From: Tsukamurella paurometabola
GTDB taxonomy: Bacteria > Actinomycetota > Actinomycetes > Mycobacteriales > Mycobacteriaceae
Direction: 5' to 3'
DNA: 64,000 nt
Assembly: GCF_900631615.1 (NCBI RefSeq)
Contig: NZ_LR131273.1
Location: 3,256,850-3,320,849 of the forward strand
Position 1 is the stretch's first letter, and the number at the start of each line of letters is the position of its first letter. Of this stretch, positions 1-64,000 are shown one piece after another. Both the position numbers and the translations under genes were made by a program. Below the pieces are notes generated by a model, which saw only the letters and a program-made list of their open reading frames with translations, was not told where the DNA came from and did not search any database.

Positions 1-1011
1 CAGCGCGACCTCAGCGCGGAGCAGGCCCGGTGGGCGATGTCCGAGATCATGAGCGACGGGGCGACCCCGTCGCAGATCTCCGCCTTCGGCGTGGCGATGA
101 AGATGAAGGGACCGTCGCCCGTCGAGGTCCGCGCCCTGGCCGATGTGATGCTCTCGCTGACCACCGCCGTGCCGTTCGCGGGGCGTGCGGTCGACATCGT
201 CGGCACCGGTGGTGACCGCTCGCACTCGGTGAACATCTCCACGATGAGCTCGATCGTCGTGGCCGCGGCCGGGGTGCCCGTGCTTAAGCACGGGAACCGG
301 GCGGCGTCGTCGAAGTCGGGCGGCGCCGATTGCCTCGAGGCGCTCGGGGTCGCGATCGGGCTGAACGCGGACGGGGTGGCCCGCACCACCGCCGAGTTGG
401 GAATCGGCTTCTGCCTCGCCTCCGTCTTCCACTCGGGCCTGCGCTTCGCCGGCGCCACGCGCAAGGAGATCGGCATCCCGACCGTGTTCAACGTGCTCGG
501 CCCGCTGACGAACCCCGGCCGTCCGTCCGCGGGTCTCATCGGCTGCGCGTTCGCCGACCTCGCGCCCGTCGTGGCGCAGGCCTTCGCGGACCGGGGCGGC
601 CAGGATCACGTCATCGTCGTCCGCGGCGACGACGGCCTCGACGAGCTGACGACCACGTCGACGTCCACGGTGTGGCGCGTCCAGGAGGAGGGCGTCGGCG
701 TCGAGTCCGTCGACCCGCGCGAATTGGGCCTGGCCCGCGTGGGGATGGAGGACCTGCGGGGTGGTGACGCCTCGGTGAACGCCGCGATCGCCCGGGCCTT
801 CCTCGCCGGCGAGACCGGTCCGGTCCGGGACGCCGTCCTGCTGAACTCGGCCGGCGCCGTCGCCGCCTACGAGGGGCTCACAGCGGGGGAGTCGGTGCAG
901 GACGCACTGGCGGCGCGTCTGCCGCGCGTCGCCGAGGCGGTCGACTCGGGCGCGGCGGCCGCGTTGCTCGACCGCTGGGTCGCCCTGTCGCAGGAGATCG
1001 CGGGATCGTGA
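1..1011 (+). CDS. trpD: Anthranilate phosphoribosyltransferase TrpD (5' end missing)
   Basis: Transfers phosphoribose from PRPP to anthranilate, the second step of tryptophan synthesis, in the cytoplasm. The frame is open from base 1, so the start codon lies upstream; 336 codons are visible against about 340-350 for the family, so only a short N-terminal piece is missing. Visible family motifs are the PRPP-binding VDIVGTGGD, the NRAASSKSGGADCLEALG stretch, GIPTVFNVLGPLTNP and GDDGLDELT. The stop overlaps the GTG of the next gene by four bases, so the two are probably translated together. Confidence 0.96.
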   Translation, partial: QRDLSAEQARWAMSEIMSDGATPSQISAFGVAMKMKGPSPVEVRALADVMLSLTTAVPFAGRAVDIVGTGGDRSHSVNISTMSSIVVAAAGVPVLKHGNRAASSKSGGADCLEALGVAIGLNADGVARTTAELGIGFCLASVFHSGLRFAGATRKEIGIPTVFNVLGPLTNPGRPSAGLIGCAFADLAPVVAQAFADRGGQDHVIVVRGDDGLDELTTTSTSTVWRVQEEGVGVESVDPRELGLARVGMEDLRGGDASVNAAIARAFLAGETGPVRDAVLLNSAGAVAAYEGLTAGESVQDALAARLPRVAEAVDSGAAAALLDRWVALSQEIAGS

Positions 1012-1475
1012 GCGAGCCGGGGCTGGACCGGATGCGTGCGGACGCGGCCGCCCGGGGGCTGACGGTGACCGTTCGCGCGCGCCCGGCGGCGCGGAGCCTG
1101 GAGGAGGCGGCGGCGCTGATGGACCTGCCGCCGTCGCAGCTGGTGAAGTCGCTCGTGGTGCGGCGCGGCGAGGGTTCGTACCTGTTCGCGCTGGTCCCCG
1201 GCGATCGGTCGATCGCGTGGCCCAAGCTGCGCGCCGTCGTCGGCGTGAACCGGCTCGCGATGCCGCCCGCGGACGAGGCGCTCGAGGCCACCGGGTACGA
1301 GCGCGGCACGATCACGCCCGTCGGGGCGCGCGGCGACTGGCCGGTCTACGTCGACGAGCGGATCCCCGGGGCGACGGTGGCCCTCGGCGCCGGCGCGCAC
1401 GGACACAGTGCGATCGTCGACGCGGACGCGCTCATCGCGGCGTACGACGCGACGGTCGCCGACATCTCCGACTAG
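1008..1475 (+). CDS. YbaK/EbsC-family aminoacyl-tRNA deacylase
   Basis: A 155-residue protein of the YbaK/ProX type, which hydrolyses mischarged tRNAs (classically Cys-tRNA-Pro) in trans. The LPPSQLVKSLVV segment near residue 40 contains the conserved lysine of the family, followed by the FALVPGDRSI strand and a C-terminal GARGDWPVYVDE segment. The GTG start shares four bases (GTGA) with the trpD stop, so it is the second gene of a trpD operon. Family assignment is firm; the exact tRNA substrate cannot be read from sequence. Confidence 0.88.
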   Translation: MSEPGLDRMRADAAARGLTVTVRARPAARSLEEAAALMDLPPSQLVKSLVVRRGEGSYLFALVPGDRSIAWPKLRAVVGVNRLAMPPADEALEATGYERGTITPVGARGDWPVYVDERIPGATVALGAGAHGHSAIVDADALIAAYDATVADISD

Positions 1476-1501
1476 GCACACAATGAACAGAACGCGCAAA
1501 A

Positions 1502-1542
1502 GATTCCATTTCGTGGAATCAGGCGTTCCACGCGCCTAATCT
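1502..1542 (+). promoter_or_regulatory. Palindromic operator and leaderless-type promoter of the citE-like gene
   Basis: A perfect inverted repeat, GATTCCA (1502-1508) and TGGAATC (1514-1520), is separated by five bases. TAATCT at 1537-1542 looks like a -10 box and stands seven bases before the GTG start at 1550, so the mRNA is probably leaderless. The right arm of the palindrome falls where the -35 would be, 17 bases upstream. TTCCA/TGGAA symmetry resembles IclR-family operators, but the regulator is not in the window. Confidence 0.55.
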
Positions 1543-1549
1543 TGGCGGC

Positions 1550-2401
1550 GTGAGTAAGCGCACCGTCTCCCCGCAGATCGCCCGTTCCTGGCTGCTCGTT
1601 CCGGCCTCCCACCCCGAGTCGTTCGCCGTGGCGCAGGCCAGCGAGGCCGACGCGGTCATCATCGACCTCGAGGACGCCGTCGCCGCGAAGGACAAGGAGC
1701 AGGCCCGGGCGGACACCGTCGAATGGCTGTCGACGGGCCACCGCGCCTGGGTACGCATCAACGACGCGGCGAGCGAGTACTGGAGCGCCGACTGCGCCGC
1801 GCTCAAGCAGTGTGAGGGCCTCGAGGGGGTCATGCTCGCGAAGTCCGAGGGATCGAGTCATCTCGACGACACCGCCGACCGGCTGCCCGACGGCACCCGG
1901 ATCCTCGCGCTCGTCGAGACCGCCCGCGGGATGCAGAACGTCGAGCGGATCGCGTCGGCCCCGTCGACGTTCCGGATCGCCTTCGGCACGGGCGACTTCA
2001 AGCGCGACACCGCCGTCGGCGAGGATCCGATCGCCCTGGCCTACGCGCGGTCGCAGCTGGTCATCGCATCGCGCGCGGCCCGGCTGCCCGCGCCGATCGA
2101 CGGCCCGACGCTGAACATCGCGCACCTGCCCACCGGGACGGCGCTGGCGAAGGAGATGGGCATGTCCGGGAAGCTGTGCCTGACGCCGGAGCACGCCGGC
2201 GTCATCAACGCCGGCCTCAGCCCGAGCGAGTCGGAGGTGGCCTGGGCGCACGGCTTCATCGACGCCTTCGAGAAGTCGGGCGGCAAGATCACCGACGGCT
2301 CCGATCTGCCGCGCCTCGCCCGGGCTCAGAAGATCGTGCAGCAGGCCGTCGACTTCGGCATCGAGGTCGAGGCCGCGGAGGTCAGCCACAGCGGCTACTG
2401 A
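1550..2401 (+). CDS. HpcH/HpaI aldolase / CitE-like lyase
   Basis: A 283-residue TIM-barrel protein of the CitE/HpcH-HpaI family, which cleaves or forms C-C bonds of acyl-CoA or small dicarboxylate substrates with Mg2+. Seen: RSWLLVPASHPE near residue 12, IIDLEDAVAAKDK (metal-binding acidic residues) near residue 38, LALVETARGM near residue 120 and GTGDFKRD near residue 147. CitE-type paralogues in actinobacteria act as citramalyl- or malyl-CoA lyases; the substrate here is not known. The gene stands alone with its own promoter and a palindromic operator just upstream. Confidence 0.85.
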   Translation: MSKRTVSPQIARSWLLVPASHPESFAVAQASEADAVIIDLEDAVAAKDKEQARADTVEWLSTGHRAWVRINDAASEYWSADCAALKQCEGLEGVMLAKSEGSSHLDDTADRLPDGTRILALVETARGMQNVERIASAPSTFRIAFGTGDFKRDTAVGEDPIALAYARSQLVIASRAARLPAPIDGPTLNIAHLPTGTALAKEMGMSGKLCLTPEHAGVINAGLSPSESEVAWAHGFIDAFEKSGGKITDGSDLPRLARAQKIVQQAVDFGIEVEAAEVSHSGY

Positions 2402-2485
2402 GGCTCAATTGAAGTCGATGTTTGGCGATAGAAGTGGCCGTAATACCCCCGGAGGTGAGGTGTCCTTGGGGAACGCGGCCTGCGA

Positions 2486-3526
2486 CTAATCTCCTCGCGA
2501 AGCGCGTGGGATCGCCGAAGATGATTGCGCCTGACTTGCCGTCACAGTCAGACTATTGAGGAAGATCGGAAGATCGATGTTCTTGCTGTCTTGAGCGTTG
2601 TAGTCATCGACGTCGATCACCCCTGGACTGTGGAGGTCCGCAAGTAAGCTGAAACCCCGACGCGGGACATTGCGACGGTCGCTGAATAGGGAGTAGGTGA
2701 CCTCGGTGCCATTAATCACGACAACCACCGATCGGGCATTGTGGTCGCGGAGTGCTCGCGCTGATTCGACGCTGGGCCACGACCTCTCGCGCTTGTTCAG
2801 TTCGGGCTGGAAATATGCGATAAGGACGTTTTCCACGACGCGGACCATCGCTGACGTCTGCCGCCGACCGTCGCTCGATGTGAAATCAAGGAGTTTCTCG
2901 AGATCTGGAACAGGGGAAGCGAGCTTTCCCTCGTTGGCAGGTCCGAATAGGGCAGAGGTGCTCGCAGAATGCATTGGTATGATTCTGATGTCGTGCCCTA
3001 GTGCCCCGAACTTGTCCATCAGGAGCGGTAGCTTGTCGTGCTCCTTTAGCCTGCCTGTGAGCGATCCCTCGCCGGATCCGTATGACATGCCTACGTAGGC
3101 GATCTTCCACTTAATGAGCTCGTGTAGCCTATCGAGGCTTGCGATGCCGGGAAGGTTGTCTCGGAGTACTTGAGATAACACTTCGTGTGAATGAAACCAT
3201 ACTTCGTTCTGGATGAGTCGCTGGCCGCCGTTGTCGACGGTAAGCTCAATTGAAGACTTAGGTACTTTGAGTTCGATTTCAGAGAACCCGTCAAATGGTC
3301 CACGGGCAAAGAATTCTACCGCATCTCCAAGGTCCTTAGCGCGAATCGCTGGCCTGTGTGCGAGAATGTAGAAGTGCGACTGGCTGACGATCTGTCGAAT
3401 GCTGGAATTTGTTTGAATTTGCGTCGCTGAAAATATCCCGTTGGGGCGCAACTCAACCACTATTGCGGTCTCTAGTGGGGACACTGAAGATGAGTTCGAG
3501 TGGCGCTTCTCATGAGGCTTTCGCAT
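2486..3526 (-). CDS. Orphan protein with a divergent GIY-YIG-like nuclease domain in an AT-richer insert
   Basis: 346 residues, not recognised as a whole. Residues 140-244 carry GIY-YIG-type marks: KIAYVGMSYG (Y144-V-G), R159 and H163 in RLKEH, then E232 in VENVLIAYFQPELN with P241 and N244, the pattern of the third conserved block in GIY-YIG nucleases. The first 'GIY' strand is not clear. The N-terminal 130 residues match nothing I know. Base composition is visibly lower in GC than both neighbours and codon use is mixed, which suggests transfer. It stands alone between housekeeping genes. Could be a nuclease, perhaps defensive, or a degenerate relative. Confidence 0.6.
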   Translation of the reverse strand: MRKPHEKRHSNSSSVSPLETAIVVELRPNGIFSATQIQTNSSIRQIVSQSHFYILAHRPAIRAKDLGDAVEFFARGPFDGFSEIELKVPKSSIELTVDNGGQRLIQNEVWFHSHEVLSQVLRDNLPGIASLDRLHELIKWKIAYVGMSYGSGEGSLTGRLKEHDKLPLLMDKFGALGHDIRIIPMHSASTSALFGPANEGKLASPVPDLEKLLDFTSSDGRRQTSAMVRVVENVLIAYFQPELNKRERSWPSVESARALRDHNARSVVVVINGTEVTYSLFSDRRNVPRRGFSLLADLHSPGVIDVDDYNAQDSKNIDLPIFLNSLTVTASQAQSSSAIPRASRGD

Positions 3527-3625
3527 GGCTCATTGTTGCGCACAAGGCTGGGTTTCGCTACCGCAACGTCTTGATCGGCGGGAATGCGGCAAAGGTGGTG
3601 CTGACCGGACGTCGACCTTGAATAT

Positions 3626-3901
3626 CTAGTTCCCGATGTCGAACCCCGCGTCGACGTCCGCCGAGGCGTACTCGCGGAAGGCGATGTGGGTGGAGGTGCT
3701 CGCGACACCGTCGATCCGGTTGATCCGCTCGGTGACCACGTCGGCGATCTGATCGTGCTCGCGCACGCGCACCTTCGCGATGAGGTCGATGTCGCCGGCG
3801 CACGAGTACACCTCGGAGACGCCCTCGATGTTCGCGACGGCCTGCGCGGTCTCGGGGATGCGGTGCACGTCGGCGTGGATGAGGACGATCGCGGTGATCA
3901 C
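3626..3901 (-). CDS. Stand-alone Lrp/AsnC ligand-binding (RAM) domain protein
   Basis: A 91-residue protein with only the C-terminal ligand-binding domain of Lrp/AsnC regulators (alpha-beta ferredoxin-like fold): MITAIVLIHADVHRIPETAQ, then VYSCAGDIDLIAKVRV and ERINRIDGVASTSTHIAF. No helix-turn-helix is present, so it cannot bind DNA by itself in the usual way; such stand-alone domains are thought to bind amino acids or to mix with full-length regulators. It lies 33 bases after the DEDDh nuclease gene on the same strand and is probably co-transcribed with it. Confidence 0.85.
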   Translation of the reverse strand: MITAIVLIHADVHRIPETAQAVANIEGVSEVYSCAGDIDLIAKVRVREHDQIADVVTERINRIDGVASTSTHIAFREYASADVDAGFDIGN

Positions 3902-3934
3902 TGCGGGGCCTTCCGGTCGAGCTGGCGCTGGCGC

Positions 3935-5782
3935 TCACGCGGCGTGCGTGGCCCCCTCACTGTATTGCCTGGCGGGTCCGCGGGGATGCGCCGCCGCCGA
4001 CCGGGCCTCCCGTCCCGCCTCGGACGCCCGGCCGGCCCACTCGAGCCAGCGCCCCGCGCCCGCGGTCGGCTCGCCCCACATCCCCTGCACGTCGACGATG
4101 CGGGTGCCCGGCCGCAGGGCCCAGCGGCGCAGGAGCGCTGCCTCCTCCGGGCTGGCGCCGTGCAGGGTGTCGGCGGGGAAGAGCGTGTCGGGCACGTCCG
4201 GCGCGGCGTCCGCGCCCCCGTCGGCCTCGTACACCGACTCGGCGCCCGCGCGCAGCCGGTCGAACACGGGCATCGGCGGGACACCGCGCGGCGCCACGCC
4301 CGCCGCCGCGAGCCGGCCGTGCCGGACGATCGACAGCTCCCAGCCGCCCGCACCGTCCGGGTGGGCGATCGAGAGCTCGGGAACGTCCGCGAACGCGACC
4401 AGCGCATGCGAGCGGGCCACCGCGTCGACGAGGCGGGCGGTTCGGTCGCGCAACCGGGCCGCCGATTCGAAGAACTCCCGTTCCGCGAGTGCCGCCAGGC
4501 GCGCCTCCAGCGCCGCGAAGACCTCCGATGAGCGACCGGTGAGGGCCGCAGCCGCCCGGTCGGCCCGGGGTCGGTACAGCGCCGCCGGCTCGGGTGCCGC
4601 GACGGAGGCCTGGCACCCGCCGAGGGGGCGCGCACCGTCGGGGCCCAGGGCGCACGTGTGGAGCGCCCCGGCCCGCAGACGGGTGGTGCACGTGCGGAGG
4701 CCGCACGCCTCGGCGAGCAACTCCGCGAGGTCCGCCGCGTCGGACCGCGAGCGCACCGGCCCGATGCACGCGGCTCCCGCCGGCGCGGAGCGCTTCACGG
4801 CGAGCCGGGGGAAGGCCTCGGCCGTGAGGCAGATCCACCAGCCGCGCTTGGGGTACTTCGACCGGCGGTTGTACGGGGGAGTGTGCGCGGCGATGAGGCG
4901 CAGCTCCCGCGCCGCCGCCTCGAGGGCGTGCGCGCACTCCACGTGATCCACGCGCTCCGCGAGGCCCACCATCTCCTTGATCCGGCCTCGCGTCTCGCCC
5001 GAGGTGAAGTAGCTGCGCACCCGGCGGCGCAGGTTCCCCGACGTGCCCACGTAGAGCACCTCGTTCCCCGGCCCGCGGAACAGGTACACGCCCGGACGTT
5101 CCGGCAGCGGGTCTGCGAGGTGGCGCTTGGCCCGCTGCTGCGGCGTCACGGACGGGAGGTGCCCGCGCAGTTCCCCGAGCGTGTGGATGCCCAGGTTGCC
5201 GACGCGGCCGATCAGCCCGTGCAGGACCTCGACGGTGGCCCGCGCATCGTCGAGCGCGCGGTGCGTGGGCGTGGTCTCGGTGCGGAACAGGCGCGCGAGC
5301 TCGCTCAGCTTGACGGACGGTGCCTCGTCCCGCGTCAGCACGCGCCGGGCGAGCTGGACCGTGCACAGTGACGCGGGCTTCGGCCAGGGGGTGCCGGTCG
5401 CGGCGGCCGCCGCCTTGAGGAAGCCGAGATCGAACCGGGCGTTGTGCGCGACGAGGACGGCGCCGTGCGCGAACTCGAGGAAGGACGGGAGGACGGACTC
5501 GATCCGGGGCGCTCCCGTGACCATCGCGGTGGTGATGCCGGTGAGGTGGGTGATGTGCGGGGAGATCCCGCAGCCGGGATCGACCAGCGTGGCGAACTCA
5601 CCCAGGACCTCGCCGCCGCGCACCTTGACCGCGCCGATCTCGGTGATGGCGTCCCCTCCGCGCGGGGACCCGCCGGTGGTCTCCAGATCGACCACCACGA
5701 AGGTCACTTCGCGCAGCGGCGGGTCGACGGTGCCCGCCTCGCAATCGTCCAGGCTGAGCTGCATGCGCCGACCGTAGAACAC
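3935..5782 (-). CDS. DEDDh 3'-5' exonuclease fused to a UvrC-like GIY-YIG domain
   Basis: 615 residues. N-terminal DnaQ-like exonuclease: VVDLETTG (D32, E34), ITHLTGIT, LVAHNARFDLGFL and HRALDDARAT give the DEDDh set. A GIY-YIG domain follows, with GVYLFRGPGNEVLYVGTSGNL and an arginine-rich helix, then a UvrC-like central region. The fusion corresponds to M. tuberculosis Rv2191 and resembles Cho/UvrC-type incision nucleases linked to a proofreading exonuclease, suggesting DNA repair. The GTG at 5782 gives the longest form; ATG at 5764 (MQLSLDD) is an equally good start, and neither has a strong ribosome binding site. Confidence 0.9.
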   Translation of the reverse strand: MFYGRRMQLSLDDCEAGTVDPPLREVTFVVVDLETTGGSPRGGDAITEIGAVKVRGGEVLGEFATLVDPGCGISPHITHLTGITTAMVTGAPRIESVLPSFLEFAHGAVLVAHNARFDLGFLKAAAAATGTPWPKPASLCTVQLARRVLTRDEAPSVKLSELARLFRTETTPTHRALDDARATVEVLHGLIGRVGNLGIHTLGELRGHLPSVTPQQRAKRHLADPLPERPGVYLFRGPGNEVLYVGTSGNLRRRVRSYFTSGETRGRIKEMVGLAERVDHVECAHALEAAARELRLIAAHTPPYNRRSKYPKRGWWICLTAEAFPRLAVKRSAPAGAACIGPVRSRSDAADLAELLAEACGLRTCTTRLRAGALHTCALGPDGARPLGGCQASVAAPEPAALYRPRADRAAAALTGRSSEVFAALEARLAALAEREFFESAARLRDRTARLVDAVARSHALVAFADVPELSIAHPDGAGGWELSIVRHGRLAAAGVAPRGVPPMPVFDRLRAGAESVYEADGGADAAPDVPDTLFPADTLHGASPEEAALLRRWALRPGTRIVDVQGMWGEPTAGAGRWLEWAGRASEAGREARSAAAHPRGPARQYSEGATHAA

Positions 5783-5883
5783 CCCACCGACAGGTTCGCG
5801 GGGCCCGAACGCGCGCTCGAAAACTGTCGGTGGGCGGCGTTAGCGTCGCCGGCATCGAGACCCGACACCGAAGGGAAGCCGCC

Positions 5884-6129
5884 ATGACACTGCACGTCGA
5901 CTGCTCCACCTGCCCCGCCAAGCCCCGCGCGTGTGACGACTGCGCGGTGGGCTTCCTCCTCGGCCCGGTCGTCGTGGCAGCGCCGCCCGTGGGGGATCCG
6001 GCGGAGGGGGCCGGGCAGGCCCCGGTCACGACGGAACCCGGTCTGAGTGACGCGATCGCGGCCTTTGTGAGCGAGGGAATGTTGCCGCATCTGCGGGTTG
6101 TCCCTGACCAGGCGAAACGTGCCGGCTGA
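5884..6129 (+). CDS. Small protein with two CxxC pairs
   Basis: 81 residues starting at ATG 5884 with AAGGGAA upstream; an in-frame GTG at 5830 is less likely. Cysteines C7/C10 and C17/C20 in CSTCPAKPRACDDC form two CxxC pairs, typical of a small zinc-binding knuckle. The C-terminal half is a predicted helix. It is unrecognised otherwise. It diverges from the DEDDh nuclease gene and lies just before the riboswitch-controlled NlpC/P60 gene. Confidence 0.7.
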   Translation: MTLHVDCSTCPAKPRACDDCAVGFLLGPVVVAAPPVGDPAEGAGQAPVTTEPGLSDAIAAFVSEGMLPHLRVVPDQAKRAG

Positions 6130-6198
6130 GGGGTGTCTCGGGGTAGCCCCGGGGTGTCTCCCCGGCGCGTCCGGCTAGACAGCTGCGTTTCCGTTTCG

Positions 6199-6392
6199 TA
6201 ATCTTTCTGAGACCTTGCGGAGGAGCCCGGGGCGAAAGCCGTCCCGTCTCCCGAGGTCACCGCCTAAGAGGCCGCGGGCCTCGCCGGGGACCCACACGCG
6301 TTATCCGGGGTGAATCGCCGGAGGCTTCCGAGCCTCCGGGGTAGGGCATCTTCCTCGCCCGAACCCGTCAGCTAACTCGGTCGGCGGTCGGG
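6199..6392 (+). promoter_or_regulatory. Promoter and ydaO-type (c-di-AMP) riboswitch
   Basis: TAATCT at 6199-6204 is a good -10 box and places transcription start near 6211. The RNA from there carries the conserved blocks of the ydaO/yuaA riboswitch: GGGGTGAATCGCCGG near 6310, a GAGGCTTCCGAGCCTC hairpin near 6320-6340, GGGGTAGGGC near 6338, and the hallmark CCGAACCCGTCAGCTAACTC near 6360-6378. In actinobacteria this class sits before cell-wall hydrolase genes and shuts expression when c-di-AMP is high. Here it precedes an NlpC/P60 gene, with AGGAG at 6402-6406 and the start at 6416. Confidence 0.88.
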
Positions 6393-6415
6393 AAGAAACT
6401 TAGGAGAATCGCTTC

Positions 6416-7078
6416 GTGGCGAAACACCGACTTCAGCCGCAGCCCAGCCGGGGTGCCACCGCCGCTCGCGGTGCGCTTGCAGCGGGCGCCGTGACCATCG
6501 GTACGTTCGCGGCCCCCACGGCCGCATTCGCAGCGCCCGCCCCCGCACCGGCGGCGCCGAACGCGAAGCCCGCCCCTGCGGTGCCGAATGCGAAGCCCGC
6601 ACCCGTGGCCGGGAAGGCCAAGCCCGCGAAGCCGGGGGTCGCCTCCCGCACCACTGCTGCGCGGCCCACCGTCGTCAGCGACGTCGCCGTGGCGCCCAAG
6701 CCCGGCGTCACCACTGTCGCGGGCGCCCAGCCGGGCGGTGCCAAGGCCAAGGTCGTCCAGGCGGCCCTGTCGCGCACCGGCCTGCCGTACTCGTACGGAT
6801 CCGCCGGCCCCAACTCGTTCGACTGCTCGGGCCTCGTCTACTGGTCCATGAAGCAGGCCGGCATCACCGTGCCGCGCGACAGCTACGGACAGCTCGGCGG
6901 CGGTCGTGCCATCGCGATCAAGGACCTGCAGCCCGGCGACATCGTGATCTACAACGGCGGCAGCCACGCCGCCCTGTACATCGGCAACGGCAAGGTCGTG
7001 CACTCGGTGAACTACGGCATCCCGGTCAAGGTGAGCCCGCTCAACGAGATGTCGGTCTACTCCGCCCGTCGTTACTGA
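6416..7078 (+). CDS. Secreted NlpC/P60 peptidoglycan hydrolase under riboswitch control
   Basis: 220 residues from GTG 6416, ten bases after AGGAG. A signal peptide with an AFAAP cleavage-like site ends near residue 40. A low-complexity Ala/Pro/Lys linker follows (two copies of PNAKPAPAV-like sequence), then the NlpC/P60 domain with the catalytic cysteine in FDCSGLVYWSM, the first histidine in SHAALYIGNG and the second in KVVHSVN. Such enzymes cut D-Glu-mDAP bonds in cell-wall stem peptides. The c-di-AMP riboswitch upstream ties its level to turgor and wall stress. It lies directly before the ripC-like gene, with which it may be partly co-transcribed. Confidence 0.92.
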   Translation: MAKHRLQPQPSRGATAARGALAAGAVTIGTFAAPTAAFAAPAPAPAAPNAKPAPAVPNAKPAPVAGKAKPAKPGVASRTTAARPTVVSDVAVAPKPGVTTVAGAQPGGAKAKVVQAALSRTGLPYSYGSAGPNSFDCSGLVYWSMKQAGITVPRDSYGQLGGGRAIAIKDLQPGDIVIYNGGSHAALYIGNGKVVHSVNYGIPVKVSPLNEMSVYSARRY

Positions 7079-7138
7079 CGTAATCTGGTAGTGATTGCGT
7101 TCGCAATCGTGCTCCAGCTTGGAAGGACCTGCTCGGCC

Positions 7139-8182
7139 GTGTCTTCGACCTCCCCCTCCCGCTCCCTGGTGCTGCGCGGTTCCGCCGCGTCCGCAGCGCT
7201 CGCCCTGGTGGCCGGGCTGACCGTTGTCGGTAGTGCGACCGCGGACCCCGACACCGCCGACGCCGCGCTCAAACAGTACGAAGCGCTGTCGGAGCAGGCC
7301 TCCGGAACGAACGAGGCCGCCAAGGCCGCGCAGGAGGACGCCGAGAAGGCCACCGCCGCCAAGCGTGCCGCCGATGCCACGCTCGTGGCCGCCAAGCGCG
7401 AGGTCGCCGCCGTGCAGGCCCGGAAGGCGGCGCTGCAGCCCCAGATCGACGCGGTCGTCGTGGCCAACTACAAGGGCTCGCGCACGAACCGCACCTACGC
7501 GCTCCTCGTCAGCGACTCGCCGCAGCAGATGCTCGACCAGATGTCGACGCTCGACTTCGTCAACCGCGACGTCGTCGCCACCGTCGACGCCTACAAGAAG
7601 TCGAAGGCCGCCGCCGACTCCGCGGCCACCCGCGCCGCCGAGGCCGCCAAGTCGGCCGAGGACACCCGTGCCGAGGCCGAGCGCAAGGCCTCCGATCTGC
7701 GGCAGAAGAAGGCACGCCTGGCTCAGGAGATCGCGCGGATCAAGGCCATCTACGACCGGCTCACCGGTGCCCAGCGGCAGACCCTCATCGGCCCGCCCAC
7801 GCCGTTCGATCCCAGCAAGGTGCCGCCGGGGAGCACCGCAGAGCTCGCCGCCGTACGAGCGGCATTGACCCGTGTGGGCATGCCGTACGCGTGGGGCGGC
7901 ACCGGGCCGGGCCAGTTCGACTGCTCGGGCCTGATGGTCTGGGCCTACCAGCAGTCCGGCAAGTCGCTGCCCCGCACCTCGCAGGCGCAGCTGAACGGCG
8001 GGCGTCCGGTCTCCCGCGGCGAGCTGCAGCCCGGCGACATCATCGTCTACTACCCGGGTGCCACGCACGTCGGCATGTACGTCGGCGACGGAAAGGTGGT
8101 GCACGCCTCCACCTTCGGTGTTCCGGTGCAGGTCGTCCCCGTCGACGCCGCAGGCCCGTACAACTCGGCGGTGCGCTTCTAG
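7139..8182 (+). CDS. ripC: RipC-like NlpC/P60 endopeptidase with N-terminal coiled coil
   Basis: 348 residues from GTG 7139, chosen because GGAAGGA stands at 7121-7127 and a signal peptide follows at once; an in-frame GTG at 7091 would give an unlikely N terminus. TAATCT at 7081-7086 may be its own -10. After the signal peptide (cleaved near SATADPDT) comes a long alanine/lysine-rich coiled coil (about residues 30-190), then an NlpC/P60 domain with FDCSGLM, HVGMYVGDG and VVHAS. This is the layout of M. tuberculosis RipC (Rv2190c), a division-linked peptidoglycan endopeptidase whose coiled coil contacts FtsEX. Confidence 0.9.
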   Translation: MSSTSPSRSLVLRGSAASAALALVAGLTVVGSATADPDTADAALKQYEALSEQASGTNEAAKAAQEDAEKATAAKRAADATLVAAKREVAAVQARKAALQPQIDAVVVANYKGSRTNRTYALLVSDSPQQMLDQMSTLDFVNRDVVATVDAYKKSKAAADSAATRAAEAAKSAEDTRAEAERKASDLRQKKARLAQEIARIKAIYDRLTGAQRQTLIGPPTPFDPSKVPPGSTAELAAVRAALTRVGMPYAWGGTGPGQFDCSGLMVWAYQQSGKSLPRTSQAQLNGGRPVSRGELQPGDIIVYYPGATHVGMYVGDGKVVHASTFGVPVQVVPVDAAGPYNSAVRF

Positions 8183-8197
8183 CTAGGCTTGGGCACC

Positions 8198-9328
8198 ATG
8201 CCGCGCACGCTGCTGGTCACCAACGACTTCCCGCCCCGCCCCGGAGGCATCCAGACCTACCTCCAGGCGTTCGTGCGGCAGCTTCCCGCCGACGAGCTCG
8301 TCGTGTACGCATCGCGGTGGCGCGGCAGCGAGGAGTACGACGCCGCGCAGCCCTTCGAGGTCGTGCGCCATCCGACGACGCTGCTGCTGCCCACGCCCGA
8401 CGCGCTCTCCCGAGCCCGCGATCTGGTGCGGTCCCACGACATCGAGACCGTCTGGTTCGGCGCCGCCGCGCCGCTGGCGCTGCTGGGCGCACCGCTCAAG
8501 GACGCCGGTGCGCTGCGCACGGTCGCCTCCACGCACGGGCACGAGGTGGGCTGGTCGATGCTCCCGCCCTCGCGGGCCTGCCTGCGCCGCATCGGCGACA
8601 CCACCGACGTCATCACCTACGTCAGCACGTACACCCGGGGCCGGTTCGCCGCGGCCTTCGGCCCGCGCGCAGCTCTGGAGCATCTCCCGCCCGGCGTCGA
8701 CACCGACGTCTTCCGGCCCGACGATGCCGCCCGCTCCGCCCTGCGTGCCCGCTACGGCCTGGCCGAGGACGAGCCCGTCGTGCTGTGCCTGTCGCGGCTG
8801 GTGCCGCGCAAGGGCCAGGACATGCTGATCCGCGCTCTACCGCGGATCCGGGGGCAGGTGCCCGGCGCGAAGCTCGTGATCGTCGGCGGCGGCCCGTATG
8901 CGGAGACGCTGCACAAGCTGGTGCGGAAGGTCGGCGTCGAGGAACAGGTGATCTTCACCGGTTCGGTGCCGTTCGACGAACTCGCCGCGCACCACAACCT
9001 CGGCGACGTCTTCGCCATGCCCTGCCGCACCCGCGGTGCGGGCCTGGACGTGGAGGGGCTCGGCATCGTCTTCCTCGAGGCGTCCGCGACCGGGAAGCCC
9101 GTGGTGGCCGGCGATTCCGGGGGTGCGCCCGAGACCGTCTGGGAGGGGGAGTCGGGCCATGTCGTGCCGGGGCGCGACGTCGAGGCCATCGCCGATGCCG
9201 TCGCGGGCCTGCTCGCGGACCCCGACCGCGCCGCGAAGATGGGTGCTCGCGGCCGCGAGCTGGTGGCCGAGCACTTCGACTGGCGCCGCCTCGGCCATCG
9301 CCTGCAGACCCTGCTCAACCCGTACTGA
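8198..9328 (+). CDS. pimB: PimB-type GDP-mannose mannosyltransferase
   Basis: 376 residues, ATG 8198. A GT-B glycosyltransferase of family GT4: FPPRPGGIQTYL glycine-rich loop at the N terminus, HGHEVGWS in the middle, SRLVPRKGQDMLIRA at the domain border and the EX7E motif in EGLGIVFLEASATGKPVVAG. In mycobacteria the gene in this position (Rv2188c) adds the second mannose to phosphatidylinositol monomannoside on the cytoplasmic side of the membrane, starting lipomannan synthesis. MptA further along acts later in the same pathway. Confidence 0.9.
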   Translation: MPRTLLVTNDFPPRPGGIQTYLQAFVRQLPADELVVYASRWRGSEEYDAAQPFEVVRHPTTLLLPTPDALSRARDLVRSHDIETVWFGAAAPLALLGAPLKDAGALRTVASTHGHEVGWSMLPPSRACLRRIGDTTDVITYVSTYTRGRFAAAFGPRAALEHLPPGVDTDVFRPDDAARSALRARYGLAEDEPVVLCLSRLVPRKGQDMLIRALPRIRGQVPGAKLVIVGGGPYAETLHKLVRKVGVEEQVIFTGSVPFDELAAHHNLGDVFAMPCRTRGAGLDVEGLGIVFLEASATGKPVVAGDSGGAPETVWEGESGHVVPGRDVEAIADAVAGLLADPDRAAKMGARGRELVAEHFDWRRLGHRLQTLLNPY

Positions 9329-9362
9329 GCGCACCGTACTGAGCGCACCGTACTGAGCGCAC
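9321..9362. repeat. Three tandem copies of a 14-bp unit at the pimB 3' end
   Basis: CGTACTGAGCGCAC occurs three times without error at 9321-9334, 9335-9348 and 9349-9362. The first copy holds the pimB stop codon, so the repeat is a local duplication of the gene's last bases rather than a separate element. It leaves the protein unchanged and could vary in copy number between strains. Confidence 0.95.
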
Positions 9363-9411
9363 GCGCGCCAATGTTATCAATCTCGAATATCGAATTCGGT
9401 AATATGGGCGT

Positions 9412-9936
9412 ATGCGTCGGATGTTCGCCGTCCCGGCTGCGGTGCTCGCAGTGGTCTCGATCGTCTCCTGCGGAGAAGGGCGCGGGCTGCCGCGGCCCGA
9501 GCCGGCCTCCGCCCAGCGCACGAGCGAGTGCGTCATCAAGCCGGGGTGGGCCGCCGCTGATTGGACGAGTGGTCCGGTGCGGGCGACGGGCACGCTCCGC
9601 TCGCGCGGCGTGGCCGTGGAATCCCTGCGTCGCGCTCTTGGCGAGCGTTCGGTGCCGGAGGACTTCGTGGTGCCCGAAGGGGACGACTTCGACGATCTGG
9701 TGCGCGACGTCGACGAGGTGATCCTTCGCTCCATCCCGGAGCGCGTGATGCAGTACGAGTTCGCCGTGCCCGCGGGCGAGTACCGCGGTGTCTTCGAGCC
9801 GCGGTGTCAGTACCGGGTTGGATTTCGTGTGGACGGGCGCTCGTTCGACGTCGACGTGGAGGCCGGCTCCGGCCGGGTGGTGGTCGCCGTCGTGAACTCC
9901 AACGGCGGATTCGCTCGGGTGGCCGACGTCCAGTGA
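9412..9936 (+). CDS. Putative lipoprotein, first of a paralogous pair
   Basis: 174 residues, unknown family. A signal peptide ends in a lipobox-like VSIVSC with Cys20, so it is probably lipid-anchored outside the membrane. Two further cysteines, one near residue 40 and one in PRCQYRVGF, could form a disulfide. The C-terminal half contains DVDEVILRSIPER and FDVDVEAGSGR, which recur in the next gene. TAATAT at 9400-9405 sits six bases before the ATG, so the transcript is probably leaderless. The stop overlaps the next start by four bases. Confidence 0.75.
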   Translation: MRRMFAVPAAVLAVVSIVSCGEGRGLPRPEPASAQRTSECVIKPGWAAADWTSGPVRATGTLRSRGVAVESLRRALGERSVPEDFVVPEGDDFDDLVRDVDEVILRSIPERVMQYEFAVPAGEYRGVFEPRCQYRVGFRVDGRSFDVDVEAGSGRVVVAVVNSNGGFARVADVQ

Positions 9937-10472
9937 AGCGAACTTCGAAGCGCGTGACGGTGGCGTTCGCCGCGATCGTCGTCGTGGGCTGCACGCCCGT
10001 CCGGGCGCCGTCGATCGAAGTCGACGCCGTCTCGCGTATCGATGACTCTTGTGCGCTGCCGTCGCCACCGGGCGCGGCCCTCGCGGTCTTCGGTGGCGGA
10101 GCGTACGGCGAGGTGCCAGTGTCCTGGACCGGTGGCGTCGTCGAATCCCGACTCCGTGAGTCGCTCGGCCGGTCTGCGGCTTCCGCGGGGCTCACTGATC
10201 CGGGTCCTGCCGAGCTGTCTCGGCTCCGCAACGACGTGGACGAGGCCGTCCTCGCGACGTACCCCGAGCGGCGATCGGTGATCACGATGAAAACTGAAGT
10301 CGGGCAATCGCTCGCGGCCTATGCGGTGCGGTGCGACTACCACGTTAACCTGCACAGAGGCGGGGATCACTTCGACGTGACGATCAACGGTGGAAGCGGC
10401 CGCTGGGATATCCGCCCGGTCGTGATCGACGTCCCATCATCCTGGTCGGCCGCGCCGCGCACCGCCGGATAG
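9933..10472 (+). CDS. Putative lipoprotein, second of a paralogous pair
   Basis: 179 residues from GTG 9933 in a GTGA overlap with the upstream stop. The signal peptide ends in a VVVGC lipobox. It matches the preceding protein in DVDEAVLATYPER, CDYHVNLHRGG and FDVTINGGSGR, with the cysteine spacing kept, so the pair arose by tandem duplication. No known domain is visible. A strong hairpin terminator follows. Confidence 0.75.
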   Translation: MKRTSKRVTVAFAAIVVVGCTPVRAPSIEVDAVSRIDDSCALPSPPGAALAVFGGGAYGEVPVSWTGGVVESRLRESLGRSAASAGLTDPGPAELSRLRNDVDEAVLATYPERRSVITMKTEVGQSLAAYAVRCDYHVNLHRGGDHFDVTINGGSGRWDIRPVVIDVPSSWSAAPRTAG

Positions 10473-10481
10473 GTGAACAGA

Positions 10482-10510
10482 ACCGCCGCACCGGGAGCCG
10501 GTGCGGCGGT
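10482..10510. terminator. Bidirectional hairpin terminator
   Basis: A 13-bp perfect stem (ACCGCCGCACCGG and its complement) with a GAG loop lies between the end of the lipoprotein pair on the plus strand and the end of fadD15 on the minus strand. There is no long T run, as usual for high-GC actinobacteria. Confidence 0.8.
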
Positions 10511-10524
10511 AGCGGGTTCGTGCG

Positions 10525-12327
10525 TTACTTCGCGTACAGCTCGGCGATGTCGTCGGCGTACTTCTGCGAGACGACGTTCCGCTTGACCTTCATGGTCGGC
10601 GTCATCTCACCGGTCTCCTCGGAGAAGTCCTCGGGCAGGATGCGGACCTTCTTGATGGCCTCGGCCTTGGAGACGGTCTCGTTCGCGGCGGCGACGGCCT
10701 TGTTGATCTCGGCCAGCAGGTCGGGGTCGTTGCGCAGGTCGGAGACCGTCGCGGACTCGGGCTTGCCGTTGGCGGCCTTCCACTGCGGGAACGCCTCGGG
10801 GTCGATGGTGACCAGCGCGGCGATGTAGGGCTGCGCGTCGCCGACGACCATCGCCTGCGAGATCAGCGGGTTGCTGCGCAGCGCGTCCTCCAGGCCGGCG
10901 GGGGAGACGTTCTTACCGCCCGCCGTGACGATGAGCTCCTTCTTGCGCCCGGTGATCGACAGGTAGCCGTCGTCGTCGATCGAGCCCAGGTCGCCGGTGT
11001 GGAACCAGCCGTCCTCGATGGCGGCCTTGGTGGCCTCCTCGTTGTGCCAGTACCCGCGGAACACGACGGAGCCCTTGAGCAGGATCTCGCCGTCCTCGGC
11101 GATCTTCGCGGCCTGGCCGGCGAGCGGTCGCCCGACCGTGCCGATCTTCTGAGCGCCCGCCACGTTCACGGTGATCGCCGCGGTGGTCTCGGTGAGGCCG
11201 TAGCCCTCCATGACCGTGACGCCGACGCCGCGGAAGAAGTGGCCCAGGCGGGCACCGAGGGGAGCGCCGCCGGAGATCGCGACCTTGCAGTTCCCGCCGA
11301 GCGCGGCCTTGAGCTTGCCGTAGACCAGCTTGTCGAACAGGGTGTGCTTGGCCTTGAGGATCAGGCCGGCGCCGCCGGTGTCCTGGGCCTGGCTGTACTC
11401 GATCGCGGTCTGCACGGCCGCGTCGAAGATCTTGCCCTTACCGCCGTCGACGGCGCTCTGCTGGGCGGAGGCGTACACCTTCTCGAAGACGCGGGGGACC
11501 GACAGGATCAGGGTGGGCTTGAACACCGAGAACTGCGGCACCAGGTTCTTGGTGTCGTTGAAATGCCCGACGAGTGCGCCGCCCTTGAAGCAGGCGATGT
11601 TCACGGCGCGCGCCAGCACGTGCGCCAGCGGGAGGAACATGACGTTCGAGCCGCCGCGGATGGCCTCGCCGAACGGGGAGGCGAGGATCGCCTCGGCCTC
11701 GCTCATGAGGTTGGAGTGCGTCAGCTCGCAGCCCTTGGGGCGGCCGGTGGTGCCGGAGGTGTAGATCAGGGTGGCCAGGTCGTCGGCCGTCACGTCCGCA
11801 CGCCCGGCGTGCACCTGCTCGTCGGTGACCTCCGCGCCCTCGGCGGTGAGCGTCGCGACGGCACCCGGCGCGTCGTCGGTGGGGTCGATCTGCAGCACGC
11901 GCCGCACGGAGTGGAGGTTCGTGAGTTCGGCCACCTCGGCGGCCTGCTTCGGGCCCTCGATGATCATGAGGACGGCGTCCGAATCCTCGAGGATCCAGTC
12001 GATCTGCCCGGAGGAGCTCGTCTCGTAGACGGGCACGGTGACGCCGCCGACGGCCCAGATCGCGAAGTCGATGAGCGGCCACTCGTACCGCGTCGAGGAG
12101 ACGAGCGCGACGCGGTCGCCGGGCTTGACGCCCTGTGCGATGAGCCCCTTCGCGACGCCCAGGATCTCCTGCTCGTACTGCTTGGAGGTGACCGGCTCCC
12201 AGGTCCCCGCGACGAGGCGCTTGATCCGGACGCTGTCCGGGTCCGTGCGGGCCACATCGAAGACGACGTCGACCGTGGAGGCCGAGGGGTCGATGGTGTA
12301 GTTGGCGGGAACGCTGATCTCGCGCAC
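10525..12327 (-). CDS. fadD15: FadD15-type long-chain acyl-CoA synthetase
   Basis: 600 residues. The GTG at 12327 is chosen because GGAGGA lies at 12331-12336; a longer in-frame form is not needed. Adenylate-forming enzyme: YTSGTTGRPKGCELTHSN (ATP-binding P-loop) near residue 180, GYGLTETTA near 345, TGDLGSIDDDGY and GRKKELIVTAGGKNVSP near 440-465. It activates fatty acids to acyl-CoA through acyl-AMP. The gene occupies the same place as Rv2187 in M. tuberculosis, between pimB and the SRPBCC genes, and diverges from the latter. Confidence 0.93.
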   Translation of the reverse strand: MREISVPANYTIDPSASTVDVVFDVARTDPDSVRIKRLVAGTWEPVTSKQYEQEILGVAKGLIAQGVKPGDRVALVSSTRYEWPLIDFAIWAVGGVTVPVYETSSSGQIDWILEDSDAVLMIIEGPKQAAEVAELTNLHSVRRVLQIDPTDDAPGAVATLTAEGAEVTDEQVHAGRADVTADDLATLIYTSGTTGRPKGCELTHSNLMSEAEAILASPFGEAIRGGSNVMFLPLAHVLARAVNIACFKGGALVGHFNDTKNLVPQFSVFKPTLILSVPRVFEKVYASAQQSAVDGGKGKIFDAAVQTAIEYSQAQDTGGAGLILKAKHTLFDKLVYGKLKAALGGNCKVAISGGAPLGARLGHFFRGVGVTVMEGYGLTETTAAITVNVAGAQKIGTVGRPLAGQAAKIAEDGEILLKGSVVFRGYWHNEEATKAAIEDGWFHTGDLGSIDDDGYLSITGRKKELIVTAGGKNVSPAGLEDALRSNPLISQAMVVGDAQPYIAALVTIDPEAFPQWKAANGKPESATVSDLRNDPDLLAEINKAVAAANETVSKAEAIKKVRILPEDFSEETGEMTPTMKVKRNVVSQKYADDIAELYAK

Positions 12328-12449
12328 GAATCCTCCGGGTCGCAAACGGTGGTGTTGTGGTGAACCTTACACCGCTGATCCGGGCGGGTTCCGGGCCCGA
12401 ACCGACCCGGCACCGTCCGCCCCGCAGCCGGATGTGTGAAGCTTAGGAG

Positions 12450-12842
12450 GTGAGCACCATCCAAGTGGCCGACGTCGCCTTCGTCGCCGCCCACCCGAGT
12501 GCCGTGGCCGCCGCGATGGCGGGCGCGCAGCGGTGGCGCGGCTGGTTCCCCGACCTGCGACTGACCGTCACCGAGGACCGGGGCGACAAGGGGATCCGCT
12601 GGAAGGTCGACGGTCCCGTCACCGGGACCTCGGAGTTCTGGATCGAGCCCCACCTCGACGGGAGCCTGCTGCACTACTTCCTGCACGCGGAGCCGACGAC
12701 GCCCAGGACCCCCGAGCAGATCGTCGCCGAGGTGCGCGAGCGCCGGGTCCGCGGGCACGACGTGATGTTCGACGTGAAGTTCACCGCAGAGGACGGTCGC
12801 GTCCTGGGCGGTCCCGCCGCCGGGGAGGTGGAGCGTGTCTGA
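12450..12842 (+). CDS. SRPBCC-fold protein (Rv2186c-like)
   Basis: 130 residues of the START/polyketide-cyclase-like SRPBCC fold, a beta-sheet cavity that binds hydrophobic ligands: AQRWRGWFPDLRLTV, GIRWKVDGPVTGTSEFWIEP and LLHYFLHAEP. The start is uncertain: AGGAGG at 12445-12450 overlaps the GTG at 12450, while the in-frame GTG at 12465 has 14 bases of spacing; an in-frame stop at 12444 rules out anything further upstream. It opens a tight operon of overlapping genes running to the ROK kinase. Confidence 0.75.
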   Translation: MSTIQVADVAFVAAHPSAVAAAMAGAQRWRGWFPDLRLTVTEDRGDKGIRWKVDGPVTGTSEFWIEPHLDGSLLHYFLHAEPTTPRTPEQIVAEVRERRVRGHDVMFDVKFTAEDGRVLGGPAAGEVERV

Positions 12843-13299
12843 CGCGGAACGCACCCGCGAATCCATCGTCATCGCAGCGCCTCCGGAGCGGATCATGGCG
12901 GCGATCTCGGCCTTCGACCGTTACCCCGAGTGGGTCTCGGCGGCGCGCGAGGTCACGGTCCTCGAGACCACCCCGGACGGCCATCCGCGGCGCGTGCGGT
13001 TCGTCCTGGAGGAGGGCTTCCTCCGGGATACGTACGAGCTCGAGTACCGCTGGGCGCCCGGCGGCCGATCGGTCGAATGGGACCTCGCGGCGAGCACGCT
13101 GCAGAGCACCCAGCACGGCCGGTACGACCTGACGCCGACCGCCGACGGTGCCGGCACCACGGTCACGTACACGCTCGAGGTGACCCTGCAGATCCCGATG
13201 CTCGGAATGCTCCGCCGCAAGGCGGAGAAGGCGATCACCGACACCGCCCTCAAGGAGCTCAAGCGCCACGTCGAGGGCGAGTCGGCGGCCGAATCCTGA
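12835..13299 (+). CDS. SRPBCC-fold protein (Rv2185c / TB16.3-like)
   Basis: 154 residues from GTG 12835, overlapping the previous gene by eight bases. SRPBCC/Coq10-like: ESIVIAAPPERIMAAISAFDRYPEW at the N terminus is the classic first strand-helix of the family, and the long C-terminal helix AEKAITDTALKELKRHVEG closes the cavity. Probably carries or senses a lipid-like ligand in the cytoplasm. The stop TGATG shares bases with the ATG of the ArsA-like ATPase. Confidence 0.85.
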   Translation: MSDAERTRESIVIAAPPERIMAAISAFDRYPEWVSAAREVTVLETTPDGHPRRVRFVLEEGFLRDTYELEYRWAPGGRSVEWDLAASTLQSTQHGRYDLTPTADGAGTTVTYTLEVTLQIPMLGMLRRKAEKAITDTALKELKRHVEGESAAES

Positions 13300-14528
13300 T
13301 GTCCGGGGAGGGCACCGCGACCCGGCTGCTGCTGGTGTCCGGAGCCGGGGGAGCGGGCCGCACCACCCTGGCGACGTCGCTGGCGGCCCGTGCCGCGGGG
13401 CGCGGGCGGACCCTGCTCGTCACCGTCGGGCGGGCCGTCGACCCGCTCCTGGCCGACGGGACGGGGCCGTTCGACCACGTGCACCTGAACCCGGTGGAGT
13501 TGCTCGCGCAGTGGTGGGAGGGCCTGGCGGCCACCGTCCGAGCCGGCCGGGGGCTCGCGGGCGACGGCGCCGACGCCGGTGCCGCGGGGTTCGACCCCTT
13601 CGCGCTCGAGCCGCCCGAATTGACGGGCCTCGCGGACGCGGAGCACGTCCTCGTCCTCCGCGCGATCACCGGGCACGTCGATTCGGGTGCGTACCGCACC
13701 GTCGTCGTGGACGGTCCCGCGTTCGACGGCCTGGTCTCCCTGCTGAGCGCCCCCGCGTCGCTGGCCGTGTACCTCGAGCGGGTGTGGCCGCGGCACGTCC
13801 GGCTCTCCGGCCCGGCGGCCGGGCCCGCCGCCGGCTCGCTCGCCGCGCTGCTGCTCGCCGAGCCCGTTGCGGGGCTCGCGGACCGGCTCGCCGCGTTCGT
13901 GGCGGACCGCGCCGCCCTCGAACTGGTGCACGTGGTGACGGGCGACGGGGGCCGGGCGGCGCGAGCGCGCGGCGAGCTGGCCGCGCTCGAGGTGCTGGGG
14001 CTGCGCCCCGTGGCGATCGTGCTCAACCGGCTGATCTCCGTCGACGACCGCTTCGCACTGGACCTGCCCCACCCCGCGGTGCAGTCGGTCCGGTCGCGCG
14101 TCGCCTCCCAGGACGATGCGCGCGAGGCGCTCGCCGAGGTGGCGACGGTGCTGGACCGTCCCGTCCTCGAGGCGGCCGAGGCGGCCGATCCCGTACTCAC
14201 CCCCGCCGCCACGGCGGACCTCGCTTGGGACGCGGCCGCGATCCTCGACGCGGAACCCGCCGCGGTACCGGTGCCGGAGGTCCGCCCGACCGGCGGCGCC
14301 GGGCTCGACGCGCGTTACGAGTGGGCGGTCGCACTGCCGCTGGTGGACCCCGCCACGATCGGCCTCGGCCGGGTCGACGAGGACGTCGTGGTCGAAGCCC
14401 AGGGTGTGCGGCGCCGGATCCGGCTACCGTCTGTGTTGCGCCGCTGCGTCGTTGCGGGCGCGACGTACGAGGAAGGGGAGTTGCGCGTGTCCTTCGTCCC
14501 CGACCCGGAGGTGTGGCCCCGTGGCTGA
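13299..14528 (+). CDS. ArsA/GET3-like ATPase (Rv2184c-like)
   Basis: 409 residues from ATG 13299 (TGATG junction). Near residue 15 the P-loop reads GAGGAGRTTLA, a deviant Walker A of the ArsA/MinD/SIMIBI class, where the usual lysine positions hold G and R; whether it still hydrolyses ATP is open. TVVVDGPAFDGL near residue 135 looks like the Walker B/switch region. No arsenite-binding cysteines are present, so a role in arsenic export is unlikely. Translationally coupled to the genes on both sides. Confidence 0.8.
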   Translation: MSGEGTATRLLLVSGAGGAGRTTLATSLAARAAGRGRTLLVTVGRAVDPLLADGTGPFDHVHLNPVELLAQWWEGLAATVRAGRGLAGDGADAGAAGFDPFALEPPELTGLADAEHVLVLRAITGHVDSGAYRTVVVDGPAFDGLVSLLSAPASLAVYLERVWPRHVRLSGPAAGPAAGSLAALLLAEPVAGLADRLAAFVADRAALELVHVVTGDGGRAARARGELAALEVLGLRPVAIVLNRLISVDDRFALDLPHPAVQSVRSRVASQDDAREALAEVATVLDRPVLEAAEAADPVLTPAATADLAWDAAAILDAEPAAVPVPEVRPTGGAGLDARYEWAVALPLVDPATIGLGRVDEDVVVEAQGVRRRIRLPSVLRRCVVAGATYEEGELRVSFVPDPEVWPRG

Positions 14529-14979
14529 TCCCACCCCCGACCCCGCCGACGAGTTCCTCACCTCCGCGGCGCGCCTGTTCGAGACCGCCCGGCCGTGGAT
14601 CGCCGCGGCGCTCGCCGAGCACTCCGCGCACCCCGAGGGCGACCCCGGCGCCTGCCGGCTGTGCGCGCTGGGCGGCGCCGTCGCCCGGCACATCGAGCCC
14701 TTCGCCGCCGAGGCGTCGAAATCCTTCGGCCACTTCGCCGACGAGGTGCTGGCGGATCTGCTGCGCCTCGCCGAGGAACTACTGGGCAGTGCGCGGACCA
14801 CCGCCGCGGCCGTCGCCGCCGACTACCTCGCGACCGTGGGTGGCGCGGCGCCGGATACCGGGACGCCCGCCGAGCCGGGAGCGGACGAGTCCCCGCGACC
14901 GGCCGCACCGCCGTCCCCGGGCGGCTACGAACGCATCGACATCCGACTCTCGGGCCCCGGGGAGGACCAGTCTCAATGA
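14521..14979 (+). CDS. Conserved hypothetical protein (Rv2183c-like)
   Basis: 152 residues from GTG 14521, overlapping the ATPase gene by eight bases. A mostly helical domain contains CRLCALGGAV near residue 43 (a CxxC pair) and a long helix through FADEVLADLLRLAEELLG, then a Pro-rich tail and an amphipathic end. No function known. It always travels with the ArsA-like ATPase in this gene order, which suggests a partner role. Confidence 0.7.
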   Translation: MADPTPDPADEFLTSAARLFETARPWIAAALAEHSAHPEGDPGACRLCALGGAVARHIEPFAAEASKSFGHFADEVLADLLRLAEELLGSARTTAAAVAADYLATVGGAAPDTGTPAEPGADESPRPAAPPSPGGYERIDIRLSGPGEDQSQ

Positions 14980-15926
14980 CGCTGACGATCGGCATCGACA
15001 TCGGCGGCACCTCGGTCCGCGCGGGCGTCGTGACGGACGACGGCACCGTCGTCGATACGGCCCGGGCGGAGACGCCCCGCAGTGCCGCGGCGCTCGAGCG
15101 CTGCCTCGACCGGGTGGTGCAGGAGCTGTGCGTCGAGCACGACGTGAAGGCCGTGGGGCTCGCCGTGGCGGGCTTCCTCGATCCGGCCAGAGAACGAGTC
15201 GCCTTCGCGCCGCACCTGCCGTGGCGCGACACCGCTGTCCCCGCCGAGATGACGCAGCGGATCGGCCTGCCGGTGATCATGGAGCACGACGCGAACTCCG
15301 CCGCCTGGGCGGAGTTCGTCCACGGTCCGGCCCGGCAGTCCAAGGTGACGTGCGTCGTCGCGCTCGGCACCGGCATCGGGGCGGGGCTGCTCATCGACGG
15401 GGAGCTCTACCGCGGGGCGTACGGCGTGGCGCCGGAGCTGGGCCACCTGCAGGTGGTGCCCGACGGTCGGCCGTGCGACTGCGGGAAGCGGGGGTGCTGG
15501 GAGCGTTACTGCAGCGGAACCGCGCTGGTGGAGACCGCGATCGATCTCATGGGGCCGAAGGGCTCGCGCGGGGTGCTGCTCGCGCGCGAGCTGGCCGACG
15601 ACCCGGGGTCGCTCACGGGCCGCAAGGTCGCCGCCGCGGCCGAGGCCGGTGACCCCGTGGCGCAGGAGGCGGTCGGGGAGCTGGCCCGCTGGCTCGGCGT
15701 GGGGCTGGCGATGGTCAGCGACGTCTTCGACCCGGACCTGATCATCCTGTCCGGCGGGGTCGGCGCCTCGTCGCGGCTGTTCCTCGACGACGCCAGGGAC
15801 CAGTTCGCGCAGCAGCTCACCGGCGGGAAGTACCGTCGCAAGGCCCGGATCCGCGCCACCGAACTCGGCGAACGCGCCGGGATGCTCGGTGCCGCCGCCC
15901 TCGCGCGGGACGCCGTGCGGGCCTGA
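14976..15926 (+). CDS. ROK-family sugar kinase (glucokinase-like)
   Basis: 316 residues; ATGA overlap with the upstream stop. The ROK phosphate motif IGIDIGGTSVRAG is at the N terminus, MEHDANSAAWAEF near residue 107 carries the catalytic aspartate, LGTGIGAGLLIDG follows, and the zinc-binding signature CDCGKRGCWERYCSG near residue 168 is complete. IILSGGVG near residue 258 closes the sugar site. This is the actinobacterial glucokinase type; the absence of an N-terminal helix-turn-helix makes it an enzyme rather than a repressor. Confidence 0.92.
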   Translation: MTLTIGIDIGGTSVRAGVVTDDGTVVDTARAETPRSAAALERCLDRVVQELCVEHDVKAVGLAVAGFLDPARERVAFAPHLPWRDTAVPAEMTQRIGLPVIMEHDANSAAWAEFVHGPARQSKVTCVVALGTGIGAGLLIDGELYRGAYGVAPELGHLQVVPDGRPCDCGKRGCWERYCSGTALVETAIDLMGPKGSRGVLLARELADDPGSLTGRKVAAAAEAGDPVAQEAVGELARWLGVGLAMVSDVFDPDLIILSGGVGASSRLFLDDARDQFAQQLTGGKYRRKARIRATELGERAGMLGAAALARDAVRA

Positions 15927-16001
15927 TCGCCCGGCGCGGGCCGCGCGCCGTCGGTAGAGTGAGGCGGAGCACGTCGAGTCGGGAATCGAGAGCTGGGCGA
16001 C

Positions 16002-16712
16002 ATGTGGTGGATGGTCTTCAAATGGGTCCTGATCGGACCGGTCCTACGACTCCTGGGGCGCCCCCGCGTGGTGGGCGTCGAGAACCTGCCGAAGGACGGC
16101 CCGGCCATCCTCGCGAGCAATCACCTCGCGGTCATGGACTCGTTCTTCCTGCCGCTCATGGTGCCCCGCCCCATCAAATTCCTCGCCAAGAGCGAGTACT
16201 TCACCGGTAAGGGCCTCAAGGGCGCCTTCAAGAAGTGGTTCTTCTCGTCCGTCGGCTGCATCCCGATCGTGCGCGGCAGCGCGAGTGCGGCGCAGGACGC
16301 GCTCGACGCGGGGGTCGGTGCGCTCAAGGACGGCCAGCTCCTCGGCCTGTACCCGGAGGGCACCCGCAGCCCCGACGGGCGGTTGTACAAGGGCAAGACC
16401 GGCATGGCCCGGATGGCGTTGGAGACGGGCGCCCCGATCATCCCGGTCGCCATGGTCGACACCGAGAAGTTCAACCCGCCCGGCTCCACGCTGCCGCACC
16501 CCACCAAGGTGCAGGTGCGGATCGGTAAGCCGCTGGACTTCTCCCGGTTCGAGGGCATGTCGGGGAACCGGTTCATCGAGCGCGCCATCACCGACGAGGT
16601 CATGTACGAGCTGATGAAGCTCTCCGGCCAGGCCTACGTCGACGTCTACGCCCAGGACGTCAAGGACGGTGTGGTCGTCCCGGGCGAGGAGCGGGAGGCC
16701 GGCGCCGCGTAG
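16002..16712 (+). CDS. 1-acyl-sn-glycerol-3-phosphate acyltransferase (Rv2182c-like)
   Basis: 236 residues. PlsC-type acyltransferase: the catalytic HX4D is in SNHLAVMDSFF near residue 47, the substrate-binding YPEGTRSPDG near residue 118, and GAPIIPVAMV near 145. The N terminus is hydrophobic and probably sits at the membrane. It acylates lysophosphatidic acid in phospholipid synthesis; mycobacterial relatives near the PIM genes have also been discussed as acylating mannolipids. Confidence 0.88.
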   Translation: MWWMVFKWVLIGPVLRLLGRPRVVGVENLPKDGPAILASNHLAVMDSFFLPLMVPRPIKFLAKSEYFTGKGLKGAFKKWFFSSVGCIPIVRGSASAAQDALDAGVGALKDGQLLGLYPEGTRSPDGRLYKGKTGMARMALETGAPIIPVAMVDTEKFNPPGSTLPHPTKVQVRIGKPLDFSRFEGMSGNRFIERAITDEVMYELMKLSGQAYVDVYAQDVKDGVVVPGEEREAGAA

Positions 16713-16723
16713 CGTCGACCCCC

Positions 16724-17200
16724 GTGAAGTACTTCTACGACCTGGAATTCATCGAGGACGGAAGGGTCATCGACCTGGTCTCGATCGGCATCGTCGGCGA
16801 GGACGGCCGCGAGTTCTACGCCGTCTCCACCGAGTTCGATCCCGAGGCCGCCGGGCCGTGGGTGCGGGCGAACGTGCTGCCGAAGCTGCCGCCGCCGGCC
16901 AGCAGGCTCTGGCAATCGCGCGCTGCGATCCGCGACGGGGTCTTCGACTTCCTCAGCGCCGGCCCCGGCGACATCGAACTCTGGGCGTGGGTCGCCGCCT
17001 ACGACCACGTGGCGCTGTGCCAGCTCTGGGGGCCGATGACGGCGCTGCCCCGGTCCATGCCGCGGTTCACCCGCGAGCTCAAGCAGCTGTGGGACGAGCG
17101 GGGTCGCCCGGCGCTGCCCGCTGCGCCGGCGGATGCGCACGACGCACTCGCCGACGCCCGGCACAACCTCGCCAAGTACCGGGCGATCACGGGTGCGTAG
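16724..17200 (+). CDS. 3'-5' exoribonuclease (RNase AS, Rv2179c-like)
   Basis: 158 residues from GTG 16724, 11 bases after the acyltransferase stop. DEDDh fold of the Rv2179c family: YDLEFIEDG (D6, E8) at the N terminus, WVAAYDHVALC in the middle and AHDALADARHN at the C terminus supply the metal ligands and catalytic histidine. The M. tuberculosis and relative enzymes digest polyadenylate-containing 3' ends. Probably in the same transcript as the acyltransferase. Confidence 0.85.
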   Translation: MKYFYDLEFIEDGRVIDLVSIGIVGEDGREFYAVSTEFDPEAAGPWVRANVLPKLPPPASRLWQSRAAIRDGVFDFLSAGPGDIELWAWVAAYDHVALCQLWGPMTALPRSMPRFTRELKQLWDERGRPALPAAPADAHDALADARHNLAKYRAITGA

Positions 17201-17211
17201 CGCCCGCGTGA

Positions 17212-18672
<1,461 letters not shown>

Positions 18673-19629
18673 TCACACGGTGTAGCGGAGCTCCCGGGCG
18701 GCGCCGCCCGCGGGGACCCCGTCGTCACCGCACGGGAGCAGCGTGAGGGCCTCGCCCTGCGCGACGCCCATCCGGATGTCGGACAGGTCGCGCTGCGACC
18801 ACGGCTCGCGGCGGAAGAACATGTCGTCGAGGCCCTTGACGAACCACGACGCCGAGAACGCCAGGATGCCGACGACCTCGGCCACCCACAGCGGACCGAG
18901 GTGGAGCGGCAGCGTCGCACCCGCCCGCGCGGCGAGCAGACACAGCCCGCTCACCACCACGATCGTGAGCGCGCACCCGAAGTGGAACCGCCAACCGGCA
19001 CGATTGGACAGCTGCGCGAGGAGCCGCCGGAGACCGCCGCTCCCCACGGGCGCGACCGCCGGCCGCAGGAACGGATTCCGCCGGTCGTGGAGCGCGGTCG
19101 TGACGCACATGAGCACGAACATCACGAACACCACCAGCGCTGCGATCACGTGCACCGCGGCGGTTCGGTCGATGCCGAACGCGACCTGGAGGGGCGTCGC
19201 CGCCGGCGGCGACGCGCCCGCGCCACACTCGCCCGCGGGAACCGGTCCGGGAAGTCCCGTCGGGAAGGCGGCGACGGCGATCGCGGCCACGCCGGCGACC
19301 GTGCTCAGCGCGTTCGCCTCGGATCTCCGGTTGAGCTTGTAGGAGAACAGCAGGAACCCGACGATGCCCAGCCCGATGACGAAGATGTCGCGCGCCCCCG
19401 AGTGGTAGTAGACGCTGAGCGAGTCCCGTACCCGCACGCAGTACTCGCCCGAGGTGGCGAAGTCCACGGCGATGAGGGCGACGGGGAGCAGCAGCCCCAC
19501 GGCGCCGCCGTAGAACCGGATGATGAGCAGTGACCGCACCGAGTTCGATTCCTCGATCGCGCGGCGGTCCTCGGCGGGCATGGTGTCCAGGGCGCAGCTC
19601 CGGCGCGCGCCGCCGCTCGTCTCCGCCAT
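18673..19629 (-). CDS. Multi-pass membrane protein of unknown function
   Basis: 318 residues from ATG 19629, chosen for GGGAG upstream; the frame runs further but without a better start. Six or more hydrophobic helices are visible, among them LLIIRFYGGAVGLLLPVALIA, IFVIGLGIVGFLLF, VIAALVVFVMFVLMC and the segment around VVVSGLCLLAARAG. The motif SLSVYYHSGARD in the first external loop is notable. It ends base-to-base with aroG (convergent, no gap). Unrecognised family, perhaps DUF998-like; no function is assigned. Confidence 0.7.
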   Translation of the reverse strand: MAETSGGARRSCALDTMPAEDRRAIEESNSVRSLLIIRFYGGAVGLLLPVALIAVDFATSGEYCVRVRDSLSVYYHSGARDIFVIGLGIVGFLLFSYKLNRRSEANALSTVAGVAAIAVAAFPTGLPGPVPAGECGAGASPPAATPLQVAFGIDRTAAVHVIAALVVFVMFVLMCVTTALHDRRNPFLRPAVAPVGSGGLRRLLAQLSNRAGWRFHFGCALTIVVVSGLCLLAARAGATLPLHLGPLWVAEVVGILAFSASWFVKGLDDMFFRREPWSQRDLSDIRMGVAQGEALTLLPCGDDGVPAGGAARELRYTV

Positions 19630-19776
19630 CGCGACTCCCTTCGCCGTGCGGCCCCGCAGGTGCGGTCGCCCGGAGGCTAACAAGGCGCCGCGCCGGCCGC
19701 CCGGCTTCCCGATGAGGCGGGCCACAAATCGCCGGAATCACCCGCCGCTCCACCGGTCCCCTGGGACCATGCACCC

Positions 19777-21651
19777 ATGGGTGCCTACGCCGACGAATAC
19801 CGCCGCAGCATGACCGATCCGGAGGGCTTCTGGGCCGAGCAGGCCGCCGCGATCGACTGGATCACACCGCCGACGAAAGTACTCGACGGTGCGGGCGCGC
19901 CGCTGTACCGCTGGTTCCCGGATGCGGAGCTGAACACGTGTGTGAACGCGGTCGATCGGCACGTGGCGGCCGGGCGGGGCGATCAGCCGGCGGTGATCCA
20001 CGATTCGGCGATCACGGGCGAGGTGCAGACGCTCACGTACGCACAGCTGCTGGAGCGCGTCGCGAGGTTCGCGGGCGTGCTCTCCGGCCTCGGCGTGACC
20101 AAGGGCGACCGGGTGGTGATCTACCTGCCGATGATCACCGAGGCGGTGGTCGCGATGCTGGCGTGCGCGCGGATCGGGGCGGTGCACTCGGTGGTGTTCG
20201 GCGGCTTCGCGGCGCCGGAGCTGGCGGCGCGCCTCGACGACGCGCGGCCGAAGGCCATCGTCACCGCGTCGTGCGGCCTCGAGGGCTCGAAGGTGCTGCC
20301 GTACCTGCCGATCGTGCACGCGGCGATCGACGCCGCGGAGGCGAAGCCGGATGCGGTGGTGGTGTGGCAGCGGCCGCAGCTGACGGCGGAACTGGGCCCG
20401 CGCGATCACGATTGGGCAGCGGCGGAGGCGGCCGCGCAGCCCGCGGATCCGGTCGCGGTCGCGGCGACCGACCCGCTCTACATCCTCTACACCTCCGGCA
20501 CCACCGGCAAGCCGAAGGGCGTGGTGCGCGACAACGGCGGCCACGCGGTGGCGCTGGCCTACTCGATGCGGGCGATCTACGACGCGCACCCGGGCGAGGT
20601 GTGGTGGACCGCGTCTGACGTCGGCTGGGTCGTGGGCCACAGCTACATCGTCTACGCGCCGCTGCTCATCGGCGCCACGACCGTGGTCTACGAGGGCAAG
20701 CCCGTCGGCACCCCGGATGCGGGTGCGTTCTGGCGGGTGATCGAGCGGCACGGGGTGAGCAACCTGTTCACCGCGCCGACAGCGCTGCGCGCGATCCGCA
20801 AGGAGGACCCGGATGCGGAGTTCCTTGCGAAGTCGGACGTCTCGTCGCTGCGGACGCTGTTCATGGCGGGCGAGCGGCTCGACCCGGACACGTACGAGTG
20901 GGCGTCGGCGAAACTGGGCGTGCCGGTGATCGACCACTGGTGGCAGACGGAGACGGGCTGGCCGATCGCGGCCAATCTCCGTGGGGTGGAGCCGATGCCG
21001 GTCAAGCCGGGCAGCGCCACCGTCCCGGTGCCGGGGTTCGGCGTGCGGATCGTCGACGACGCCGGGCAGGACGTGCCCGCGGGCGCCGAAGGCGCCGTGG
21101 TGATCTCGCTGCCGCTGCCGCCCGGAACGCTGCCCACGCTGTGGGGCGCGGATGCACGGTACATCGAGTCGTACCTGTCCACGTTCCCCGGCAACTACCT
21201 CACGGGCGACGGCGGCTATCTCGACGAGGACGGCTACCTGTTCGTCATGGGCCGCACCGACGACGTGATCAACGTGGCCGGGCACCGGCTCTCGACCGGC
21301 GCGCTGGAGGCGGCGATCGCCGGGCACCCCGCCGTCGCGGAGTGTGCGGTGATCGGCGTCGCGGATCAGCTCAAGGGACAGCTGCCGCGGGCGCTGGTGG
21401 CGCTCAAGGCCGGCGGCGACTGGGACCACGACACGGTGCGCGCCGAGATCGTCCAGCAGGTGCGCGAGACGATCGGCGCCGTCGCCGCGCTCAAGGAGGT
21501 CGCGATCGTCGCGGCCCTGCCCAAGACCCGCTCCGGGAAGATCCTGCGGCGCAGCATGCGCGCCATCGCCGAGGGACGCGACGAGGCGGTCCCGTCGACG
21601 ATCGAGAACCCGGCCGTCCTCGACGACCTGCGGGGCGTGCTCCGCGGCTAG
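19777..21651 (+). CDS. Acetyl-/propionyl-CoA synthetase (AcsA/PrpE-like)
   Basis: 624 residues of the short-chain acyl-CoA synthetase family, which makes acyl-CoA from the free acid through acyl-AMP. Seen: LYRWFPDAELNTCVNAVDRH (N-terminal family block), LYILYTSGTTGKPKGVVRDN near residue 230, DHWWQTETGWP near 387, YLTGDGGYLDEDGY and the C-terminal TRSGKILRRSMR, whose lysine is the acetylation switch. The spacing and N terminus look more like propionyl-CoA synthetase, but acetate use is possible. The stop overlaps that of the convergent gene at CTAG. Confidence 0.9.
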   Translation: MGAYADEYRRSMTDPEGFWAEQAAAIDWITPPTKVLDGAGAPLYRWFPDAELNTCVNAVDRHVAAGRGDQPAVIHDSAITGEVQTLTYAQLLERVARFAGVLSGLGVTKGDRVVIYLPMITEAVVAMLACARIGAVHSVVFGGFAAPELAARLDDARPKAIVTASCGLEGSKVLPYLPIVHAAIDAAEAKPDAVVVWQRPQLTAELGPRDHDWAAAEAAAQPADPVAVAATDPLYILYTSGTTGKPKGVVRDNGGHAVALAYSMRAIYDAHPGEVWWTASDVGWVVGHSYIVYAPLLIGATTVVYEGKPVGTPDAGAFWRVIERHGVSNLFTAPTALRAIRKEDPDAEFLAKSDVSSLRTLFMAGERLDPDTYEWASAKLGVPVIDHWWQTETGWPIAANLRGVEPMPVKPGSATVPVPGFGVRIVDDAGQDVPAGAEGAVVISLPLPPGTLPTLWGADARYIESYLSTFPGNYLTGDGGYLDEDGYLFVMGRTDDVINVAGHRLSTGALEAAIAGHPAVAECAVIGVADQLKGQLPRALVALKAGGDWDHDTVRAEIVQQVRETIGAVAALKEVAIVAALPKTRSGKILRRSMRAIAEGRDEAVPSTIENPAVLDDLRGVLRG

Positions 21652-22757
21652 CGCTGCAGCAGCGGCGCGCTGCGGTAGCTCCAGAGGCCGAGGGTGCTCA
21701 GCGCGTCGCGGTAGATGCTGCGCAGCTCATCCGTGGACGGCGTCGCCAGCTCGGCGAGCGGCTTGTCCACGGCCGCTACGGAACTCACCGTGAACGTCGC
21801 GGGCAGGTTCTCCCGCGCCGCCAGGATCAGGTCGACGGTGCCGCGCCGCACGTGGCTCGCGGAGCTCACGACGATCGCGTGCTCGATCCGCTGTGTCGCG
21901 AGCACGTACGAGCTGTACAGCGCGTTCTCGACGGTGGTGCGGGCGAAGTTCTCGTCGGTGATCCGCGCCGCGTCGACGCCCCGCTCCACGAGCCAGTTCT
22001 TCATCAGCGCGCCCTCGGTGTTACCGGCCTGCTCCACGCCGCCGGTCACCACGATCGGTGCCGCGGGGAGGGCGCGCGCCACTTCGAGGGTCTTCTCCAG
22101 GCGCTGGATCAGCGGCGCGTCCATCGTGCCGTCCTTCTTCAGCGCGTAGCCGAGCACGACGATGCCGGTGGCCGGCGGGGCGATCCGCGGCGGCGAGTCG
22201 GTCAGGGTGGCCCCGACGGCCCGATCGATCGCGGTGAACAGCGCCTCGACCTCCGGGACCCGGTCGGGTGCGACCCGGCGCAGCTGCTCGACCTCCGCCG
22301 CCGAGCCCGCGGCGTCGCCGAGGAAGCGGTTCCAGACGGCGAGGTAGGTGTGCGCATCGTCGTCGTCCGGCGCGACGTCGAGGACCTTGCGGTACAGCTC
22401 CAGGGCGCCGGGGACGTTCTTCTGCGCGATCCGCGCCGACGCCGCGCTGAACAGGAGGTCGGCCCGGTACGGCGCGAGCGCGGACGCGGCCAGCAGTTTC
22501 TGCTCGACCACCGCCATGTTGTCCACCGTCTTGTCGGTGTTACCGGCAGTCGATGTGCGGGTGGGGGAGTCGAAGGCCTCCTTCGCCTCCGCGAGCAGCG
22601 CGGCCACCTGGCCTGCGACGCCGCGCGTCGCGGCGGACGAGGACGCCGCGGACGGCGCCGGCGCACCGTCGGGGGAGTTCGACGTGCAGCCGGCGAGAAC
22701 GATCGCGCCGATCGCGGCGAGGGCGACGGTCCGGGGCAGGGCGGAGGTCCGCTTCAT
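21648..22757 (-). CDS. YdcF/SanA-type (DUF218) lipoprotein with helical N-terminal region
   Basis: 369 residues starting at ATG 22757. Lipobox IVLAGC with Cys23, then a low-complexity linker and a TPR-like helical region (ARIAQKNVPGALELYRKVLDVAP). The C-terminal half is a DUF218 domain: GIVVLGYALKKDG, IVVTGGVEQAGNTEG, TTVENALYS and AIVVSSASHVRRG. DUF218 proteins of the SanA/ElyC type are tied to envelope integrity and polyprenyl-lipid handling. Stops of this gene and the acyl-CoA synthetase overlap tail to tail. Confidence 0.83.
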   Translation of the reverse strand: MKRTSALPRTVALAAIGAIVLAGCTSNSPDGAPAPSAASSSAATRGVAGQVAALLAEAKEAFDSPTRTSTAGNTDKTVDNMAVVEQKLLAASALAPYRADLLFSAASARIAQKNVPGALELYRKVLDVAPDDDDAHTYLAVWNRFLGDAAGSAAEVEQLRRVAPDRVPEVEALFTAIDRAVGATLTDSPPRIAPPATGIVVLGYALKKDGTMDAPLIQRLEKTLEVARALPAAPIVVTGGVEQAGNTEGALMKNWLVERGVDAARITDENFARTTVENALYSSYVLATQRIEHAIVVSSASHVRRGTVDLILAARENLPATFTVSSVAAVDKPLAELATPSTDELRSIYRDALSTLGLWSYRSAPLLQR

Positions 22758-22797
22758 GGGGCACAGGCTAGCCCGCGGGCCCGCGCCGCGCCGGGTA

Positions 22798-23565
22798 TCA
22801 GTCCGCGCGCTGGGCGAGCTTGAGCAGGCGGCCGAGGAGCTCGTCGCCGGCGAGCTCGGTCTCCGCGGCGTCGCGGTCGCGGTCCGACTCCGTGTCGTGT
22901 TCGCCGTGCACCTGCGTGTGCAGCTGTTCCATCCGGCGGTCCAGTTGCTCGGCGACGGCCGCAGCCGCGGAGAGCTCATCCTGGAGGTGGGCGGGGACGG
23001 CACCGTCGTACTTGTAGAAGATCTTGTGCTCCAGGCTGGCCCAGAAGTCCATGGCGATCGTCCGGATCTGCAGTTCGACGGGCACGTGCACGGGGCCGGT
23101 CGAGAGGAAGACGGGGATCTCGACGATGGCGTGCAGGCTCTTGTAGCCGTTGGGCTTCGGGGATGCGATGTAGTCCTTGACCACCACGACGCGCACGTCG
23201 TCCTGTGCGGTGATCGTTTCGAGGATCCGATAGGTATCGGCGATGAAGCTGCACGTGATCCGGATGCCCGCGATGTCGGTGATCGTCTCGCGGATCAGCG
23301 GCAGCTCCGGCGCGATGCCGCGGCGGGCCACCTTCTTGACGATGCTCTCGGGCTTCTTGATCCGCGAGGTGACGTGCTCGATCGGGTTGTATCGATGCAG
23401 CTGAAGGAACTCCTCGCGGAGGATCGTCACCTTGGTGAGCACCTCCTTCACGGCGAACTGGTACTCCATGAGGAAGCGGGTCAGCTCGTCGCGCATGCGG
23501 CGTGCCCGGGCCAGTGTCGCGGCGTCGGGAACGAAGCCGGGATCGAACGGCGCGGGGCTGCTCAT
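22798..23565 (-). CDS. Small alarmone synthetase-like (RelA/SpoT domain) protein
   Basis: 255 residues with a single RelA_SpoT synthetase domain and no HD hydrolase, TGS or ACT domain. Seen: ITDIAGIRITCSFIADTYR, the G-loop-like KDYIASPKPNGYKSLHAIVEIP and the catalytic-face block VELQIRTIAMDFWASLEHK. This matches YjbM/YwaC-type enzymes that make (p)ppGpp from GTP/GDP and ATP. It follows pknL on the same strand, 16 bases from its stop codon, so alarmone synthesis and a wall-sensing kinase may share a transcript. Confidence 0.9.
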   Translation of the reverse strand: MSSPAPFDPGFVPDAATLARARRMRDELTRFLMEYQFAVKEVLTKVTILREEFLQLHRYNPIEHVTSRIKKPESIVKKVARRGIAPELPLIRETITDIAGIRITCSFIADTYRILETITAQDDVRVVVVKDYIASPKPNGYKSLHAIVEIPVFLSTGPVHVPVELQIRTIAMDFWASLEHKIFYKYDGAVPAHLQDELSAAAAVAEQLDRRMEQLHTQVHGEHDTESDRDRDAAETELAGDELLGRLLKLAQRAD

Positions 23566-23581
23566 CGACGCTCCCGGGTCG

Positions 23582-25777
23582 TCACGGCAGGGCCGTGACG
23601 GTCACCGTCGACCCGGCCTGCACGCGCGAGCCGCCGCCCGGATCCTGCCAGATGACCTGCGACTTGTCGGAGGCGAAGATGCCGTTGACCTTGACCTGCA
23701 GGCCTGCGTCGCGGAGCACCGACCGCGCCTGGGCGACGTTCATGCCGGTCACCGACGGCACCGTGACGCGAGAGGCCATCGTGACGGTGACCCGCTTGTT
23801 CGCCGGGTCGACGCGGCCACCCGCGGACGGGCTCGTCGACGTGACGACCGACCCCGAGCCGGTCTCCCCGGTGATCTCCGCGACGAGGCCCGCGCGCTGC
23901 AGCAACTGCTGCGCCTCGGCCGCGGTCTTACCGGTCACGTCGGGCACGGTCAGGGCGTTCGAGACGAGCAGCGTCACGCTGCCGCCCTTGTTCACCTGAC
24001 CCGACGGGTCGGTGCCGAACACCTTCCCGGCCTCGGTCCCGGAGTCGAACTGTTGCTTGGTCTCCTTGACCGAGAGACCCGCCGCGCGCAGCAGGGTCGT
24101 GGCTTCCTCGGGGGTCCGGCCGCGCACGTCGGGGATGTCGACGGGCTCGTTGCCGGCGGAGGCGACCACTGTCACCGTCGAGCCGACGGCGACGCGCGTG
24201 CCGGGCGTGGGCGAGAGGCCGATGACACCGCCCTGCGGGATGTCTCGGCTGAACTGCGCCGGACCCTGCTTGGGGACCAGGCCGTTGTCGCGCAGCTGCT
24301 TCTCGACGTTCTCGGGGCTGTCGCCCGGGCGGAACTGGGGGACGGTCGGGCGCCCGCGGGAGTACTCGATGGTGACGGTGCCGAAGCGGCTGATCCGGCT
24401 GCCGGCGGACGGGTCGACCCGGGTGATCGTGTCCTCGGTGATGTCGTTGCTGTAGCTGCCGGCGAGCTCGACGTCGAGACCCGCGTCCTTGATCGCCTGC
24501 TCCGCCGCGGGGCGATCCATACCCGTGACGTTCGGCACCGTCGTGTACTGCCCGGACGCGAACCACCACCCGCCGAACGCGAGCAGGAGGGAGACGACCG
24601 CGATGAGCGCGACGATGATCCACGACTTCGCGCGCCCCTTCCGGGGCGGCACCCACTGCGGTGGGGCGTTCTCGGACGGCAGCGGCTCGTGCATCGTCTC
24701 GGCACGGGTGTGCTGGACCGGGGTGGCCGGCGCGGCTGGCTGCGCGAGGGTGGGCGGCGGTACTGCGGGCGGGGCGCCGGGCACGGCCTGGCCGGGGCGA
24801 GGCTGCCCCGGCATGAGCGCGCCCGTCGGCTCGGCGGCGGCGGGGATCAGCGGCTCGCCGCGCTGCGCGTACATCGCGGCGGCGGCGCGCTGCTCCGCGC
24901 TCGACTGGGGCGCGGGCACGGTGAACGGCGGGAGGTCGAGGTCCTCGGCGATCGCGGTGAGGGCCTCGGCCATGGCGAAGCCGTCCGCGTAGCGGCGCGA
25001 CGGGTCGCGGTCGGTGGCGCGGGCGACGAACTCGTCGAACTCCGGCGGCACGCCCGCGATCGCGGCGCCCGGCCGCGGCACGTCGTTGTGCAGCCGCTGG
25101 TAGGCGAGCGAGATCGCGGTGTCGCCGGTGAAGGGCACCTGGCCGGTGAGCAACTCGTAGACGAGGATGCCGCTCGAGTAGACGTCGGAACGGGCATCGG
25201 CGTTGCCGGACTCCACCTGTTCCGGCGAGAGATACGCGGCCGTGCCGAGGATCACCGACGAACTGGTCACGGACGCCGCGGCGATGGCGCGGACCAGACC
25301 GAAGTCGGCGACCTTGACCTCGCCGCCGTCGGAGATGAGGACGTTCTCCGGCTTCACGTCGCGGTGCACCAGGCCGGCCCGGTGCGCCGTCCCCAGCGCC
25401 GTGAGCACGGGCCCCATGACGGCGGCCACCGCGTGCGGAGGCATGGGGCCGCGCTCGCCGAGCAGCTCGCGCAGCGTGCCGCCCGTGACCAGCTCCATCA
25501 CGAGGAAGGCCAGGTCTCCGTCGACGCCCTGGTCGTAGACGGCCACGAGACCGGGATCCTTGAGCTTGGCGACCGCACGCGCCTCGAACTCGAAGCGGGA
25601 GACGAACTGCGCGTCGGCCGCGTACTTGGGGTCCATCACCTTGATCGCGATGGGGCGGTCGAGCCGCAGGTCGAGGCCCATGTAGACGGTGGACATGCCG
25701 CCACGCGCGATCACCGCATCGATGCGGTAGCGGCCCTCGATGCGGGCACCGATCAGCCGGTCGCGCGGGGTGTTCAC
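23582..25777 (-). CDS. pknL: Serine/threonine kinase PknL with five PASTA domains
   Basis: 731 residues from GTG 25777. Cytoplasmic Hanks-type kinase: ATP-site K46, HRD D140, N145, DFG 158-160 and the APE-like YLSPEQ. A Pro-rich juxtamembrane linker (about 290-380) leads to one membrane helix (about 386-406). Outside are five PASTA repeats starting near 412, 476, 545, 608 and 670, each beginning with a VP/IP-x-V pattern; such repeats bind uncrosslinked muropeptides. From memory the M. tuberculosis PknL lacks PASTA repeats, while that of Corynebacterium has them. It diverges from its known partner gene, the Rv2175c homologue. Confidence 0.95.
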   Translation of the reverse strand: MNTPRDRLIGARIEGRYRIDAVIARGGMSTVYMGLDLRLDRPIAIKVMDPKYAADAQFVSRFEFEARAVAKLKDPGLVAVYDQGVDGDLAFLVMELVTGGTLRELLGERGPMPPHAVAAVMGPVLTALGTAHRAGLVHRDVKPENVLISDGGEVKVADFGLVRAIAAASVTSSSVILGTAAYLSPEQVESGNADARSDVYSSGILVYELLTGQVPFTGDTAISLAYQRLHNDVPRPGAAIAGVPPEFDEFVARATDRDPSRRYADGFAMAEALTAIAEDLDLPPFTVPAPQSSAEQRAAAAMYAQRGEPLIPAAAEPTGALMPGQPRPGQAVPGAPPAVPPPTLAQPAAPATPVQHTRAETMHEPLPSENAPPQWVPPRKGRAKSWIIVALIAVVSLLLAFGGWWFASGQYTTVPNVTGMDRPAAEQAIKDAGLDVELAGSYSNDITEDTITRVDPSAGSRISRFGTVTIEYSRGRPTVPQFRPGDSPENVEKQLRDNGLVPKQGPAQFSRDIPQGGVIGLSPTPGTRVAVGSTVTVVASAGNEPVDIPDVRGRTPEEATTLLRAAGLSVKETKQQFDSGTEAGKVFGTDPSGQVNKGGSVTLLVSNALTVPDVTGKTAAEAQQLLQRAGLVAEITGETGSGSVVTSTSPSAGGRVDPANKRVTVTMASRVTVPSVTGMNVAQARSVLRDAGLQVKVNGIFASDKSQVIWQDPGGGSRVQAGSTVTVTALP

Positions 25778-25874
25778 CTTCTCCGGGTCCTCTCGATGTG
25801 TGCGGTGTCGACAGTTCAGCCTAGCGACCCCGGGGGTGGAAGGGCCGAATCCGTGCGCTGGGTACAGTGTGACG

Positions 25875-26255
25875 GTGAGCTCCGTCCCGTATCTCAGCGA
25901 CGATCTGCTGCCCGAGGGCACCGCCACCTACAGCGTCTCCACGGTCGCGAAGGGCCTCGGCGTGTCGCAGTCGAAGGTGCTGCAGTTGCTGCGCGACCGG
26001 CAGCTGATCGCCGTCCGGCGCGGTGGCGACTTCCACATCCCGCGTTTGTTCTTCGGCGAGGTCGACGGCCGCTTCTCCATCGCCAAGCACTTCACGGGCC
26101 TGCTCAGCGTGCTCCGCGACGGCGGCTTCCGCGAGGAGGAGATCCTGCGCTGGCTGTTCGAGCCGCAGGAGGACCTGGGCGACTGCCCCGCCGAGCTGCT
26201 GCACACGGACTCCGCGCGCGAGATCATCCGCCGCGCGCAGTCGATGGCGTTCTGA
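25875..26255 (+). CDS. Rv2175c-type DNA-binding protein, likely PknL substrate
   Basis: 126 residues; GTG 25875 (an in-frame GTG at 25869 is also possible). A winged helix-turn-helix: STVAKGLGVSQSKVLQLLRDRQLIAVRR, followed by IPRLFFGEVDGRF, LLSVLRDGGFREEEILRWLF and a C-terminal REIIRRAQSMAF. In M. tuberculosis the homologue binds DNA and loses that ability when PknL phosphorylates its N-terminal threonine. The short N terminus here has TATYS, with candidate phosphosites. It is divergent from pknL, the usual arrangement. Confidence 0.9.
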   Translation: MSSVPYLSDDLLPEGTATYSVSTVAKGLGVSQSKVLQLLRDRQLIAVRRGGDFHIPRLFFGEVDGRFSIAKHFTGLLSVLRDGGFREEEILRWLFEPQEDLGDCPAELLHTDSAREIIRRAQSMAF

Positions 26256-26353
26256 CCACTGGCGCGTTCGCCGCGAACCCGGACGGACGCTGAAGTACGC
26301 GAGTCCGGGTGATGCTGTTGCACCAAGCTATTCAGAATTTGAATGGCTGCGGG

Positions 26354-26659
26354 TCACTCCGGCTCTGGTCTCGTCGTCGGGTGGCCGTTCTCTTCGAGCC
26401 ACGACTCGTATTCGTAGATCATGTTCTCGAGTACGACCCGCTCCACTCCTGTGAGTGCGTCAGACTGTGTGGCGAGTCGCCGGAGCAACCGCAGTCTGTG
26501 ATGGAGGTTCTCTGGTGGCAAGTGCTCGGTCAACCAGGTCGAGTGTCCCACAGCTTCGACGATCACACCGTCCGAGACGACAGCTCGCACCCTGTCCCGG
26601 AGGGTGACCGCGTCGCGTTCGCTCAGCGGGTACGCCTCGACGGTGAACTGCTCGTCCAT
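26354..26659 (-). CDS. Small acidic protein downstream of mptA
   Basis: 101 residues, starting at ATG 26659 in an ATGA overlap with the mptA stop, so translation is coupled. Highly charged and mostly helical: LSERDAVTLRDRVRAVV, LPPENLHHRLRLLRRLATQ and ENMIYEYESWLEENG. No signal peptide or membrane helix. It is unrecognised; the coupling to mptA suggests an accessory role, but the sequence gives no direct clue. Confidence 0.7.
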   Translation of the reverse strand: MDEQFTVEAYPLSERDAVTLRDRVRAVVSDGVIVEAVGHSTWLTEHLPPENLHHRLRLLRRLATQSDALTGVERVVLENMIYEYESWLEENGHPTTRPEPE

Positions 26660-28170
26660 CACACGACGGAGGGTGCCAGCCCGAGCTTCGGCCGGACCTT
26701 CAGCGGGTCCGGGCCCAGCAGCGACCAGCCGGCGAGCGCGCCCAGCGCGACCGCCAACGCCACGTTCCACAGCGAGTACAGGCCGATCGAGCCCGTCGGC
26801 ATGAAGACCACCATGAGCCACACCGACAGGCCCGCGATGATCGCCAGCGTGCGCCGCGACCAGGTGAACGCGCCCGCCACGGCCAGCGGCCAGGTGTAGT
26901 ACCAGGGCAGCGATGCGGGGGAGAGCACGCACACGGCGAGCAGCCCCAGCAGGATGCCCATGACGTTGCGCCGCTCGTTCTGCCGGAACCGCCACCACAG
27001 CACCACGAGGGTGACCGCCAGCAGGACGATGCCCAGCGCGCGGGTCACCACGAGGATCGGTGCCAGGTGGAGGTCGGTGAACGGGGCGGCCAGGAACGCC
27101 GTGATCTGCGCGACCGCCGTCGGCAGGGTGATGTAGTTGATGATCTTGATCGACCCGGCCAGCGCGGTCGTCCAGCCCAGGCCCACGCCGGCGATCAGCG
27201 AGAACGCCGCGAACAGCGCGACGAAGGCGCCGAGCGAGGCCGCCAGCACCGTGCCGAAGGCCTTCGCCGTCGATTCCCCGGGGTTCGCCTCGCGCCGGTG
27301 ATGGAACCAGATCCACACCACGAAGGGCAGCGCGATCGCGGCGGTGCCCTTGACGGCGACCGCCGTCACGATCACCGCGACCCCGAACAGGTGCTGCCGG
27401 TCGAGCACCATCGCGATGCCCGCCACCATGAGGCCCACCATGAGGGCCTCGTTGTGCACGCCGCCCACGAGATGCACGATCACCAGGGGGTTGAGCACCG
27501 CGAACCACAACGACACGGACGGCTTCGCACCGAAGTGCCGCGCCAGCTTCGCGACGCCCCACACCGAGAGGGCGATGCCGGGGAGCATGACGAGCCGCAG
27601 GGCGATGACGCCGGCGAGCACGTCGTCGCCGCACAACTGGGTGATCCACTTCGCGATGAGGATGAACAGCGGGCCGTAGGGCGCGGTGGTCGTGGTCCAG
27701 ATGCCGCTCACATCGTCGAGGAGGCCGTTCGGGTTCACGACCGGGCCGTCGACGTACGGGTCGAAGCCGTCGCGCAGCAGTGCCCCCTGCGCGAGGTAGG
27801 AGTACGCGTCGCGCGAGTACAGGGGAACGGCCACCAGCAGGGGCGCGATCCACAGCGCGACGGTGCCGGCGACCTGCGGGACCTCCAGCCGGCCGGCGAG
27901 CGCGCCGCGACCCAGCCGGATCCACGCGATCACGAGCAGGGCGATCCCGGTCCAGAACAGGATCGAGCTCAGCACCAGGCCGTGGCCGAAACGCAGCCAC
28001 GACAGGTGCGCCGCCTCGAGCGTGGTGTCGTGCACGCGGATCGCCCCCGCACCGAAGCTGCCCAGGGTGGTCAGGACCGCGCCGAGCAGCCCGAGCAGGG
28101 CGGGGCGCCCCTCGGGCGAGCGCAGGAAGGTGCTGTAGCCGCGCAGCGCGGACTGAACTGATCCGGACAT
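26659..28170 (-). CDS. mptA: Alpha-(1->6)-mannopyranosyltransferase MptA
   Basis: 503 residues with about a dozen membrane helices: a GT-C polyprenyl-phosphate-mannose transferase. The first periplasmic loop has the acidic pair in SRDAYSY near residue 118, followed by GFDPYVDGP and APYGPLF, typical of the MptA family. It builds the distal part of the lipomannan alpha-1,6-mannan backbone on the outer side of the membrane, downstream of PimB. The position matches Rv2174 beside pknL/Rv2175c. Confidence 0.92.
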   Translation of the reverse strand: MSGSVQSALRGYSTFLRSPEGRPALLGLLGAVLTTLGSFGAGAIRVHDTTLEAAHLSWLRFGHGLVLSSILFWTGIALLVIAWIRLGRGALAGRLEVPQVAGTVALWIAPLLVAVPLYSRDAYSYLAQGALLRDGFDPYVDGPVVNPNGLLDDVSGIWTTTTAPYGPLFILIAKWITQLCGDDVLAGVIALRLVMLPGIALSVWGVAKLARHFGAKPSVSLWFAVLNPLVIVHLVGGVHNEALMVGLMVAGIAMVLDRQHLFGVAVIVTAVAVKGTAAIALPFVVWIWFHHRREANPGESTAKAFGTVLAASLGAFVALFAAFSLIAGVGLGWTTALAGSIKIINYITLPTAVAQITAFLAAPFTDLHLAPILVVTRALGIVLLAVTLVVLWWRFRQNERRNVMGILLGLLAVCVLSPASLPWYYTWPLAVAGAFTWSRRTLAIIAGLSVWLMVVFMPTGSIGLYSLWNVALAVALGALAGWSLLGPDPLKVRPKLGLAPSVV

Positions 28171-28180
28171 CCCCGCCAGT

Positions 28181-29146
28181 CTAGTGAAGGGCGCTGCGGC
28201 GGCCCGCGCTTCGGTCGCGGCTCAGCGCGCCCAACAGACGCCAGGTGCGGGCCTGGTCCGTCGCGCCCCCGAGATCGGTCTGGGTGGCGTACAGCTCGGT
28301 CGCGCCCGCGTCCACGTAGCGGCGCAGTCCACGCGCGACGTGCTCCTCGTCCCCGATGAGGGCGAGTTCGATCGGGTGCGCGATGCCCTCCGCCGCGAAC
28401 ACCGACCGGTACGAGGGCACCGTCGTGTAGAAGTCGAGCGCGGGTCGCGCGGCCGCCCGGACGCGGTCGGGCTCGTCGGTCACCACGACGACCACGCCGG
28501 CCACCACGCGACGCGGCTCCCCGCCTGATCCCCGCAGCAGCCCGGGGACGATGCGGTCCGCGAGGGTGCGCGGCCCGGTCAGGAAGGGGATCGAACCGTC
28601 CGCCAGCTCCCCGGCCGCCCGCAGCGACTGGGCGCCGAGTGCCGCGACGAGGAGGCCGAAGCCCTCGCCGCCCGCGATCGCCGACGGCGCCGCGGTGCGC
28701 GCGACGACCGCCCCGTCGCCCCGGTCGACCGTTCCCGTCGTGCGGTAGTCGTCGAGCACGGCCAGCGCTTCGCGCAGGTGACCGATCGGCCGCTCGACGC
28801 GGACGCCGAAGGTCCGGCGGTCCCGTTCCGGCCCGGCGACCCCGACGCCGAGAGTGAACCGCCCGCCGCTCGCGGCGTTCGCGGTCTGCGCCTGGCCGCC
28901 CAGCACCAGCGGATGCCGCGGCCCGAGCGGCACCACCGAGGTGCCGACCCGCAGGCCCGGGACCTGCGCGCCCACCACCGCGGCGACGGTCGTCGCGTCG
29001 TGGTCCTGGCGCTGCCCGAACCACACCGCCGGCACGCCGAGGTCGTGCACGGTCCGCGCCTGGTCGACGATGTCGCGGACGTGGTTCTCCGCCCGCGCGC
29101 GCTGCCACAGCGCGACGCCGACGTCGACGGGGAGCCGGGAGACCAT
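28181..29146 (-). CDS. LLM-class F420-dependent oxidoreductase
   Basis: 321 residues of the luciferase-like monooxygenase fold. Seen: LGVPAVWFGQRQDHDATTVAA near residue 36, LRVGTSVVPLGPRHPLVLGGQAQTANAASGGRF near 65-97 (cofactor phosphate loop) and GVGVAGPERDRRTFGV. In actinobacteria this family mostly uses coenzyme F420. The substrate is unknown. It lies ten bases upstream of mptA on the same strand and could be co-transcribed with it. Confidence 0.85.
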   Translation of the reverse strand: MVSRLPVDVGVALWQRARAENHVRDIVDQARTVHDLGVPAVWFGQRQDHDATTVAAVVGAQVPGLRVGTSVVPLGPRHPLVLGGQAQTANAASGGRFTLGVGVAGPERDRRTFGVRVERPIGHLREALAVLDDYRTTGTVDRGDGAVVARTAAPSAIAGGEGFGLLVAALGAQSLRAAGELADGSIPFLTGPRTLADRIVPGLLRGSGGEPRRVVAGVVVVVTDEPDRVRAAARPALDFYTTVPSYRSVFAAEGIAHPIELALIGDEEHVARGLRRYVDAGATELYATQTDLGGATDQARTWRLLGALSRDRSAGRRSALH

Positions 29147-29209
29147 GCCCCGCAGCCTGCCCCGCGCGGCCGGGCCGCGCCAGGGTTTCGCCCCCGGTGA
29201 TCGTGGCGG

Positions 29210-30001
29210 TTACAGGCCCGCGTACACGGCGACGGGTCCGCCCTCGAGGACGTGCACGGCGACGGGGGTCTCGAAGATCTCCGTGAGCAGCTCGGAGGTC
29301 ATGATCTCCGACGGTGCGCCCGACGCCGCGATCGTGCCGTTCTTCAGCGCCACGATGCGGTCCGAGTAGGCGGCGGCGAAGTTCAGGTCGTGCACCACCA
29401 GGATGATGGTCTTGCCCAGCTCGTCGGCCGCACGGCGCAGGCGCCGCATCATGCCCACCTGATGCCGCATGTCGAGGTTGTTGAGCGGCTCGTCCAGCAG
29501 GATCACGTCGGTGTCCTGGGCCAGCGTCATCGCCACGAAAGCGCGCTGGCGCTGCCCGCCGGACAACTCGTCGAGGAACCGGTCGGCGAGCTCCGTCAGG
29601 CCCAGGAAGCCCAGGGCCTCGTCGACGTGCCGCACGTCGTCCGGGGTCATCCGGCCCTTGGTGTGCGGGAACCGGCCGAAGGCGACGAGATCGCGCACGG
29701 TCAGGCGGGCGTTGACGCCGTTCTCCTGCCGGAGGATCGCGAGTTTGCGCGCGATCTCCGTCGGCTTCATGGCGCGGATGTCGGTGCCCTCGAGCAGGGC
29801 GGTGCCCGAGTCCGGTGTGAGCAGGCGGCCGAGGATGGTGAGCAGCGTCGACTTGCCGGCGCCGTTCGGGCCGACGAGCGCCGTGACGCCGCCGCGGGTG
29901 AACTCCCCGGAGACCGGGCCCAGCACGACGGTCTCGGCGTACTTCTTGGTGAGGTCCGCGAACGCGATCGCGGGCACCGTCTCGGTCAGGTTCGTGGTCA
30001 C
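29210..30001 (-). CDS. Iron-siderophore ABC transporter ATPase
   Basis: 263 residues from GTG 30001, sharing GTGA with the permease stop. FecE-type ATPase: Walker A GPNGAGKST near residue 43, Q-loop LRQENGVN, signature LSGGQRQRAF near 140, Walker B VILLDEPLNNLD and the switch histidine in ILVVHDLNFA. It powers import of ferric siderophore through the two permeases encoded upstream. Last gene of the four-gene operon. Confidence 0.93.
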   Translation of the reverse strand: MTTNLTETVPAIAFADLTKKYAETVVLGPVSGEFTRGGVTALVGPNGAGKSTLLTILGRLLTPDSGTALLEGTDIRAMKPTEIARKLAILRQENGVNARLTVRDLVAFGRFPHTKGRMTPDDVRHVDEALGFLGLTELADRFLDELSGGQRQRAFVAMTLAQDTDVILLDEPLNNLDMRHQVGMMRRLRRAADELGKTIILVVHDLNFAAAYSDRIVALKNGTIAASGAPSEIMTSELLTEIFETPVAVHVLEGGPVAVYAGL

Positions 30002-31026
30002 ATCGTCCCCCTTCGGCGGAACAGCATGGCGAGGAACAGGATTCCGCCGACGAACTCGATGATCACCGTGAGCATCCCGTTGGCGTAGAAGATGTTGTGC
30101 AGGACGAACTGCCCACCCGCGAGCATGATCACGCCGATGAAGAACGCCATCGGCAGCGTCGCGCGGTGCCGCCAGTCGCCGGCCAGCTGGTAGGCCAGCG
30201 TGGCGATGATGAAGCCGAAGAAGATCATCGGCCCCACCAGGGCGGTGCTGATCGACACCAGCACCGCGATGAGGACCAGCGCCAGGGTGAGCTCGCGCTG
30301 GTGGTTCACGCCGAGGCCCATCGCGGGATCGCGACCCAGCAGCAGGACGTCGAGCACCCGGCGGCGGCGCCAGACGATCACGCCCACCACCAGGCACGCG
30401 ACGGTGGCGATCGGCAGCAGGTCGGCGTTCACCGCGGTGAGCCGGCCGTAGAGTTTGATCGACAGCGCGTCGAATTCGGTGGGGGACAGCAGGCGCTGCA
30501 GGAACTCGGCGAAGGCGCGGAAGGCCAGGCCCAGGACGACGCCCGCGAGCAGGAGCAGGAACAGGCTCGCGAACCGGCCGGAGAACAGCCAGCCGTAGAG
30601 CACGGCGGCGAACATCACCATCACGGCGGTCTGGGCGACGAACTGCGGTACCGAGTCGCCGTTGTCGACGAACCGGCCGCCCACCAGGTACACGCCGACG
30701 GTCTGGATCAGCACGTACAGCGAGTCCAGGCCGATGATCTGCGGCGTCAGGATCCGGTTGTGCGTCACCGTGTGGAAGAGCACCGTCGACAGGGCGCCGC
30801 AGAAGGCGGCGATGAGGATCGCCGTGGCGGTGCGCAGACGCCGCTCGAACGAGAGGCCGAACTGGAAGTCCCAGCGCAGCACGTCGTCCGCGCCGGTGCG
30901 CATGAGCAGGTAGACCGCCAGGCACGCCGTCGCGAGCGTGGCGGCGATCGCCATGCGGGCGCGCCAGCTCACTCGGCTGGCGCCACCCGCCATCGCCGGC
31001 GCCGAGACGGCTTCAGAGAGCGACAC
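29998..31026 (-). CDS. Iron-siderophore ABC permease (FecCD family), second subunit
   Basis: 342 residues with about nine membrane helices. FecCD marks: LSFERRLRTATAILIAAFCGALSTVLFH near the N terminus, NRILTPQIIGLDSLYVLIQ and the C-terminal ALVGPMIFFGFIIATLAYQL. It overlaps the first permease gene by 14 bases and the ATPase gene by four, so the operon is tightly coupled. Confidence 0.92.
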   Translation of the reverse strand: MSLSEAVSAPAMAGGASRVSWRARMAIAATLATACLAVYLLMRTGADDVLRWDFQFGLSFERRLRTATAILIAAFCGALSTVLFHTVTHNRILTPQIIGLDSLYVLIQTVGVYLVGGRFVDNGDSVPQFVAQTAVMVMFAAVLYGWLFSGRFASLFLLLLAGVVLGLAFRAFAEFLQRLLSPTEFDALSIKLYGRLTAVNADLLPIATVACLVVGVIVWRRRRVLDVLLLGRDPAMGLGVNHQRELTLALVLIAVLVSISTALVGPMIFFGFIIATLAYQLAGDWRHRATLPMAFFIGVIMLAGGQFVLHNIFYANGMLTVIIEFVGGILFLAMLFRRRGTM

Positions 31027-32035
31027 GGTTCCTCCTCGACAGAACGATCACGAGGAACGTGACCGCGCCGATCACGCCCATGATGACGGACACGGGGATC
31101 TCCATGGGCCGCACCACGATCCGTCCGATCAGGTCGCAGCCCACGATGAGCACGGTCGCCAGCACGGCCACCCACGGGAGCCCGCTGCGCACGTCGTCGC
31201 CGCGCAGGGCGCTGATGATGTTCGGCACCACGAGGCCGAGGAACGGGATGAAGCCGACGACCACGCTGGTGACGCCGGACGCCAGCGCCACCATGGTGAC
31301 GCCGATGCCCATCGTGAGCCCGTAGCGCAGGCCGAGCGACGTCGCGACGTCCTTGCCCAGCCCCGCGATGGTGAAGTAGTTCGCCAGGAGGAACGTCGCC
31401 ACGGCGATGATCGCGACGGCCCACAGCGGCTCGTAGAAGCCGCGCACAATGTGTGCGAAACCGCCGGAGCGCCAGCTCACGACGGCCTGCAACAGGTTGG
31501 CGCCGATCGCCAGGTACGTGGTGACGGCCTGCACCACGGCGCCCAGCATGAGGCCGACCAGGGGGACGATCGCGGAGCGGCGCGCGCGGATGCGGGAGAT
31601 GAAGCCGAGGAAGATCAGCGTGCCCAGGAACGCGGTCGCGGTCGCGGCGATCATCCGCACCATCGGCGTCGCCCCGGGGAGGTAGAGCATGCACAGCAGC
31701 ACGCCGAGGCCCGCCCATTCCGCAGTGCCGGCGGTGGTCGGCTCGACGAACCGGTTCTGGGTGAGCCGCTGCATGATCACGCCGGAGAAGCTCATCGCGA
31801 GCCCGGCGAAGACCAGGGCCGCGGTGCGCGGAACGCGGGAGATGAAGAACATCCGCCACATCTCCTCATCGCCGGCCAGGAGCCCCGCGAGGGTGATGTG
31901 GTACTCGCCGGTCATCAGCGAGGCGAACAGCAGTGCCACGCAGGCGAACGCGAGGAGGGGGAGCGTGACGCGCGCCAGGCGGGTCCCCTTCCGGGGACCC
32001 GCCTGGGGCGGTGCGTCGAGGTCGGTCGCCGTCAC
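31013..32035 (-). CDS. Iron-siderophore ABC permease (FecCD family), first subunit
   Basis: 340 residues from GTG 32035, GTGA-overlapping the binding-protein stop. Typical FecCD permease: FISRVPRTAALVFAGLAMSFSGVIMQRLTQNRFVEPTTAG holds the conserved cytoplasmic-loop and helix-2 block, and VVVGFIPFLGLVVPNIISALRGDD the coupling helix near residue 260. Forms the membrane channel with the second permease. Confidence 0.92.
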   Translation of the reverse strand: MTATDLDAPPQAGPRKGTRLARVTLPLLAFACVALLFASLMTGEYHITLAGLLAGDEEMWRMFFISRVPRTAALVFAGLAMSFSGVIMQRLTQNRFVEPTTAGTAEWAGLGVLLCMLYLPGATPMVRMIAATATAFLGTLIFLGFISRIRARRSAIVPLVGLMLGAVVQAVTTYLAIGANLLQAVVSWRSGGFAHIVRGFYEPLWAVAIIAVATFLLANYFTIAGLGKDVATSLGLRYGLTMGIGVTMVALASGVTSVVVGFIPFLGLVVPNIISALRGDDVRSGLPWVAVLATVLIVGCDLIGRIVVRPMEIPVSVIMGVIGAVTFLVIVLSRRNRVAL

Positions 32036-33024
32036 TTCTTGGCGGCGATGGCCTCGGCCAGCTTGGCGTAGTTCTCGCCGTAGTCCTGGATGCCCTCGCG
32101 GATGTAGAAATCGTTGTCCAGGTAGAAGATCCGGTCCTTCTGCTGGAACTCGACATTGGCGAAGGCCTGCTGCGCCCGGAACGTCTCGGCGGCGGTCTGC
32201 GGCTTGCTGCCGTCGGTCGGCGGGACGGCGGCGTCGCGGTCCATCACGATCACCCACTGCGGGTTCGCCTGCGCGATCGCCTCGGGGGTCAGCCCCGAGT
32301 TCGTGTGGTGATCGCCGGCCTGGCCCGCGAAGACGTCCTTGAGGTTCAGCGGGGCGATGAAGGGCTGCATGCGCTTGGCGCCGTTGTCGATCTTGCCGCC
32401 GTTGACGATCGAGAGGAAGACGGTCTGACCGGTGGCCTGCGCCTTCGCCGCGTCGAGGCGCTGGTCGAACTCGGCGACGATCTGCTTGGCCTGCTCGTCC
32501 TTGCCGAAGATCTTGCCCAGGGTGACCGTCGAGTCGCGCATGGTCTCGACGCGGCCCTTGGGCGCACCGTCCTCGGCGGCGATGTCGATGAAGGCGGCGC
32601 CGGTCTTCTCGGCGATCTTCTTGATGTCGGCCTCGGCCTTGGCGAAGCGGTAGCCGCCGATGATGAGGTCGGGCTTGACGTCCTCGATCACGTCCAGCTT
32701 CGGCTCGGCGTGTGTACCCGTGTCCTTGATGTCCGCGTTGGAGATCCAGTCGCCCAGCACGCTCTTGGCGAACAGGCCCTTGGGGATCGCGACGGGGGTC
32801 ACGCCCATCGCCTTGACGGTCTCGGCGCTCGTGTTGTCGAGGACCACGACCCGCTTCGGGTTCTTGGGGACCTGCACCTCGCCCTTGTTGGTGCTGACGG
32901 TGATCTTCTCGCCGCTGGCGGGCTTCTCCTCGTCGGCGCTGGTGGTCGAGCAGCCGGCGAAGACGAGGCCGGTCGCCATCAGCGCGGCCGCGACGGGCGC
33001 GGCCTTGCGGAAGCGGGTGAACAT
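32032..33024 (-). CDS. Siderophore-binding lipoprotein (FatB/CeuA-like)
   Basis: 330 residues. Signal peptide with lipobox LVFAGC (Cys25), so it is anchored on the outer face of the membrane. A class III binding-protein fold: RVVVLDNTSAETVKAMGV, DVIEDVKPDLIIGGYRF and GDHHTNSGLTPEAIAQANPQWVIVMDRD. It resembles FatB/YclQ/CeuA receptors for catecholate siderophores, but the ligand is not certain. First gene of the operon; IdeR/DtxR-like boxes stand just upstream. Confidence 0.9.
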   Translation of the reverse strand: MFTRFRKAAPVAAALMATGLVFAGCSTTSADEEKPASGEKITVSTNKGEVQVPKNPKRVVVLDNTSAETVKAMGVTPVAIPKGLFAKSVLGDWISNADIKDTGTHAEPKLDVIEDVKPDLIIGGYRFAKAEADIKKIAEKTGAAFIDIAAEDGAPKGRVETMRDSTVTLGKIFGKDEQAKQIVAEFDQRLDAAKAQATGQTVFLSIVNGGKIDNGAKRMQPFIAPLNLKDVFAGQAGDHHTNSGLTPEAIAQANPQWVIVMDRDAAVPPTDGSKPQTAAETFRAQQAFANVEFQQKDRIFYLDNDFYIREGIQDYGENYAKLAEAIAAKK

Positions 33025-33086
33025 GCGGGGTGACTCCTTCTCGCTCTTGCTTCAAGACGGGCACCGTAAGCCGCTGGTAAAGGGGC

Positions 33087-33135
33087 TTAGGTAAACGGAA
33101 CCATACCCAGGGGTGGCTAGGTTTGCCTAACTCGG
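33087..33135 (-). promoter_or_regulatory. Two IdeR/DtxR-like iron boxes before the siderophore operon
   Basis: TTAGGTAAACGGAACCATA at 33087-33105 and CTAGGTTTGCCTAACTC at 33117-33135 each match the 19-bp IdeR consensus TTAGGTTAGGCTAACCTAA at about 12 positions, and both keep the outer TAGG/CCTA symmetry. They lie 63-111 bases upstream of the binding-protein start. IdeR with Fe2+ would repress the import operon when iron is plentiful. Confidence 0.7.
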
Positions 33136-33157
33136 CAGGTGCGGCGGTGCTCTGACC

Positions 33158-34246
33158 TCAGGCGGCGCGGTCCACCAGGACCGCCGCGAGCCGGGCCAGG
33201 ACGGGCCGGGCACCGTCGGCGATGGGGGCCGTCGCCAGCGCGGACGTGGCGCGTGCGGTGAGCTCTTCGACGCGCGCCTGCATCGCCGCCGGCGCCCCCG
33301 TCTCCCGCAACGCGGCGCGGGCGCGCTCGACGCCCGCGTCGTCGAGATCCGTGCCGACCAGCCCGCGCAGCTCGGCCCCCGCGTCGCCGCCGGTCGCGAG
33401 CGCGTGCGCGAGCATGGGGGTGTGCTTGCCGGAGCGCAGGTCGTCGCCCGACGGCTTGCCCGTGACGGCCGGGTCGCCGAACGCGCCGAGCAGGTCGTCC
33501 CGCAGCTGGAAGGCGATGCCCAGGTCGACGCCGATCTCCCGCAGCGCGGCGATCGCCGCCTCGGGCGCGCCGGCCAGCGCCGCACCCACGTGCAGCGGCC
33601 GCTCCACGGTGTAGCCGGCGGTCTTGAACCGCACCACGCGCTCCGCGGCCTCCTCGGACTCGTCGCGCGCGGCCTCGCTCACGATGTCGAGCAACTGGCC
33701 GCCCAACACCTCGGTGCGCATGGCCGCCCACGCGCGCGCGGCGCGCAGGTAGCGCTCGGGATCCAGGCCGGCGCCGAGGAACATGTCGTCGGCCCAGGCC
33801 AGGGCCAGGTCGCCGAGCAGGATCGCCGTCGCCTCGCCGAACTTCTCCGACGAGCCCGACCAACCGCGCTCGGCGTGCAGCTGCGCGAACTCGCGATGGG
33901 TGGTCGGGAAGCCGCGGCGGGTCAGCGAGGCGTCGATGATGTCGTCGTGGATGAGGGCGCACGCCTGGACGAACTCGAGCGACGCACAGGCCCGCAGCGC
34001 CGCCCGCGCCACGTCCCCGTCGGCTTCGCCGCCGCCCGCCAACCACCCCGCCCAGGCGAACGCGGGACGAATACGCTTACCGCCGCGCAAAACGAAGCGC
34101 TCGAGCCCGGCGGTGGCCTCCGTGAACACCGGGCCGACGGGTTCGACCAGGTCGCGGCGCTCGTCGAGGAAGGATTCGAGGGCCGGCTGCACGGCCGCTG
34201 CGATGTCCGTCAGGGAGGTCTGGGGCGGGGCGACGGGCAGCGTCAT
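33158..34246 (-). CDS. idsA2: Trans-polyprenyl diphosphate synthase (IdsA2/GrcC-like)
   Basis: 362 residues, ATG 34246. Condenses isopentenyl diphosphate with an allylic diphosphate. First aspartate-rich motif DDIID in ALIHDDIIDASLTRRG near residue 104, GGKRIRPAFAW near 64 and the second motif DDLLGAFGD in FQLRDDLL near 255. Product length cannot be told from sequence with confidence; the position matches idsA2 (Rv2173). The start is only 24 bases from the divergent MTHFR start. Confidence 0.92.
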   Translation of the reverse strand: MTLPVAPPQTSLTDIAAAVQPALESFLDERRDLVEPVGPVFTEATAGLERFVLRGGKRIRPAFAWAGWLAGGGEADGDVARAALRACASLEFVQACALIHDDIIDASLTRRGFPTTHREFAQLHAERGWSGSSEKFGEATAILLGDLALAWADDMFLGAGLDPERYLRAARAWAAMRTEVLGGQLLDIVSEAARDESEEAAERVVRFKTAGYTVERPLHVGAALAGAPEAAIAALREIGVDLGIAFQLRDDLLGAFGDPAVTGKPSGDDLRSGKHTPMLAHALATGGDAGAELRGLVGTDLDDAGVERARAALRETGAPAAMQARVEELTARATSALATAPIADGARPVLARLAAVLVDRAA

Positions 34247-34270
34247 ACCTGGAAATCTATTCTCATAGGT

Positions 34271-35203
34271 GTGAGTGAACAAAGCCGGACCGTACTCGAC
34301 CGTCTCGACGCCGTGCGCGCGAGCGGCCGAATGCCGTTCTCGGTCGAGTTCATGCCGCCGCGCGACGAGGAGGGCGAGGCCCGGCTGTGGCGCGCCGTCC
34401 GCACCTTCGAGCGGATGGACCCCGCGTTCGTCTCCATGACGTACGGCGCGGGCGGCTCGACGCGCGACCGCACCGTCCGCGTGACCGGCGAGATCGCGGA
34501 GACCACCACGCTTCTGCCGGTGGCCCACCTGACCGCCGTGAACCACAGCATCTCGGAGTTGCGCGCGCTCATGGGCTCGTACGCCGACCAGGACGTGCGC
34601 AACGTCCTGGTGCTGCGCGGCGACCCGCCGGGCGACCCGATGGGCAAGTGGGTGCGGCACCCCGAGGGCCTCAAGTACGCGAGCGAGGTGGTCGAGCTGG
34701 TGCGCGAGCTGGGCGACTTCCACGTGGGCGTGGCCGCCTTCCCGGAGGGGCACCACCGTTCGCCGGACCTGGAGACCGACGTGCGGTACTTCGCGAACAA
34801 GCTGCGCGCGGGTGCCGACTACTCGATCACCCAGATGTTCTTCGACGTCGACGACTACCTGCGGCTGCGCGACGCCGTGGTGGCGGCCGACCCCGAGCAG
34901 GGGGCGAAGCCGCTGATCCCGGGGATCATGCCGATCACCTCGCTGAAGTCGGTCGTCCGCATGGCCGAGCTGTCGAACGCGAAGATCCCCGAGGCCATGC
35001 GCGCCGAGCTGCGCGCCGCCGCGGGCGACGGCCCCGAGGAGGACCGCGCGGCCGTGCGCGCCGTCGGCATCGACATCGCCACCCGCATGGGGGAGCGGCT
35101 CATCGCCGAGGGCGCGCCCGCGCTGCACTTCTGCACGCTCAACTTCGCCAAGGCCACGTCCGAGGTGCTCGAGAACCTCGGAATGCTGCCGGTCGGCGTC
35201 TAG
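34271..35203 (+). CDS. Short methylenetetrahydrofolate reductase (Rv2172c-like)
   Basis: 310 residues from GTG 34271. MTHFR-type TIM barrel: PFSVEFMPPRDEEGEARLWRAV near the N terminus with the catalytic Glu, FVSMTYGAGGSTRDRT near 58, VLVLRGDPPGD near 118, DYSITQMFFDVDDYL near 185 and PGIMPITSLKSV near 218. It reduces methylene-THF to methyl-THF for methionine synthesis. The mycobacterial homologue at this locus has been described as an unusual monomeric, flavin-free, NADH-using form; whether that holds here is inference. TATTCT near 34258 may be a leaderless-type -10. Confidence 0.88.
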   Translation: MSEQSRTVLDRLDAVRASGRMPFSVEFMPPRDEEGEARLWRAVRTFERMDPAFVSMTYGAGGSTRDRTVRVTGEIAETTTLLPVAHLTAVNHSISELRALMGSYADQDVRNVLVLRGDPPGDPMGKWVRHPEGLKYASEVVELVRELGDFHVGVAAFPEGHHRSPDLETDVRYFANKLRAGADYSITQMFFDVDDYLRLRDAVVAADPEQGAKPLIPGIMPITSLKSVVRMAELSNAKIPEAMRAELRAAAGDGPEEDRAAVRAVGIDIATRMGERLIAEGAPALHFCTLNFAKATSEVLENLGMLPVGV

Positions 35204-35919
35204 CGCTTCAGCTTCTCCCGCAGCCACTGCGGCAGCTCGACCAGCGACTCGGGCTCGGCGGTCTCCTGGCCCGGCTTGGGGCTGCGGTCGCGGCGCACGT
35301 AGGCGGCGACGGCGACGATCGCGGCCGCGAGGAACGAGGTCAGCGCGGTGATCCACGCCCACTTCGTGAACGACGCGATCGACGGGTCGGCGTACTCGGC
35401 CTCCGCGGTCAGCGCCGCCGACGTGCCGGCGTTGAGGGTCCACGTCACCAGGTCGTCGGCCTCCTGCTGCCCGTTGGTGGCGGTCACGGGGCCGGGGAAC
35501 TGCAGCGAGACCACGATGACCGCGGAGTTGGGGGCCAGCGACGACAGGTCGGCCGTGCCGGAGAGGATCACGGTGCCGCCCGTGCGCTGGACCCGCATCT
35601 TGATCGACGCCGACGAGGTGTCGAACGCCTGGGAGACCACGTCGCCGATCTGGTTGAACTGGCCGAAGGTGATGGTCTGGAAGATCATCTGGGTGCCGAC
35701 TTTGCCGTTCGAGTCGTACGGCTTGACCTCCGCGAGGCCCTTCAGCTCGCCGGGCGCCGCGATCTGCGGGCCCTGCGGGTTGGCGGCCGGGGTCTGGGCG
35801 GCCACGATCTTGCCCGACATCCGGTCGCCCGGGCCGGGGCTCGAGCACGCCGCGGGGGCGGCGACCAGCAGCAGGACCGCCAGTGCCGCGAGCATCCTTC
35901 GGAGAATCACGGTCGCCAT
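35200..35919 (-). CDS. lppM: LppM-like secreted/membrane protein
   Basis: 239 residues from ATG 35919; GTG 35910, in a GTGA overlap with the upstream stop, is an equal candidate. Signal peptide ending around AAPAACSS, where the cysteine is preceded by P-A-A, a poor lipobox, so lipidation is uncertain. An outer domain (about 35-190) is followed by one membrane helix (WITALTSFLAAAIVAVAAYV) and a short basic cytoplasmic tail. Matches the layout of LppM (Rv2171), a protein linked to phagosome handling in M. tuberculosis. Stop overlaps that of the convergent MTHFR gene by four bases. Confidence 0.8.
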   Translation of the reverse strand: MATVILRRMLAALAVLLLVAAPAACSSPGPGDRMSGKIVAAQTPAANPQGPQIAAPGELKGLAEVKPYDSNGKVGTQMIFQTITFGQFNQIGDVVSQAFDTSSASIKMRVQRTGGTVILSGTADLSSLAPNSAVIVVSLQFPGPVTATNGQQEADDLVTWTLNAGTSAALTAEAEYADPSIASFTKWAWITALTSFLAAAIVAVAAYVRRDRSPKPGQETAEPESLVELPQWLREKLKR

Positions 35920-37487
35920 CGTGCCAGGTGTCCCAGGTCGCGGGCGAGCAGCCGCGCCGCGATCCGGCCGCTCGATCCGTTCACGCCGCCCCCGGGATGC
36001 ATCGACGCGCCCGCCAGGGCGAGCCCCGGTGCGCCCGGCACCCGGCCGCCGGCCAGCTCCGGGACCGGCCGGAACAGCAGCATGTTGTGCAGTGCCATCT
36101 CCACGTGCATGACGTTCCCGCCGAGGAGTCCCAGCTCGGTCTCCAGGGTCTTCGGGGTCTGCACGAAGCGGTGTTCGACCGACTCGGCGAAGCCGGGCGC
36201 CCAGCGCTGCGTCTCGGCGACGATCCGGTCGGCCTCGGCCTCCGCGACGTCGCTCCAGTCGCCGGGGCCGGTGCGGGCGTACGGATACCACTGCGCCCAC
36301 AGCGTGGTGTTGTGCCGCCCCGTCGGCGCGATCGACGGATCGAGGCCGGAGAAGGTCATCGCCAGCACCGCGGGCCGACGGGGCGCGTCGCCCGCCAGCA
36401 TGTCGCCGCGCGCACGGGCCAGGTGGCCGCGGTCGGCGACGAGCAGCCCCAGGCCGGACTGATCGGCGAGGGGCACCCCGGCGAAGGCGGGCGGCGCGGT
36501 CGTGCCCAGCCGCAGCACCATCCCCACGCCGGGACCGACCTGGATCGAGCGCCGCCAGCCGGCGATGCGGGCGGCGTCGTAGCCGCCGCGTTCCAGCATG
36601 CCCAGGGTGGTGAGCACGTGGCAGCCGGCGAGCACGGTGCGGGCCCGGACGGTCCGCGCACCGTCGGGCCCGCCGACGGCGACCTCCCACGCGCGGCCCG
36701 CGCGGCGCAGCGCCGTGACCGGAGATCCGAGGGCGAGGGTGGCCCCGTCGGACGCGAGACGGGAGAGGAGTGCGGCCGTCAGCGCGCCGCTGCCGCCCAC
36801 CGCCCGGCCCGGCGGAAGGGTGTGCATGAGCGCGGCGAAACCGATCATGGGTGCCGTGCCGGGCTCGCTCATCGCGGGTCCGGACTGCGCGCCGAACCAG
36901 GCGAGCGCGGCCTTGAGGCGCTCGTCGTCGAAGTACTCGTCGAGCAACTGGTCGCCGGAGGAGAGATACGTGCGCGACATCGCGGTCAGGCTCGCGCGGC
37001 CCTTCGTGGGCCAGAAGGCGCGCCCGAGGCGGGGCGCGCTGGGGGAGGCGCCGAACGCGGCCATGGTGGCGCGCGCCCGCGGAGTCCAGTCCGCGACGAA
37101 GCGGCGGTAGGCCGCCGCCTCGCGCGTCCCGCACGCCGCCGCGATCGACGCGGCGGTGGCGTCGAGGTCCTTCCGGAACACGAGGGGCGGCGCCGACGAC
37201 CCGGGCGGTGCGGGCGCGAAGGCCCACGGGTCGCAGTCCAGGTAGCGCAGCCCGTGCGCCGCGAGGTCGAGCTCCTCCGCGATGCCGGTGTGCCGGAACA
37301 TCAGGTGCGCCGACGAGCCGCGGTCCACGCGGTAGCCCGGGAACCGTTCGACGGTGCTGACCGCCCCGCCCGGCACGGTGTCCGCCTCGAACACCGCGAC
37401 CGACCGCCCCTGCGCCGCGAGGTACGCGGCCCCGACCAGTGCGTTGTGGCCGGAACCGACGACGGCGACGTCGACGTCGGTGCTCAT
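35907..37487 (-). CDS. FAD-dependent oxidoreductase, phytoene-desaturase (CrtI-like) family
   Basis: 526 residues. N-terminal Rossmann fold VAVVGSGHNALVGAAYLAAQGRSVAVFEA with the acidic end of the dinucleotide motif, GGAVSTVERFPGYRVDRGSSAH, central GGSGALTAAL and a C-terminal FAD block ALAGASMHPGGGVNGSSGR. This is the NAD(P)/FAD 'phytoene desaturase-like' group (PYROXD2 type); there is no phytoene synthase or other crt gene nearby, so carotenoid synthesis is not implied. It is translationally coupled to lppM. Confidence 0.85.
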   Translation of the reverse strand: MSTDVDVAVVGSGHNALVGAAYLAAQGRSVAVFEADTVPGGAVSTVERFPGYRVDRGSSAHLMFRHTGIAEELDLAAHGLRYLDCDPWAFAPAPPGSSAPPLVFRKDLDATAASIAAACGTREAAAYRRFVADWTPRARATMAAFGASPSAPRLGRAFWPTKGRASLTAMSRTYLSSGDQLLDEYFDDERLKAALAWFGAQSGPAMSEPGTAPMIGFAALMHTLPPGRAVGGSGALTAALLSRLASDGATLALGSPVTALRRAGRAWEVAVGGPDGARTVRARTVLAGCHVLTTLGMLERGGYDAARIAGWRRSIQVGPGVGMVLRLGTTAPPAFAGVPLADQSGLGLLVADRGHLARARGDMLAGDAPRRPAVLAMTFSGLDPSIAPTGRHNTTLWAQWYPYARTGPGDWSDVAEAEADRIVAETQRWAPGFAESVEHRFVQTPKTLETELGLLGGNVMHVEMALHNMLLFRPVPELAGGRVPGAPGLALAGASMHPGGGVNGSSGRIAARLLARDLGHLARWRP

Positions 37488-37545
37488 CGAGGGCGGCCGC
37501 CGGTGGTCCGGGCGATCACGGCGCAGGCGGTCACGATGCGGCCGG

Positions 37546-38160
37546 TCACGGTGCGGCCGGGTGGAAGGGCAGGTCGTGGCCCAGGACGGCGAACGGTCGC
37601 GGGTCGCCCGAGAAGCGGAAGTCGCGCAGCACGTCGTAGAAGCCGGTGCGGCGGTACAGCCGCCACGCTCGGTTCTGTTCGGCGGCGACCTCCGGGGTGG
37701 AGAGCAGGACGCGCGGCTCGGGCCGTCCGGCGAGCAGGGCGGTGAGCAGGGCCGAGCCCACGCCGTGCCCCTGCGCGGTGGGGTGGACGTGCAGCTCGGT
37801 GAGCTCGAAGTAGTCGGCGGCGACGGCCTCGATCCGGTCCTGCGTCAGTCCGCGCCGGCCCAGCCCGACGCGGAGCTGGCGGTTCCACCACTGGTCGCCG
37901 GCGCCGCTGTACCCGTAGGCGATGCCCACCAGGTGATCGACCACGCGGCCGTCGTCGGTGGGAAGCGCCTGGACGGCGCCGAAAGCGGCGTACCCGGGTC
38001 GGTTCAGGTGTTCGCGCCACATGGGCAGCCGGTGCGATTCCGTGCCGGCCGGGTAGTCCATCGCGGCCACGTAGATCTGCAGCGCGGCGGGCAGCCACAG
38101 GGTGGCGTCCTGCGGGGACAGGGCGTGGATCCGTGGTTGCTGCGTCGGCACTGCGCTCAC
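37546..38160 (-). CDS. GNAT N-acetyltransferase (Rv2170-like)
   Basis: 204 residues from GTG 38160, chosen for AGAGGAAG just upstream. The acetyl-CoA loop is in LHVHPTAQGHGVGSALLTALL near residue 130, followed by LSTPEVAAEQNRAWRLYRRTGFYDVL, the typical last GNAT segment. In M. tuberculosis the protein at this locus was reported to acetylate isocitrate dehydrogenase; the target here is unknown. Its promoter contains a LexA-like SOS box, so it may be DNA-damage inducible. Confidence 0.88.
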   Translation of the reverse strand: MSAVPTQQPRIHALSPQDATLWLPAALQIYVAAMDYPAGTESHRLPMWREHLNRPGYAAFGAVQALPTDDGRVVDHLVGIAYGYSGAGDQWWNRQLRVGLGRRGLTQDRIEAVAADYFELTELHVHPTAQGHGVGSALLTALLAGRPEPRVLLSTPEVAAEQNRAWRLYRRTGFYDVLRDFRFSGDPRPFAVLGHDLPFHPAAP

Positions 38161-38197
38161 GGACTTCCTCTCCCTTGACGTCTCGCACACTCACGCT

Positions 38198-38230
38198 ATA
38201 TTAGAAGTGATCGAATAATTGTTCGATCAC
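38198..38230 (-). promoter_or_regulatory. LexA-like SOS box overlapping the GNAT gene promoter
   Basis: A perfect inverted repeat, GTGATCGAA (38207-38215) and TTCGATCAC (38222-38230), encloses TCGAATAATTGTTCGA, which matches the mycobacterial SOS box TCGAAC-N4-GTTCGA at all but one of the twelve fixed positions. On the minus strand TAATAT (complement of 38198-38203) is a strong -10, and TCGAAC (complement of 38221-38226) lies exactly 17 bases upstream as -35, so a bound repressor would block the promoter. Start codon follows about 38 bases later at 38160. Confidence 0.7.
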
Positions 38231-38390
38231 GGACCGTCGGATTGGCGCGCATGTTCTGGCGCCGGGGCGTGGTGTCGATCCGGGTCCGCCGGGCGGGGCC
38301 GGCGCGGAACGAGGGAAGCGTTACGTGTCAGTCCCGTCCGGTACAACACGCAGTAACAGGGCGGAAGGCCCACGGAGCAGGAGGAAGGTC

Positions 38391-38804
38391 ATGGTCGAAT
38401 CGAAGGCACGGATCGATCACGTCGGTTCCCGTCGTCGCATGGGCGAGTCGGGTGCTGCGCGCATTCTCGACCGTGCGGATCAGTTCCTCGCCCGCGCCGG
38501 CGGCTCGCCCGCACCGGCCGACCAGTACCGCGAGATCTACCACGCCGCGCTGCGCGGCGCGGCCGCCCTCCTGGCCGAGCGGGAGACGGGCGTTCGCCGC
38601 CCCACGCGCAACGCCTGGCTGCGGCTCGCCAAGGCGGCGCCGGCGTACGCGGAGTGGGTCGCCTACTTCACGTCGGTCTCCGGCGTGGTCGCGGCGCTCG
38701 AGACCACGGCCCGCTCGGTGAGCGCCGAGGAGGTCGCCGTTCTGCACGGCCGCGTGCAGACCTTCCTGAATTCCGTCGAAGCGGACCTCTCTCGCGCTGC
38801 ATGA
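38391..38804 (+). CDS. SAV_6107-family HEPN-domain protein
   Basis: 137 residues; ATG 38391 with AGGAGG at 38379-38384. All-helical protein: AARILDRADQFLARAG, DQYREIYHAALRGAAALLAERE, RNAWLRLAKAAPAYAEWVAYFTS and EEVAVLHGRVQTFLNSVEA, the four-helix pattern I know from SAV_6107-type HEPN proteins. Many HEPN proteins are RNases with an RxxxxH motif; here only YREIYH is close, so activity is uncertain. The LexA-like box 165 bases upstream is more likely to serve the divergent GNAT gene. Confidence 0.75.
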   Translation: MVESKARIDHVGSRRRMGESGAARILDRADQFLARAGGSPAPADQYREIYHAALRGAAALLAERETGVRRPTRNAWLRLAKAAPAYAEWVAYFTSVSGVVAALETTARSVSAEEVAVLHGRVQTFLNSVEADLSRAA

Positions 38805-38910
38805 TTTCTCACAGCGAACGCTCATTCTTCGGCGGATGGTGGTCGTCGGGTCGCAAGCCTCGTATCATGAAGGGAGGAGTTGGACCCCATGAGTGCTGAA
38901 GGAGGGGAAC

Positions 38911-39324
38911 GTGCCACTCTCCGAGCACGAGCAGCGCATGCTCGACCAGATCGAGAGCGCGCTCTACGCCGAGGATCCGAAGTTCGCGTCGAACGTGCGG
39001 GGCGGACGGTTCGGCGGCGCGTCGGGTAAGCGTCGCGTCATCGCCGCGATCGGCTTCGCGGTGGGATTGATGCTGCTCATCGCCGGTATGTTGCTCCCCA
39101 AGGTCGAGTACACCGTGATCGTCGGCCTTGTCGGGTTCCTGCTGATGTTCGGGTCCGTGATCTACGCGCTGTGGTCCGGTCCCGCCGCCAAGGGGCCGCG
39201 CGGCACCGTCGAGGAGGACGGTTCGGTGCGCTCCCGCTCGAGCCGTGGGCGCGGCGGAGCCCGCGCCTCCGGACAGTCCTTCGCCTCCCGCATGGAGGAG
39301 CGCTTCCGCCGCCGCTTCCCCTGA
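38911..39324 (+). CDS. DUF3040 membrane protein (Rv2169c-like)
   Basis: 137 residues from GTG 38911 with GGAGGGG upstream. DUF3040: PLSEHEQRMLDQIESALYAEDPKFAS at the N terminus, then two close membrane helices (VIAAIGFAVGLMLLIAGMLL and VIVGLVGFLLMFGSVIYALW) and a basic, glycine-rich C-terminal tail. Function unknown; it always precedes mraZ in this group. A clear terminator follows, separating it from the division cluster. Confidence 0.88.
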   Translation: MPLSEHEQRMLDQIESALYAEDPKFASNVRGGRFGGASGKRRVIAAIGFAVGLMLLIAGMLLPKVEYTVIVGLVGFLLMFGSVIYALWSGPAAKGPRGTVEEDGSVRSRSSRGRGGARASGQSFASRMEERFRRRFP

Positions 39325-39338
39325 GCCGCAATCTGATG

Positions 39339-39366
39339 AAGCCGCCGACCTGATGGTCGGCGGCTT
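39339..39366 (+). terminator. Rho-independent terminator before the dcw region
   Basis: A perfect 12-bp stem (AAGCCGCCGACC and complement) with a TGAT loop at 39339-39366 is followed by TTTC. It ends the DUF3040 transcript and insulates the dcw promoter. Confidence 0.92.
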
Positions 39367-39600
39367 TTTCGTTGCGCCGTGAGCGAAATCGGCGATCTCC
39401 CGCCGCGGTGTGCGGCAGCCCTCGGTGTCGCCGCGGTGCCGCAGACCGGTTGCACCGTGGGTGTGCCGTCGTCGCCTCCGTCGCTGCCGGCTCCTCGGCG
39501 ACGGGTGGCGCGGACGGAAGAGAGGACCGGCGTCTGCGTGGCCGCTCGCGCCGCACTTCCACCTGCACCGCCGGCTCCGTCGCAACGCCGACCCCGCGCT

Positions 39601-39762
39601 CCCCACTTCTCCCCACCGTGATTCCCCACTTCTCCCCACGATCGACCATCCAGGCGTCTATCACGTCTCAGTAGTCACAACCGTCGCGCGGATCGTGCGT
39701 GACCGCGAGGGTGTGACGAAGTCGCCACGCCGGGGTGACGCGCGTCCCCCACTTCACGCCAC
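39601..39762 (-). promoter_or_regulatory. CCCCAC repeat pairs: MraZ-box-like array in reverse orientation
   Basis: CCCCAC (reverse complement GTGGGG) occurs at 39601, 39611, 39624 and 39634, that is two pairs with exact 10-bp period, and again at 39747 with a CGCCAC ten bases on at 39757. MraZ binds direct GTGGG/TGGGN repeats spaced by one DNA turn, so these look like extra sites facing the other way, 160-320 bases upstream of mraZ. The rest of 39367-39812 holds no gene I can support. Confidence 0.55.
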
Positions 39763-39812
39763 ATCGATGACCTGCATCGATTCTGAGAATCTGCCGCGAA
39801 ACGCGGCGCGAT

Positions 39813-39874
39813 GTGGTTGAAAGTGGTGGATGGTGGGGTAATGTGGGGCGCACTGGAGAGAGACGCGCTAGTCT
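39813..39874 (+). promoter_or_regulatory. MraZ operator array and mraZ promoter
   Basis: GTGGTT, GTGGTG, GTGGGG and GTGGGG start at 39813, 39823, 39833 and 39843, an exact 10-bp period, the known layout of MraZ-binding boxes in dcw promoters. TAGTCT at 39869-39874 is a likely -10 and the last box covers the -35 position. MraZ would thus control its own operon (mraZ, rsmH, ftsL, ftsI). Confidence 0.8.
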
Positions 39875-39925
39875 GAAGTCTCGATCCAGTGACGAACCCC
39901 TCGGGGTAGGCGGGAGGTGGCCGTG

Positions 39926-40357
39926 ATGTTCACGGGTACCTACACGCCGAAGCTCGATGACAAGGGACGGCTCACCCTCCCCGCGAAGTACCGCGAGGAA
40001 CTGGCAGGTGGGCTCACGATCACGAAAGGACAGGATCGAAGCCTCACGGTGTACCCGAAGGCGGAGTTCGAGCGCATCGCCGAGAAAGCCGATGCCATCG
40101 AATGGACCGACCCCGCGGGACGCGCCTTCTACCGCAACTTCTTCGCCAGCTCGGACGACCAGCGCCCCGACTCCCAGGGTCGGATCTCGCTCTCGGCCGA
40201 TCACCGTCGCTACGCAGGCCTGACCAAGGAATGCGTCGTCGTCGGATCGCGGAGGTTCCTGGAGATCTGGGACGCGGAGGCGTGGGACGCCTACCAGGCA
40301 CAGCACGAAGACGACTACGCGCAGCCGCAGTCCGAATCGCTCAAGGCGATCTTCTGA
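39926..40357 (+). CDS. mraZ: Transcriptional regulator MraZ
   Basis: 143 residues, the usual length. ATG 39926 is chosen because GGGAGG at 39912-39917 has eight-base spacing to it and would overlap the upstream GTG. Two AbrB-like swapped-hairpin repeats: [23 protein letters not shown] and [18 protein letters not shown], each with the DxxGR(L/I)xLP-type signature. Forms a ring that binds GTGGG repeats upstream of the dcw cluster. First gene of the cluster. Confidence 0.97.
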
Positions 40358-40510
40358 CAACCGCGCTTCCGCGCGGCCCGGTCGAGGTGGACCGAGGCCT
40401 GCGCCCGAACCGGCCCTGACGTACTTCCCCAACGCCAGGTACGGGTCGGGCGGGGACCCCGCTCCACCGCGACGAACCCATCGAACGCCACCGTGTGCCC
40501 TGGAGGAGTC

Positions 40511-41518
40511 ATGTCCGACGAGTTCTTCGGTCACGTGCCGGTCCTCGCGACCCGCGTGCGTGAGCTCCTCGCCCCGGCCCTGCAGCACGACGGTGCCGTC
40601 TACGTCGACGCGACCCTCGGCGCCGGCGGCCACTCCGAGCTCATCCTCGAGTCCTTCCCGCAGGCCCGCGTCGTCGGCCTCGATCGCGACAGCGACGCCC
40701 ACGCCATCGCCGGCGAGCGCCTGGCCCGCTTCGGCGACCGCTTCCTCCCCGTCCACACCCGCTACGACGGCATGGCGGACGCCCTCGACGAGCTCGGTCT
40801 CTCGCTCGCCGCGGGCGGCCCCGGCGTGGACGCGATCCTGTTCGACCTCGGCGTCTCGTCCATGCAGTTGGACCGGGTGGAGCGCGGCTTCGCCTACTCG
40901 GTGGACGCCCCGCTGGACATGCGGATGAACGCGGAGGATCCGCTCACCGCGGCCGACGTGCTCAACACCTACTCCCACGGCGACCTCGCCCGGATCCTGC
41001 AGCGCTACGGCGACGAACGGTTCGCCGGCAAGATCGCCTCCGCGGTGCTCAAGGAGCGCGAGAAGGAACCCTTCACCACCAGCGGCCGGCTCGTCGAACT
41101 GCTGTACGCAACGATCCCCGCGCCCGCGCGGCGCACCGGCGGACACCCCGCCAAGCGCACGTTCCAGGCCCTCCGCATCGAGGTCAACGGCGAGCTCGCC
41201 TCCCTGGAGGCGGCCGTCCCGCAGGCGCTCGACGCCCTGGCCCCCGGCGGCCGGATCGTCTTCCTCAGCTACCAGTCGCTGGAGGACCGCATCGTCAAGG
41301 CGGCGCTCGCCGAACGCACGCGGTCGACGACTCCCGCCGGGCTGCCCGTCGATCTGCCCGGCACCGGCGCGACGTTCGAACTGCTCACCCGCGGCGCCGA
41401 ACGCGCCACCGACGACGAGATCGCCGAGAACCAGCGGGCGGCGCCCGTGCGCATGCGCGCGGCCCGCCGCCTCGACACCCCCACCGACCGGACCCGCAGC
41501 ACGAGGAGCGCGCGATGA
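40511..41518 (+). CDS. rsmH: 16S rRNA (cytosine1402-N4)-methyltransferase RsmH
   Basis: 335 residues from ATG 40511 with GGAGGAG upstream. Methylates N4 of C1402 in 16S rRNA. Seen: [13 protein letters not shown], the SAM loop [16 protein letters not shown] near residue 33, [34 protein letters not shown] near 112-145, and [15 protein letters not shown] near 219, all characteristic. Stop overlaps the ftsL ATG (ATGA). The 153-base gap to mraZ holds no gene. Confidence 0.97.
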
Positions 41519-42381
41519 CCGCACCGAACGCGACCCAGGCACCGTCGACTCCGGACACCCGGACGCGGCGAGCCCCCGCGCGCCGCGACGACCGCGACAC
41601 CTCGCGGCCCCGGTCGAGTTCCGCGCAGCGAGCACTCGACCGGCGCCAGAAGCGCCTCGAGCAGCAGCGCGCCGTCCTCGCCGCCGGTGGCACCGTGCGG
41701 GAGACGCCCGCCGAGCGCGCCCTGCGGCGGCACCGCGACGGCGCGACCTCCGCCGGTCTCCTCGCGCGGCTGCCCCGGCCCACCGGGATGGTGCGGCGGG
41801 TGCCGTTCGTGCTCGCCCTCATCGCCCTGGTCTGCGCCGGGCTGGGCATGACGCTCTGGCTGTCGACGGGGAGTGCCGAGAACTCCTACGAGCTGACCCG
41901 CCGTGAGGCCGTGAACAATTCGCTCGCCGAGAAGAAGGCGGCGCTCGAGCGCGACGTGAAGTCGGGCGAGAGCGCGCCGGGCCTCGCCGAGCGCGCCACG
42001 GCCCTGGGCATGATCCCGGCCGGAACCGTCCCGGTCCTGGTCGGCAAGGAGGGTGGCAAGGTGGTTGTGGTCGGCAAGCCCGCGCCCGCCACGGGGGCCG
42101 CGAAGCCGGCGCTCAACCCGCCCGCGCAGCGCTCCGGCGATCCGAGCGGTGCCACGTCCGACGGGTCCGGCACGCCGGTCGCCGGGAATTCCGGGCCCGC
42201 ACCGGCGGGCGGGGAACAATTGGTCACCATGAACCCCGGCAGCCCGACCGTCGTGAACGCGCCGACGCCCGCGCCGTCGGCGGCCACCCAGCCCCCGGCG
42301 CAGGGCCAGACGCAGACCCCCGCGCAGACGCCCACCCCGAGCCCGGCGCCGCAGGCTCCGGCCCAGGGGACGCCGCGGTGA
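41515..42381 (+). CDS. ftsL: FtsL-like division protein with long Pro/Ala tail
   Basis: 288 residues. A basic cytoplasmic N terminus (about 100 residues), one membrane helix ([22 protein letters not shown]), then a coiled-coil heptad region ([24 protein letters not shown]) and an unusually long Pro/Ala/Thr/Gln tail. The layout fits actinobacterial FtsL (Rv2164c), which bridges FtsQ, FtsB and FtsI/FtsW at the septum. It overlaps genes on both sides by four bases. Identity rests on position and topology more than on sequence. Confidence 0.85.
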
Positions 42382-44345
42382 CCCGCGCCCAGCGCCCGCC
42401 GACGAAGACGCGGCCCGCCGCGCGCTCCGGAGCCCCGCGCGGCGCCGCGGCGCCCAAGGGCGGCCACCAGTCCGCCCGCGCCCGGGTCAAGGGCGGCCGC
42501 GCGCCCGAGGTGTCCACGGCCTTCACCGGTCGCGTCCGGATCGGCGGCTGGGTGATCGTCGCGATCTTCACCGTCATCGCCGTGTGGCTCGGCGTCGTCC
42601 AGTTCGTGCAGGCACCGGGCCTGTCCGCGAAGGCCGAGAGTCAGCGCCAGGTCAAGGAGGTGCTGCCGGCCGTCCGCGGCTCGATCACCGACCGCGCGGG
42701 CCAGCCGATCGCCTTCACCATGGAGGCCAAGTCGCTGACCCTGCAGCCGGTCGCGGTGCGCAAGCAGATCCAGGAGAAGTACGACAAGGACGTCGAACTG
42801 GTCAAGGAGGGCGGCGACGCCGCGAAGGGCGTCACACCCGTCGGAGTCGACGAACGCCTGCAGCAGATCGCCAAGAAGATCGTCTCCGTGCTCGGCGACT
42901 CCGTGAACGAGCAGAAGCTGCTCGAGCAGATGCGCAGCAACGACACCTTCGTCTACCTCGCTCGCGGCGTCGACCCGGCCAAGGCCTCGGCGATCACGGA
43001 CGAGTACTCCGAGGTCGGCGCCGAGCGGCAGTCGATCCGCAACTACCCGGGCGGCTCACTCGCCGCGAACATCGTGGGCACCACCGGCTTCGAGGGGCAG
43101 GGCCTCATCGGCCTCGAGTCCTCGCTGGACTCGATCCTCGCCGGCACGGACGGCTCGCGCACCTACGACCGCGGATCCGACGGTGCCGTGATCCCCGGCA
43201 GCACCCGCGACATCCACCCCGCCGCGAACGGCGCCCGCGTCGTGCTCACGCTCGACAACGACGTGCAGTTCTTCGTCCAGCAGGCCGTCGCGCAGGCCAA
43301 GGCGAAGTCCGGTGCGAAGAGTGTCCAGGGCGTCGTGCTCGACGCCAAGACCGGGCAGGTGCTGGCGATGGGCGTCGACAACACCTTCAACCCGTCGCTC
43401 GGCGTGAACAACAACCCGGACTCGGCGCGCACCGGCAACCTCGCGGTGACCACGCCCTTCGAGCCGGGCTCGGTGAACAAGCTGATCACCGCGGTCGCGG
43501 CGATCGACGGCGGCAAGACCAAGCCCGACGAGGTGCTGCAGGTCCCCGGCCAGATCCGCATGGCCGGCGTCACGGTCAAGGACGCCTGGGCGCACGGCAC
43601 CGAGCCGTACACCACGACCGGCGTCTTCGGTAAGTCGTCCAACGTGGGCACGCTGATGCTCGCGCAACGCGTCGGGGAGAACGCCTTCGCCGATTACGTC
43701 GACCGGTTCGGCCTCGGCCGCAGCACCGGTGTGGGCCTGCCCGGCGAGTCCGGGGGCGCGGTGCCCGCGCGCAATCAGTGGTCCGGCGGCACCTTCGCCA
43801 ACCTGCCGATCGGGCAGGGCCTGTCGATGACGGTGCTGCAGATGGCCGGCATGTACCAGGCCCTCGCCAACGACGGCGTCCGGATCCCACCGCGCATCAT
43901 CAAGGAGGTCGACGGTGCCGCCAACCCCGCGGCCGGCGCCGAGCCGGTCCGGGTCATGAGCCCCGAGACCGCGCGGACCGTCCTCGACATGTTCCGCGCC
44001 GCCCTGCAGCGCGACCCGATGGGGTACCAGCAGGGCACCGGCGCGCCGGGCTCCGTGGAGGGCTACCAGATCAGCGGCAAGACCGGCACCGCGCAGCAGG
44101 TGGACCCGGTGACCAAGGCCTACTCCAACTCGCTCTACAACATCACCTTCGCGGGCGTGGCGCCCACGAACGACCCGCGCTTCGTCATCGGCCTGATGAT
44201 GGACGCGCCGACCCGGAGCTCGGACGGCACGGGCGGCCAGTCCGCGGCGCCGCTGTTCCACGACATCGCCTCGTTCCTGCTGCAGAAGTACGGCGTGCCG
44301 CTCTCCCCGCCCGCGAAGCCGTTGACGCTGGTGGCCGGGAAGTAG
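42378..44345 (+). CDS. ftsI: Septal class B penicillin-binding protein FtsI (PbpB)
   Basis: 655 residues from GTG 42378. Short cytoplasmic N terminus, one membrane helix (GWVIVAIFTVIAVWLGVVQFV), a pedestal domain and a transpeptidase domain with S365-V-N-K368, S420-S-N422 and K568-T-G570. Crosslinks septal peptidoglycan. The TAG stop lies two bases before the prophage attachment core, so the protein is intact despite the insertion. Confidence 0.97.
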   Translation: MTRAQRPPTKTRPAARSGAPRGAAAPKGGHQSARARVKGGRAPEVSTAFTGRVRIGGWVIVAIFTVIAVWLGVVQFVQAPGLSAKAESQRQVKEVLPAVRGSITDRAGQPIAFTMEAKSLTLQPVAVRKQIQEKYDKDVELVKEGGDAAKGVTPVGVDERLQQIAKKIVSVLGDSVNEQKLLEQMRSNDTFVYLARGVDPAKASAITDEYSEVGAERQSIRNYPGGSLAANIVGTTGFEGQGLIGLESSLDSILAGTDGSRTYDRGSDGAVIPGSTRDIHPAANGARVVLTLDNDVQFFVQQAVAQAKAKSGAKSVQGVVLDAKTGQVLAMGVDNTFNPSLGVNNNPDSARTGNLAVTTPFEPGSVNKLITAVAAIDGGKTKPDEVLQVPGQIRMAGVTVKDAWAHGTEPYTTTGVFGKSSNVGTLMLAQRVGENAFADYVDRFGLGRSTGVGLPGESGGAVPARNQWSGGTFANLPIGQGLSMTVLQMAGMYQALANDGVRIPPRIIKEVDGAANPAAGAEPVRVMSPETARTVLDMFRAALQRDPMGYQQGTGAPGSVEGYQISGKTGTAQQVDPVTKAYSNSLYNITFAGVAPTNDPRFVIGLMMDAPTRSSDGTGGQSAAPLFHDIASFLLQKYGVPLSPPAKPLTLVAGK

Positions 44346-44347
44346 TT

Positions 44348-44357
44348 AACCGGCGGG
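44348..44357 (+). repeat. attL core
   Basis: AACCGGCGGG, identical to 61093-61102. It starts two bases after the ftsI stop. No tRNA gene is involved; the site is a protein-gene intergenic junction. The true crossover may extend a base or two either side, where the flanks differ. Confidence 0.8.
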
Positions 44358-44440
44358 AAGCACCTTTCGCCTGTTCGCACGCTGCGGCTCGCATCGTGAG
44401 CGGACGTAACGACACTGTGTGTGAAGTCGATCACGTTCCC

Positions 44441-45256
44441 ATGACGAAGGCATGGGGTGACGTTTTGACGAGCTATTCGAGCTACCTGGTCGCGGCGGGG
44501 CGGGCGCGCAAGACACGGCGGCTGCGGAAGTACTACGCGCGGTGCTTTGCGGACTTCACCCGGCGATCGCCCACCCGCGTGACGATCGATGACCTGTCCG
44601 ATTACCTTGCAGCCAATCCTCATTGGGCACCCGCCACCCGCCACGTCGCGCAGGTGAGCTTGCGCGACCTGTTCGGCTGGATGCATCGCACGGGGCGGCG
44701 TGGGGACAACCCGGCGGCACTGCTGCCCCGCGTGCGAGTGCCCGCCGGAGTTCCGCGACCGTGCCCGGACGAAGCGATCATCGCAACCATGGCGAACGTG
44801 GGCGCGCGCGAACTGCTCATGCTCCGTCTCGGCAGCGAGGCCGGCCTACGCCGCGAGGAGATCGCCACGACGCGAGGCGACAAGGTCTACCAGGCGATCG
44901 GCGGCTACGTCCTCAGCGTCACAGGCAAGGGCGGGCGGACGCGTGAGGTGCCGATCGGTGACGGTTTGGCCGAGGCGATCACAGCGCGTGGTGCAGGTTG
45001 GACATTCCCAGGGCGCACGGACGGGCACCTGTGCGCGGCTCGAGTTGGGGTGCTCATGTCCGAGCTGCTCCCAGGCCGGTGGACTGCGCACACGCTCCGC
45101 CACCGGTTCGGCACCGTGACCTACGCCGCCGACCACGACATTCGGGCCGTGCAGGAGCTGTTGGGCCACGCCTCGGTGGCGACGACACAGATCTACACGG
45201 CGGTACCCGACGACGCGAAACGGCGTGCCGCACAAGCTGCTAGCCTCGCCGCATGA
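44441..45256 (+). CDS. int: Tyrosine-type phage integrase
   Basis: 271 residues from ATG 44441 (an in-frame GTG at 44417 is possible). SAM-like core-binding domain (about 8-90: YSSYLVAAGRARKTRRLRKYY, VSLRDLFGWM) and a catalytic domain with R137 in GLRREE, K163 in TGKGGRTRE, H217 and R220 in TAHTLRHRFG, H243 in LLGHAS and the nucleophile Y252. No arm-binding N-terminal domain is present, so it is a short form. Lies right beside attL, reading inward. Confidence 0.95.
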   Translation: MTKAWGDVLTSYSSYLVAAGRARKTRRLRKYYARCFADFTRRSPTRVTIDDLSDYLAANPHWAPATRHVAQVSLRDLFGWMHRTGRRGDNPAALLPRVRVPAGVPRPCPDEAIIATMANVGARELLMLRLGSEAGLRREEIATTRGDKVYQAIGGYVLSVTGKGGRTREVPIGDGLAEAITARGAGWTFPGRTDGHLCAARVGVLMSELLPGRWTAHTLRHRFGTVTYAADHDIRAVQELLGHASVATTQIYTAVPDDAKRRAAQAASLAA

Positions 45257-45411
45257 GTGACGAACTTCGGGACGCTGCGCGTGCACTAGATGACGCGATA
45301 ACCCGCGAGGGGGTGGAACCGGCCTATCACCGCGCGCAGGTCGCCCGACTGCGCGCGGAGTGGCCGACGCTATGGGTCGCGATCGAGAGGGTACGCGCGG
45401 CGGCGAACTAG
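45253..45411 (+). CDS. Small protein coupled to the integrase
   Basis: 52 residues starting in an ATGA overlap with the integrase stop. Sequence begins MSDELRDAARALDD and is one or two charged helices with EWPTLWVAIERVRA at the end. Unknown. It ends in CTAG, overlapping the stop of the last gene of the leftward tail operon by four bases, so the two transcripts meet here. Confidence 0.65.
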   Translation: MSDELRDAARALDDAITREGVEPAYHRAQVARLRAEWPTLWVAIERVRAAAN

Positions 45412-46019
45412 GTCGAGGGACCGAGATAGGTCATGGCGAAGCGGGTCTTGATCCGGCCCTGCTGCGTGCCGCCGACGTTGAGCGCCGCGCCGCTGTTCTG
45501 GTACACGTAGCAGTTGAGCTTCTGGCCGGCGGTCAGCGGCATCGTCACCGAGAGCTGGTTGATCTGTTCCATGCTGACGCCGGGACGCACGTCTTCGGCG
45601 TACGCCTCGCCGCTCGCGTCGTCCACGAGCTTGATCACGCGCTGCCCGGTGGCGTTGTTGGTGCCCCACGGGACGACGATGCTGATCTGGTAGATGCCGG
45701 CGCGGGAGGCGATCAGTCCGTTGTTGAAGGTCTGCGCGCCGCCCGCGGTGCGAAGGTCGTATTCGACGGTGCCGGAGTTGTTGAAGGCGAAGAAGATCGA
45801 GCCGGACGCCGCGCTGTAGGCGGTGTTCAGGACGATGGACGCGGCGGGGCCGTTCGGTCCGCCGGGAGCTCCGGTGTCGCCCTTGCCACCCTTCAAGGTG
45901 CCGTTGTCGATGAGCGCTTCGAGTCGTTCGGCGAGGAGCTTGGTGACGTTGCCGATGGTCCACAGACCCTCGGTGTTGAGCAGGTACGGCAGGCCGTACT
46001 TGGCGGTGCCTCCGGGCAT
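45408..46019 (-). CDS. Tail-tip/fibre protein with a short collagen-like stretch
   Basis: 203 residues; ATG 46019 with AGGAGG upstream. Residues about 40-55 read GGKGDTGAPGGPNGP, a brief Gly-x-y collagen-like trimerisation segment. The remaining 145 residues look like a C1q/TNF-type jelly roll: SIFFAFNNSGTVEYD, GIYQISIVVPWGTNN, LVTMPL-like strands and a final RFAMTYLGPS. Phage receptor-binding or minor tail proteins often have this build. Last gene of the late operon. Confidence 0.7.
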   Translation of the reverse strand: MPGGTAKYGLPYLLNTEGLWTIGNVTKLLAERLEALIDNGTLKGGKGDTGAPGGPNGPAASIVLNTAYSAASGSIFFAFNNSGTVEYDLRTAGGAQTFNNGLIASRAGIYQISIVVPWGTNNATGQRVIKLVDDASGEAYAEDVRPGVSMEQINQLSVTMPLTAGQKLNCYVYQNSGAALNVGGTQQGRIKTRFAMTYLGPST

Positions 46020-46029
46020 GGTGGTCCTC

Positions 46030-47478
46030 CTACGGGACGGGGTAGACTTTCGGGTTGGACACGTAGTACAGATCGAACGGCGTGATCGAGTGATCGAACC
46101 GGAGCGCGTTCGGGTCATCGAGGGTGATCGACTTGTTCACCGTGTCCGGGGTGAGCGGCTTGCGGTTCGGGTCGAGCGGCATGGACGTGGGCGCGAGGTT
46201 GATCGTGAAGTGCCAGTAGCCAGCGACGTAGCGGATGATGCCGCCGCAGATGTGCCAGACGGGCGGCTGCCCGGTCGCCGCTGAGAACGGGCTGCCGGTG
46301 AGGGCGACCATGCCGATGGTCTGCGCGGGCTGGGTGAGCCGGTTGAAGGTGCACCAGTCGTCCACCAGTCCGGTCTTGCGGGTGTCCCACACGATCTGCG
46401 GGTGCATCGGCCGGCGACCGTCACCGAGGACCATGTTCTTGACGTCCTGCATCATCGGGTCGATCGCGGTCCCGTTGTTCATCCACGATTCCCACGACAG
46501 CCGCGCGGGCGGACCGCCGTCGCTCTTGACCGTGAGGTTGGTCTTCCAGTCCTTGTTGTTCGGCTTGTCGAACCACGAGCACGACAGGTCGGTGATGGAC
46601 TGCACGGTGTTCGCGGCGAGCCGGATGTCTCCGGTGACGTTGCACGCGCCGATGCTGCCGGGGTAGTACTTGCGCGTGTCGATCTCGGATTGCGCGCCGG
46701 TCGTGTCCTGCCAGTCCGGCGGGAACAGGTGCAGCACGTTCGATGAGGACGGCTTGCCGATCACCAGGTCATAGTTGCCCCACGTCGAGCCGGTGGGAAT
46801 CCGGTTGATCGTGTTGCGCTCAGGGTTGTAGCACCACTGGTCGGCGAAGCTGGTGTACATCGCGTTCACCATGTCCAGGACCGACTTGTTCTCTGTAGCA
46901 ACGGGTTTGCACATCGCGACGCCGAACCGGGATTCGAAGTACATCTCGCGGATGCCGGCGGGCGCGCCTTGGTTGCGAATCTTGACCGCCCGGTTGGTCA
47001 TGTTCTCTTCGGGGAGCACGTTCCCGGCAGCCCAGTTGAGCTGCCCGAGCGTGGCGGAGCGGTCGGCGGCTTGGATCGTCACGAGCCATCCGGCGGTCTT
47101 CCCGGCGGCGGTGCGCTGCACGGACCACACCACGTCCACGTTGGTGGTGAAGCCCTGGAAGATCGACTTGTCGCCGGGGTACAGCCCGCCCGCCGAGGCG
47201 GGTTCGGTGTAGACGATGTTCACACCGCGCCGCATGGCGGTGTCCTGCACGATCTTCGTCAGCCACGTACCGGGGTACGGCTCCCACAGCTTGAAGGTGA
47301 CCACCGCCGGGTCGGGCTGCGTCCACTGGTCGTCACGGCCCCACGAGATAGCGAGGTCGTCCACGAGGGTGGGGCGGTCGAGCGCGAACACCTTCTGCCC
47401 GGTGTCGTTGGTGACGGCCGGGGCGCACGAGAGGAACGTCCCATCGAGGATGATGCGCGGTTGCGGGTTGACGGGCAT
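46030..47478 (-). CDS. Minor tail protein
   Basis: 482 residues. Begins MPVNPQPRIILDGTFLSC and contains a long beta-rich region with WTQPDPAVVTFKLWEPYPGTW and GDKSIFQGFTTNVDVVWSVQRT, as in distal-tail/minor tail proteins of actinophages that follow the tape-measure gene. No enzymatic motif is visible. Four bases from the tape-measure stop. Role in tail-tip assembly is inferred from position and general character. Confidence 0.75.
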   Translation of the reverse strand: MPVNPQPRIILDGTFLSCAPAVTNDTGQKVFALDRPTLVDDLAISWGRDDQWTQPDPAVVTFKLWEPYPGTWLTKIVQDTAMRRGVNIVYTEPASAGGLYPGDKSIFQGFTTNVDVVWSVQRTAAGKTAGWLVTIQAADRSATLGQLNWAAGNVLPEENMTNRAVKIRNQGAPAGIREMYFESRFGVAMCKPVATENKSVLDMVNAMYTSFADQWCYNPERNTINRIPTGSTWGNYDLVIGKPSSSNVLHLFPPDWQDTTGAQSEIDTRKYYPGSIGACNVTGDIRLAANTVQSITDLSCSWFDKPNNKDWKTNLTVKSDGGPPARLSWESWMNNGTAIDPMMQDVKNMVLGDGRRPMHPQIVWDTRKTGLVDDWCTFNRLTQPAQTIGMVALTGSPFSAATGQPPVWHICGGIIRYVAGYWHFTINLAPTSMPLDPNRKPLTPDTVNKSITLDDPNALRFDHSITPFDLYYVSNPKVYPVP

Positions 47479-47481
47479 CGC

Positions 47482-49545
47482 CTACGCTCCGAGCTTCATG
47501 GCGTAGGTGGTGCCGGTCGTGCGGTCGGTGCGCTTGGTCGCGTACGCCACGGACCCGGCGACGGCGTTCGCGTCCACGATGCCGGAGCCGTCGACCTTGA
47601 CGTGCGTGCTGTTGTCCTGGTTGATGGTGACGCCGCCGCGCGCCGAGAGCGCGCCGAGGCCAGACAGGGACGGGTAGCCCTGCGCGAGGTGCAGCGCGTT
47701 CGGCGAGAGCTGGAGGCCGGCCGAGGGCGGGACCATGAAGCCGGTGAGGCCGGGGCCGATCATCGCCTCCCCGCCGAACAGGGACGTAAGCCACGACGGT
47801 GGGGACGGGAACCGGATCGAGGCGATAGCGGAGATGAGCGACTGCACGAAGCCGATGATCGAGGACACGGCGGACCCGAACGCCCGCGCCGCTCCGGCGA
47901 CCGCGCCGAACACCGCGCCGCCGACCGCCTGCACGCGCTGGAAGATGGACACGACGGTGTTGATGACGTTGGAGACCACGGCGGAGATGCCGTTCATGAC
48001 CGCCGAGACGACGGCCTGCACGGCGTTCCACACCGCCGACGCGGCGGCTTGCATGCCCTGCCAGGCGGCGGTGATGACGGCGACGACGCCGCTCACGATG
48101 CCCTGTATCAGGCTGATCGCGCCCTGCACGACGGCGACGATGCCATTCCACACGGCGGTGGCGACGGCCTGGATCATGTTCCACTGCATGGTGAAGTAGG
48201 CGACGATCGCCGCCCATATCGCCTGCAGGACGGCGACGCCGGCCTGCACGCCGGAGACGATCAGGTTCCATGCGGCGACCGCGAAATTGCACATCGCCTG
48301 CCAGATGGTCTGAAACCACGTGGTTTTCGTGGCGATCAGGACGATAACGGCGATCAGGGCCACGATCCCGGCGATGATCCACGTGATGGGGTTGGCGAGC
48401 AGCGCGAGGGCGAACTGAGCGGAGGCGACGGCGGCGACGCGGAAGCCGGTCGCGAGCGCGACCATGCCGGTCCGGGCGGCTGCGAGGGCGGGGCCGAGCA
48501 CGCCGACCGCGCCGCCGATCGAGGAGATAGCGGAGGCGACCGACGCGGCGAGCATGAGGCCTTTGAGCGCGGCGGCGAGGCCGATCGCACCGACGACGAC
48601 CGCCGGGAGCGCGGGGCCGAGCGCGCCGACGAGTGCGGAGACCAGCGAGGCGATCGGCGGGAGTAGCGGGGCGATCGCGGAGACGACCTGAGCGAATGCG
48701 CCGCCGAGGGTGCCGAGCGCGGGCGCGAGGTTGGTGAAGGTCTGCGCGAGCGCGGGGCCGGCGACGCGGGCGATTTCCGTCAGGGGCGGGGTCAGTGCGT
48801 TGACGGCGGTCCCGAGGCTGGTGAAGATCGCGCCGAGCGACGGTCCCATGGCGGCGGCGAGCTGCCCGAACAGGTTGACCAGGGAGCCGATCAGGTTGCC
48901 CAGGCCGGTGAGCGCGCCGGAGAAGGTGGTCATGATCGCGGAGACGGGCAGGTTGTTGAACGCCTGCCCGATGGTGCCGAGCATGCCACCGAACGCCGCG
49001 CCGACCTGCTGCGCCGACGCTGCCGCCTTGGCTCCGAAGCCGATCAGGCCGGCGGTGAGCTGATTGAGGCCGGGACCCAGCGCCGCGACGAAGGTCGCCG
49101 CGCCTGCGGTGAGCTGTTGCAGGGCGGGGAGGTTGGATCGAATGGTGGCGGCGAGGCCGTTGAAGGTACCGGACACCGCCCGCGCGACGCCCTGCATCTG
49201 CGGGGTGATGCCGGTCAGCACCGCGCCGAGGTCGCGGAAGCCGGACACCATGCCCTTGGCGAACTCGGCGGATAGCGCCTGTTTGAGCCGTTGCGCTGGC
49301 GCGGCGGCAGCCTGCGCGGCCTGCTTGATCCCGTCCATGCCGACCATGACGGCCGCGAGCGCCGGGGCGGCGAGCGCGCCGACCCCGGCGAGGCCGACGC
49401 CGAGCGCGCCGACCGCGCCCCCGGCGACGGCCGCGCCTGCGGTGATAGCCGTCAGGGCGGACCCGAGCTTGGCGATGTTCCGGGTCGCCTTCGCGAACCC
49501 GGAGTCATTCGCCTTGCTGATGATGTTGACGAATACTGTTGCCAC
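47482..49545 (-). CDS. Tape measure protein
   Basis: 687 residues, alanine- and glycine-rich with several long hydrophobic helical segments (for example LAALGPGLNQLTAGLIGFG, ANPITWIIAGIVALIAVIVLI) and imperfect repeats of a WNxIxAxVxAVWNGI type between about 410 and 560. Length sets siphovirus tail length; at about 1.5 angstrom per residue this is near 100 nm. GTG 49545 lies two bases after the end of the frameshifted chaperone frame, the standard order. Confidence 0.9.
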   Translation of the reverse strand: MATVFVNIISKANDSGFAKATRNIAKLGSALTAITAGAAVAGGAVGALGVGLAGVGALAAPALAAVMVGMDGIKQAAQAAAAPAQRLKQALSAEFAKGMVSGFRDLGAVLTGITPQMQGVARAVSGTFNGLAATIRSNLPALQQLTAGAATFVAALGPGLNQLTAGLIGFGAKAAASAQQVGAAFGGMLGTIGQAFNNLPVSAIMTTFSGALTGLGNLIGSLVNLFGQLAAAMGPSLGAIFTSLGTAVNALTPPLTEIARVAGPALAQTFTNLAPALGTLGGAFAQVVSAIAPLLPPIASLVSALVGALGPALPAVVVGAIGLAAALKGLMLAASVASAISSIGGAVGVLGPALAAARTGMVALATGFRVAAVASAQFALALLANPITWIIAGIVALIAVIVLIATKTTWFQTIWQAMCNFAVAAWNLIVSGVQAGVAVLQAIWAAIVAYFTMQWNMIQAVATAVWNGIVAVVQGAISLIQGIVSGVVAVITAAWQGMQAAASAVWNAVQAVVSAVMNGISAVVSNVINTVVSIFQRVQAVGGAVFGAVAGAARAFGSAVSSIIGFVQSLISAIASIRFPSPPSWLTSLFGGEAMIGPGLTGFMVPPSAGLQLSPNALHLAQGYPSLSGLGALSARGGVTINQDNSTHVKVDGSGIVDANAVAGSVAYATKRTDRTTGTTYAMKLGA

Positions 49546-49547
49546 AG

Positions 49548-49966
49548 TTACCGGTTCCGTTCTATCTGTTCGGCTTGTTCTTCGAGGAGGTCCACGAGGG
49601 TGGCGAGCATCTCCTCGCTCTCATCGAGCAGGGACGCCGGAGGTACGCCCAGCGCGATCGCTAGACCAGCGATCAGGTAGCCGAGGTCTCCGTCGACGTA
49701 GGGTCCACGGTCGAGATGTCCTTACCGGAGACGGTCTCGGACTGGTCCACGAACTGCTCGAAGTTGCCATCGAAGTGGCCCAGGCGCTTCATGGCCTGCC
49801 ACGCGAGGAAGGTCAGGGACCGGTCGGAGTCCTCGGCGAGGTTGCCCCACTTCTGGCGGGCGGCGTGCGCGCCGAGGAACATGCGATCACGGGTGGTGAC
49901 GATGAGGTCTTCGTACTCGGTGCCGTCGAGCATCGCCACGTCAAGCCGGATGCGCTGAATAGCCAT
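49548..49966 (-). CDS. Tail assembly chaperone, long form by probable -1 frameshift
   Basis: A second open frame (49548-49721) overlaps the end of the short chaperone in the -1 frame. It has no start codon before its conserved part and reads YVDGDLGYLIAGLAIALG, then GVPPASLLDESEEML, then LVDLLEEQAEQIERN, typical of the T domain of G/GT chaperones. A candidate slip is CCC-T at the complement of 49700-49703 (tRNA-Pro moving from CCT to CCC), giving 89 + 50 = 139 residues. The frame ends just before the tape-measure start. No classic heptamer is present, so the slip position is inference. Confidence 0.72.
49673..49966 (-). CDS. Tail assembly chaperone, short form (gpG-like)
   Basis: 97 residues. 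A small acidic protein placed between the tail-tube region and the tape-measure gene: MAIQRIRLDVAMLDG, then VTTRDRMFLGAHAARQKWG and LTFLAWQAMKRLGHFDG, a pattern shared by siphovirus gpG-type chaperones that coat the tape measure during tail assembly. The last third overlaps the -1 frame described separately. Confidence 0.82.
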   Translation of the reverse strand: MAIQRIRLDVAMLDGTEYEDLIVTTRDRMFLGAHAARQKWGNLAEDSDRSLTFLAWQAMKRLGHFDGNFEQFVDQSETVSGKDISTVDPTSTETSAT

Positions 49967-49977
49967 GGGTGTGTCTC

Positions 49978-50322
49978 CTAGATGTGCCGGACCGCGCGTT
50001 CTGCGTGGTCCTCGTAGATGTCGTGAATGTCGGTGCCGTACAACGCTGGTCGCATGAACGGGTGCGCTCGCATGACGCGGGTGCCGTACTCCTGATACCC
50101 GGCGTAGCGGACGGTGTTGGAGACGGTGCCGACGCCGCCGCTGGCGCGGGAGCGGGTGCCGGCCGCGAGGCGACCGGTCCGCTTGGGGGCGAGGCGGCGC
50201 GCGGTCTGTTCGACGGTGCGCGCCGCCTTGCTGGTCGGTGGCTGTAGGTTCTTGATGTTGCGCGCCGCGCGTCGCAGGGATGCGATCGCGGCGCGGTCCC
50301 CGGTGACCCGGACCTCAACCAC
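49978..50322 (-). CDS. HK97 gp10-like neck / tail-completion protein
   Basis: 114 residues from GTG 50322. Basic N-terminal half (RAAIASLRRAARNIKNLQ, then RTVEQTARRLAPKRTGRLAAG, the 'APKRTGRL' turn typical of gp10-like proteins) and C-terminal VRYAGYQEYGTRVMRAHPFMRPAL. Such proteins close the neck or tail terminus. Here the gene comes after the tail-tube gene in transcription order, whereas it usually precedes it. Confidence 0.8.
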   Translation of the reverse strand: MVEVRVTGDRAAIASLRRAARNIKNLQPPTSKAARTVEQTARRLAPKRTGRLAAGTRSRASGGVGTVSNTVRYAGYQEYGTRVMRAHPFMRPALYGTDIHDIYEDHAERAVRHI

Positions 50323-50328
50323 GGTTGC

Positions 50329-50793
50329 CTACGGGGTGGGGGCGGGCGGGTACTTGGTGGAGTCGGCGGTGCTGTCCGGCGTGAACGTCGGCAGGCCTAC
50401 GATGTCCCACTCCGCATCCGAGATGTTGCGCTTCTTGACATCGCCGCCGTACTCGACGGGATCGACGATGACGCGGCCGTTGACGGCGGCGGCTTCGCCC
50501 TCCTTGGGGATGAAGGTGAACGGAACCTCCTTGCCGGCGTTCTTCCACGTCCAGTCGATCAGGCCGTCCTTCTCGTTGTCCTGACCGGCGGAGAATTCCA
50601 GCTTGCTGGTGTAGAGCTTCTCCCCGGCGATGGTGTCGCCGCACAGGGTGGGCAGGTCGTCCTCCTTGTCGGAGTCGAAGGTGATCTTGGCGGCGGTCAC
50701 CTGGCACGAGATGTCGAGCAGGGAAGCGCCGGTGCCGGAGCCGAAGATCAGCGATCCGGGTCCGAGGGCGACGATGGGCCGTTTGATAGCCAT
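50329..50793 (-). CDS. Major tail (tube) protein
   Basis: 154 residues. Begins MAIKRPIVALGPGSLIFGSG and runs as a compact beta protein: ISCQVTAAKITFDSDKEDDLPTLCGD, then AGEKLYTSKLEFSAG, VPFTFIPKEGEAAAVNGRV. The size, beta character, acidic content and position six bases from the gp10-like gene fit a siphovirus tail-tube subunit. Confidence 0.8.
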   Translation of the reverse strand: MAIKRPIVALGPGSLIFGSGTGASLLDISCQVTAAKITFDSDKEDDLPTLCGDTIAGEKLYTSKLEFSAGQDNEKDGLIDWTWKNAGKEVPFTFIPKEGEAAAVNGRVIVDPVEYGGDVKKRNISDAEWDIVGLPTFTPDSTADSTKYPPAPTP

Positions 50794-50805
50794 GACGGTG
50801 TTCTC

Positions 50806-51141
50806 CTAGTCGGTGGTGGTGATGATGCGAACGGCGGGGCGGTCGGTGTCGTTGACGACCACGTAGGTGGGCGGTTCATCGAAGGTGACCAGTTCGGCGA
50901 CCTGATCGAGCAGCGAGCCGATGAGGTCGAGATGGTTGCGCCCGGAGCCTTTCGGCCCCATGAGGAACAGGGCGGCGCGGACGTGGAGGTTGCCCGCGAG
51001 GTCGGCGGTCCAGTCGAAGGGGGTGACCCACACGCCGACGCCGACGCTGGTCAGGTTCTTCAGGTCGACGGAGGCGTGGATCCCGGCGGCGCGGAGCGCG
51101 TCCACGAGGCGGTCGAGGTCGGTGAGCAGTTGCGAGGCCAT
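50806..51141 (-). CDS. Putative tail terminator / head-tail joining protein
   Basis: 111 residues. MASQLLTDLDRLVDALRAAGIHASVDLKNL suggests a helix followed by a beta sheet (VGVWVTPFDWTADLAGNLHVRAALFLMGP). Alpha-beta proteins of this size between connector and tube genes are usually tail terminators. The assignment is from context; no firm motif. Confidence 0.65.
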   Translation of the reverse strand: MASQLLTDLDRLVDALRAAGIHASVDLKNLTSVGVGVWVTPFDWTADLAGNLHVRAALFLMGPKGSGRNHLDLIGSLLDQVAELVTFDEPPTYVVVNDTDRPAVRIITTTD

Positions 51142-51142
51142 G

Positions 51143-51487
51143 TCAGCCGACCACCAGACGGCGGTACTGCCCGAGGCGGAGGTACTGGTCCAGGTCGCGG
51201 TCGCGGCCCGGGATGTACGTCGCGCCGTCGATTCCCTGACTGACCCCGACCGGGGAGTTGCGCCGTTCGATGTTGCGGGCCGCGAGCATCGTCGCGCCCT
51301 GCATCACGTCGGCCGGCCACTCCCCGTTGGCGGGCGTCGCCATGTAGGAGGTGATGAAGGCGTTGACCGCCTCGCACACCTCCGCGATCAGCGTCGCGTC
51401 GTCCGCCACGGCGGGGTCGTTGGCGTACAGCCACCGCTTGACGCGTGTCACGTCGGCGGGGCCGGTGCCCTCGGTCGGGGTCGTCAT
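51143..51487 (-). CDS. Head-tail connector (gp6-like)
   Basis: 114 residues, all helical: DVTRVKRWLYANDPAVADDATLIAEVCEAVNAFITSYM, then ADVMQGATMLAARNIERRNSPVG. The pattern matches head-tail adaptor proteins (HK97 gp6/SPP1 gp15 type), which form a ring under the portal. It ends one base before the next gene and starts four bases after the capsid stop. Confidence 0.78.
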   Translation of the reverse strand: MTTPTEGTGPADVTRVKRWLYANDPAVADDATLIAEVCEAVNAFITSYMATPANGEWPADVMQGATMLAARNIERRNSPVGVSQGIDGATYIPGRDRDLDQYLRLGQYRRLVVG

Positions 51488-51490
51488 GGC

Positions 51491-53542
51491 TTAGCCTGCC
51501 GCCGGGGCGGCGAACTGGACCTTGACCAGGCCGTCCGGGTTGTCGAGCGTGTGGGCGGTGTAGCCGAACAGGGCGCGGTCGCGGCCACCGTGCGACAAGT
51601 GCTCCGCCTCCACCCGGAGCGGGCTACCCGGCAGCTCGTAGAACGTCGCGGCCTGCTTGGCACCCGCGACCAGCGTTCCCGCCGGCACCGCCGAGGTCCA
51701 GACGATCGAGGCCGGGTCCGGTGCGGCGAGGCCGAGGAACGCGGGGGTCGTCTGCGCGGTGTAGTCGAGCAGGGCGAACTGGTCGTTCGGGTTGGCGAGG
51801 TAGTAGGACGGCGTGACGCCGGTCGCCTGATCGACGGCGGTCCGGGCGACGATCATCGCGCGGAGCAGGTCTGTCGCGGCGGCGTTGGTGATCGTCTTCG
51901 CGTTCGCGTTGACCCACACGCCCGTGGCGGTGTCGGTGACGATCGCGTAGGACTCGTTCATCGCGCGCCAGTAGGACTCGAGGATCGTGGCGTCGCCGAA
52001 GTCGTAGAACTTGCGGTCGAGGTCGTGGCCTCCGGCCCAGCGCGCGGCCTCCGCCTCGTAGGGAGCGATCGCCACCGGGTTGGTGGGAATCTCCGCCTTG
52101 TCGCCCGCGTAGGACGCCACGAGCGGCTTCTGCGTCCAGGTGAAGCCCTGGATGCGGTAGGAGGTGAGGTCGCGGCGACCGAGCAGCGGAATCAGGCGGC
52201 GGCTCTTGGCGGGGCCGGACCACAGCTCACCGAGCCACTGCGGCGGCTCCGCGTCGATCATCGCGGAGCCCTTGATGTCCGCGAGCGCCGCGTGCGCCAC
52301 GTCGCCGCCGCGACCGGCCTGAATCATGCGGATCGTCTCGGCAGCTTCGCCGATCGACAGGTGCACATTCTCGCCGCCTCCGCTGCCCTGGTTCTCGCGA
52401 CCGGGCACGATCAGCTCGCGCGAGCGGTGGAAGGACGCGGCGGCGCGCTCACCGTCCGGCTGCTCGGTGGCCGCGCTGTCCTGCTCGTCGGCGTCGATGA
52501 AGTCGAGGTCGTCGGCGGAGACGGCGTTGACCGCCTCGGTGCCGTAGACCTTGATCGCGGCGGCGCGGGCGTCCGCCTCGGATGCGCCCTTGGCGATCAG
52601 GGCGAGGATGAAGTCCTTGACGTTCATGGTGTTTCCGTTCTGTTCGGTGGTGGTGGTCGGGTTGTGGAATGAGGCGTTGACGCTCTGCACGCGGGCGGAG
52701 CGGAAGGCGGGCGTGTCCACGAGGGCGACGCCGGTCAGGATCGAGTCGATGACGGTGTTGCCGTTCTTGCGGATCGCGGCGACCTCGCCGGAGAGCGCGT
52801 CGCGGACCTTCTCCTTGATCTGGTGAATGGCGCGGTCGCCGTCCGGGGTGTCGGCGACCTTGAAGGACATGTACAGCCCGTCCGGCTTGTACTCGGCGTC
52901 CGTGGCGTAGCCGACCACCGCGTGGTCCTTCGTGCCGGTGTGGTCCAGGTGCAGCTTGCATCGGGCGAGGTCACGCGGGATGCGGATGGTGTTGCGCCCG
53001 AACTCCAGTGCGCCGAGGTCGGTGTAGCCGGTTTCCTCCCACGGGAGCACGAGACCGGTCACGGTCCGAGCCTTCGCCGCGTGGGCGACGTGCCCGCCCT
53101 CGGTGTGCAGTCCGGCGACCATCTCGGCGGAGAACCGGGCGACGCCTCCGAGCGATCCGTCCCCAGGCGGCGGCTGCACGCGGTGCCGTCCGAGCAGCTC
53201 GGTGGTGGGCATCGGGATCGCTCCGGTGTCGGGGTTACCGGTGAGCGCGGCAAGCTTTGCGGCGAGTTCCTGATTCTGCTGGGCGAGCTGTTCGTAGTTG
53301 CCGTTGACCTTCTTGTTGGTCTCGGCTACTGCGCCGTTGATCTTCTCGACGTCGCCGCCGATCTTCGCGACGCCGAACAGGATCGCCAGATACGGTGTGG
53401 CGAATCCGAGCAGGGTCGGTAGCGACTCGACCACGGACTGATCGCGGATCGCGTCGTAGAGGATGGCGACGATGATCAGGAGCACGATCAGCGAGCCGAG
53501 CGAGAGGGCGAGCATCTGTAATCGGTTGTTCTTCAACGTCAT
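51491..53542 (-). CDS. Holin-like membrane domain, prohead protease and major capsid protein in one frame
   Basis: 683 residues, no stop inside. Residues 1-110: two membrane helices (about 11-29 and 41-58) and a coiled coil (60-100), like a small holin. Residues 155-290: HK97-type prohead protease with LPWEETGYTDLG, H201 (HLDH), S251 (ALSGEVA) and ILTGVALVDTPAF. Residues 306-683: acidic scaffold-like segment then an HK97-fold capsid (LWSGPAKSRRLIPLL, SYRIQGFTWTQKPLV, ESYWRAMNESYAIVTD). Internal ATG at 53212 (residue 111) has GGAG eight bases upstream, and ATG 52627 (residue 306) a weak site, so shorter products are likely. ATG 53542 overlaps the upstream TGA. Confidence 0.82.
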   Translation of the reverse strand: MTLKNNRLQMLALSLGSLIVLLIIVAILYDAIRDQSVVESLPTLLGFATPYLAILFGVAKIGGDVEKINGAVAETNKKVNGNYEQLAQQNQELAAKLAALTGNPDTGAIPMPTTELLGRHRVQPPPGDGSLGGVARFSAEMVAGLHTEGGHVAHAAKARTVTGLVLPWEETGYTDLGALEFGRNTIRIPRDLARCKLHLDHTGTKDHAVVGYATDAEYKPDGLYMSFKVADTPDGDRAIHQIKEKVRDALSGEVAAIRKNGNTVIDSILTGVALVDTPAFRSARVQSVNASFHNPTTTTEQNGNTMNVKDFILALIAKGASEADARAAAIKVYGTEAVNAVSADDLDFIDADEQDSAATEQPDGERAAASFHRSRELIVPGRENQGSGGGENVHLSIGEAAETIRMIQAGRGGDVAHAALADIKGSAMIDAEPPQWLGELWSGPAKSRRLIPLLGRRDLTSYRIQGFTWTQKPLVASYAGDKAEIPTNPVAIAPYEAEAARWAGGHDLDRKFYDFGDATILESYWRAMNESYAIVTDTATGVWVNANAKTITNAAATDLLRAMIVARTAVDQATGVTPSYYLANPNDQFALLDYTAQTTPAFLGLAAPDPASIVWTSAVPAGTLVAGAKQAATFYELPGSPLRVEAEHLSHGGRDRALFGYTAHTLDNPDGLVKVQFAAPAAG

Positions 53543-53673
53543 TCCTTCGCGGACGGTTCGATGTTGTCGGGGAGGTCGCGGGCGGTCCACAGGATATAGG
53601 CGACCAGCGCGGCGATCGTGGCGGCGATGCCGGAGACGATGCCGAGCACGAACACGAGGGCGATCAGGGCCAC
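53539..53673 (-). CDS. Small single-helix membrane protein (holin-like)
   Basis: 44 residues from GTG 53673, overlapping the endolysin stop by ten bases, and ending in TGA that overlaps the ATG of the fusion gene (ATGA). One long membrane helix (IALVFVLGIVSGIAATIAALVAYIL) followed by a short charged tail (RDLPDNIEPSAKE). With the endolysin before it and the two-helix domain after it, it completes a lysis cassette; holin or antiholin role is inferred. Confidence 0.7.
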   Translation of the reverse strand: MALIALVFVLGIVSGIAATIAALVAYILWTARDLPDNIEPSAKE

Positions 53674-54383
53674 AGGATCACCCGCCTGGTGTCGGGGCCG
53701 ACAACGCCGTCAGCGGCGATGCCGCCCCGGCGCTGCGCCTCGCGCACGACCGCCTCGGTGGCGGGGCCGAAGTCGCCGTCCACGTCGAGATGGCTGTAGC
53801 GGGGGAAGACCCGGTTGAGGTGGGCCTGCAAGGCGCGCACGTCGTCCCCGGTGTCGCCGCGCCGGAGCACGGGACGACCGGGCGCGGGCGCGGGCGAGGT
53901 CGGCGTGACGCCGATCTGGAAGCGTCCGGCGCGAATGTCGGCGGCGAGCGCGATCAGGCGCGGGTCTCCGGGGCGCACGCCGATCTGCCAGTGCATCTCG
54001 TCCGGGCGGTTCCACCTCCGACCCCAGAACATCACGCCTCGGAACGCGGCTTCGAGGTCGTTGCACTTGGCGACGCGATCGGCGGGCATCACGCGCTGCC
54101 CCCACGGGTACTGCGGCGCGTTGATGTCTACGGCTGTGCCGGACATGTGGTTGGAGTCGGCCACGTCGTTGTCGGCGGACCAGCCCCACACCTGCGAGCG
54201 GATCGGTTCGACGTTGACGCTGTACGCGGCGAGGAACCGAGACAGGACAGTCGCCACGTCGCCCGCGCGGACGGGGACTTGGCGTCCCGCTCCGGGCGCG
54301 GTGATGAGCACGCACCCGGAGCGGTTGATCATGGGCCAGCCGTTCTCGGACGGAACGCCGGGGCGGACGGGGTAGCGGGTCAC
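53664..54383 (-). CDS. Endolysin: M15 peptidase plus peptidoglycan-binding domain
   Basis: 239 residues. N-terminal VanY/M15-type zinc peptidase: SNHMSGTAVDI supplies H79 and D86, and DEMHW supplies H131. The C-terminal part (about 172-239) is a PG_binding_1 domain: VLRRGDTGDDVRALQAHLNRVFP and DGDFGPATEAVVREAQRRGG. It cuts peptide crosslinks in the host wall. No signal peptide, so release depends on a holin. The start overlaps the portal stop by four bases, an unusual place for a lysis gene. Confidence 0.88.
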   Translation of the reverse strand: MTRYPVRPGVPSENGWPMINRSGCVLITAPGAGRQVPVRAGDVATVLSRFLAAYSVNVEPIRSQVWGWSADNDVADSNHMSGTAVDINAPQYPWGQRVMPADRVAKCNDLEAAFRGVMFWGRRWNRPDEMHWQIGVRPGDPRLIALAADIRAGRFQIGVTPTSPAPAPGRPVLRRGDTGDDVRALQAHLNRVFPRYSHLDVDGDFGPATEAVVREAQRRGGIAADGVVGPDTRRVILWP

Positions 54384-55507
54384 TGCGATGCCTCCGTGTT
54401 GGTGGTCGGGGTCGGGGCGGGGCGCTTCGATGCGCCGCCGTCGTCGGGAGTCCCGGCGATCGCGCCGGGACCAAGCAGCTCTTCGAGGTCGAAGGCGATC
54501 CGCGTGCCGCGCGGCGACATGTCGTCCAGACCGAGCCGCGCACTGATCGGGGCCATGTACGCGGTCAGACCGAAGTCGATCAAGTCCTGTTGCTTGGCCT
54601 GCGCGTTGACGTAGGTCAGTCCCTCCGCGCTCGCGGCGTCGATGATCGATCCGGGGATGCCAGCGGAGCGCGCCACGTCGAGGGCGGCGGCGTTGCGGCC
54701 CTCAACCAGCAAGTGCTGGTTGAAGGTGCCGAGTTCCTTGACGTCGATGCCGGCGGAGGTGACCGCCACGCCGGAGCCTTCGCCGCGCCGCGCTGCAATC
54801 CAGGCGTCGCGCGCTTCGAGGAGCTGTTCCTCGGTGGCAGGGAACTCGTTGGTCTGGTGCAGGTGCACGTACGCCGAGGGCGTGGACGCGGCCTTGGTGG
54901 CGGCGTTGAGCAGGTCGCGGGCGTGCACGAGCGAGGTCAGTCCGTCCACCAACAGGCCGTCGTCGGTGCCGGGTATGACGATCACCTCATCGAGCGACGC
55001 CGGGTACTCGGTGCCGTTGCGTCCGGTGTAGACGAACTGACCGGTGTCGCCGTCGATTCGCCACTGCGCGAACGGGATTCGATCGGCAGACAGGACCGGG
55101 CCGAGCGTGTTCGGTGCGGCGGGCGCGCCGCGCTGGACCGCCCACGCGCTCACCCCGTAGAAGAACAGGTCATCGACGGTCCACAGCATCCGGTGATACG
55201 GGGACACCGGGCCGTCCGTCCGGTCGAGCCAGTTCGGGCGGTCCGCCTTGCCGAGCAGCGCGTCACCTCGGTAGGCGCGCAGTGGCATCCGGGCGATGCT
55301 GTTGCATATGGTGCGGCGGGCGCGGTTGACGGCGGGGATGCGCATGGCCTGCTCGCGCGTCATGCCGCCGGTCGGGAACCAGTCCGGCGCGACGATGGGC
55401 CACAGGTGGTTCACGTCGTCATACGGGGAGAGGCGACGGAGGTTCGCCTCACCGTTCGCGACGGCGGGGATCGCGAGGGCGGCGCGCAGTTTCGATACCA
55501 GGCTCAC
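54380..55507 (-). CDS. Portal protein
   Basis: 375 residues from GTG 55507. HK97-type portal: TREQAMRIPAVNRARRTICNSIARMPLRAYRG at the start of the wing/stem region, LLVDGLTSLVHARDLLNAATKAASTPSAYVHLHQ and NAQAKQQDLIDFGLTAYMAPISARLG near the C terminus. It forms the ring through which DNA is packaged. The frame is open further upstream but without a credible start; no clear ribosome site is seen. Confidence 0.88.
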   Translation of the reverse strand: MSLVSKLRAALAIPAVANGEANLRRLSPYDDVNHLWPIVAPDWFPTGGMTREQAMRIPAVNRARRTICNSIARMPLRAYRGDALLGKADRPNWLDRTDGPVSPYHRMLWTVDDLFFYGVSAWAVQRGAPAAPNTLGPVLSADRIPFAQWRIDGDTGQFVYTGRNGTEYPASLDEVIVIPGTDDGLLVDGLTSLVHARDLLNAATKAASTPSAYVHLHQTNEFPATEEQLLEARDAWIAARRGEGSGVAVTSAGIDVKELGTFNQHLLVEGRNAAALDVARSAGIPGSIIDAASAEGLTYVNAQAKQQDLIDFGLTAYMAPISARLGLDDMSPRGTRIAFDLEELLGPGAIAGTPDDGGASKRPAPTPTTNTEASQ

Positions 55508-55536
55508 ACGAACCAGACTGTGAACAACCGTCAGGA

Positions 55537-55740
55537 TTACGAAACGTAGTTCGGCGCTCCCGCGCGGTAGCGAGCGTGCCGTGCCTCCGCTGCGTCGTGG
55601 TGGACGAACAGGCAGTGGCCGGCGTACAGACGCCACGCGGAGCGCCGGTCGGTCGCGCCGCACCGCCACAGGCAGCCGGGGCGGTTGCACACGATGACGG
55701 CGGAGTAGTTGGTGAAGTCGATCTTGTGGTTACGTGCCAT
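55537..55740 (-). CDS. Small cysteine/histidine-rich protein between terminase and portal
   Basis: 67 residues. Cysteines and histidines in VCNRPGCLWRCG and YAGHCLFVHHDAAEARH could bind one zinc ion. It starts four bases after the terminase stop. Small zinc proteins at this place are common in actinophages; the function is unknown. Confidence 0.7.
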   Translation of the reverse strand: MARNHKIDFTNYSAVIVCNRPGCLWRCGATDRRSAWRLYAGHCLFVHHDAAEARHARYRAGAPNYVS

Positions 55741-55743
55741 GGG

Positions 55744-57171
55744 TCATATCCAAATCTTCGGTGCGACTGGTGGTTTCGGCTTTGTGAGCGCGGCGCGGAC
55801 GGCGAGTACGGCGGCTTCAAGGACGGTGATCGGGGCGGCGGAGCCGCGTCGGGCGAGGACTTGTCGGTCGCCCACGGTGCGCAGCGTGGCGGCGTCGAGC
55901 GCTTCGCTGAAGGCGGGGTGAGCGCGGAGCCGGACGGCCGGCGCGGTGCCGGATTCCGTCAGCGGCTTACGGAGGCGGTCGAGCATATCGGCGGTTGCCG
56001 ACGCGAGTTCGGCGGTGCCCACTTTGGTGACGATCGCGCCCGCCCGGTCTGCCGCCTCGGCGAGCGAGGCGGCGGGGCCGTTGCCGTCGATGACGACGTG
56101 CCCGCCGTTGCGGTTGGTGACCGAGGTGAGCTTGCCGACCAGATCGTCCGTGGCGTCGGTGATAAGGACGACCTCCACCCATGGGACGCCGGCCGCGTCG
56201 ATCACGCACGAGACGATCGCGGCTTCGTCGCGCTCGAAGGACACGGCAGCGCCGAACGCCGGTTGGCCGGCGGGCAGGTCGGCGGTGACGGTCGCCAGCT
56301 CCGCCACCTCGGCGGGGATGAGGCGATCGAAGGCGGACGTGGGCCGGTTGCCGTAGGCGCGGGTGAACTCACCGGGGGAGAGCTGGGCGCGCCCCGTGGT
56401 CAGCACGTCCATGCCCTGTGTGTGGCCGATCGCCGGGTGGGCGGCGGCGATCGCCTCATCGTCCAGGGGGTCCACGTCGGGGCCGATGCCGTAGTCGATC
56501 AGGGCGATACCCGGTTCCCCTGCCCTGCCTCGATCGACCAGGCCGTGGAACCACGTGGACTTGGCGGTGCCCATGGTGGAAACCACGATGATCTGCGGCC
56601 CTGGCGGGATGCCGCCCTTGCGGCCACGGGTGGCCTGCGTCGGGCCGATCGCGCCCATGATGCCCTCGGCAAGGTCTTCATCGAAGAACCACGCCTCATC
56701 GAGGATCACTAGATCGGACTGGCTTGAATGCAGGCTGTCAGGCGTCGGCGGGAACGCCCGGAACCTCCCGCCCATGCGCGGCAGGTTGATCGAGGTGTCA
56801 CCCGCGCCGCGCAGGCACTTGAAGCCCGAGCGGAGCGGCGAGAGTTCCACGTCATCGATGAGTTCAGTGAACTGCTCGCGGGCCTTGATGCCGGTCTGCG
56901 CGGTGTACCAGATACGGGCCTTGGGGCGGGACATGGTGCGCCGGACCGCTGTGCCCTTGACCAGTTCCGTCTTGCCGGACTGCCGGGGAACGGTGATGAC
57001 GACCAGCGGGTTGAGCAGCCAGCCGTCCGCGTCGCACTCCTCGATCAGGCCGGACGCCTGGTGCTGCCATGGCATGAACGGACGCCCAAACGCGCGATCG
57101 GCAAGGAACGCGACCTTTGGGGCGTAGCTGTACGGGCTACGGCGCGGGGTGATGAACCTCGGTGTCGCCAC
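55744..57171 (-). CDS. Terminase large subunit
   Basis: 475 residues. ATPase domain: PWQHQASGLIEE (Q motif), Walker A VPRQSGKT with K67, WYTAQTGIKAREQF, Walker B DLVILDEA with D158/E159, and motif III IIVVSTMGT. The nuclease domain follows with acidic residues in VSFERDEAAIVS, VVLITDATDD and VVIDGNG. Drives DNA into the capsid and cuts genomes. Overlaps the small subunit gene by 35 bases. Confidence 0.93.
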   Translation of the reverse strand: MATPRFITPRRSPYSYAPKVAFLADRAFGRPFMPWQHQASGLIEECDADGWLLNPLVVITVPRQSGKTELVKGTAVRRTMSRPKARIWYTAQTGIKAREQFTELIDDVELSPLRSGFKCLRGAGDTSINLPRMGGRFRAFPPTPDSLHSSQSDLVILDEAWFFDEDLAEGIMGAIGPTQATRGRKGGIPPGPQIIVVSTMGTAKSTWFHGLVDRGRAGEPGIALIDYGIGPDVDPLDDEAIAAAHPAIGHTQGMDVLTTGRAQLSPGEFTRAYGNRPTSAFDRLIPAEVAELATVTADLPAGQPAFGAAVSFERDEAAIVSCVIDAAGVPWVEVVLITDATDDLVGKLTSVTNRNGGHVVIDGNGPAASLAEAADRAGAIVTKVGTAELASATADMLDRLRKPLTESGTAPAVRLRAHPAFSEALDAATLRTVGDRQVLARRGSAAPITVLEAAVLAVRAALTKPKPPVAPKIWI

Positions 57172-57550
57172 CGGTCGCCTCCTGCTCGGCGGACATCATC
57201 TCGCGGATGAGGCCGGCCATCTCGTCTTCGCCCTCGGTGACGCGGGACTCCGGGGTCATGTGCAGACGGTCGAGCAGATCGACCGCACCGGGCAGCGCCT
57301 TGGACACCGCCCACAGGTCGCGCTGCCGCTCCGCCTCATCGAAGTTCGTTCCGATCGCGCGGAGCAGCGTCACCGCCGCCTCGTCCACGTCCTCGATGTA
57401 CCCCTTGGCGTAGGCGGCATGGATCGAACGGTCGATCGCCTCGCTGTGCCGGCCACGGGTCACCTGGCCGTTGACCTTGGCGGCGGTCGGCTCGTCATCG
57501 AATAGCGACTGCTGACCGAGCTTGGGCGCTCGCGGGTCAGGTCGGGGCAT
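57137..57550 (-). CDS. Terminase small subunit-like protein
   Basis: 137 residues; AAAGGAG six bases before ATG 57550. Acidic, helical protein with HSEAIDRSIHAAYAKGYIEDVDEAAVTLLRAIGTNFDEAE and a C-terminal acidic tail. Place directly before the large subunit and helix content fit the small subunit that recognises packaging sites; a DNA-binding motif is not obvious. Confidence 0.75.
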   Translation of the reverse strand: MPRPDPRAPKLGQQSLFDDEPTAAKVNGQVTRGRHSEAIDRSIHAAYAKGYIEDVDEAAVTLLRAIGTNFDEAERQRDLWAVSKALPGAVDLLDRLHMTPESRVTEGEDEMAGLIREMMSAEQEATGGDTEVHHPAP

Positions 57551-57556
57551 TTCGGT

Positions 57557-57582
57557 CTCCTTTCGTCACGTGTCGTAATGTA
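57557..57582 (-). promoter_or_regulatory. Candidate late promoter and ribosome site before the terminase genes
   Basis: On the minus strand TACATT (complement of 57577-57582) fits a -10 box, about 26 bases before ATG 57550, and AAAGGAG (complement of 57557-57563) is the strongest ribosome site in the prophage. The gap 57551-57639 is the only real break in the upper half of the operon, so packaging genes may have their own start here; it could also hold the cos site. Confidence 0.45.
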
Positions 57583-57639
57583 CCGACCCCCACCCTCTCG
57601 GAACTGCTGGAAAAAGAGGAGGCGGAGGTCCGCCCGGCG

Positions 57640-57840
57640 TTAGCAGCGCGGTGTCAAAAACTGCGCGACAACGCTTTCGATCAGTGCGCGCTGTTCATCG
57701 CGCGTGTGCACCGCGTTGGGTTTGAACTCGGTGTGCTCGGTGCCGTCCGCGCCGCGCCACCACTTGATCCACCCGACCTCGGTCACCTTGCGGGGCGGTG
57801 GCTGTGTGCCGCCGCGTCCGTACAGCGGGTCGTCATTCAT
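57640..57840 (-). CDS. Small phage protein, unknown
   Basis: 66 residues: MNDDPLYGRGGTQPPPRK, then VGWIKWWRGADGTEHTEFK and RALIESVVAQFL. Overlaps the HNH gene end by eight bases. A beta-turn-rich protein with several tryptophans; no family recognised. Confidence 0.65.
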   Translation of the reverse strand: MNDDPLYGRGGTQPPPRKVTEVGWIKWWRGADGTEHTEFKPNAVHTRDEQRALIESVVAQFLTPRC

Positions 57841-58126
57841 CGGTGTCTCCTAGCCAGTTTCGGGATGGTGCGAGGTTGGTGGTGGGGCGTCCGTGGAGGG
57901 TGCGCCACTCGGTGAGGGTCATGTCTCCGCGCTGCCGGTTGCAGGGCTGGCAGGCGGGGCGGAGGTTGTCGAGGGTGTCGGGGCCGTTGCGCGATCGGGG
58001 GATGAGGTGATCGGCGGTCGTGGCGGTCCCTCGGCACCGTGGGCCGCGCAGGTGGCAGCGCGTCCCGTACGTGGCGAGGGTCGCCCGCACGAGGCGCGTT
58101 GCCGGCCTGCCGCCCCACTTACGCAC
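57833..58126 (-). CDS. HNH endonuclease
   Basis: 97 residues from GTG 58126. HNH fold: CHLRGPRCRG knuckle, ADHLIPRSRNGPDTLDNLRPACQPCNRQRGD with the catalytic DH, the middle asparagine in LDNL and the closing CxxCN. In cos-type phages an HNH protein next to the terminase is needed for genome cutting. The gene lies just upstream of the terminase pair, as expected for that role. Confidence 0.9.
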   Translation of the reverse strand: MRKWGGRPATRLVRATLATYGTRCHLRGPRCRGTATTADHLIPRSRNGPDTLDNLRPACQPCNRQRGDMTLTEWRTLHGRPTTNLAPSRNWLGDTDE

Positions 58127-58319
58127 GGTTGAGCCTCGCGAGCCTGTTCGCCTCGGTCATCGCCGTGAAGTGGTACCGGTGCGGGTACCCGACAGCCTCC
58201 CAGTGGTCCCAGTGACGGCGGTAGACCTGCCAGCACAGTGCGGGGAAGCCCTTCAATCGCACGGGCAGCACGCGCCAGTGCGCGCCACCGCCCACGAAGC
58301 CGTTCACGGTCGGCCCCAC
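58119..58319 (-). CDS. Small phage protein, unknown
   Basis: 66 residues from GTG 58319, overlapping neighbours on both sides. Rich in aromatic and basic residues (LPVRLKGFPALCWQVYRRHWDHWEAVG). No motif recognised. The eight-base overlaps with the HNH gene show it is part of the same translation chain. Confidence 0.6.
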   Translation of the reverse strand: MGPTVNGFVGGGAHWRVLPVRLKGFPALCWQVYRRHWDHWEAVGYPHRYHFTAMTEANRLARLNRA

Positions 58320-58606
58320 CAGTCGGGGAGCGCGACGCCCTCGCCGGCATCGACCGCCGCGCCGGGGTCAGCGGGTGCGCCGGGTGCGGGCGGGCCGTCC
58401 GGTAGGGCGTTGACCGGGACACCGGGGACCGGCGCGGGCTGCACGATCCAGCCGCGTCCGCGCAGGGCGTCGAGCAGGTCGATCAGGTCGGCGTCCACGA
58501 CGTAGCCGGATTCGAGGGGGGAGTCCTGCCGGTCGATGATGCCGGTCTGTTCCAGCGCTTCGCGGGTGGCGTCGAGCAGCGTGGGGGAGTAGTTCGGTTC
58601 GGTCAT
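58304..58606 (-). CDS. Acidic phage protein, unknown
   Basis: 100 residues from ATG 58606 with GGAG eight bases upstream. N-terminal helical part (LLDATREALEQTGIIDRQD, ADLIDLLDALRGRGWIVQP) and a Pro/Ala-rich acidic tail ending DWWGRP. Unrecognised. First gene after a 418-base gap, so a promoter probably lies just upstream. Confidence 0.65.
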   Translation of the reverse strand: MTEPNYSPTLLDATREALEQTGIIDRQDSPLESGYVVDADLIDLLDALRGRGWIVQPAPVPGVPVNALPDGPPAPGAPADPGAAVDAGEGVALPDWWGRP

Positions 58607-59024
58607 GGTGTTATCTCCTGTTCGATTGTCTTGCAACGTGATTGGGTTTTCCTATCGGCTCCCGTTCCGGCTGTTGCCGGATGGTGGAAGTAGGTGGGTG
58701 GGCTTCCCCTAGTTCTCGCGGTGCGAACAACTAGGGCTTGCCGGACGGAGCCAAGCGGAGCCTGTTTGTTCCGCGCCGGGGATTACTCGGCGCGCAGGAC
58801 TGGGATATTCCGTTGTGGGCCAACGTTTTCTGTTGGCGCGGCTACGTTCTGCCGCGTGTCGCCCGAGTCTGCCTTTACCGACTCCACAACGTGATCGGGG
58901 TGTGCCGCATACGCCGTTCGGCACGAGGGGGTGAAGCCCCTCTGACGGGCGACGAAACAACCGGGGCGAGCGGTCGCGGCGAGCTGGTGGAACGGGTTTT
59001 CAGGGGTTTCGTGCCGATCGGCAC
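58607..59024. other. Non-coding stretch with inverted repeats inside the prophage
   Basis: No convincing gene in 418 bases. It has several inverted repeats: CCCTAGTT/AACTAGGG at 58707-58714 and 58729-58736, GCCAAC/GTTGGC at 58819-58837, GAGGGG/CCCCTC at 58925-58942 (six-base loop), and the perfect palindrome GTGCCGATCGGCAC at 59011-59024. It separates the regulator-side genes from the packaging genes and may hold a promoter, a terminator or an origin-like or cos site. Confidence 0.6.
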
Positions 59025-59372
59025 TTAGAACAGGGCGGGGTCTGGTGGAGGCTCCGGCCCTTGGACGGTCATGTCCTTGCTGCGGCAGTCGCGGCACTTG
59101 CCGGTCGAGTGGACGCGACCGTTCGGCCAATCGACGGTGACGCCACAGCCCTTGCACGTCTTGGTGTCGAGGATTTGCGCACGGCGGGCCTCGGTGCGGG
59201 ATGGGTGCTTCGAGCGCCAGTCCGGCTCGAAGGCGGACGCCTCGCGTAGCTCCTGCTCGGTCAGCGGGCGCTTGGAGCCTGCGGGGTGGCGGGTCTTCGT
59301 CTCGGCGCGGGCGGCGCGCTCGGCGTTCTTGCGGCGCTCTGCCGGGGTGCGCCCGAACGGGATGACGTTCAT
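59025..59372 (-). CDS. Small zinc-ribbon phage protein
   Basis: 115 residues. A basic N-terminal half (RTPAERRKNAERAARAETKTR) precedes a four-cysteine ribbon CKGCGVTVDWPNGRVHSTGKC with CRDC, and a Pro-rich end. Probably binds nucleic acid or protein. ATGA-type overlap with the next gene upstream. Confidence 0.7.
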   Translation of the reverse strand: MNVIPFGRTPAERRKNAERAARAETKTRHPAGSKRPLTEQELREASAFEPDWRSKHPSRTEARRAQILDTKTCKGCGVTVDWPNGRVHSTGKCRDCRSKDMTVQGPEPPPDPALF

Positions 59373-59851
59373 AGCTCACCTCGGCGGCGGAGGACTTGCA
59401 CGCGGGAGCGGACGCCGCTCGCGGTGCGGTGGAGCTTGGCGGCGAGTTCGCGGACCGGCAGGGTGCCATACAGGCGGATCAACTCCGCCTCGTCGGCGGC
59501 GGTCCACTCGGTGCCGTGCAGCTCGGAGGTGAGGATCGTGTCGGCCTGCTCGCGGCGGCGGGCGGCGGCGACGGTCGCCTTGACCTTCTCGCGGTTGGCG
59601 GCGTAGTAGGCGCGGTTCTTCGCGCGGACCTGCTCGGCGTTGCGTTCCTTCCACGCGCGGGATGCCGCGCGCCCCTTGTCGGAGCGCTTCCACGCGGCGC
59701 GCTGCGCGTCATGGCGGGCCTTCGCGGCAGGATTCCGGCGTTCCCAATCGGCCTGATACGCGGTGTTGGCGGCGCGGCAGTCGTCGCACCGGCAGCCGGT
59801 CGTGTACTTCGAGCGGGTGCCGTGGGAGGCGTTGCGGGCGCGGGTCACCAC
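59369..59851 (-). CDS. Phage DNA-binding protein with zinc knuckle and SANT/Myb-like helix-turn-helix
   Basis: 160 residues from GTG 59851. N terminus SKYTTGCRCDDCRAANTAY forms a zinc knuckle; a long basic helix follows (about 35-100, many Arg/Ala/Lys); residues about 113-160 (TEWTAADEAELIRLYG, then LPVRELAAKLHRTASGVRSRVQVLRR) are a Myb/SANT-like three-helix DNA-binding domain. Could be an activator of the late genes or an HNH-derived DNA-binding protein without the nuclease part. Confidence 0.75.
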   Translation of the reverse strand: MVTRARNASHGTRSKYTTGCRCDDCRAANTAYQADWERRNPAAKARHDAQRAAWKRSDKGRAASRAWKERNAEQVRAKNRAYYAANREKVKATVAAARRREQADTILTSELHGTEWTAADEAELIRLYGTLPVRELAAKLHRTASGVRSRVQVLRRRGEL

Positions 59852-60021
59852 AGCGTGCCCTTATCTTGGGCGACCAGGGCGTGCTTCTCGCGGATCGACC
59901 AGCCGCAGTGGGTGCAAGGCCAGTCGCCGGCGGATGTGCCCTTGCCGAGGTGGCGCACGTCCTTGGTGCACCCGCCCGGGAGGCACGGCGGGCGGTTCAT
60001 CTTCTCGGGGAGGTCGGTCAT
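59845..60021 (-). CDS. Small zinc-finger-like phage protein
   Basis: 58 residues from ATG 60021. Cysteines in PPCLPGGCTKD and WPCTHCGWS make two CxxC-like pairs. It overlaps neighbours on both sides (ATGA with the small membrane protein gene). Unknown role. Confidence 0.7.
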   Translation of the reverse strand: MTDLPEKMNRPPCLPGGCTKDVRHLGKGTSAGDWPCTHCGWSIREKHALVAQDKGTLW

Positions 60022-60134
60022 CGGCGGCGCTCCGCGCGGTCGGCGCGACCGGGGCGCTCGGCAGCCCACCAGGCCACGAGCACGGGCGTGCAGATGATCG
60101 GCACCGTCAGGAGCGCCTGCACAGCGGGGCTCAT
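60018..60134 (-). CDS. Tiny membrane protein
   Basis: 38 residues from ATG 60134: MSPAVQALLTVPIICTPVLV plus a short basic tail (RADRAERRR). One membrane helix with the positive end inside. Its TGA overlaps the ATG of the next gene. First gene of the leftward run. No strong ribosome site, so confidence is moderate. Confidence 0.55.
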   Translation of the reverse strand: MSPAVQALLTVPIICTPVLVAWWAAERPGRADRAERRR

Positions 60135-60257
60135 CGGGCACCGCCAGCCCGACCCGACAGGTGCCGCGCACGCGGGAGGAGGAACGCGAGGCGGCGGACC
60201 TGTCGGTGGGCTACCCCAGAATGCGATGCATCGACGGGTATCCGGCCCGTCGGTGCC

Positions 60258-60539
60258 GACGCCCGGACCGACCGGGCGGCACCCTTGAAAGGGGAAGATT
60301 TGTGACTGACTACAGCGATCAAGATGAGAACAACGCCAGCGCAGAGGCTCAGCGCGCCGAGACGATCTACAACCTCGGTGATGACGTTCCGATCACGGCA
60401 GACTTCCTGCGCAACGTCCCGTTCACCGGACGCTTCGAAGACCTCTACGGGCAGCTCGTCGGCCACACGGCGGTTGCTCTCGCTGCGATCGAGCGCCGCG
60501 CGAACATGCGCGGCGGTGACTGACGCCCGAACCGACCGG
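60258..60539. repeat. 18-bp direct repeat flanking a small plus-strand gene
   Basis: GACGCCCGGACCGACCGG at 60258-60275 and GACGCCCGAACCGACCGG at 60522-60539 (one mismatch), 264 bases apart, enclose the 60302-60523 gene. The second copy abuts the excisionase stop codon. May be a protein-binding site pair or the trace of a small insertion. Confidence 0.75.
60302..60523 (+). CDS. Small acidic protein read opposite to the late operon
   Basis: 73 residues from GTG 60302 with GGGGAAG upstream. Acidic N terminus (TDYSDQDENNASAEAQRAE) then ITADFLRNVPFTGRFEDLYGQLVGHTAVALAAIERRANM, mostly helical. Divergent from the leftward run that begins at 60134. Unknown; its place near the excisionase suggests an early gene. 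Confidence 0.65.
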   Translation: MTDYSDQDENNASAEAQRAETIYNLGDDVPITADFLRNVPFTGRFEDLYGQLVGHTAVALAAIERRANMRGGD

Positions 60540-60540
60540 C

Positions 60541-60747
60541 TCACCGCGCACGCTCCGCTGCCATCGCCTCAACGGCGGTGCGGTCGAGCACGTAAGCGCC
60601 GGTCCCGCCGGTCATCTTCGCCACGACCGGCAGCCGACCAAGGCGAGCCCAACGCTGGGCGGTGGAGAGCGGGAGGCCCAACATCGCCGACGCGTCACTG
60701 ACGGAGCACACCGAAGTAATTACAGGCATGGAACTCATGGCAGCCAT
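60541..60747 (-). CDS. xis: Excisionase-like MerR-type helix-turn-helix protein
   Basis: 68 residues from ATG 60747; ATG 60738 or 60729 are possible. SVSDASAMLGLPLSTAQRWARLGRLPVVAKM and YVLDRTAVEAMA form the wing-helix fold of phage excisionases/HTH_17 proteins. It would steer the integrase toward excision. Its start codon lies inside a candidate operator, and it diverges from the XRE regulator gene, the classic switch layout. Confidence 0.8.
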   Translation of the reverse strand: MAAMSSMPVITSVCSVSDASAMLGLPLSTAQRWARLGRLPVVAKMTGGTGAYVLDRTAVEAMAAERAR

Positions 60748-60798
60748 AGTGACGTAAAGACTTCAGTTTTGGCAACCCGACGCGCAATAGTGAGGTAA
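60743..60798. promoter_or_regulatory. Paired direct repeats in the xis/regulator divergent promoter
   Basis: GCCATAGTGACGTAA at 60743-60757 and GCAATAGTGAGGTAA at 60784-60798 match at 13 of 15 positions and are 41 bases apart, close to four helical turns. The first covers the excisionase start codon; the second lies where the -35 of the regulator promoter would be, upstream of TAGAGT at 60814-60819. Likely operators for the XRE protein. Confidence 0.6.
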
Positions 60799-60826
60799 TC
60801 GCGTCATTGCCGGTAGAGTGCTGACC

Positions 60827-61105
60827 ATGACGACTGCACATCGGCGCGGGGTGATTCCGGATCAGCCGCGCAACCTCCGGCTAGAGCTGGCAAGGCGGCA
60901 TATTGGCGCGAGTCAGCGGGATTTCGCTGAGATGCTCGGCGTGTCGAACACGACCGTGCAGCGAGCAGAGCGCGGCGACGACGTTCGCCGTTCGACGTTG
61001 CTTGCGTGGGCGATGGTGACCGGCGTTGATTTGGACTGGTTGGAGCACGGGACGGTGCCGACTGACGGTGGTCCTAACCAGGGGGAGGGTTCAACCGGCG
61101 GGTAG
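60827..61105 (+). CDS. XRE-family regulator whose stop codon lies beyond attR
   Basis: 92 residues from ATG 60827; TAGAGT at 60814-60819 places the start of transcription at or next to the ATG, so it is probably leaderless. Helix-turn-helix in LELARRHIGASQRDFAEMLGVSNTTVQRAERGDD. The C-terminal tail crosses the attR core, and the TAG stop (61103-61105) comes from the chromosomal side. Possibly the immunity repressor. Only nine bases separate it from murE, on the same strand. Confidence 0.82.
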   Translation: MTTAHRRGVIPDQPRNLRLELARRHIGASQRDFAEMLGVSNTTVQRAERGDDVRRSTLLAWAMVTGVDLDWLEHGTVPTDGGPNQGEGSTGG

Positions 61106-61108
61106 GAT
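61093..61108 (+). repeat. attR core and murE -10 region
   Basis: AACCGGCGGG (61093-61102) repeats the attL core. TAGGAT at 61103-61108, just outside, fits a -10 box six bases before the murE GTG at 61115, suggesting a leaderless murE transcript; any -35 element would now lie in prophage DNA. Confidence 0.7.
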
Positions 61109-61114
61109 CTACCG

Positions 61115-62674
61115 GTGCCCGAATCGACTCTCACTCGCCCCGCCCACCCCCGCGGAGCCACGCCGGCCGAGGTCGCGGCGCAGGTCCCGGGCGTCACCCT
61201 CGCCGGCGCGGACGCCGCGGCGGTGCGCCTGACCGGAGCCACCGTGCGCGCCCAGGAGGCGCGCCCCGGCGACCTGTTCTGCGCCGTCCCCGGCACCGCG
61301 ACGCACGGCGCGCGCTTCGCCGCCGGCGCGATCGAGGCGGGGGCGGTCGCCGTCCTCACCGACGCCGACGGTGCCGCGCTCCTCGCGGAGGACGGCCACG
61401 ACGTCCCGGTGCTGCTGCACGAGGACCCGCGCCGGGTCCTCGGCCCGGTCGCGGCCGTGGTGTACGGCGCACCGTCGGCCCGGATGACGCTCGTCGGCAT
61501 CACCGGCACCTCCGGCAAGACGACCACCAGCTACCTCGTCGAGGCGGCGCTCGCCGCGGGCGGCAACCCGACGGGCCTCATCGGCACCGTGGGCACGCGC
61601 ATCGCGGGCGTCGACGTCCCGACCACGCTCACGACCCCCGAGGGTTCCGCCCTGCAGGGGCTGTTCGCATCCATGGTCGAGCGCGGCGTCACCGCCGCCG
61701 TGATGGAGGTCAGCTCGCACGCCCTGGCCCAGAACCGGACGGGTGGCACCCGGTTCGCCGTCGGCGCCTTCACCAACCTCAGCCAGGACCACCTCGACTA
61801 CCACCCCACGATGGAGGACTACTTCGCCGCGAAATCGCTGCTCTTCCTCGGGCCGGAGGCCTGCGAGCGCGCGGTGATCTGCGTCGACGACGAGTGGGGC
61901 CTGCGGATGGCCGAGCTGCGGCGCGCCGCCGGGCTGCCGCTGGTCACCGTCGCGACCACCGGGCCCGCCGACTGGACCGCGGGCGAGGTCGCGGCCTACT
62001 CCGACGGCACGCAGCGGTTCACCCTCAGCGGCCCGGACGGCCAGACCTTCTCCGCCGTCGTCGGCCTGCCCGGCGCGTACAACGTCGCCAACGCGGCGCT
62101 GGCGCTGGTCATCGCGCACGAGGCGGGCGTCCCGCTCGCCGACGCGGCCCGCGGCATCGGCGCCGTCGCCGTGCCCGGCCGGGTGCAGCGGATCGACCGC
62201 GGCCAGGACTTCCTCGCGGTCGTGGACTACGCGCACAAGCCCGCCGCGCTGGATGCGGTGATCGCGACGCTGCGCGGTCAGACCGCGGGCCGCATCGCCG
62301 TGGTCGTGGGCGCGGGCGGCGACCGCGACCGCGGCAAGCGGCCGCTCATGGGCGAGGCCGCCGCGAGCGCCGCCGAACTGGTCATCGTCACCGATGACAA
62401 CCCCCGCACGGAGGACCCCGCCGCGATCCGCGCCGCCGTCGTCGCGGGTGCCCGCGCCGTCCCCGCGGGCGGCGAGGTCCGCGAGATCGGCGACCGTCGG
62501 GCCGCGATCGCCGAGGCCGTGAACTGGGCGCGCACCGGCGACGTCGTGCTCGTCGCAGGCAAGGGGCATGAGGCGGGGCAGGAGATCAACGGCGTCAAGC
62601 ATCCCTTCGACGACCGCGACGAGCTCGCGGCCGCGCTGGAGTCGCGGCAGGCCGCGGGGGAGGCGGGCGCATGA
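61115..62674 (+). CDS. murE: UDP-MurNAc-tripeptide synthetase MurE (mDAP-adding)
   Basis: 519 residues from GTG 61115. Adds meso-diaminopimelate to UDP-MurNAc-L-Ala-D-Glu. ATP loop GITGTSGKTTT with K135, MEVSSHALAQNR near 190, FTNLSQDHLDYH near 214, and D428-N-P-R431, the motif that selects diaminopimelate over lysine. Cut off from ftsI by the prophage; nine bases downstream of the phage regulator stop. ATGA overlap with murF. Confidence 0.97.
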   Translation: MPESTLTRPAHPRGATPAEVAAQVPGVTLAGADAAAVRLTGATVRAQEARPGDLFCAVPGTATHGARFAAGAIEAGAVAVLTDADGAALLAEDGHDVPVLLHEDPRRVLGPVAAVVYGAPSARMTLVGITGTSGKTTTSYLVEAALAAGGNPTGLIGTVGTRIAGVDVPTTLTTPEGSALQGLFASMVERGVTAAVMEVSSHALAQNRTGGTRFAVGAFTNLSQDHLDYHPTMEDYFAAKSLLFLGPEACERAVICVDDEWGLRMAELRRAAGLPLVTVATTGPADWTAGEVAAYSDGTQRFTLSGPDGQTFSAVVGLPGAYNVANAALALVIAHEAGVPLADAARGIGAVAVPGRVQRIDRGQDFLAVVDYAHKPAALDAVIATLRGQTAGRIAVVVGAGGDRDRGKRPLMGEAAASAAELVIVTDDNPRTEDPAAIRAAVVAGARAVPAGGEVREIGDRRAAIAEAVNWARTGDVVLVAGKGHEAGQEINGVKHPFDDRDELAAALESRQAAGEAGA

Positions 62675-64000
62675 TCGATCTCACCCTGCGTGAGGTCGCC
62701 GCGATCGTCGGCGGCACTCTGCACGACGTGCCCGATCCGGAGGCGAGGGTCACCGGCTCCGTCGAGTTCGACTCCCGGGAGATCGGCCCGGGCGGGCTGT
62801 TCCTCGCGCTGCCGGGCGCCCGGGTCGACGGTCACGACTTCGCGGCGACGGCCGTCGCGAAGGGCGCGGTCGCCGTGCTCGGTGCCCGCCCCGTCGGCGT
62901 CCCCGCGATCGTCGTGCCCGTCTCCGGTGAGACGGACAACCGGGTGATGGCGCTGGAGAACGACACCGACGGCGCGGGCGCCGCCGTGCTGAAGGCACTG
63001 GGCGACCTGGCCGCGCACTGCACGAGGGCCCTCGCCGCCGAGGGGCTGACCGTCGTCGGCGTCACCGGCTCGGCCGGCAAGACCTCCACGAAGGACCTCA
63101 TCGCCGCGGTGCTGCGGCCGCTCGGCGAGACCGTCGCGCCGCCCGGCTCCTTCAACAACGAGATCGGCCACCCGTGGACGGCGCTGCGCGCGACCGCGTC
63201 GACGAAGTTCCTGGTGCTGGAGATGTCCGCCCGCGGCGAGGGCCACATCGCGGCGCTGGCGAAGGTCGCCCCGCCCCGCATCGGCGTCGAGCTCAACGTG
63301 GGCACCGCCCACCTCGGCGAGTTCGGCTCCCGCGAGGCGATCGCCCGCGCCAAGGGCGAGCTGGTCGAGGCGCTGCCGGCCGACGGCACCGCCGTGCTCA
63401 ACGCCGACGACGCCGCGGTCGCCGCGATGGCCTCCCGGACGGTCGCGCGGGTCGTCCGTTACGGGACCGGGGAGGCCGACGTCGCCGCGGAGGACGTCCG
63501 CATCGACGCGCAGGCCCGCGCCGCCTTCACGCTGCGCACCCCGGCGGGCACCGCGCCCGTCGCGCTCAAGGTCCACGGCGAACACCAGGTGCACAACGCG
63601 CTGGCGGCCGCGGCGGTCGGCCTCGAATGCGGTGCGACGGTCGCGCAGGTCGCCGAGGCGCTCTCGGGCGCGGGCGCCGCATCGCCCCGCCGGATGGACG
63701 TCTTCACCACCGACGGCGGCGTCACCGTCGTCAACGACACCTACAACGCGAACCCCGACGCGATGCGGGCGGCGCTCCGCAGCCTCGTGCTCATGTCCGA
63801 GCACGACGAGGCGGGGGAGCGGCTCCCCGGCCGTGAGCGGCGGCGCACCTTCGCGGTGCTCGGTGAGATGGGCGAGCTCGGCGACGAGTCGATCGTGGAA
63901 CACGATCGCCTCGGCCGGTTCCTCGTGCGCCTCGACATCACCGGGACCATCTGCGTCGGCACATCGCGCGCCGTGCACGCCCTGTGGCAGGGCGCCGTGA
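62671..64000 (+). CDS. murF: UDP-MurNAc-tripeptide:D-Ala-D-Ala ligase MurF (3' end missing)
   Basis: 443 codons are visible from ATG 62671 to the window edge with no stop; the family is about 450-510 residues. Adds D-Ala-D-Ala to complete the pentapeptide precursor. N-terminal MIDLTLREVAAIVGG and SVEFDSREIGPGGLFLAL, ATP loop GVTGSAGKTSTKD near residue 135, FNNEIGHPW near 161, and VVNDTYNANPDAM near 355 are typical. Starts inside the murE stop (ATGA). Confidence 0.96.
   Translation, partial: MIDLTLREVAAIVGGTLHDVPDPEARVTGSVEFDSREIGPGGLFLALPGARVDGHDFAATAVAKGAVAVLGARPVGVPAIVVPVSGETDNRVMALENDTDGAGAAVLKALGDLAAHCTRALAAEGLTVVGVTGSAGKTSTKDLIAAVLRPLGETVAPPGSFNNEIGHPWTALRATASTKFLVLEMSARGEGHIAALAKVAPPRIGVELNVGTAHLGEFGSREAIARAKGELVEALPADGTAVLNADDAAVAAMASRTVARVVRYGTGEADVAAEDVRIDAQARAAFTLRTPAGTAPVALKVHGEHQVHNALAAAAVGLECGATVAQVAEALSGAGAASPRRMDVFTTDGGVTVVNDTYNANPDAMRAALRSLVLMSEHDEAGERLPGRERRRTFAVLGEMGELGDESIVEHDRLGRFLVRLDITGTICVGTSRAVHALWQGAV

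Follow-up and report, generated by a model that had tools for sequence, protein, structure and literature searches.

Integration-dependent immunity has been studied experimentally in mycobacteriophage BPs, in which, as in Angel, attP lies inside the repressor gene and host sequence creates a stop codon. The attB of BPs is a tRNA-Arg gene, its core measures 35 bp and its repressor tail 33 residues; the degradation signal is described as an ssrA-like tag in one paper, whereas another groups BPs with systems lacking one. A tRNA-gene attB, called universal by one review, is not required, and exceptions have been published. Immunity of this type at non-tRNA sites is already on record for the M. abscessus prophages at attB-8, -12, -13 and -14. 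Their cores are short and lie in protein genes or between genes, host DNA supplies a stop codon at the junction, and two of the sites leave host genes dependent on transcription from inside the prophage. The Bifidobacterium breve prophages Bb423phi2 and 689b-1 (~18 kb) follow the same inferred design with a tRNA-Met gene as attB, and for the Gordonia phages McGonagall, GMA5, GRU3 and Jeanie attP has been published at a tRNA-Lys gene. The literature used here comprises PMC4557955, PMC8092301, PMC5559632, PMC6109161, PMC9262239, PMC9934374 and PMC4972346.

Here we describe a 16.7-kb prophage of Tsukamurella paurometabola, found between ftsI and murE inside the dcw cluster in a window of 64 kb, the whole stretch of DNA analysed. 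Its gene layout makes it likely that it uses integration-dependent immunity, with an attB at the 5′ edge of a putative murE promoter. The predicted attP within the repressor gene and the host-derived stop recall BPs and Angel; BPs differs in its tRNA attB, longer core and longer tail, and Angel, which belongs to Cluster G as BPs does, differs in having a 41-kb genome. The M. abscessus prophages share the short non-tRNA cores and the host-supplied stop but differ in the genes used, and the passages covered describe none of them as belonging to dcw. At attB-12 and attB-13 the core overlaps a host gene start, whereas here it ends next to a promoter-like box, with box and start both undisturbed.

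A prophage at the ftsI–murE junction

The initial annotation had placed an integrase-bearing phage between two copies of a 10-bp repeat, and all its coordinates were borne out by the sequence. The left copy of AACCGGCGGG is separated from the ftsI stop TAG (44343–44345) by the two bases TT, and the right copy from the murE GTG (61115) by 12 bases (61103–61114), so that both flanking proteins are intact, as had been stated. The features of the junction are as follows:

42378–44345, plus strand, host ftsI (Pfam Transpeptidase, 1.4e-71, and PBP_dimer)
44348–44357, plus strand, attL core AACCGGCGGG (from the sequence and the empty site of sister genomes)
61093–61102, plus strand, attR core AACCGGCGGG, read as the repressor codons ..ACC GGC GGG (from sequence and frame)
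61103–61108, plus strand, TAGGAT, host bases comprising the repressor stop TAG and a candidate murE −10 box (from TANNNT conservation)
61115–62674, plus strand, host murE (NF001124, 7.2e-182, above its cut-off)

The core is not rare on its own, occurring 31 times in the 4.70-Mb genome (15 on the plus and 16 on the minus strand, both cores counted), compared with 5 and 6 occurrences for the reversed-letter control; proof of insertion comes from the empty site in sister genomes. Among 15 same-genus genomes besides the window’s own, one (G011) is interrupted by the end of a contig and unreadable; the other 14 all have an empty junction with a gap of 24–28 nt. In six of these (G002, G003, G004, G005, G008 and G015) the site is identical to the window’s joined flanks, TAGTTAACCGGCGGGTAGGAT, and the remaining eight have at least one base difference within the core. 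This is the gap comparison that had been proposed as a check. Between the cores lie an integrase and head, tail and packaging genes. Among the 15 readable genomes of the genus, only the window’s own is occupied.

The suggestion that this junction is a tolerated insertion spot is weakly supported. Of 110 other genomes of the family, 107 carry ftsI and murE on one contig and strand (in G008 a contig break intervenes and the site is empty; in G413 and G432 ftsI lies elsewhere). More than 500 nt separate the two genes in just two of the 107, G419 (1.3 kb) and G067 (11.7 kb), and the intervening DNA is by eye unrelated to this phage.

The annotation had also called the target unusual, which fits the relatives: McGonagall, Jeanie, GMA5 and GRU3, all of Cluster CW, use a tRNA-Lys gene as attB, and their core measures 37 bp, in contrast to the protein-gene junction and 10-bp core found here, and the other small relatives examined carry the same tRNA-like stretch. 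We considered a tRNA-like attB at the ftsI–murE junction and rejected it, as the core and its surroundings do not look tRNA-like by eye.

Searches for similar elements at this site started from integrase relatives, with three matches in 16 genomes of the genus and 15 in 397 genomes of the order (own included in both), the best 80 of 547 in genome_contigs, and 29 loci in viral_contigs. In tblastn across these loci (again the best 80 of 547 for genome_contigs), our ftsI gave no match and our murE gave one Mur-ligase match of 37%, about 6 kb upstream of the integrase (L079); many of the loci hold a short flank, so a lack of ftsI or murE neighbours is no proof of absence. In viral_contigs the attL pattern recovered five stretches, by eye without ftsI context, and the attR pattern none. 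A terminase search found nothing in G008 and G011 (0/2), and in viral_contigs it recovered a locus with the same DNA as this prophage (L188), together with a single relative at 31%. ARAGORN detected tRNA-type genes in three of 16 integrase-relative loci, and a scan for T-loop-like letters upstream of 38 integrases had a mixed outcome. None of the titles and abstract openings listed for the murE site, for Tsukamurella prophages or this type of immunity in them, for murE promoters and for leaderless starts mentions this site.

Phage genes and completeness

The virion, lysis and integration genes, with the early gene divergent from the repressor, are listed below:

44441–45256, plus strand, tyrosine integrase of 271 aa with the C-terminus AASLAA (Pfam Phage_integrase, 1.3e-17)
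45408–46118, minus strand, fibre-like virion structural protein (phrog_13989, 2.3e-13)
46030–47478, minus strand, minor tail protein (tblastn, 37% to McGonagall minor tail protein gp15)
47482–49545, minus strand, tape measure protein (tblastn, 41% to that of Rahul, nearly full length)
50329–50793, minus strand, major tail protein (phrog_4574, 3.4e-47)
51143–51487, minus strand, head-tail connector (phrog_5938, 6e-21)
51491–53590, minus strand, capsid and protease fusion (52% to that of Rahul, residues 21–693)
53664–54383, minus strand, endolysin, M15 peptidase with PG-binding domain (Pfam)
54380–55690, minus strand, portal (61% to that of Rahul; TIGR01537, 3.5e-8, below cut-off)
55744–57171, minus strand, terminase large subunit (61% over 100% of length to that of GMA5)
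57137–57550, minus strand, terminase small subunit (41% to that of Rahul)
57833–58126, minus strand, HNH endonuclease (Pfam HNH, 2.2e-11)
60541–60747, minus strand, Cro/excisionase-like HTH gene, divergent from the repressor (Pfam HTH_17, 1.5e-7)

The element is apparently complete, a temperate siphovirus like the small Gordonia phages (Cluster CW: McGonagall, Jeanie, GMA5 and GRU3; also Rahul, Coeur, Emperor, SallySpecial and EricDab). It resembles these phages in size (15.9–17.7 kb), in a repressor followed by an integrase in the same direction with divergent early genes, and in a repressor frame that crosses attP, which is tRNA-like in the relatives. Its virion genes are colinear with those of Rahul, so that it has the 15–18 kb genome with colinear virion genes expected of a CW-like phage; clusters of this type are defined by a gene-content measure. 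In the comparison with Rahul, from which the match counts are taken, 19 of the 26 prophage ORFs tested match in colinear order at 26–79% protein identity, and none of the 26 contains an internal stop. At the DNA level, the 6.6-kb head and packaging stretch aligns to Coeur and Rahul with 68% identity over 78% of the query. The top megablast record spans 6% of the prophage, and no record reaches 80%. The integrase is 45–52% identical to those of small Gordonia phages and 43% to Angel’s, and the Cro/excisionase-like gene is 40% identical to an unannotated McGonagall frame between gp20 and the repressor (L003:2290–2463). The capsid-protease fusion has a weak proheadase_HK97 match, below cut-off, and a defence-gene scan of 10 ORFs gave no match. 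The N-terminus of the fusion looks membrane-like by eye.

A repressor gene that crosses attR

The initial annotation described the ends and the empty site correctly but missed the course of the final phage gene: this CI-like repressor reads across the right core and ends in the first three host bases (TAG, 61103–61105). Because the repressor crosses attR, the integration site would be part of the immunity switch. The elements concerned are:

44358–44399, plus strand, detached 3′ tail of the repressor, KHLSPVRTLRLAS plus stop TGA in the predicted circular phage (reading frame over the joined ends)
60743–60757, plus strand, candidate operator 1, GCCATAGTGACGTAA (motif GTGASGTAA; putative function)
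60784–60798, plus strand, candidate operator 2, GCAATAGTGAGGTAA (motif GTGASGTAA; putative function)
60814–60819, plus strand, TAGAGT, candidate −10 box for transcription of the repressor, 7 nt upstream of ATG 60827 (from the sequence)
60827–61105, plus strand, CI-like immunity repressor, prophage form of 92 aa (Pfam HTH_3, 7.6e-10)

The repressor is 53–59% identical to those of McGonagall and Rahul. When the prophage ends are joined in silico, its frame gains 13 codons, KHLSPVRTLRLAS, and ends in RLAS at 105 residues; attP, predicted by this joining to read ...TTCAACCGGCGGGAAGCACC, would thus lie inside the repressor gene. GTGASGTAA occurs twice in the whole 64 kb, in both cases at the candidate operators. 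A TANNNT comparable to the candidate −10 box precedes an in-frame repressor start in six of nine related phages tested, in some of them a start other than the annotated one, and is absent in the other three.

Thirteen open codons are in themselves unremarkable. The layout was compared with that of ten related phages (a set that includes GMA5, whose repressor is gene 19, and not Jeanie). In eight of the ten the repressor gene contains the same tRNA-like stretch (seven by DNA, GMA5 by protein), identified in print as attP for McGonagall, GMA5, GRU3 and Jeanie. The virion-form repressor ends in -AA in nine of the ten and in -AS in Angel; ours would end in -LAS, not -LAA. Six of the ten integrases end in -AA, an ssrA-like end being usual for such systems and not present in all members; here the integrase ends in SLAA, compared with ALAA in the host tmRNA tag ADSNQRDFALAA. 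The attB lies between ftsI and murE and not in a tRNA gene.

These features suggest that immunity is probably switched on only after integration. In an infecting phage, one promoter would drive both repressor and integrase; the long repressor would be unstable because of its 13-residue tail, and the integrase, through its SLAA end, may be a target of ClpXP-type degradation. Recombination by the integrase between attP and AACCGGCGGG in the host would remove the repressor tail, and the host TAG would terminate the protein at 92 residues, giving a stable form that could bind the two operator-like repeats and silence the early genes. Read-through from the repressor gene would also reach murE, and murE would survive the insertion since both its −10 box and the sequence beyond it remain unaltered.

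The same locus could be read as that of a conventional temperate phage whose repressor works in lambda style. The repressor would then end near attR only because attP commonly lies between the repressor and integrase genes, and the tail would arise from chance read-through. The shortness of the tail, its final S in place of A and the position of most of the repressor outside it are compatible with this, but the relatives keep the layout, the virion-form repressor ends in -AA or -AS in all ten, and the integrase has a host-type tag end, making this account improbable. Still less probable is a decayed or domesticated remnant that has lost excision: occupation of a single readable genome of the genus would fit, whereas uninterrupted reading frames, the 19 colinear Rahul matches and two intact cores do not.

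A conserved promoter-like box upstream of murE

A TANNNT motif at leaderless spacing is the pattern of a −10 box. Of 43 murE loci, 40 have TANNNT 6–9 nt ahead of the start codon, compared with an expectation of 2.0, when any in-frame start of a locus (up to four) is allowed and with the 43 loci mutually related; the exceptions are L045, L049 and L051, and the murF control has the motif in four of 45. TAGGAT resembles the −10 box of a leaderless promoter, and murE probably keeps a promoter of its own. The prediction that the insertion cuts the ftsI–murE transcript is accordingly only partly upheld: the geometry agrees with it, but murE probably has this leaderless promoter and also sits directly downstream of the repressor, whose gene reads straight into it.

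TAGGAT, with AGGA 7 nt before the GTG, could also serve in ribosome binding here. If that were its main role, murE would have no promoter of its own and the lysogen would depend on the phage repressor promoter, a reading favoured by the lack of any terminator-like site between repressor and murE in a consensus scan. We consider it unlikely, since across the order the box is TANNNT and not purine-rich, and, among the 26 positive loci from other genera, 15 have hexamers lacking AGG, which argues against a ribosome-binding site as its cause. Moreover, G067, despite its enlarged ftsI–murE gap, still has GGTAGGGT just upstream of the murE frame, 3 nt before the first ATG and thus outside the 5–9 nt rule. 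Consensus scans of the region returned no promoter-like site (shuffle mean 1.2) and five terminator-like sites, not above shuffles (mean 6.8). A literature search combining Rv2158c with leaderless found nothing.

Implications for phage and host

Both ftsI and murE are essential cell-wall genes. We tentatively raise the possibility, which we regard as doubtful, that the promoter box was chosen as the landing mark, and that repressor and murE form one transcription unit in the lysogen, tying the immunity message to cell-wall synthesis. The phage would then land on the box because it does two jobs: the TAG or TAA that opens a leaderless −10 element would give the stop that activates the repressor, and the remainder would keep the essential gene running. 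If so, loss or induction of the prophage would change murE expression.

To the tRNA genes and the small number of other host genes used in integration-dependent immunity, the locus would add a junction between two cell-wall genes. It also suggests how a phage may enter an essential operon without breaking it: the phage halts where a promoter-like box begins, and this box also serves as the repressor stop. Genetic tools for these bacteria could make use of the site for integration. For the order, the conserved box points to an internal murE promoter, in which case ftsI–murE would be less of a single transcription unit than one would expect from the order of the genes.

A precise insertion between ftsI and murE

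The window (G000:C1:3256850-3320849, within the one-contig, 4.70-Mb Tsukamurella paurometabola genome) carries 16.7 kb of prophage between ftsI and murE, with the 10-bp core AACCGGCGGG at either end:

ends at 44345, host ftsI, left flank
44348-44357, left core (attL)
44441-45256, + strand, tyrosine integrase, left prophage end
60302-60523, + strand, small frame, 73 aa
60827-61105, + strand, CI-like repressor, right prophage end
61093-61102, right core (attR)
starts at 61115, host murE, right flank

The minus strand holds the virion genes and the majority of the early ones: tail, capsid, endolysin, portal, terminase, HNH, small early genes and, adjoining the repressor, a divergent HTH gene. The 73-aa frame, opposite to the early genes, had no match in PADLOC or NCBIfam.

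The initial annotation had placed the prophage exactly between ftsI and murE. As the core occurs 31 times in this genome, it would alone be weak evidence of insertion. We located murE in 16 of 16 same-genus genomes and read the junction in the 15 other than G000; ftsI and murE stand without an insert in 14, and the remaining one, G011, is broken by a contig end. Six of the 14 empty junctions equal the window's joined flanks base for base, through the core and TAGGAT, and eight differ within the core. Because sister junctions are empty and six are identical to the joined flanks, the insertion is real and precise, which bears out the placement. Counting G000, the site is occupied in one of 15 readable same-genus genomes.

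Relationship to Gordonia phages

Internal stops were found in none of the 26 prophage ORFs tested, 19 of which match the 16.2-kb Gordonia phage Rahul, colinearly, in tblastn. At the DNA level, a 6.6-kb stretch of head and packaging genes aligns with Coeur and Rahul (68% identity, 78% of the query covered); in megablast of the whole prophage, the best-ranked record covers 6% and no record covers 80%. An open frame at 51491-53590, apparently joining a membrane-segment N-terminus (by eye), prohead protease and capsid protein, is similar to a fusion in Rahul. These matches mark the prophage as related to the small temperate Gordonia phages.

The same prophage DNA, 100% identical over 14,105 bases, is also present in an IMG/VR record (L188) that perhaps derives from the same genome as the window; at 14.6 kb, this record falls short of the 16.7 kb that separate the att cores. 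Elsewhere in the genus, a 5-kb contig (G011:C582; loci L013/L074) carries an integrase 58% identical to the prophage's.

The repressor gene crosses attR

The repressor frame ends ...GGT TCA ACC GGC GGG TAG, its last codons coming from the core and its stop from the first three host bases past it. In the circular phage, where the right end joins the left, the frame would gain KHLSPVRTLRLAS before reaching a stop. By its sequence, this layout has the anatomy of integration-dependent immunity, as worked out experimentally in phage BPs (PMC4557955), where degradation removes the long repressor, and integration takes off the tail to give a stable, active form. Here too, we infer, the long repressor would be degraded, and integration would remove its tail, leaving a stable, active repressor and immunity.

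The host tmRNA tag is ADSNQRDFALAA; the integrase ends ...AASLAA, and the -LAS end of the circular-form repressor is a weaker resemblance than -LAA. Among ten related phages, nine have a virion-form repressor ending in -AA and one, Angel, in -AS; six of the ten integrases end in -AA. For BPs, published accounts differ on the presence of an ssrA-like tag. Eight of the ten related phages share the same tRNA-like stretch inside the repressor gene (seven by DNA, GMA5 by protein); PMC5559632 identifies this stretch as the attP, matching a tRNA-Lys gene, of McGonagall, Jeanie, GMA5 and GRU3.

Two 15-bp repeats, at 60743 and 60784, are candidate operators; their motif, GTGASGTAA, occurs nowhere else in the 64 kb.

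A promoter-like box before murE

The host bases past the core read TAGGAT CTACCG GTG. In these bacteria, a TANNNT hexamer so placed is the mark of a leaderless promoter. We fetched 45 murE loci from the genus and order and scored 43, two being lost to contig ends, for TANNNT 5-9 nt before any one of the locus's in-frame start codons. The box was present in 40 of 43 (observed spacing 6-9 nt) vs 2.0 from dinucleotide shuffles, and before the next gene, murF, in 4 of 45 vs 0.2 expected. All 14 loci within the genus have it, as do 26 of 29 outside (misses: L045, L049 and L051). Since 15 of the 26 hexamers outside the genus lack AGG (manual count), a ribosome-binding site fails to account for the pattern; 39 of the 40 start TAG or TAA. 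This conservation of the box across the order suggests that the dcw cluster has an internal leaderless promoter.

Because TAG opens TAGGAT just past the core, the repressor stop codon also forms the first three bases of the putative murE -10 box, which is intact in the prophage-bearing chromosome. The repressor promoter seems to be of the same style: TAGAGT (60814-60819) precedes its ATG at 60827, and a comparable box precedes the repressor in six of nine related phages and is absent in three.

Consequences for the host genes

The initial annotation took the ftsI-murE transcript to be cut. This should be revised: murE probably has a transcription start of its own and is also reached by read-through from the repressor. 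No terminator-like site was found between the two. Transcription of ftsI would continue into the integrase gene, which lies 95 bases further on, and the integrase's SLAA end may keep this harmless.

Across the family, ftsI and murE share contig and strand in 107 of 110 other genomes, with a gap above 500 nt in two. In one of these two, the 5.1-Mb genome G067, 11.7 kb of other genes separate the pair (L200, G067:C1:2299300-2313500), by eye an IS256-like transposase and two large cyclase/LuxR-like proteins; GGTAGGGT is kept before murE, but 3 nt before the frame's first ATG, outside the 5-9 nt rule. In two family genomes (G413, G432), murE and the best ftsI match are on different strands or contigs; their dcw cluster is perhaps rearranged.

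PMC8092301 reports integration-dependent immunity in M. abscessus prophages at four non-tRNA sites, typically with short cores; at two of these sites, a host gene comes to be transcribed from inside the prophage. A 2022 review (PMC9262239) still describes such systems as tRNA-only. In literature titles and abstract starts, we found no report of a dcw-cluster attB or of a repressor stop supplied by a murE promoter box. The immunity type is already known and, on those titles and abstract starts, the dcw-cluster attB and the stop codon from the putative murE promoter box would be the new part. The conserved murE box is of interest apart from the phage.
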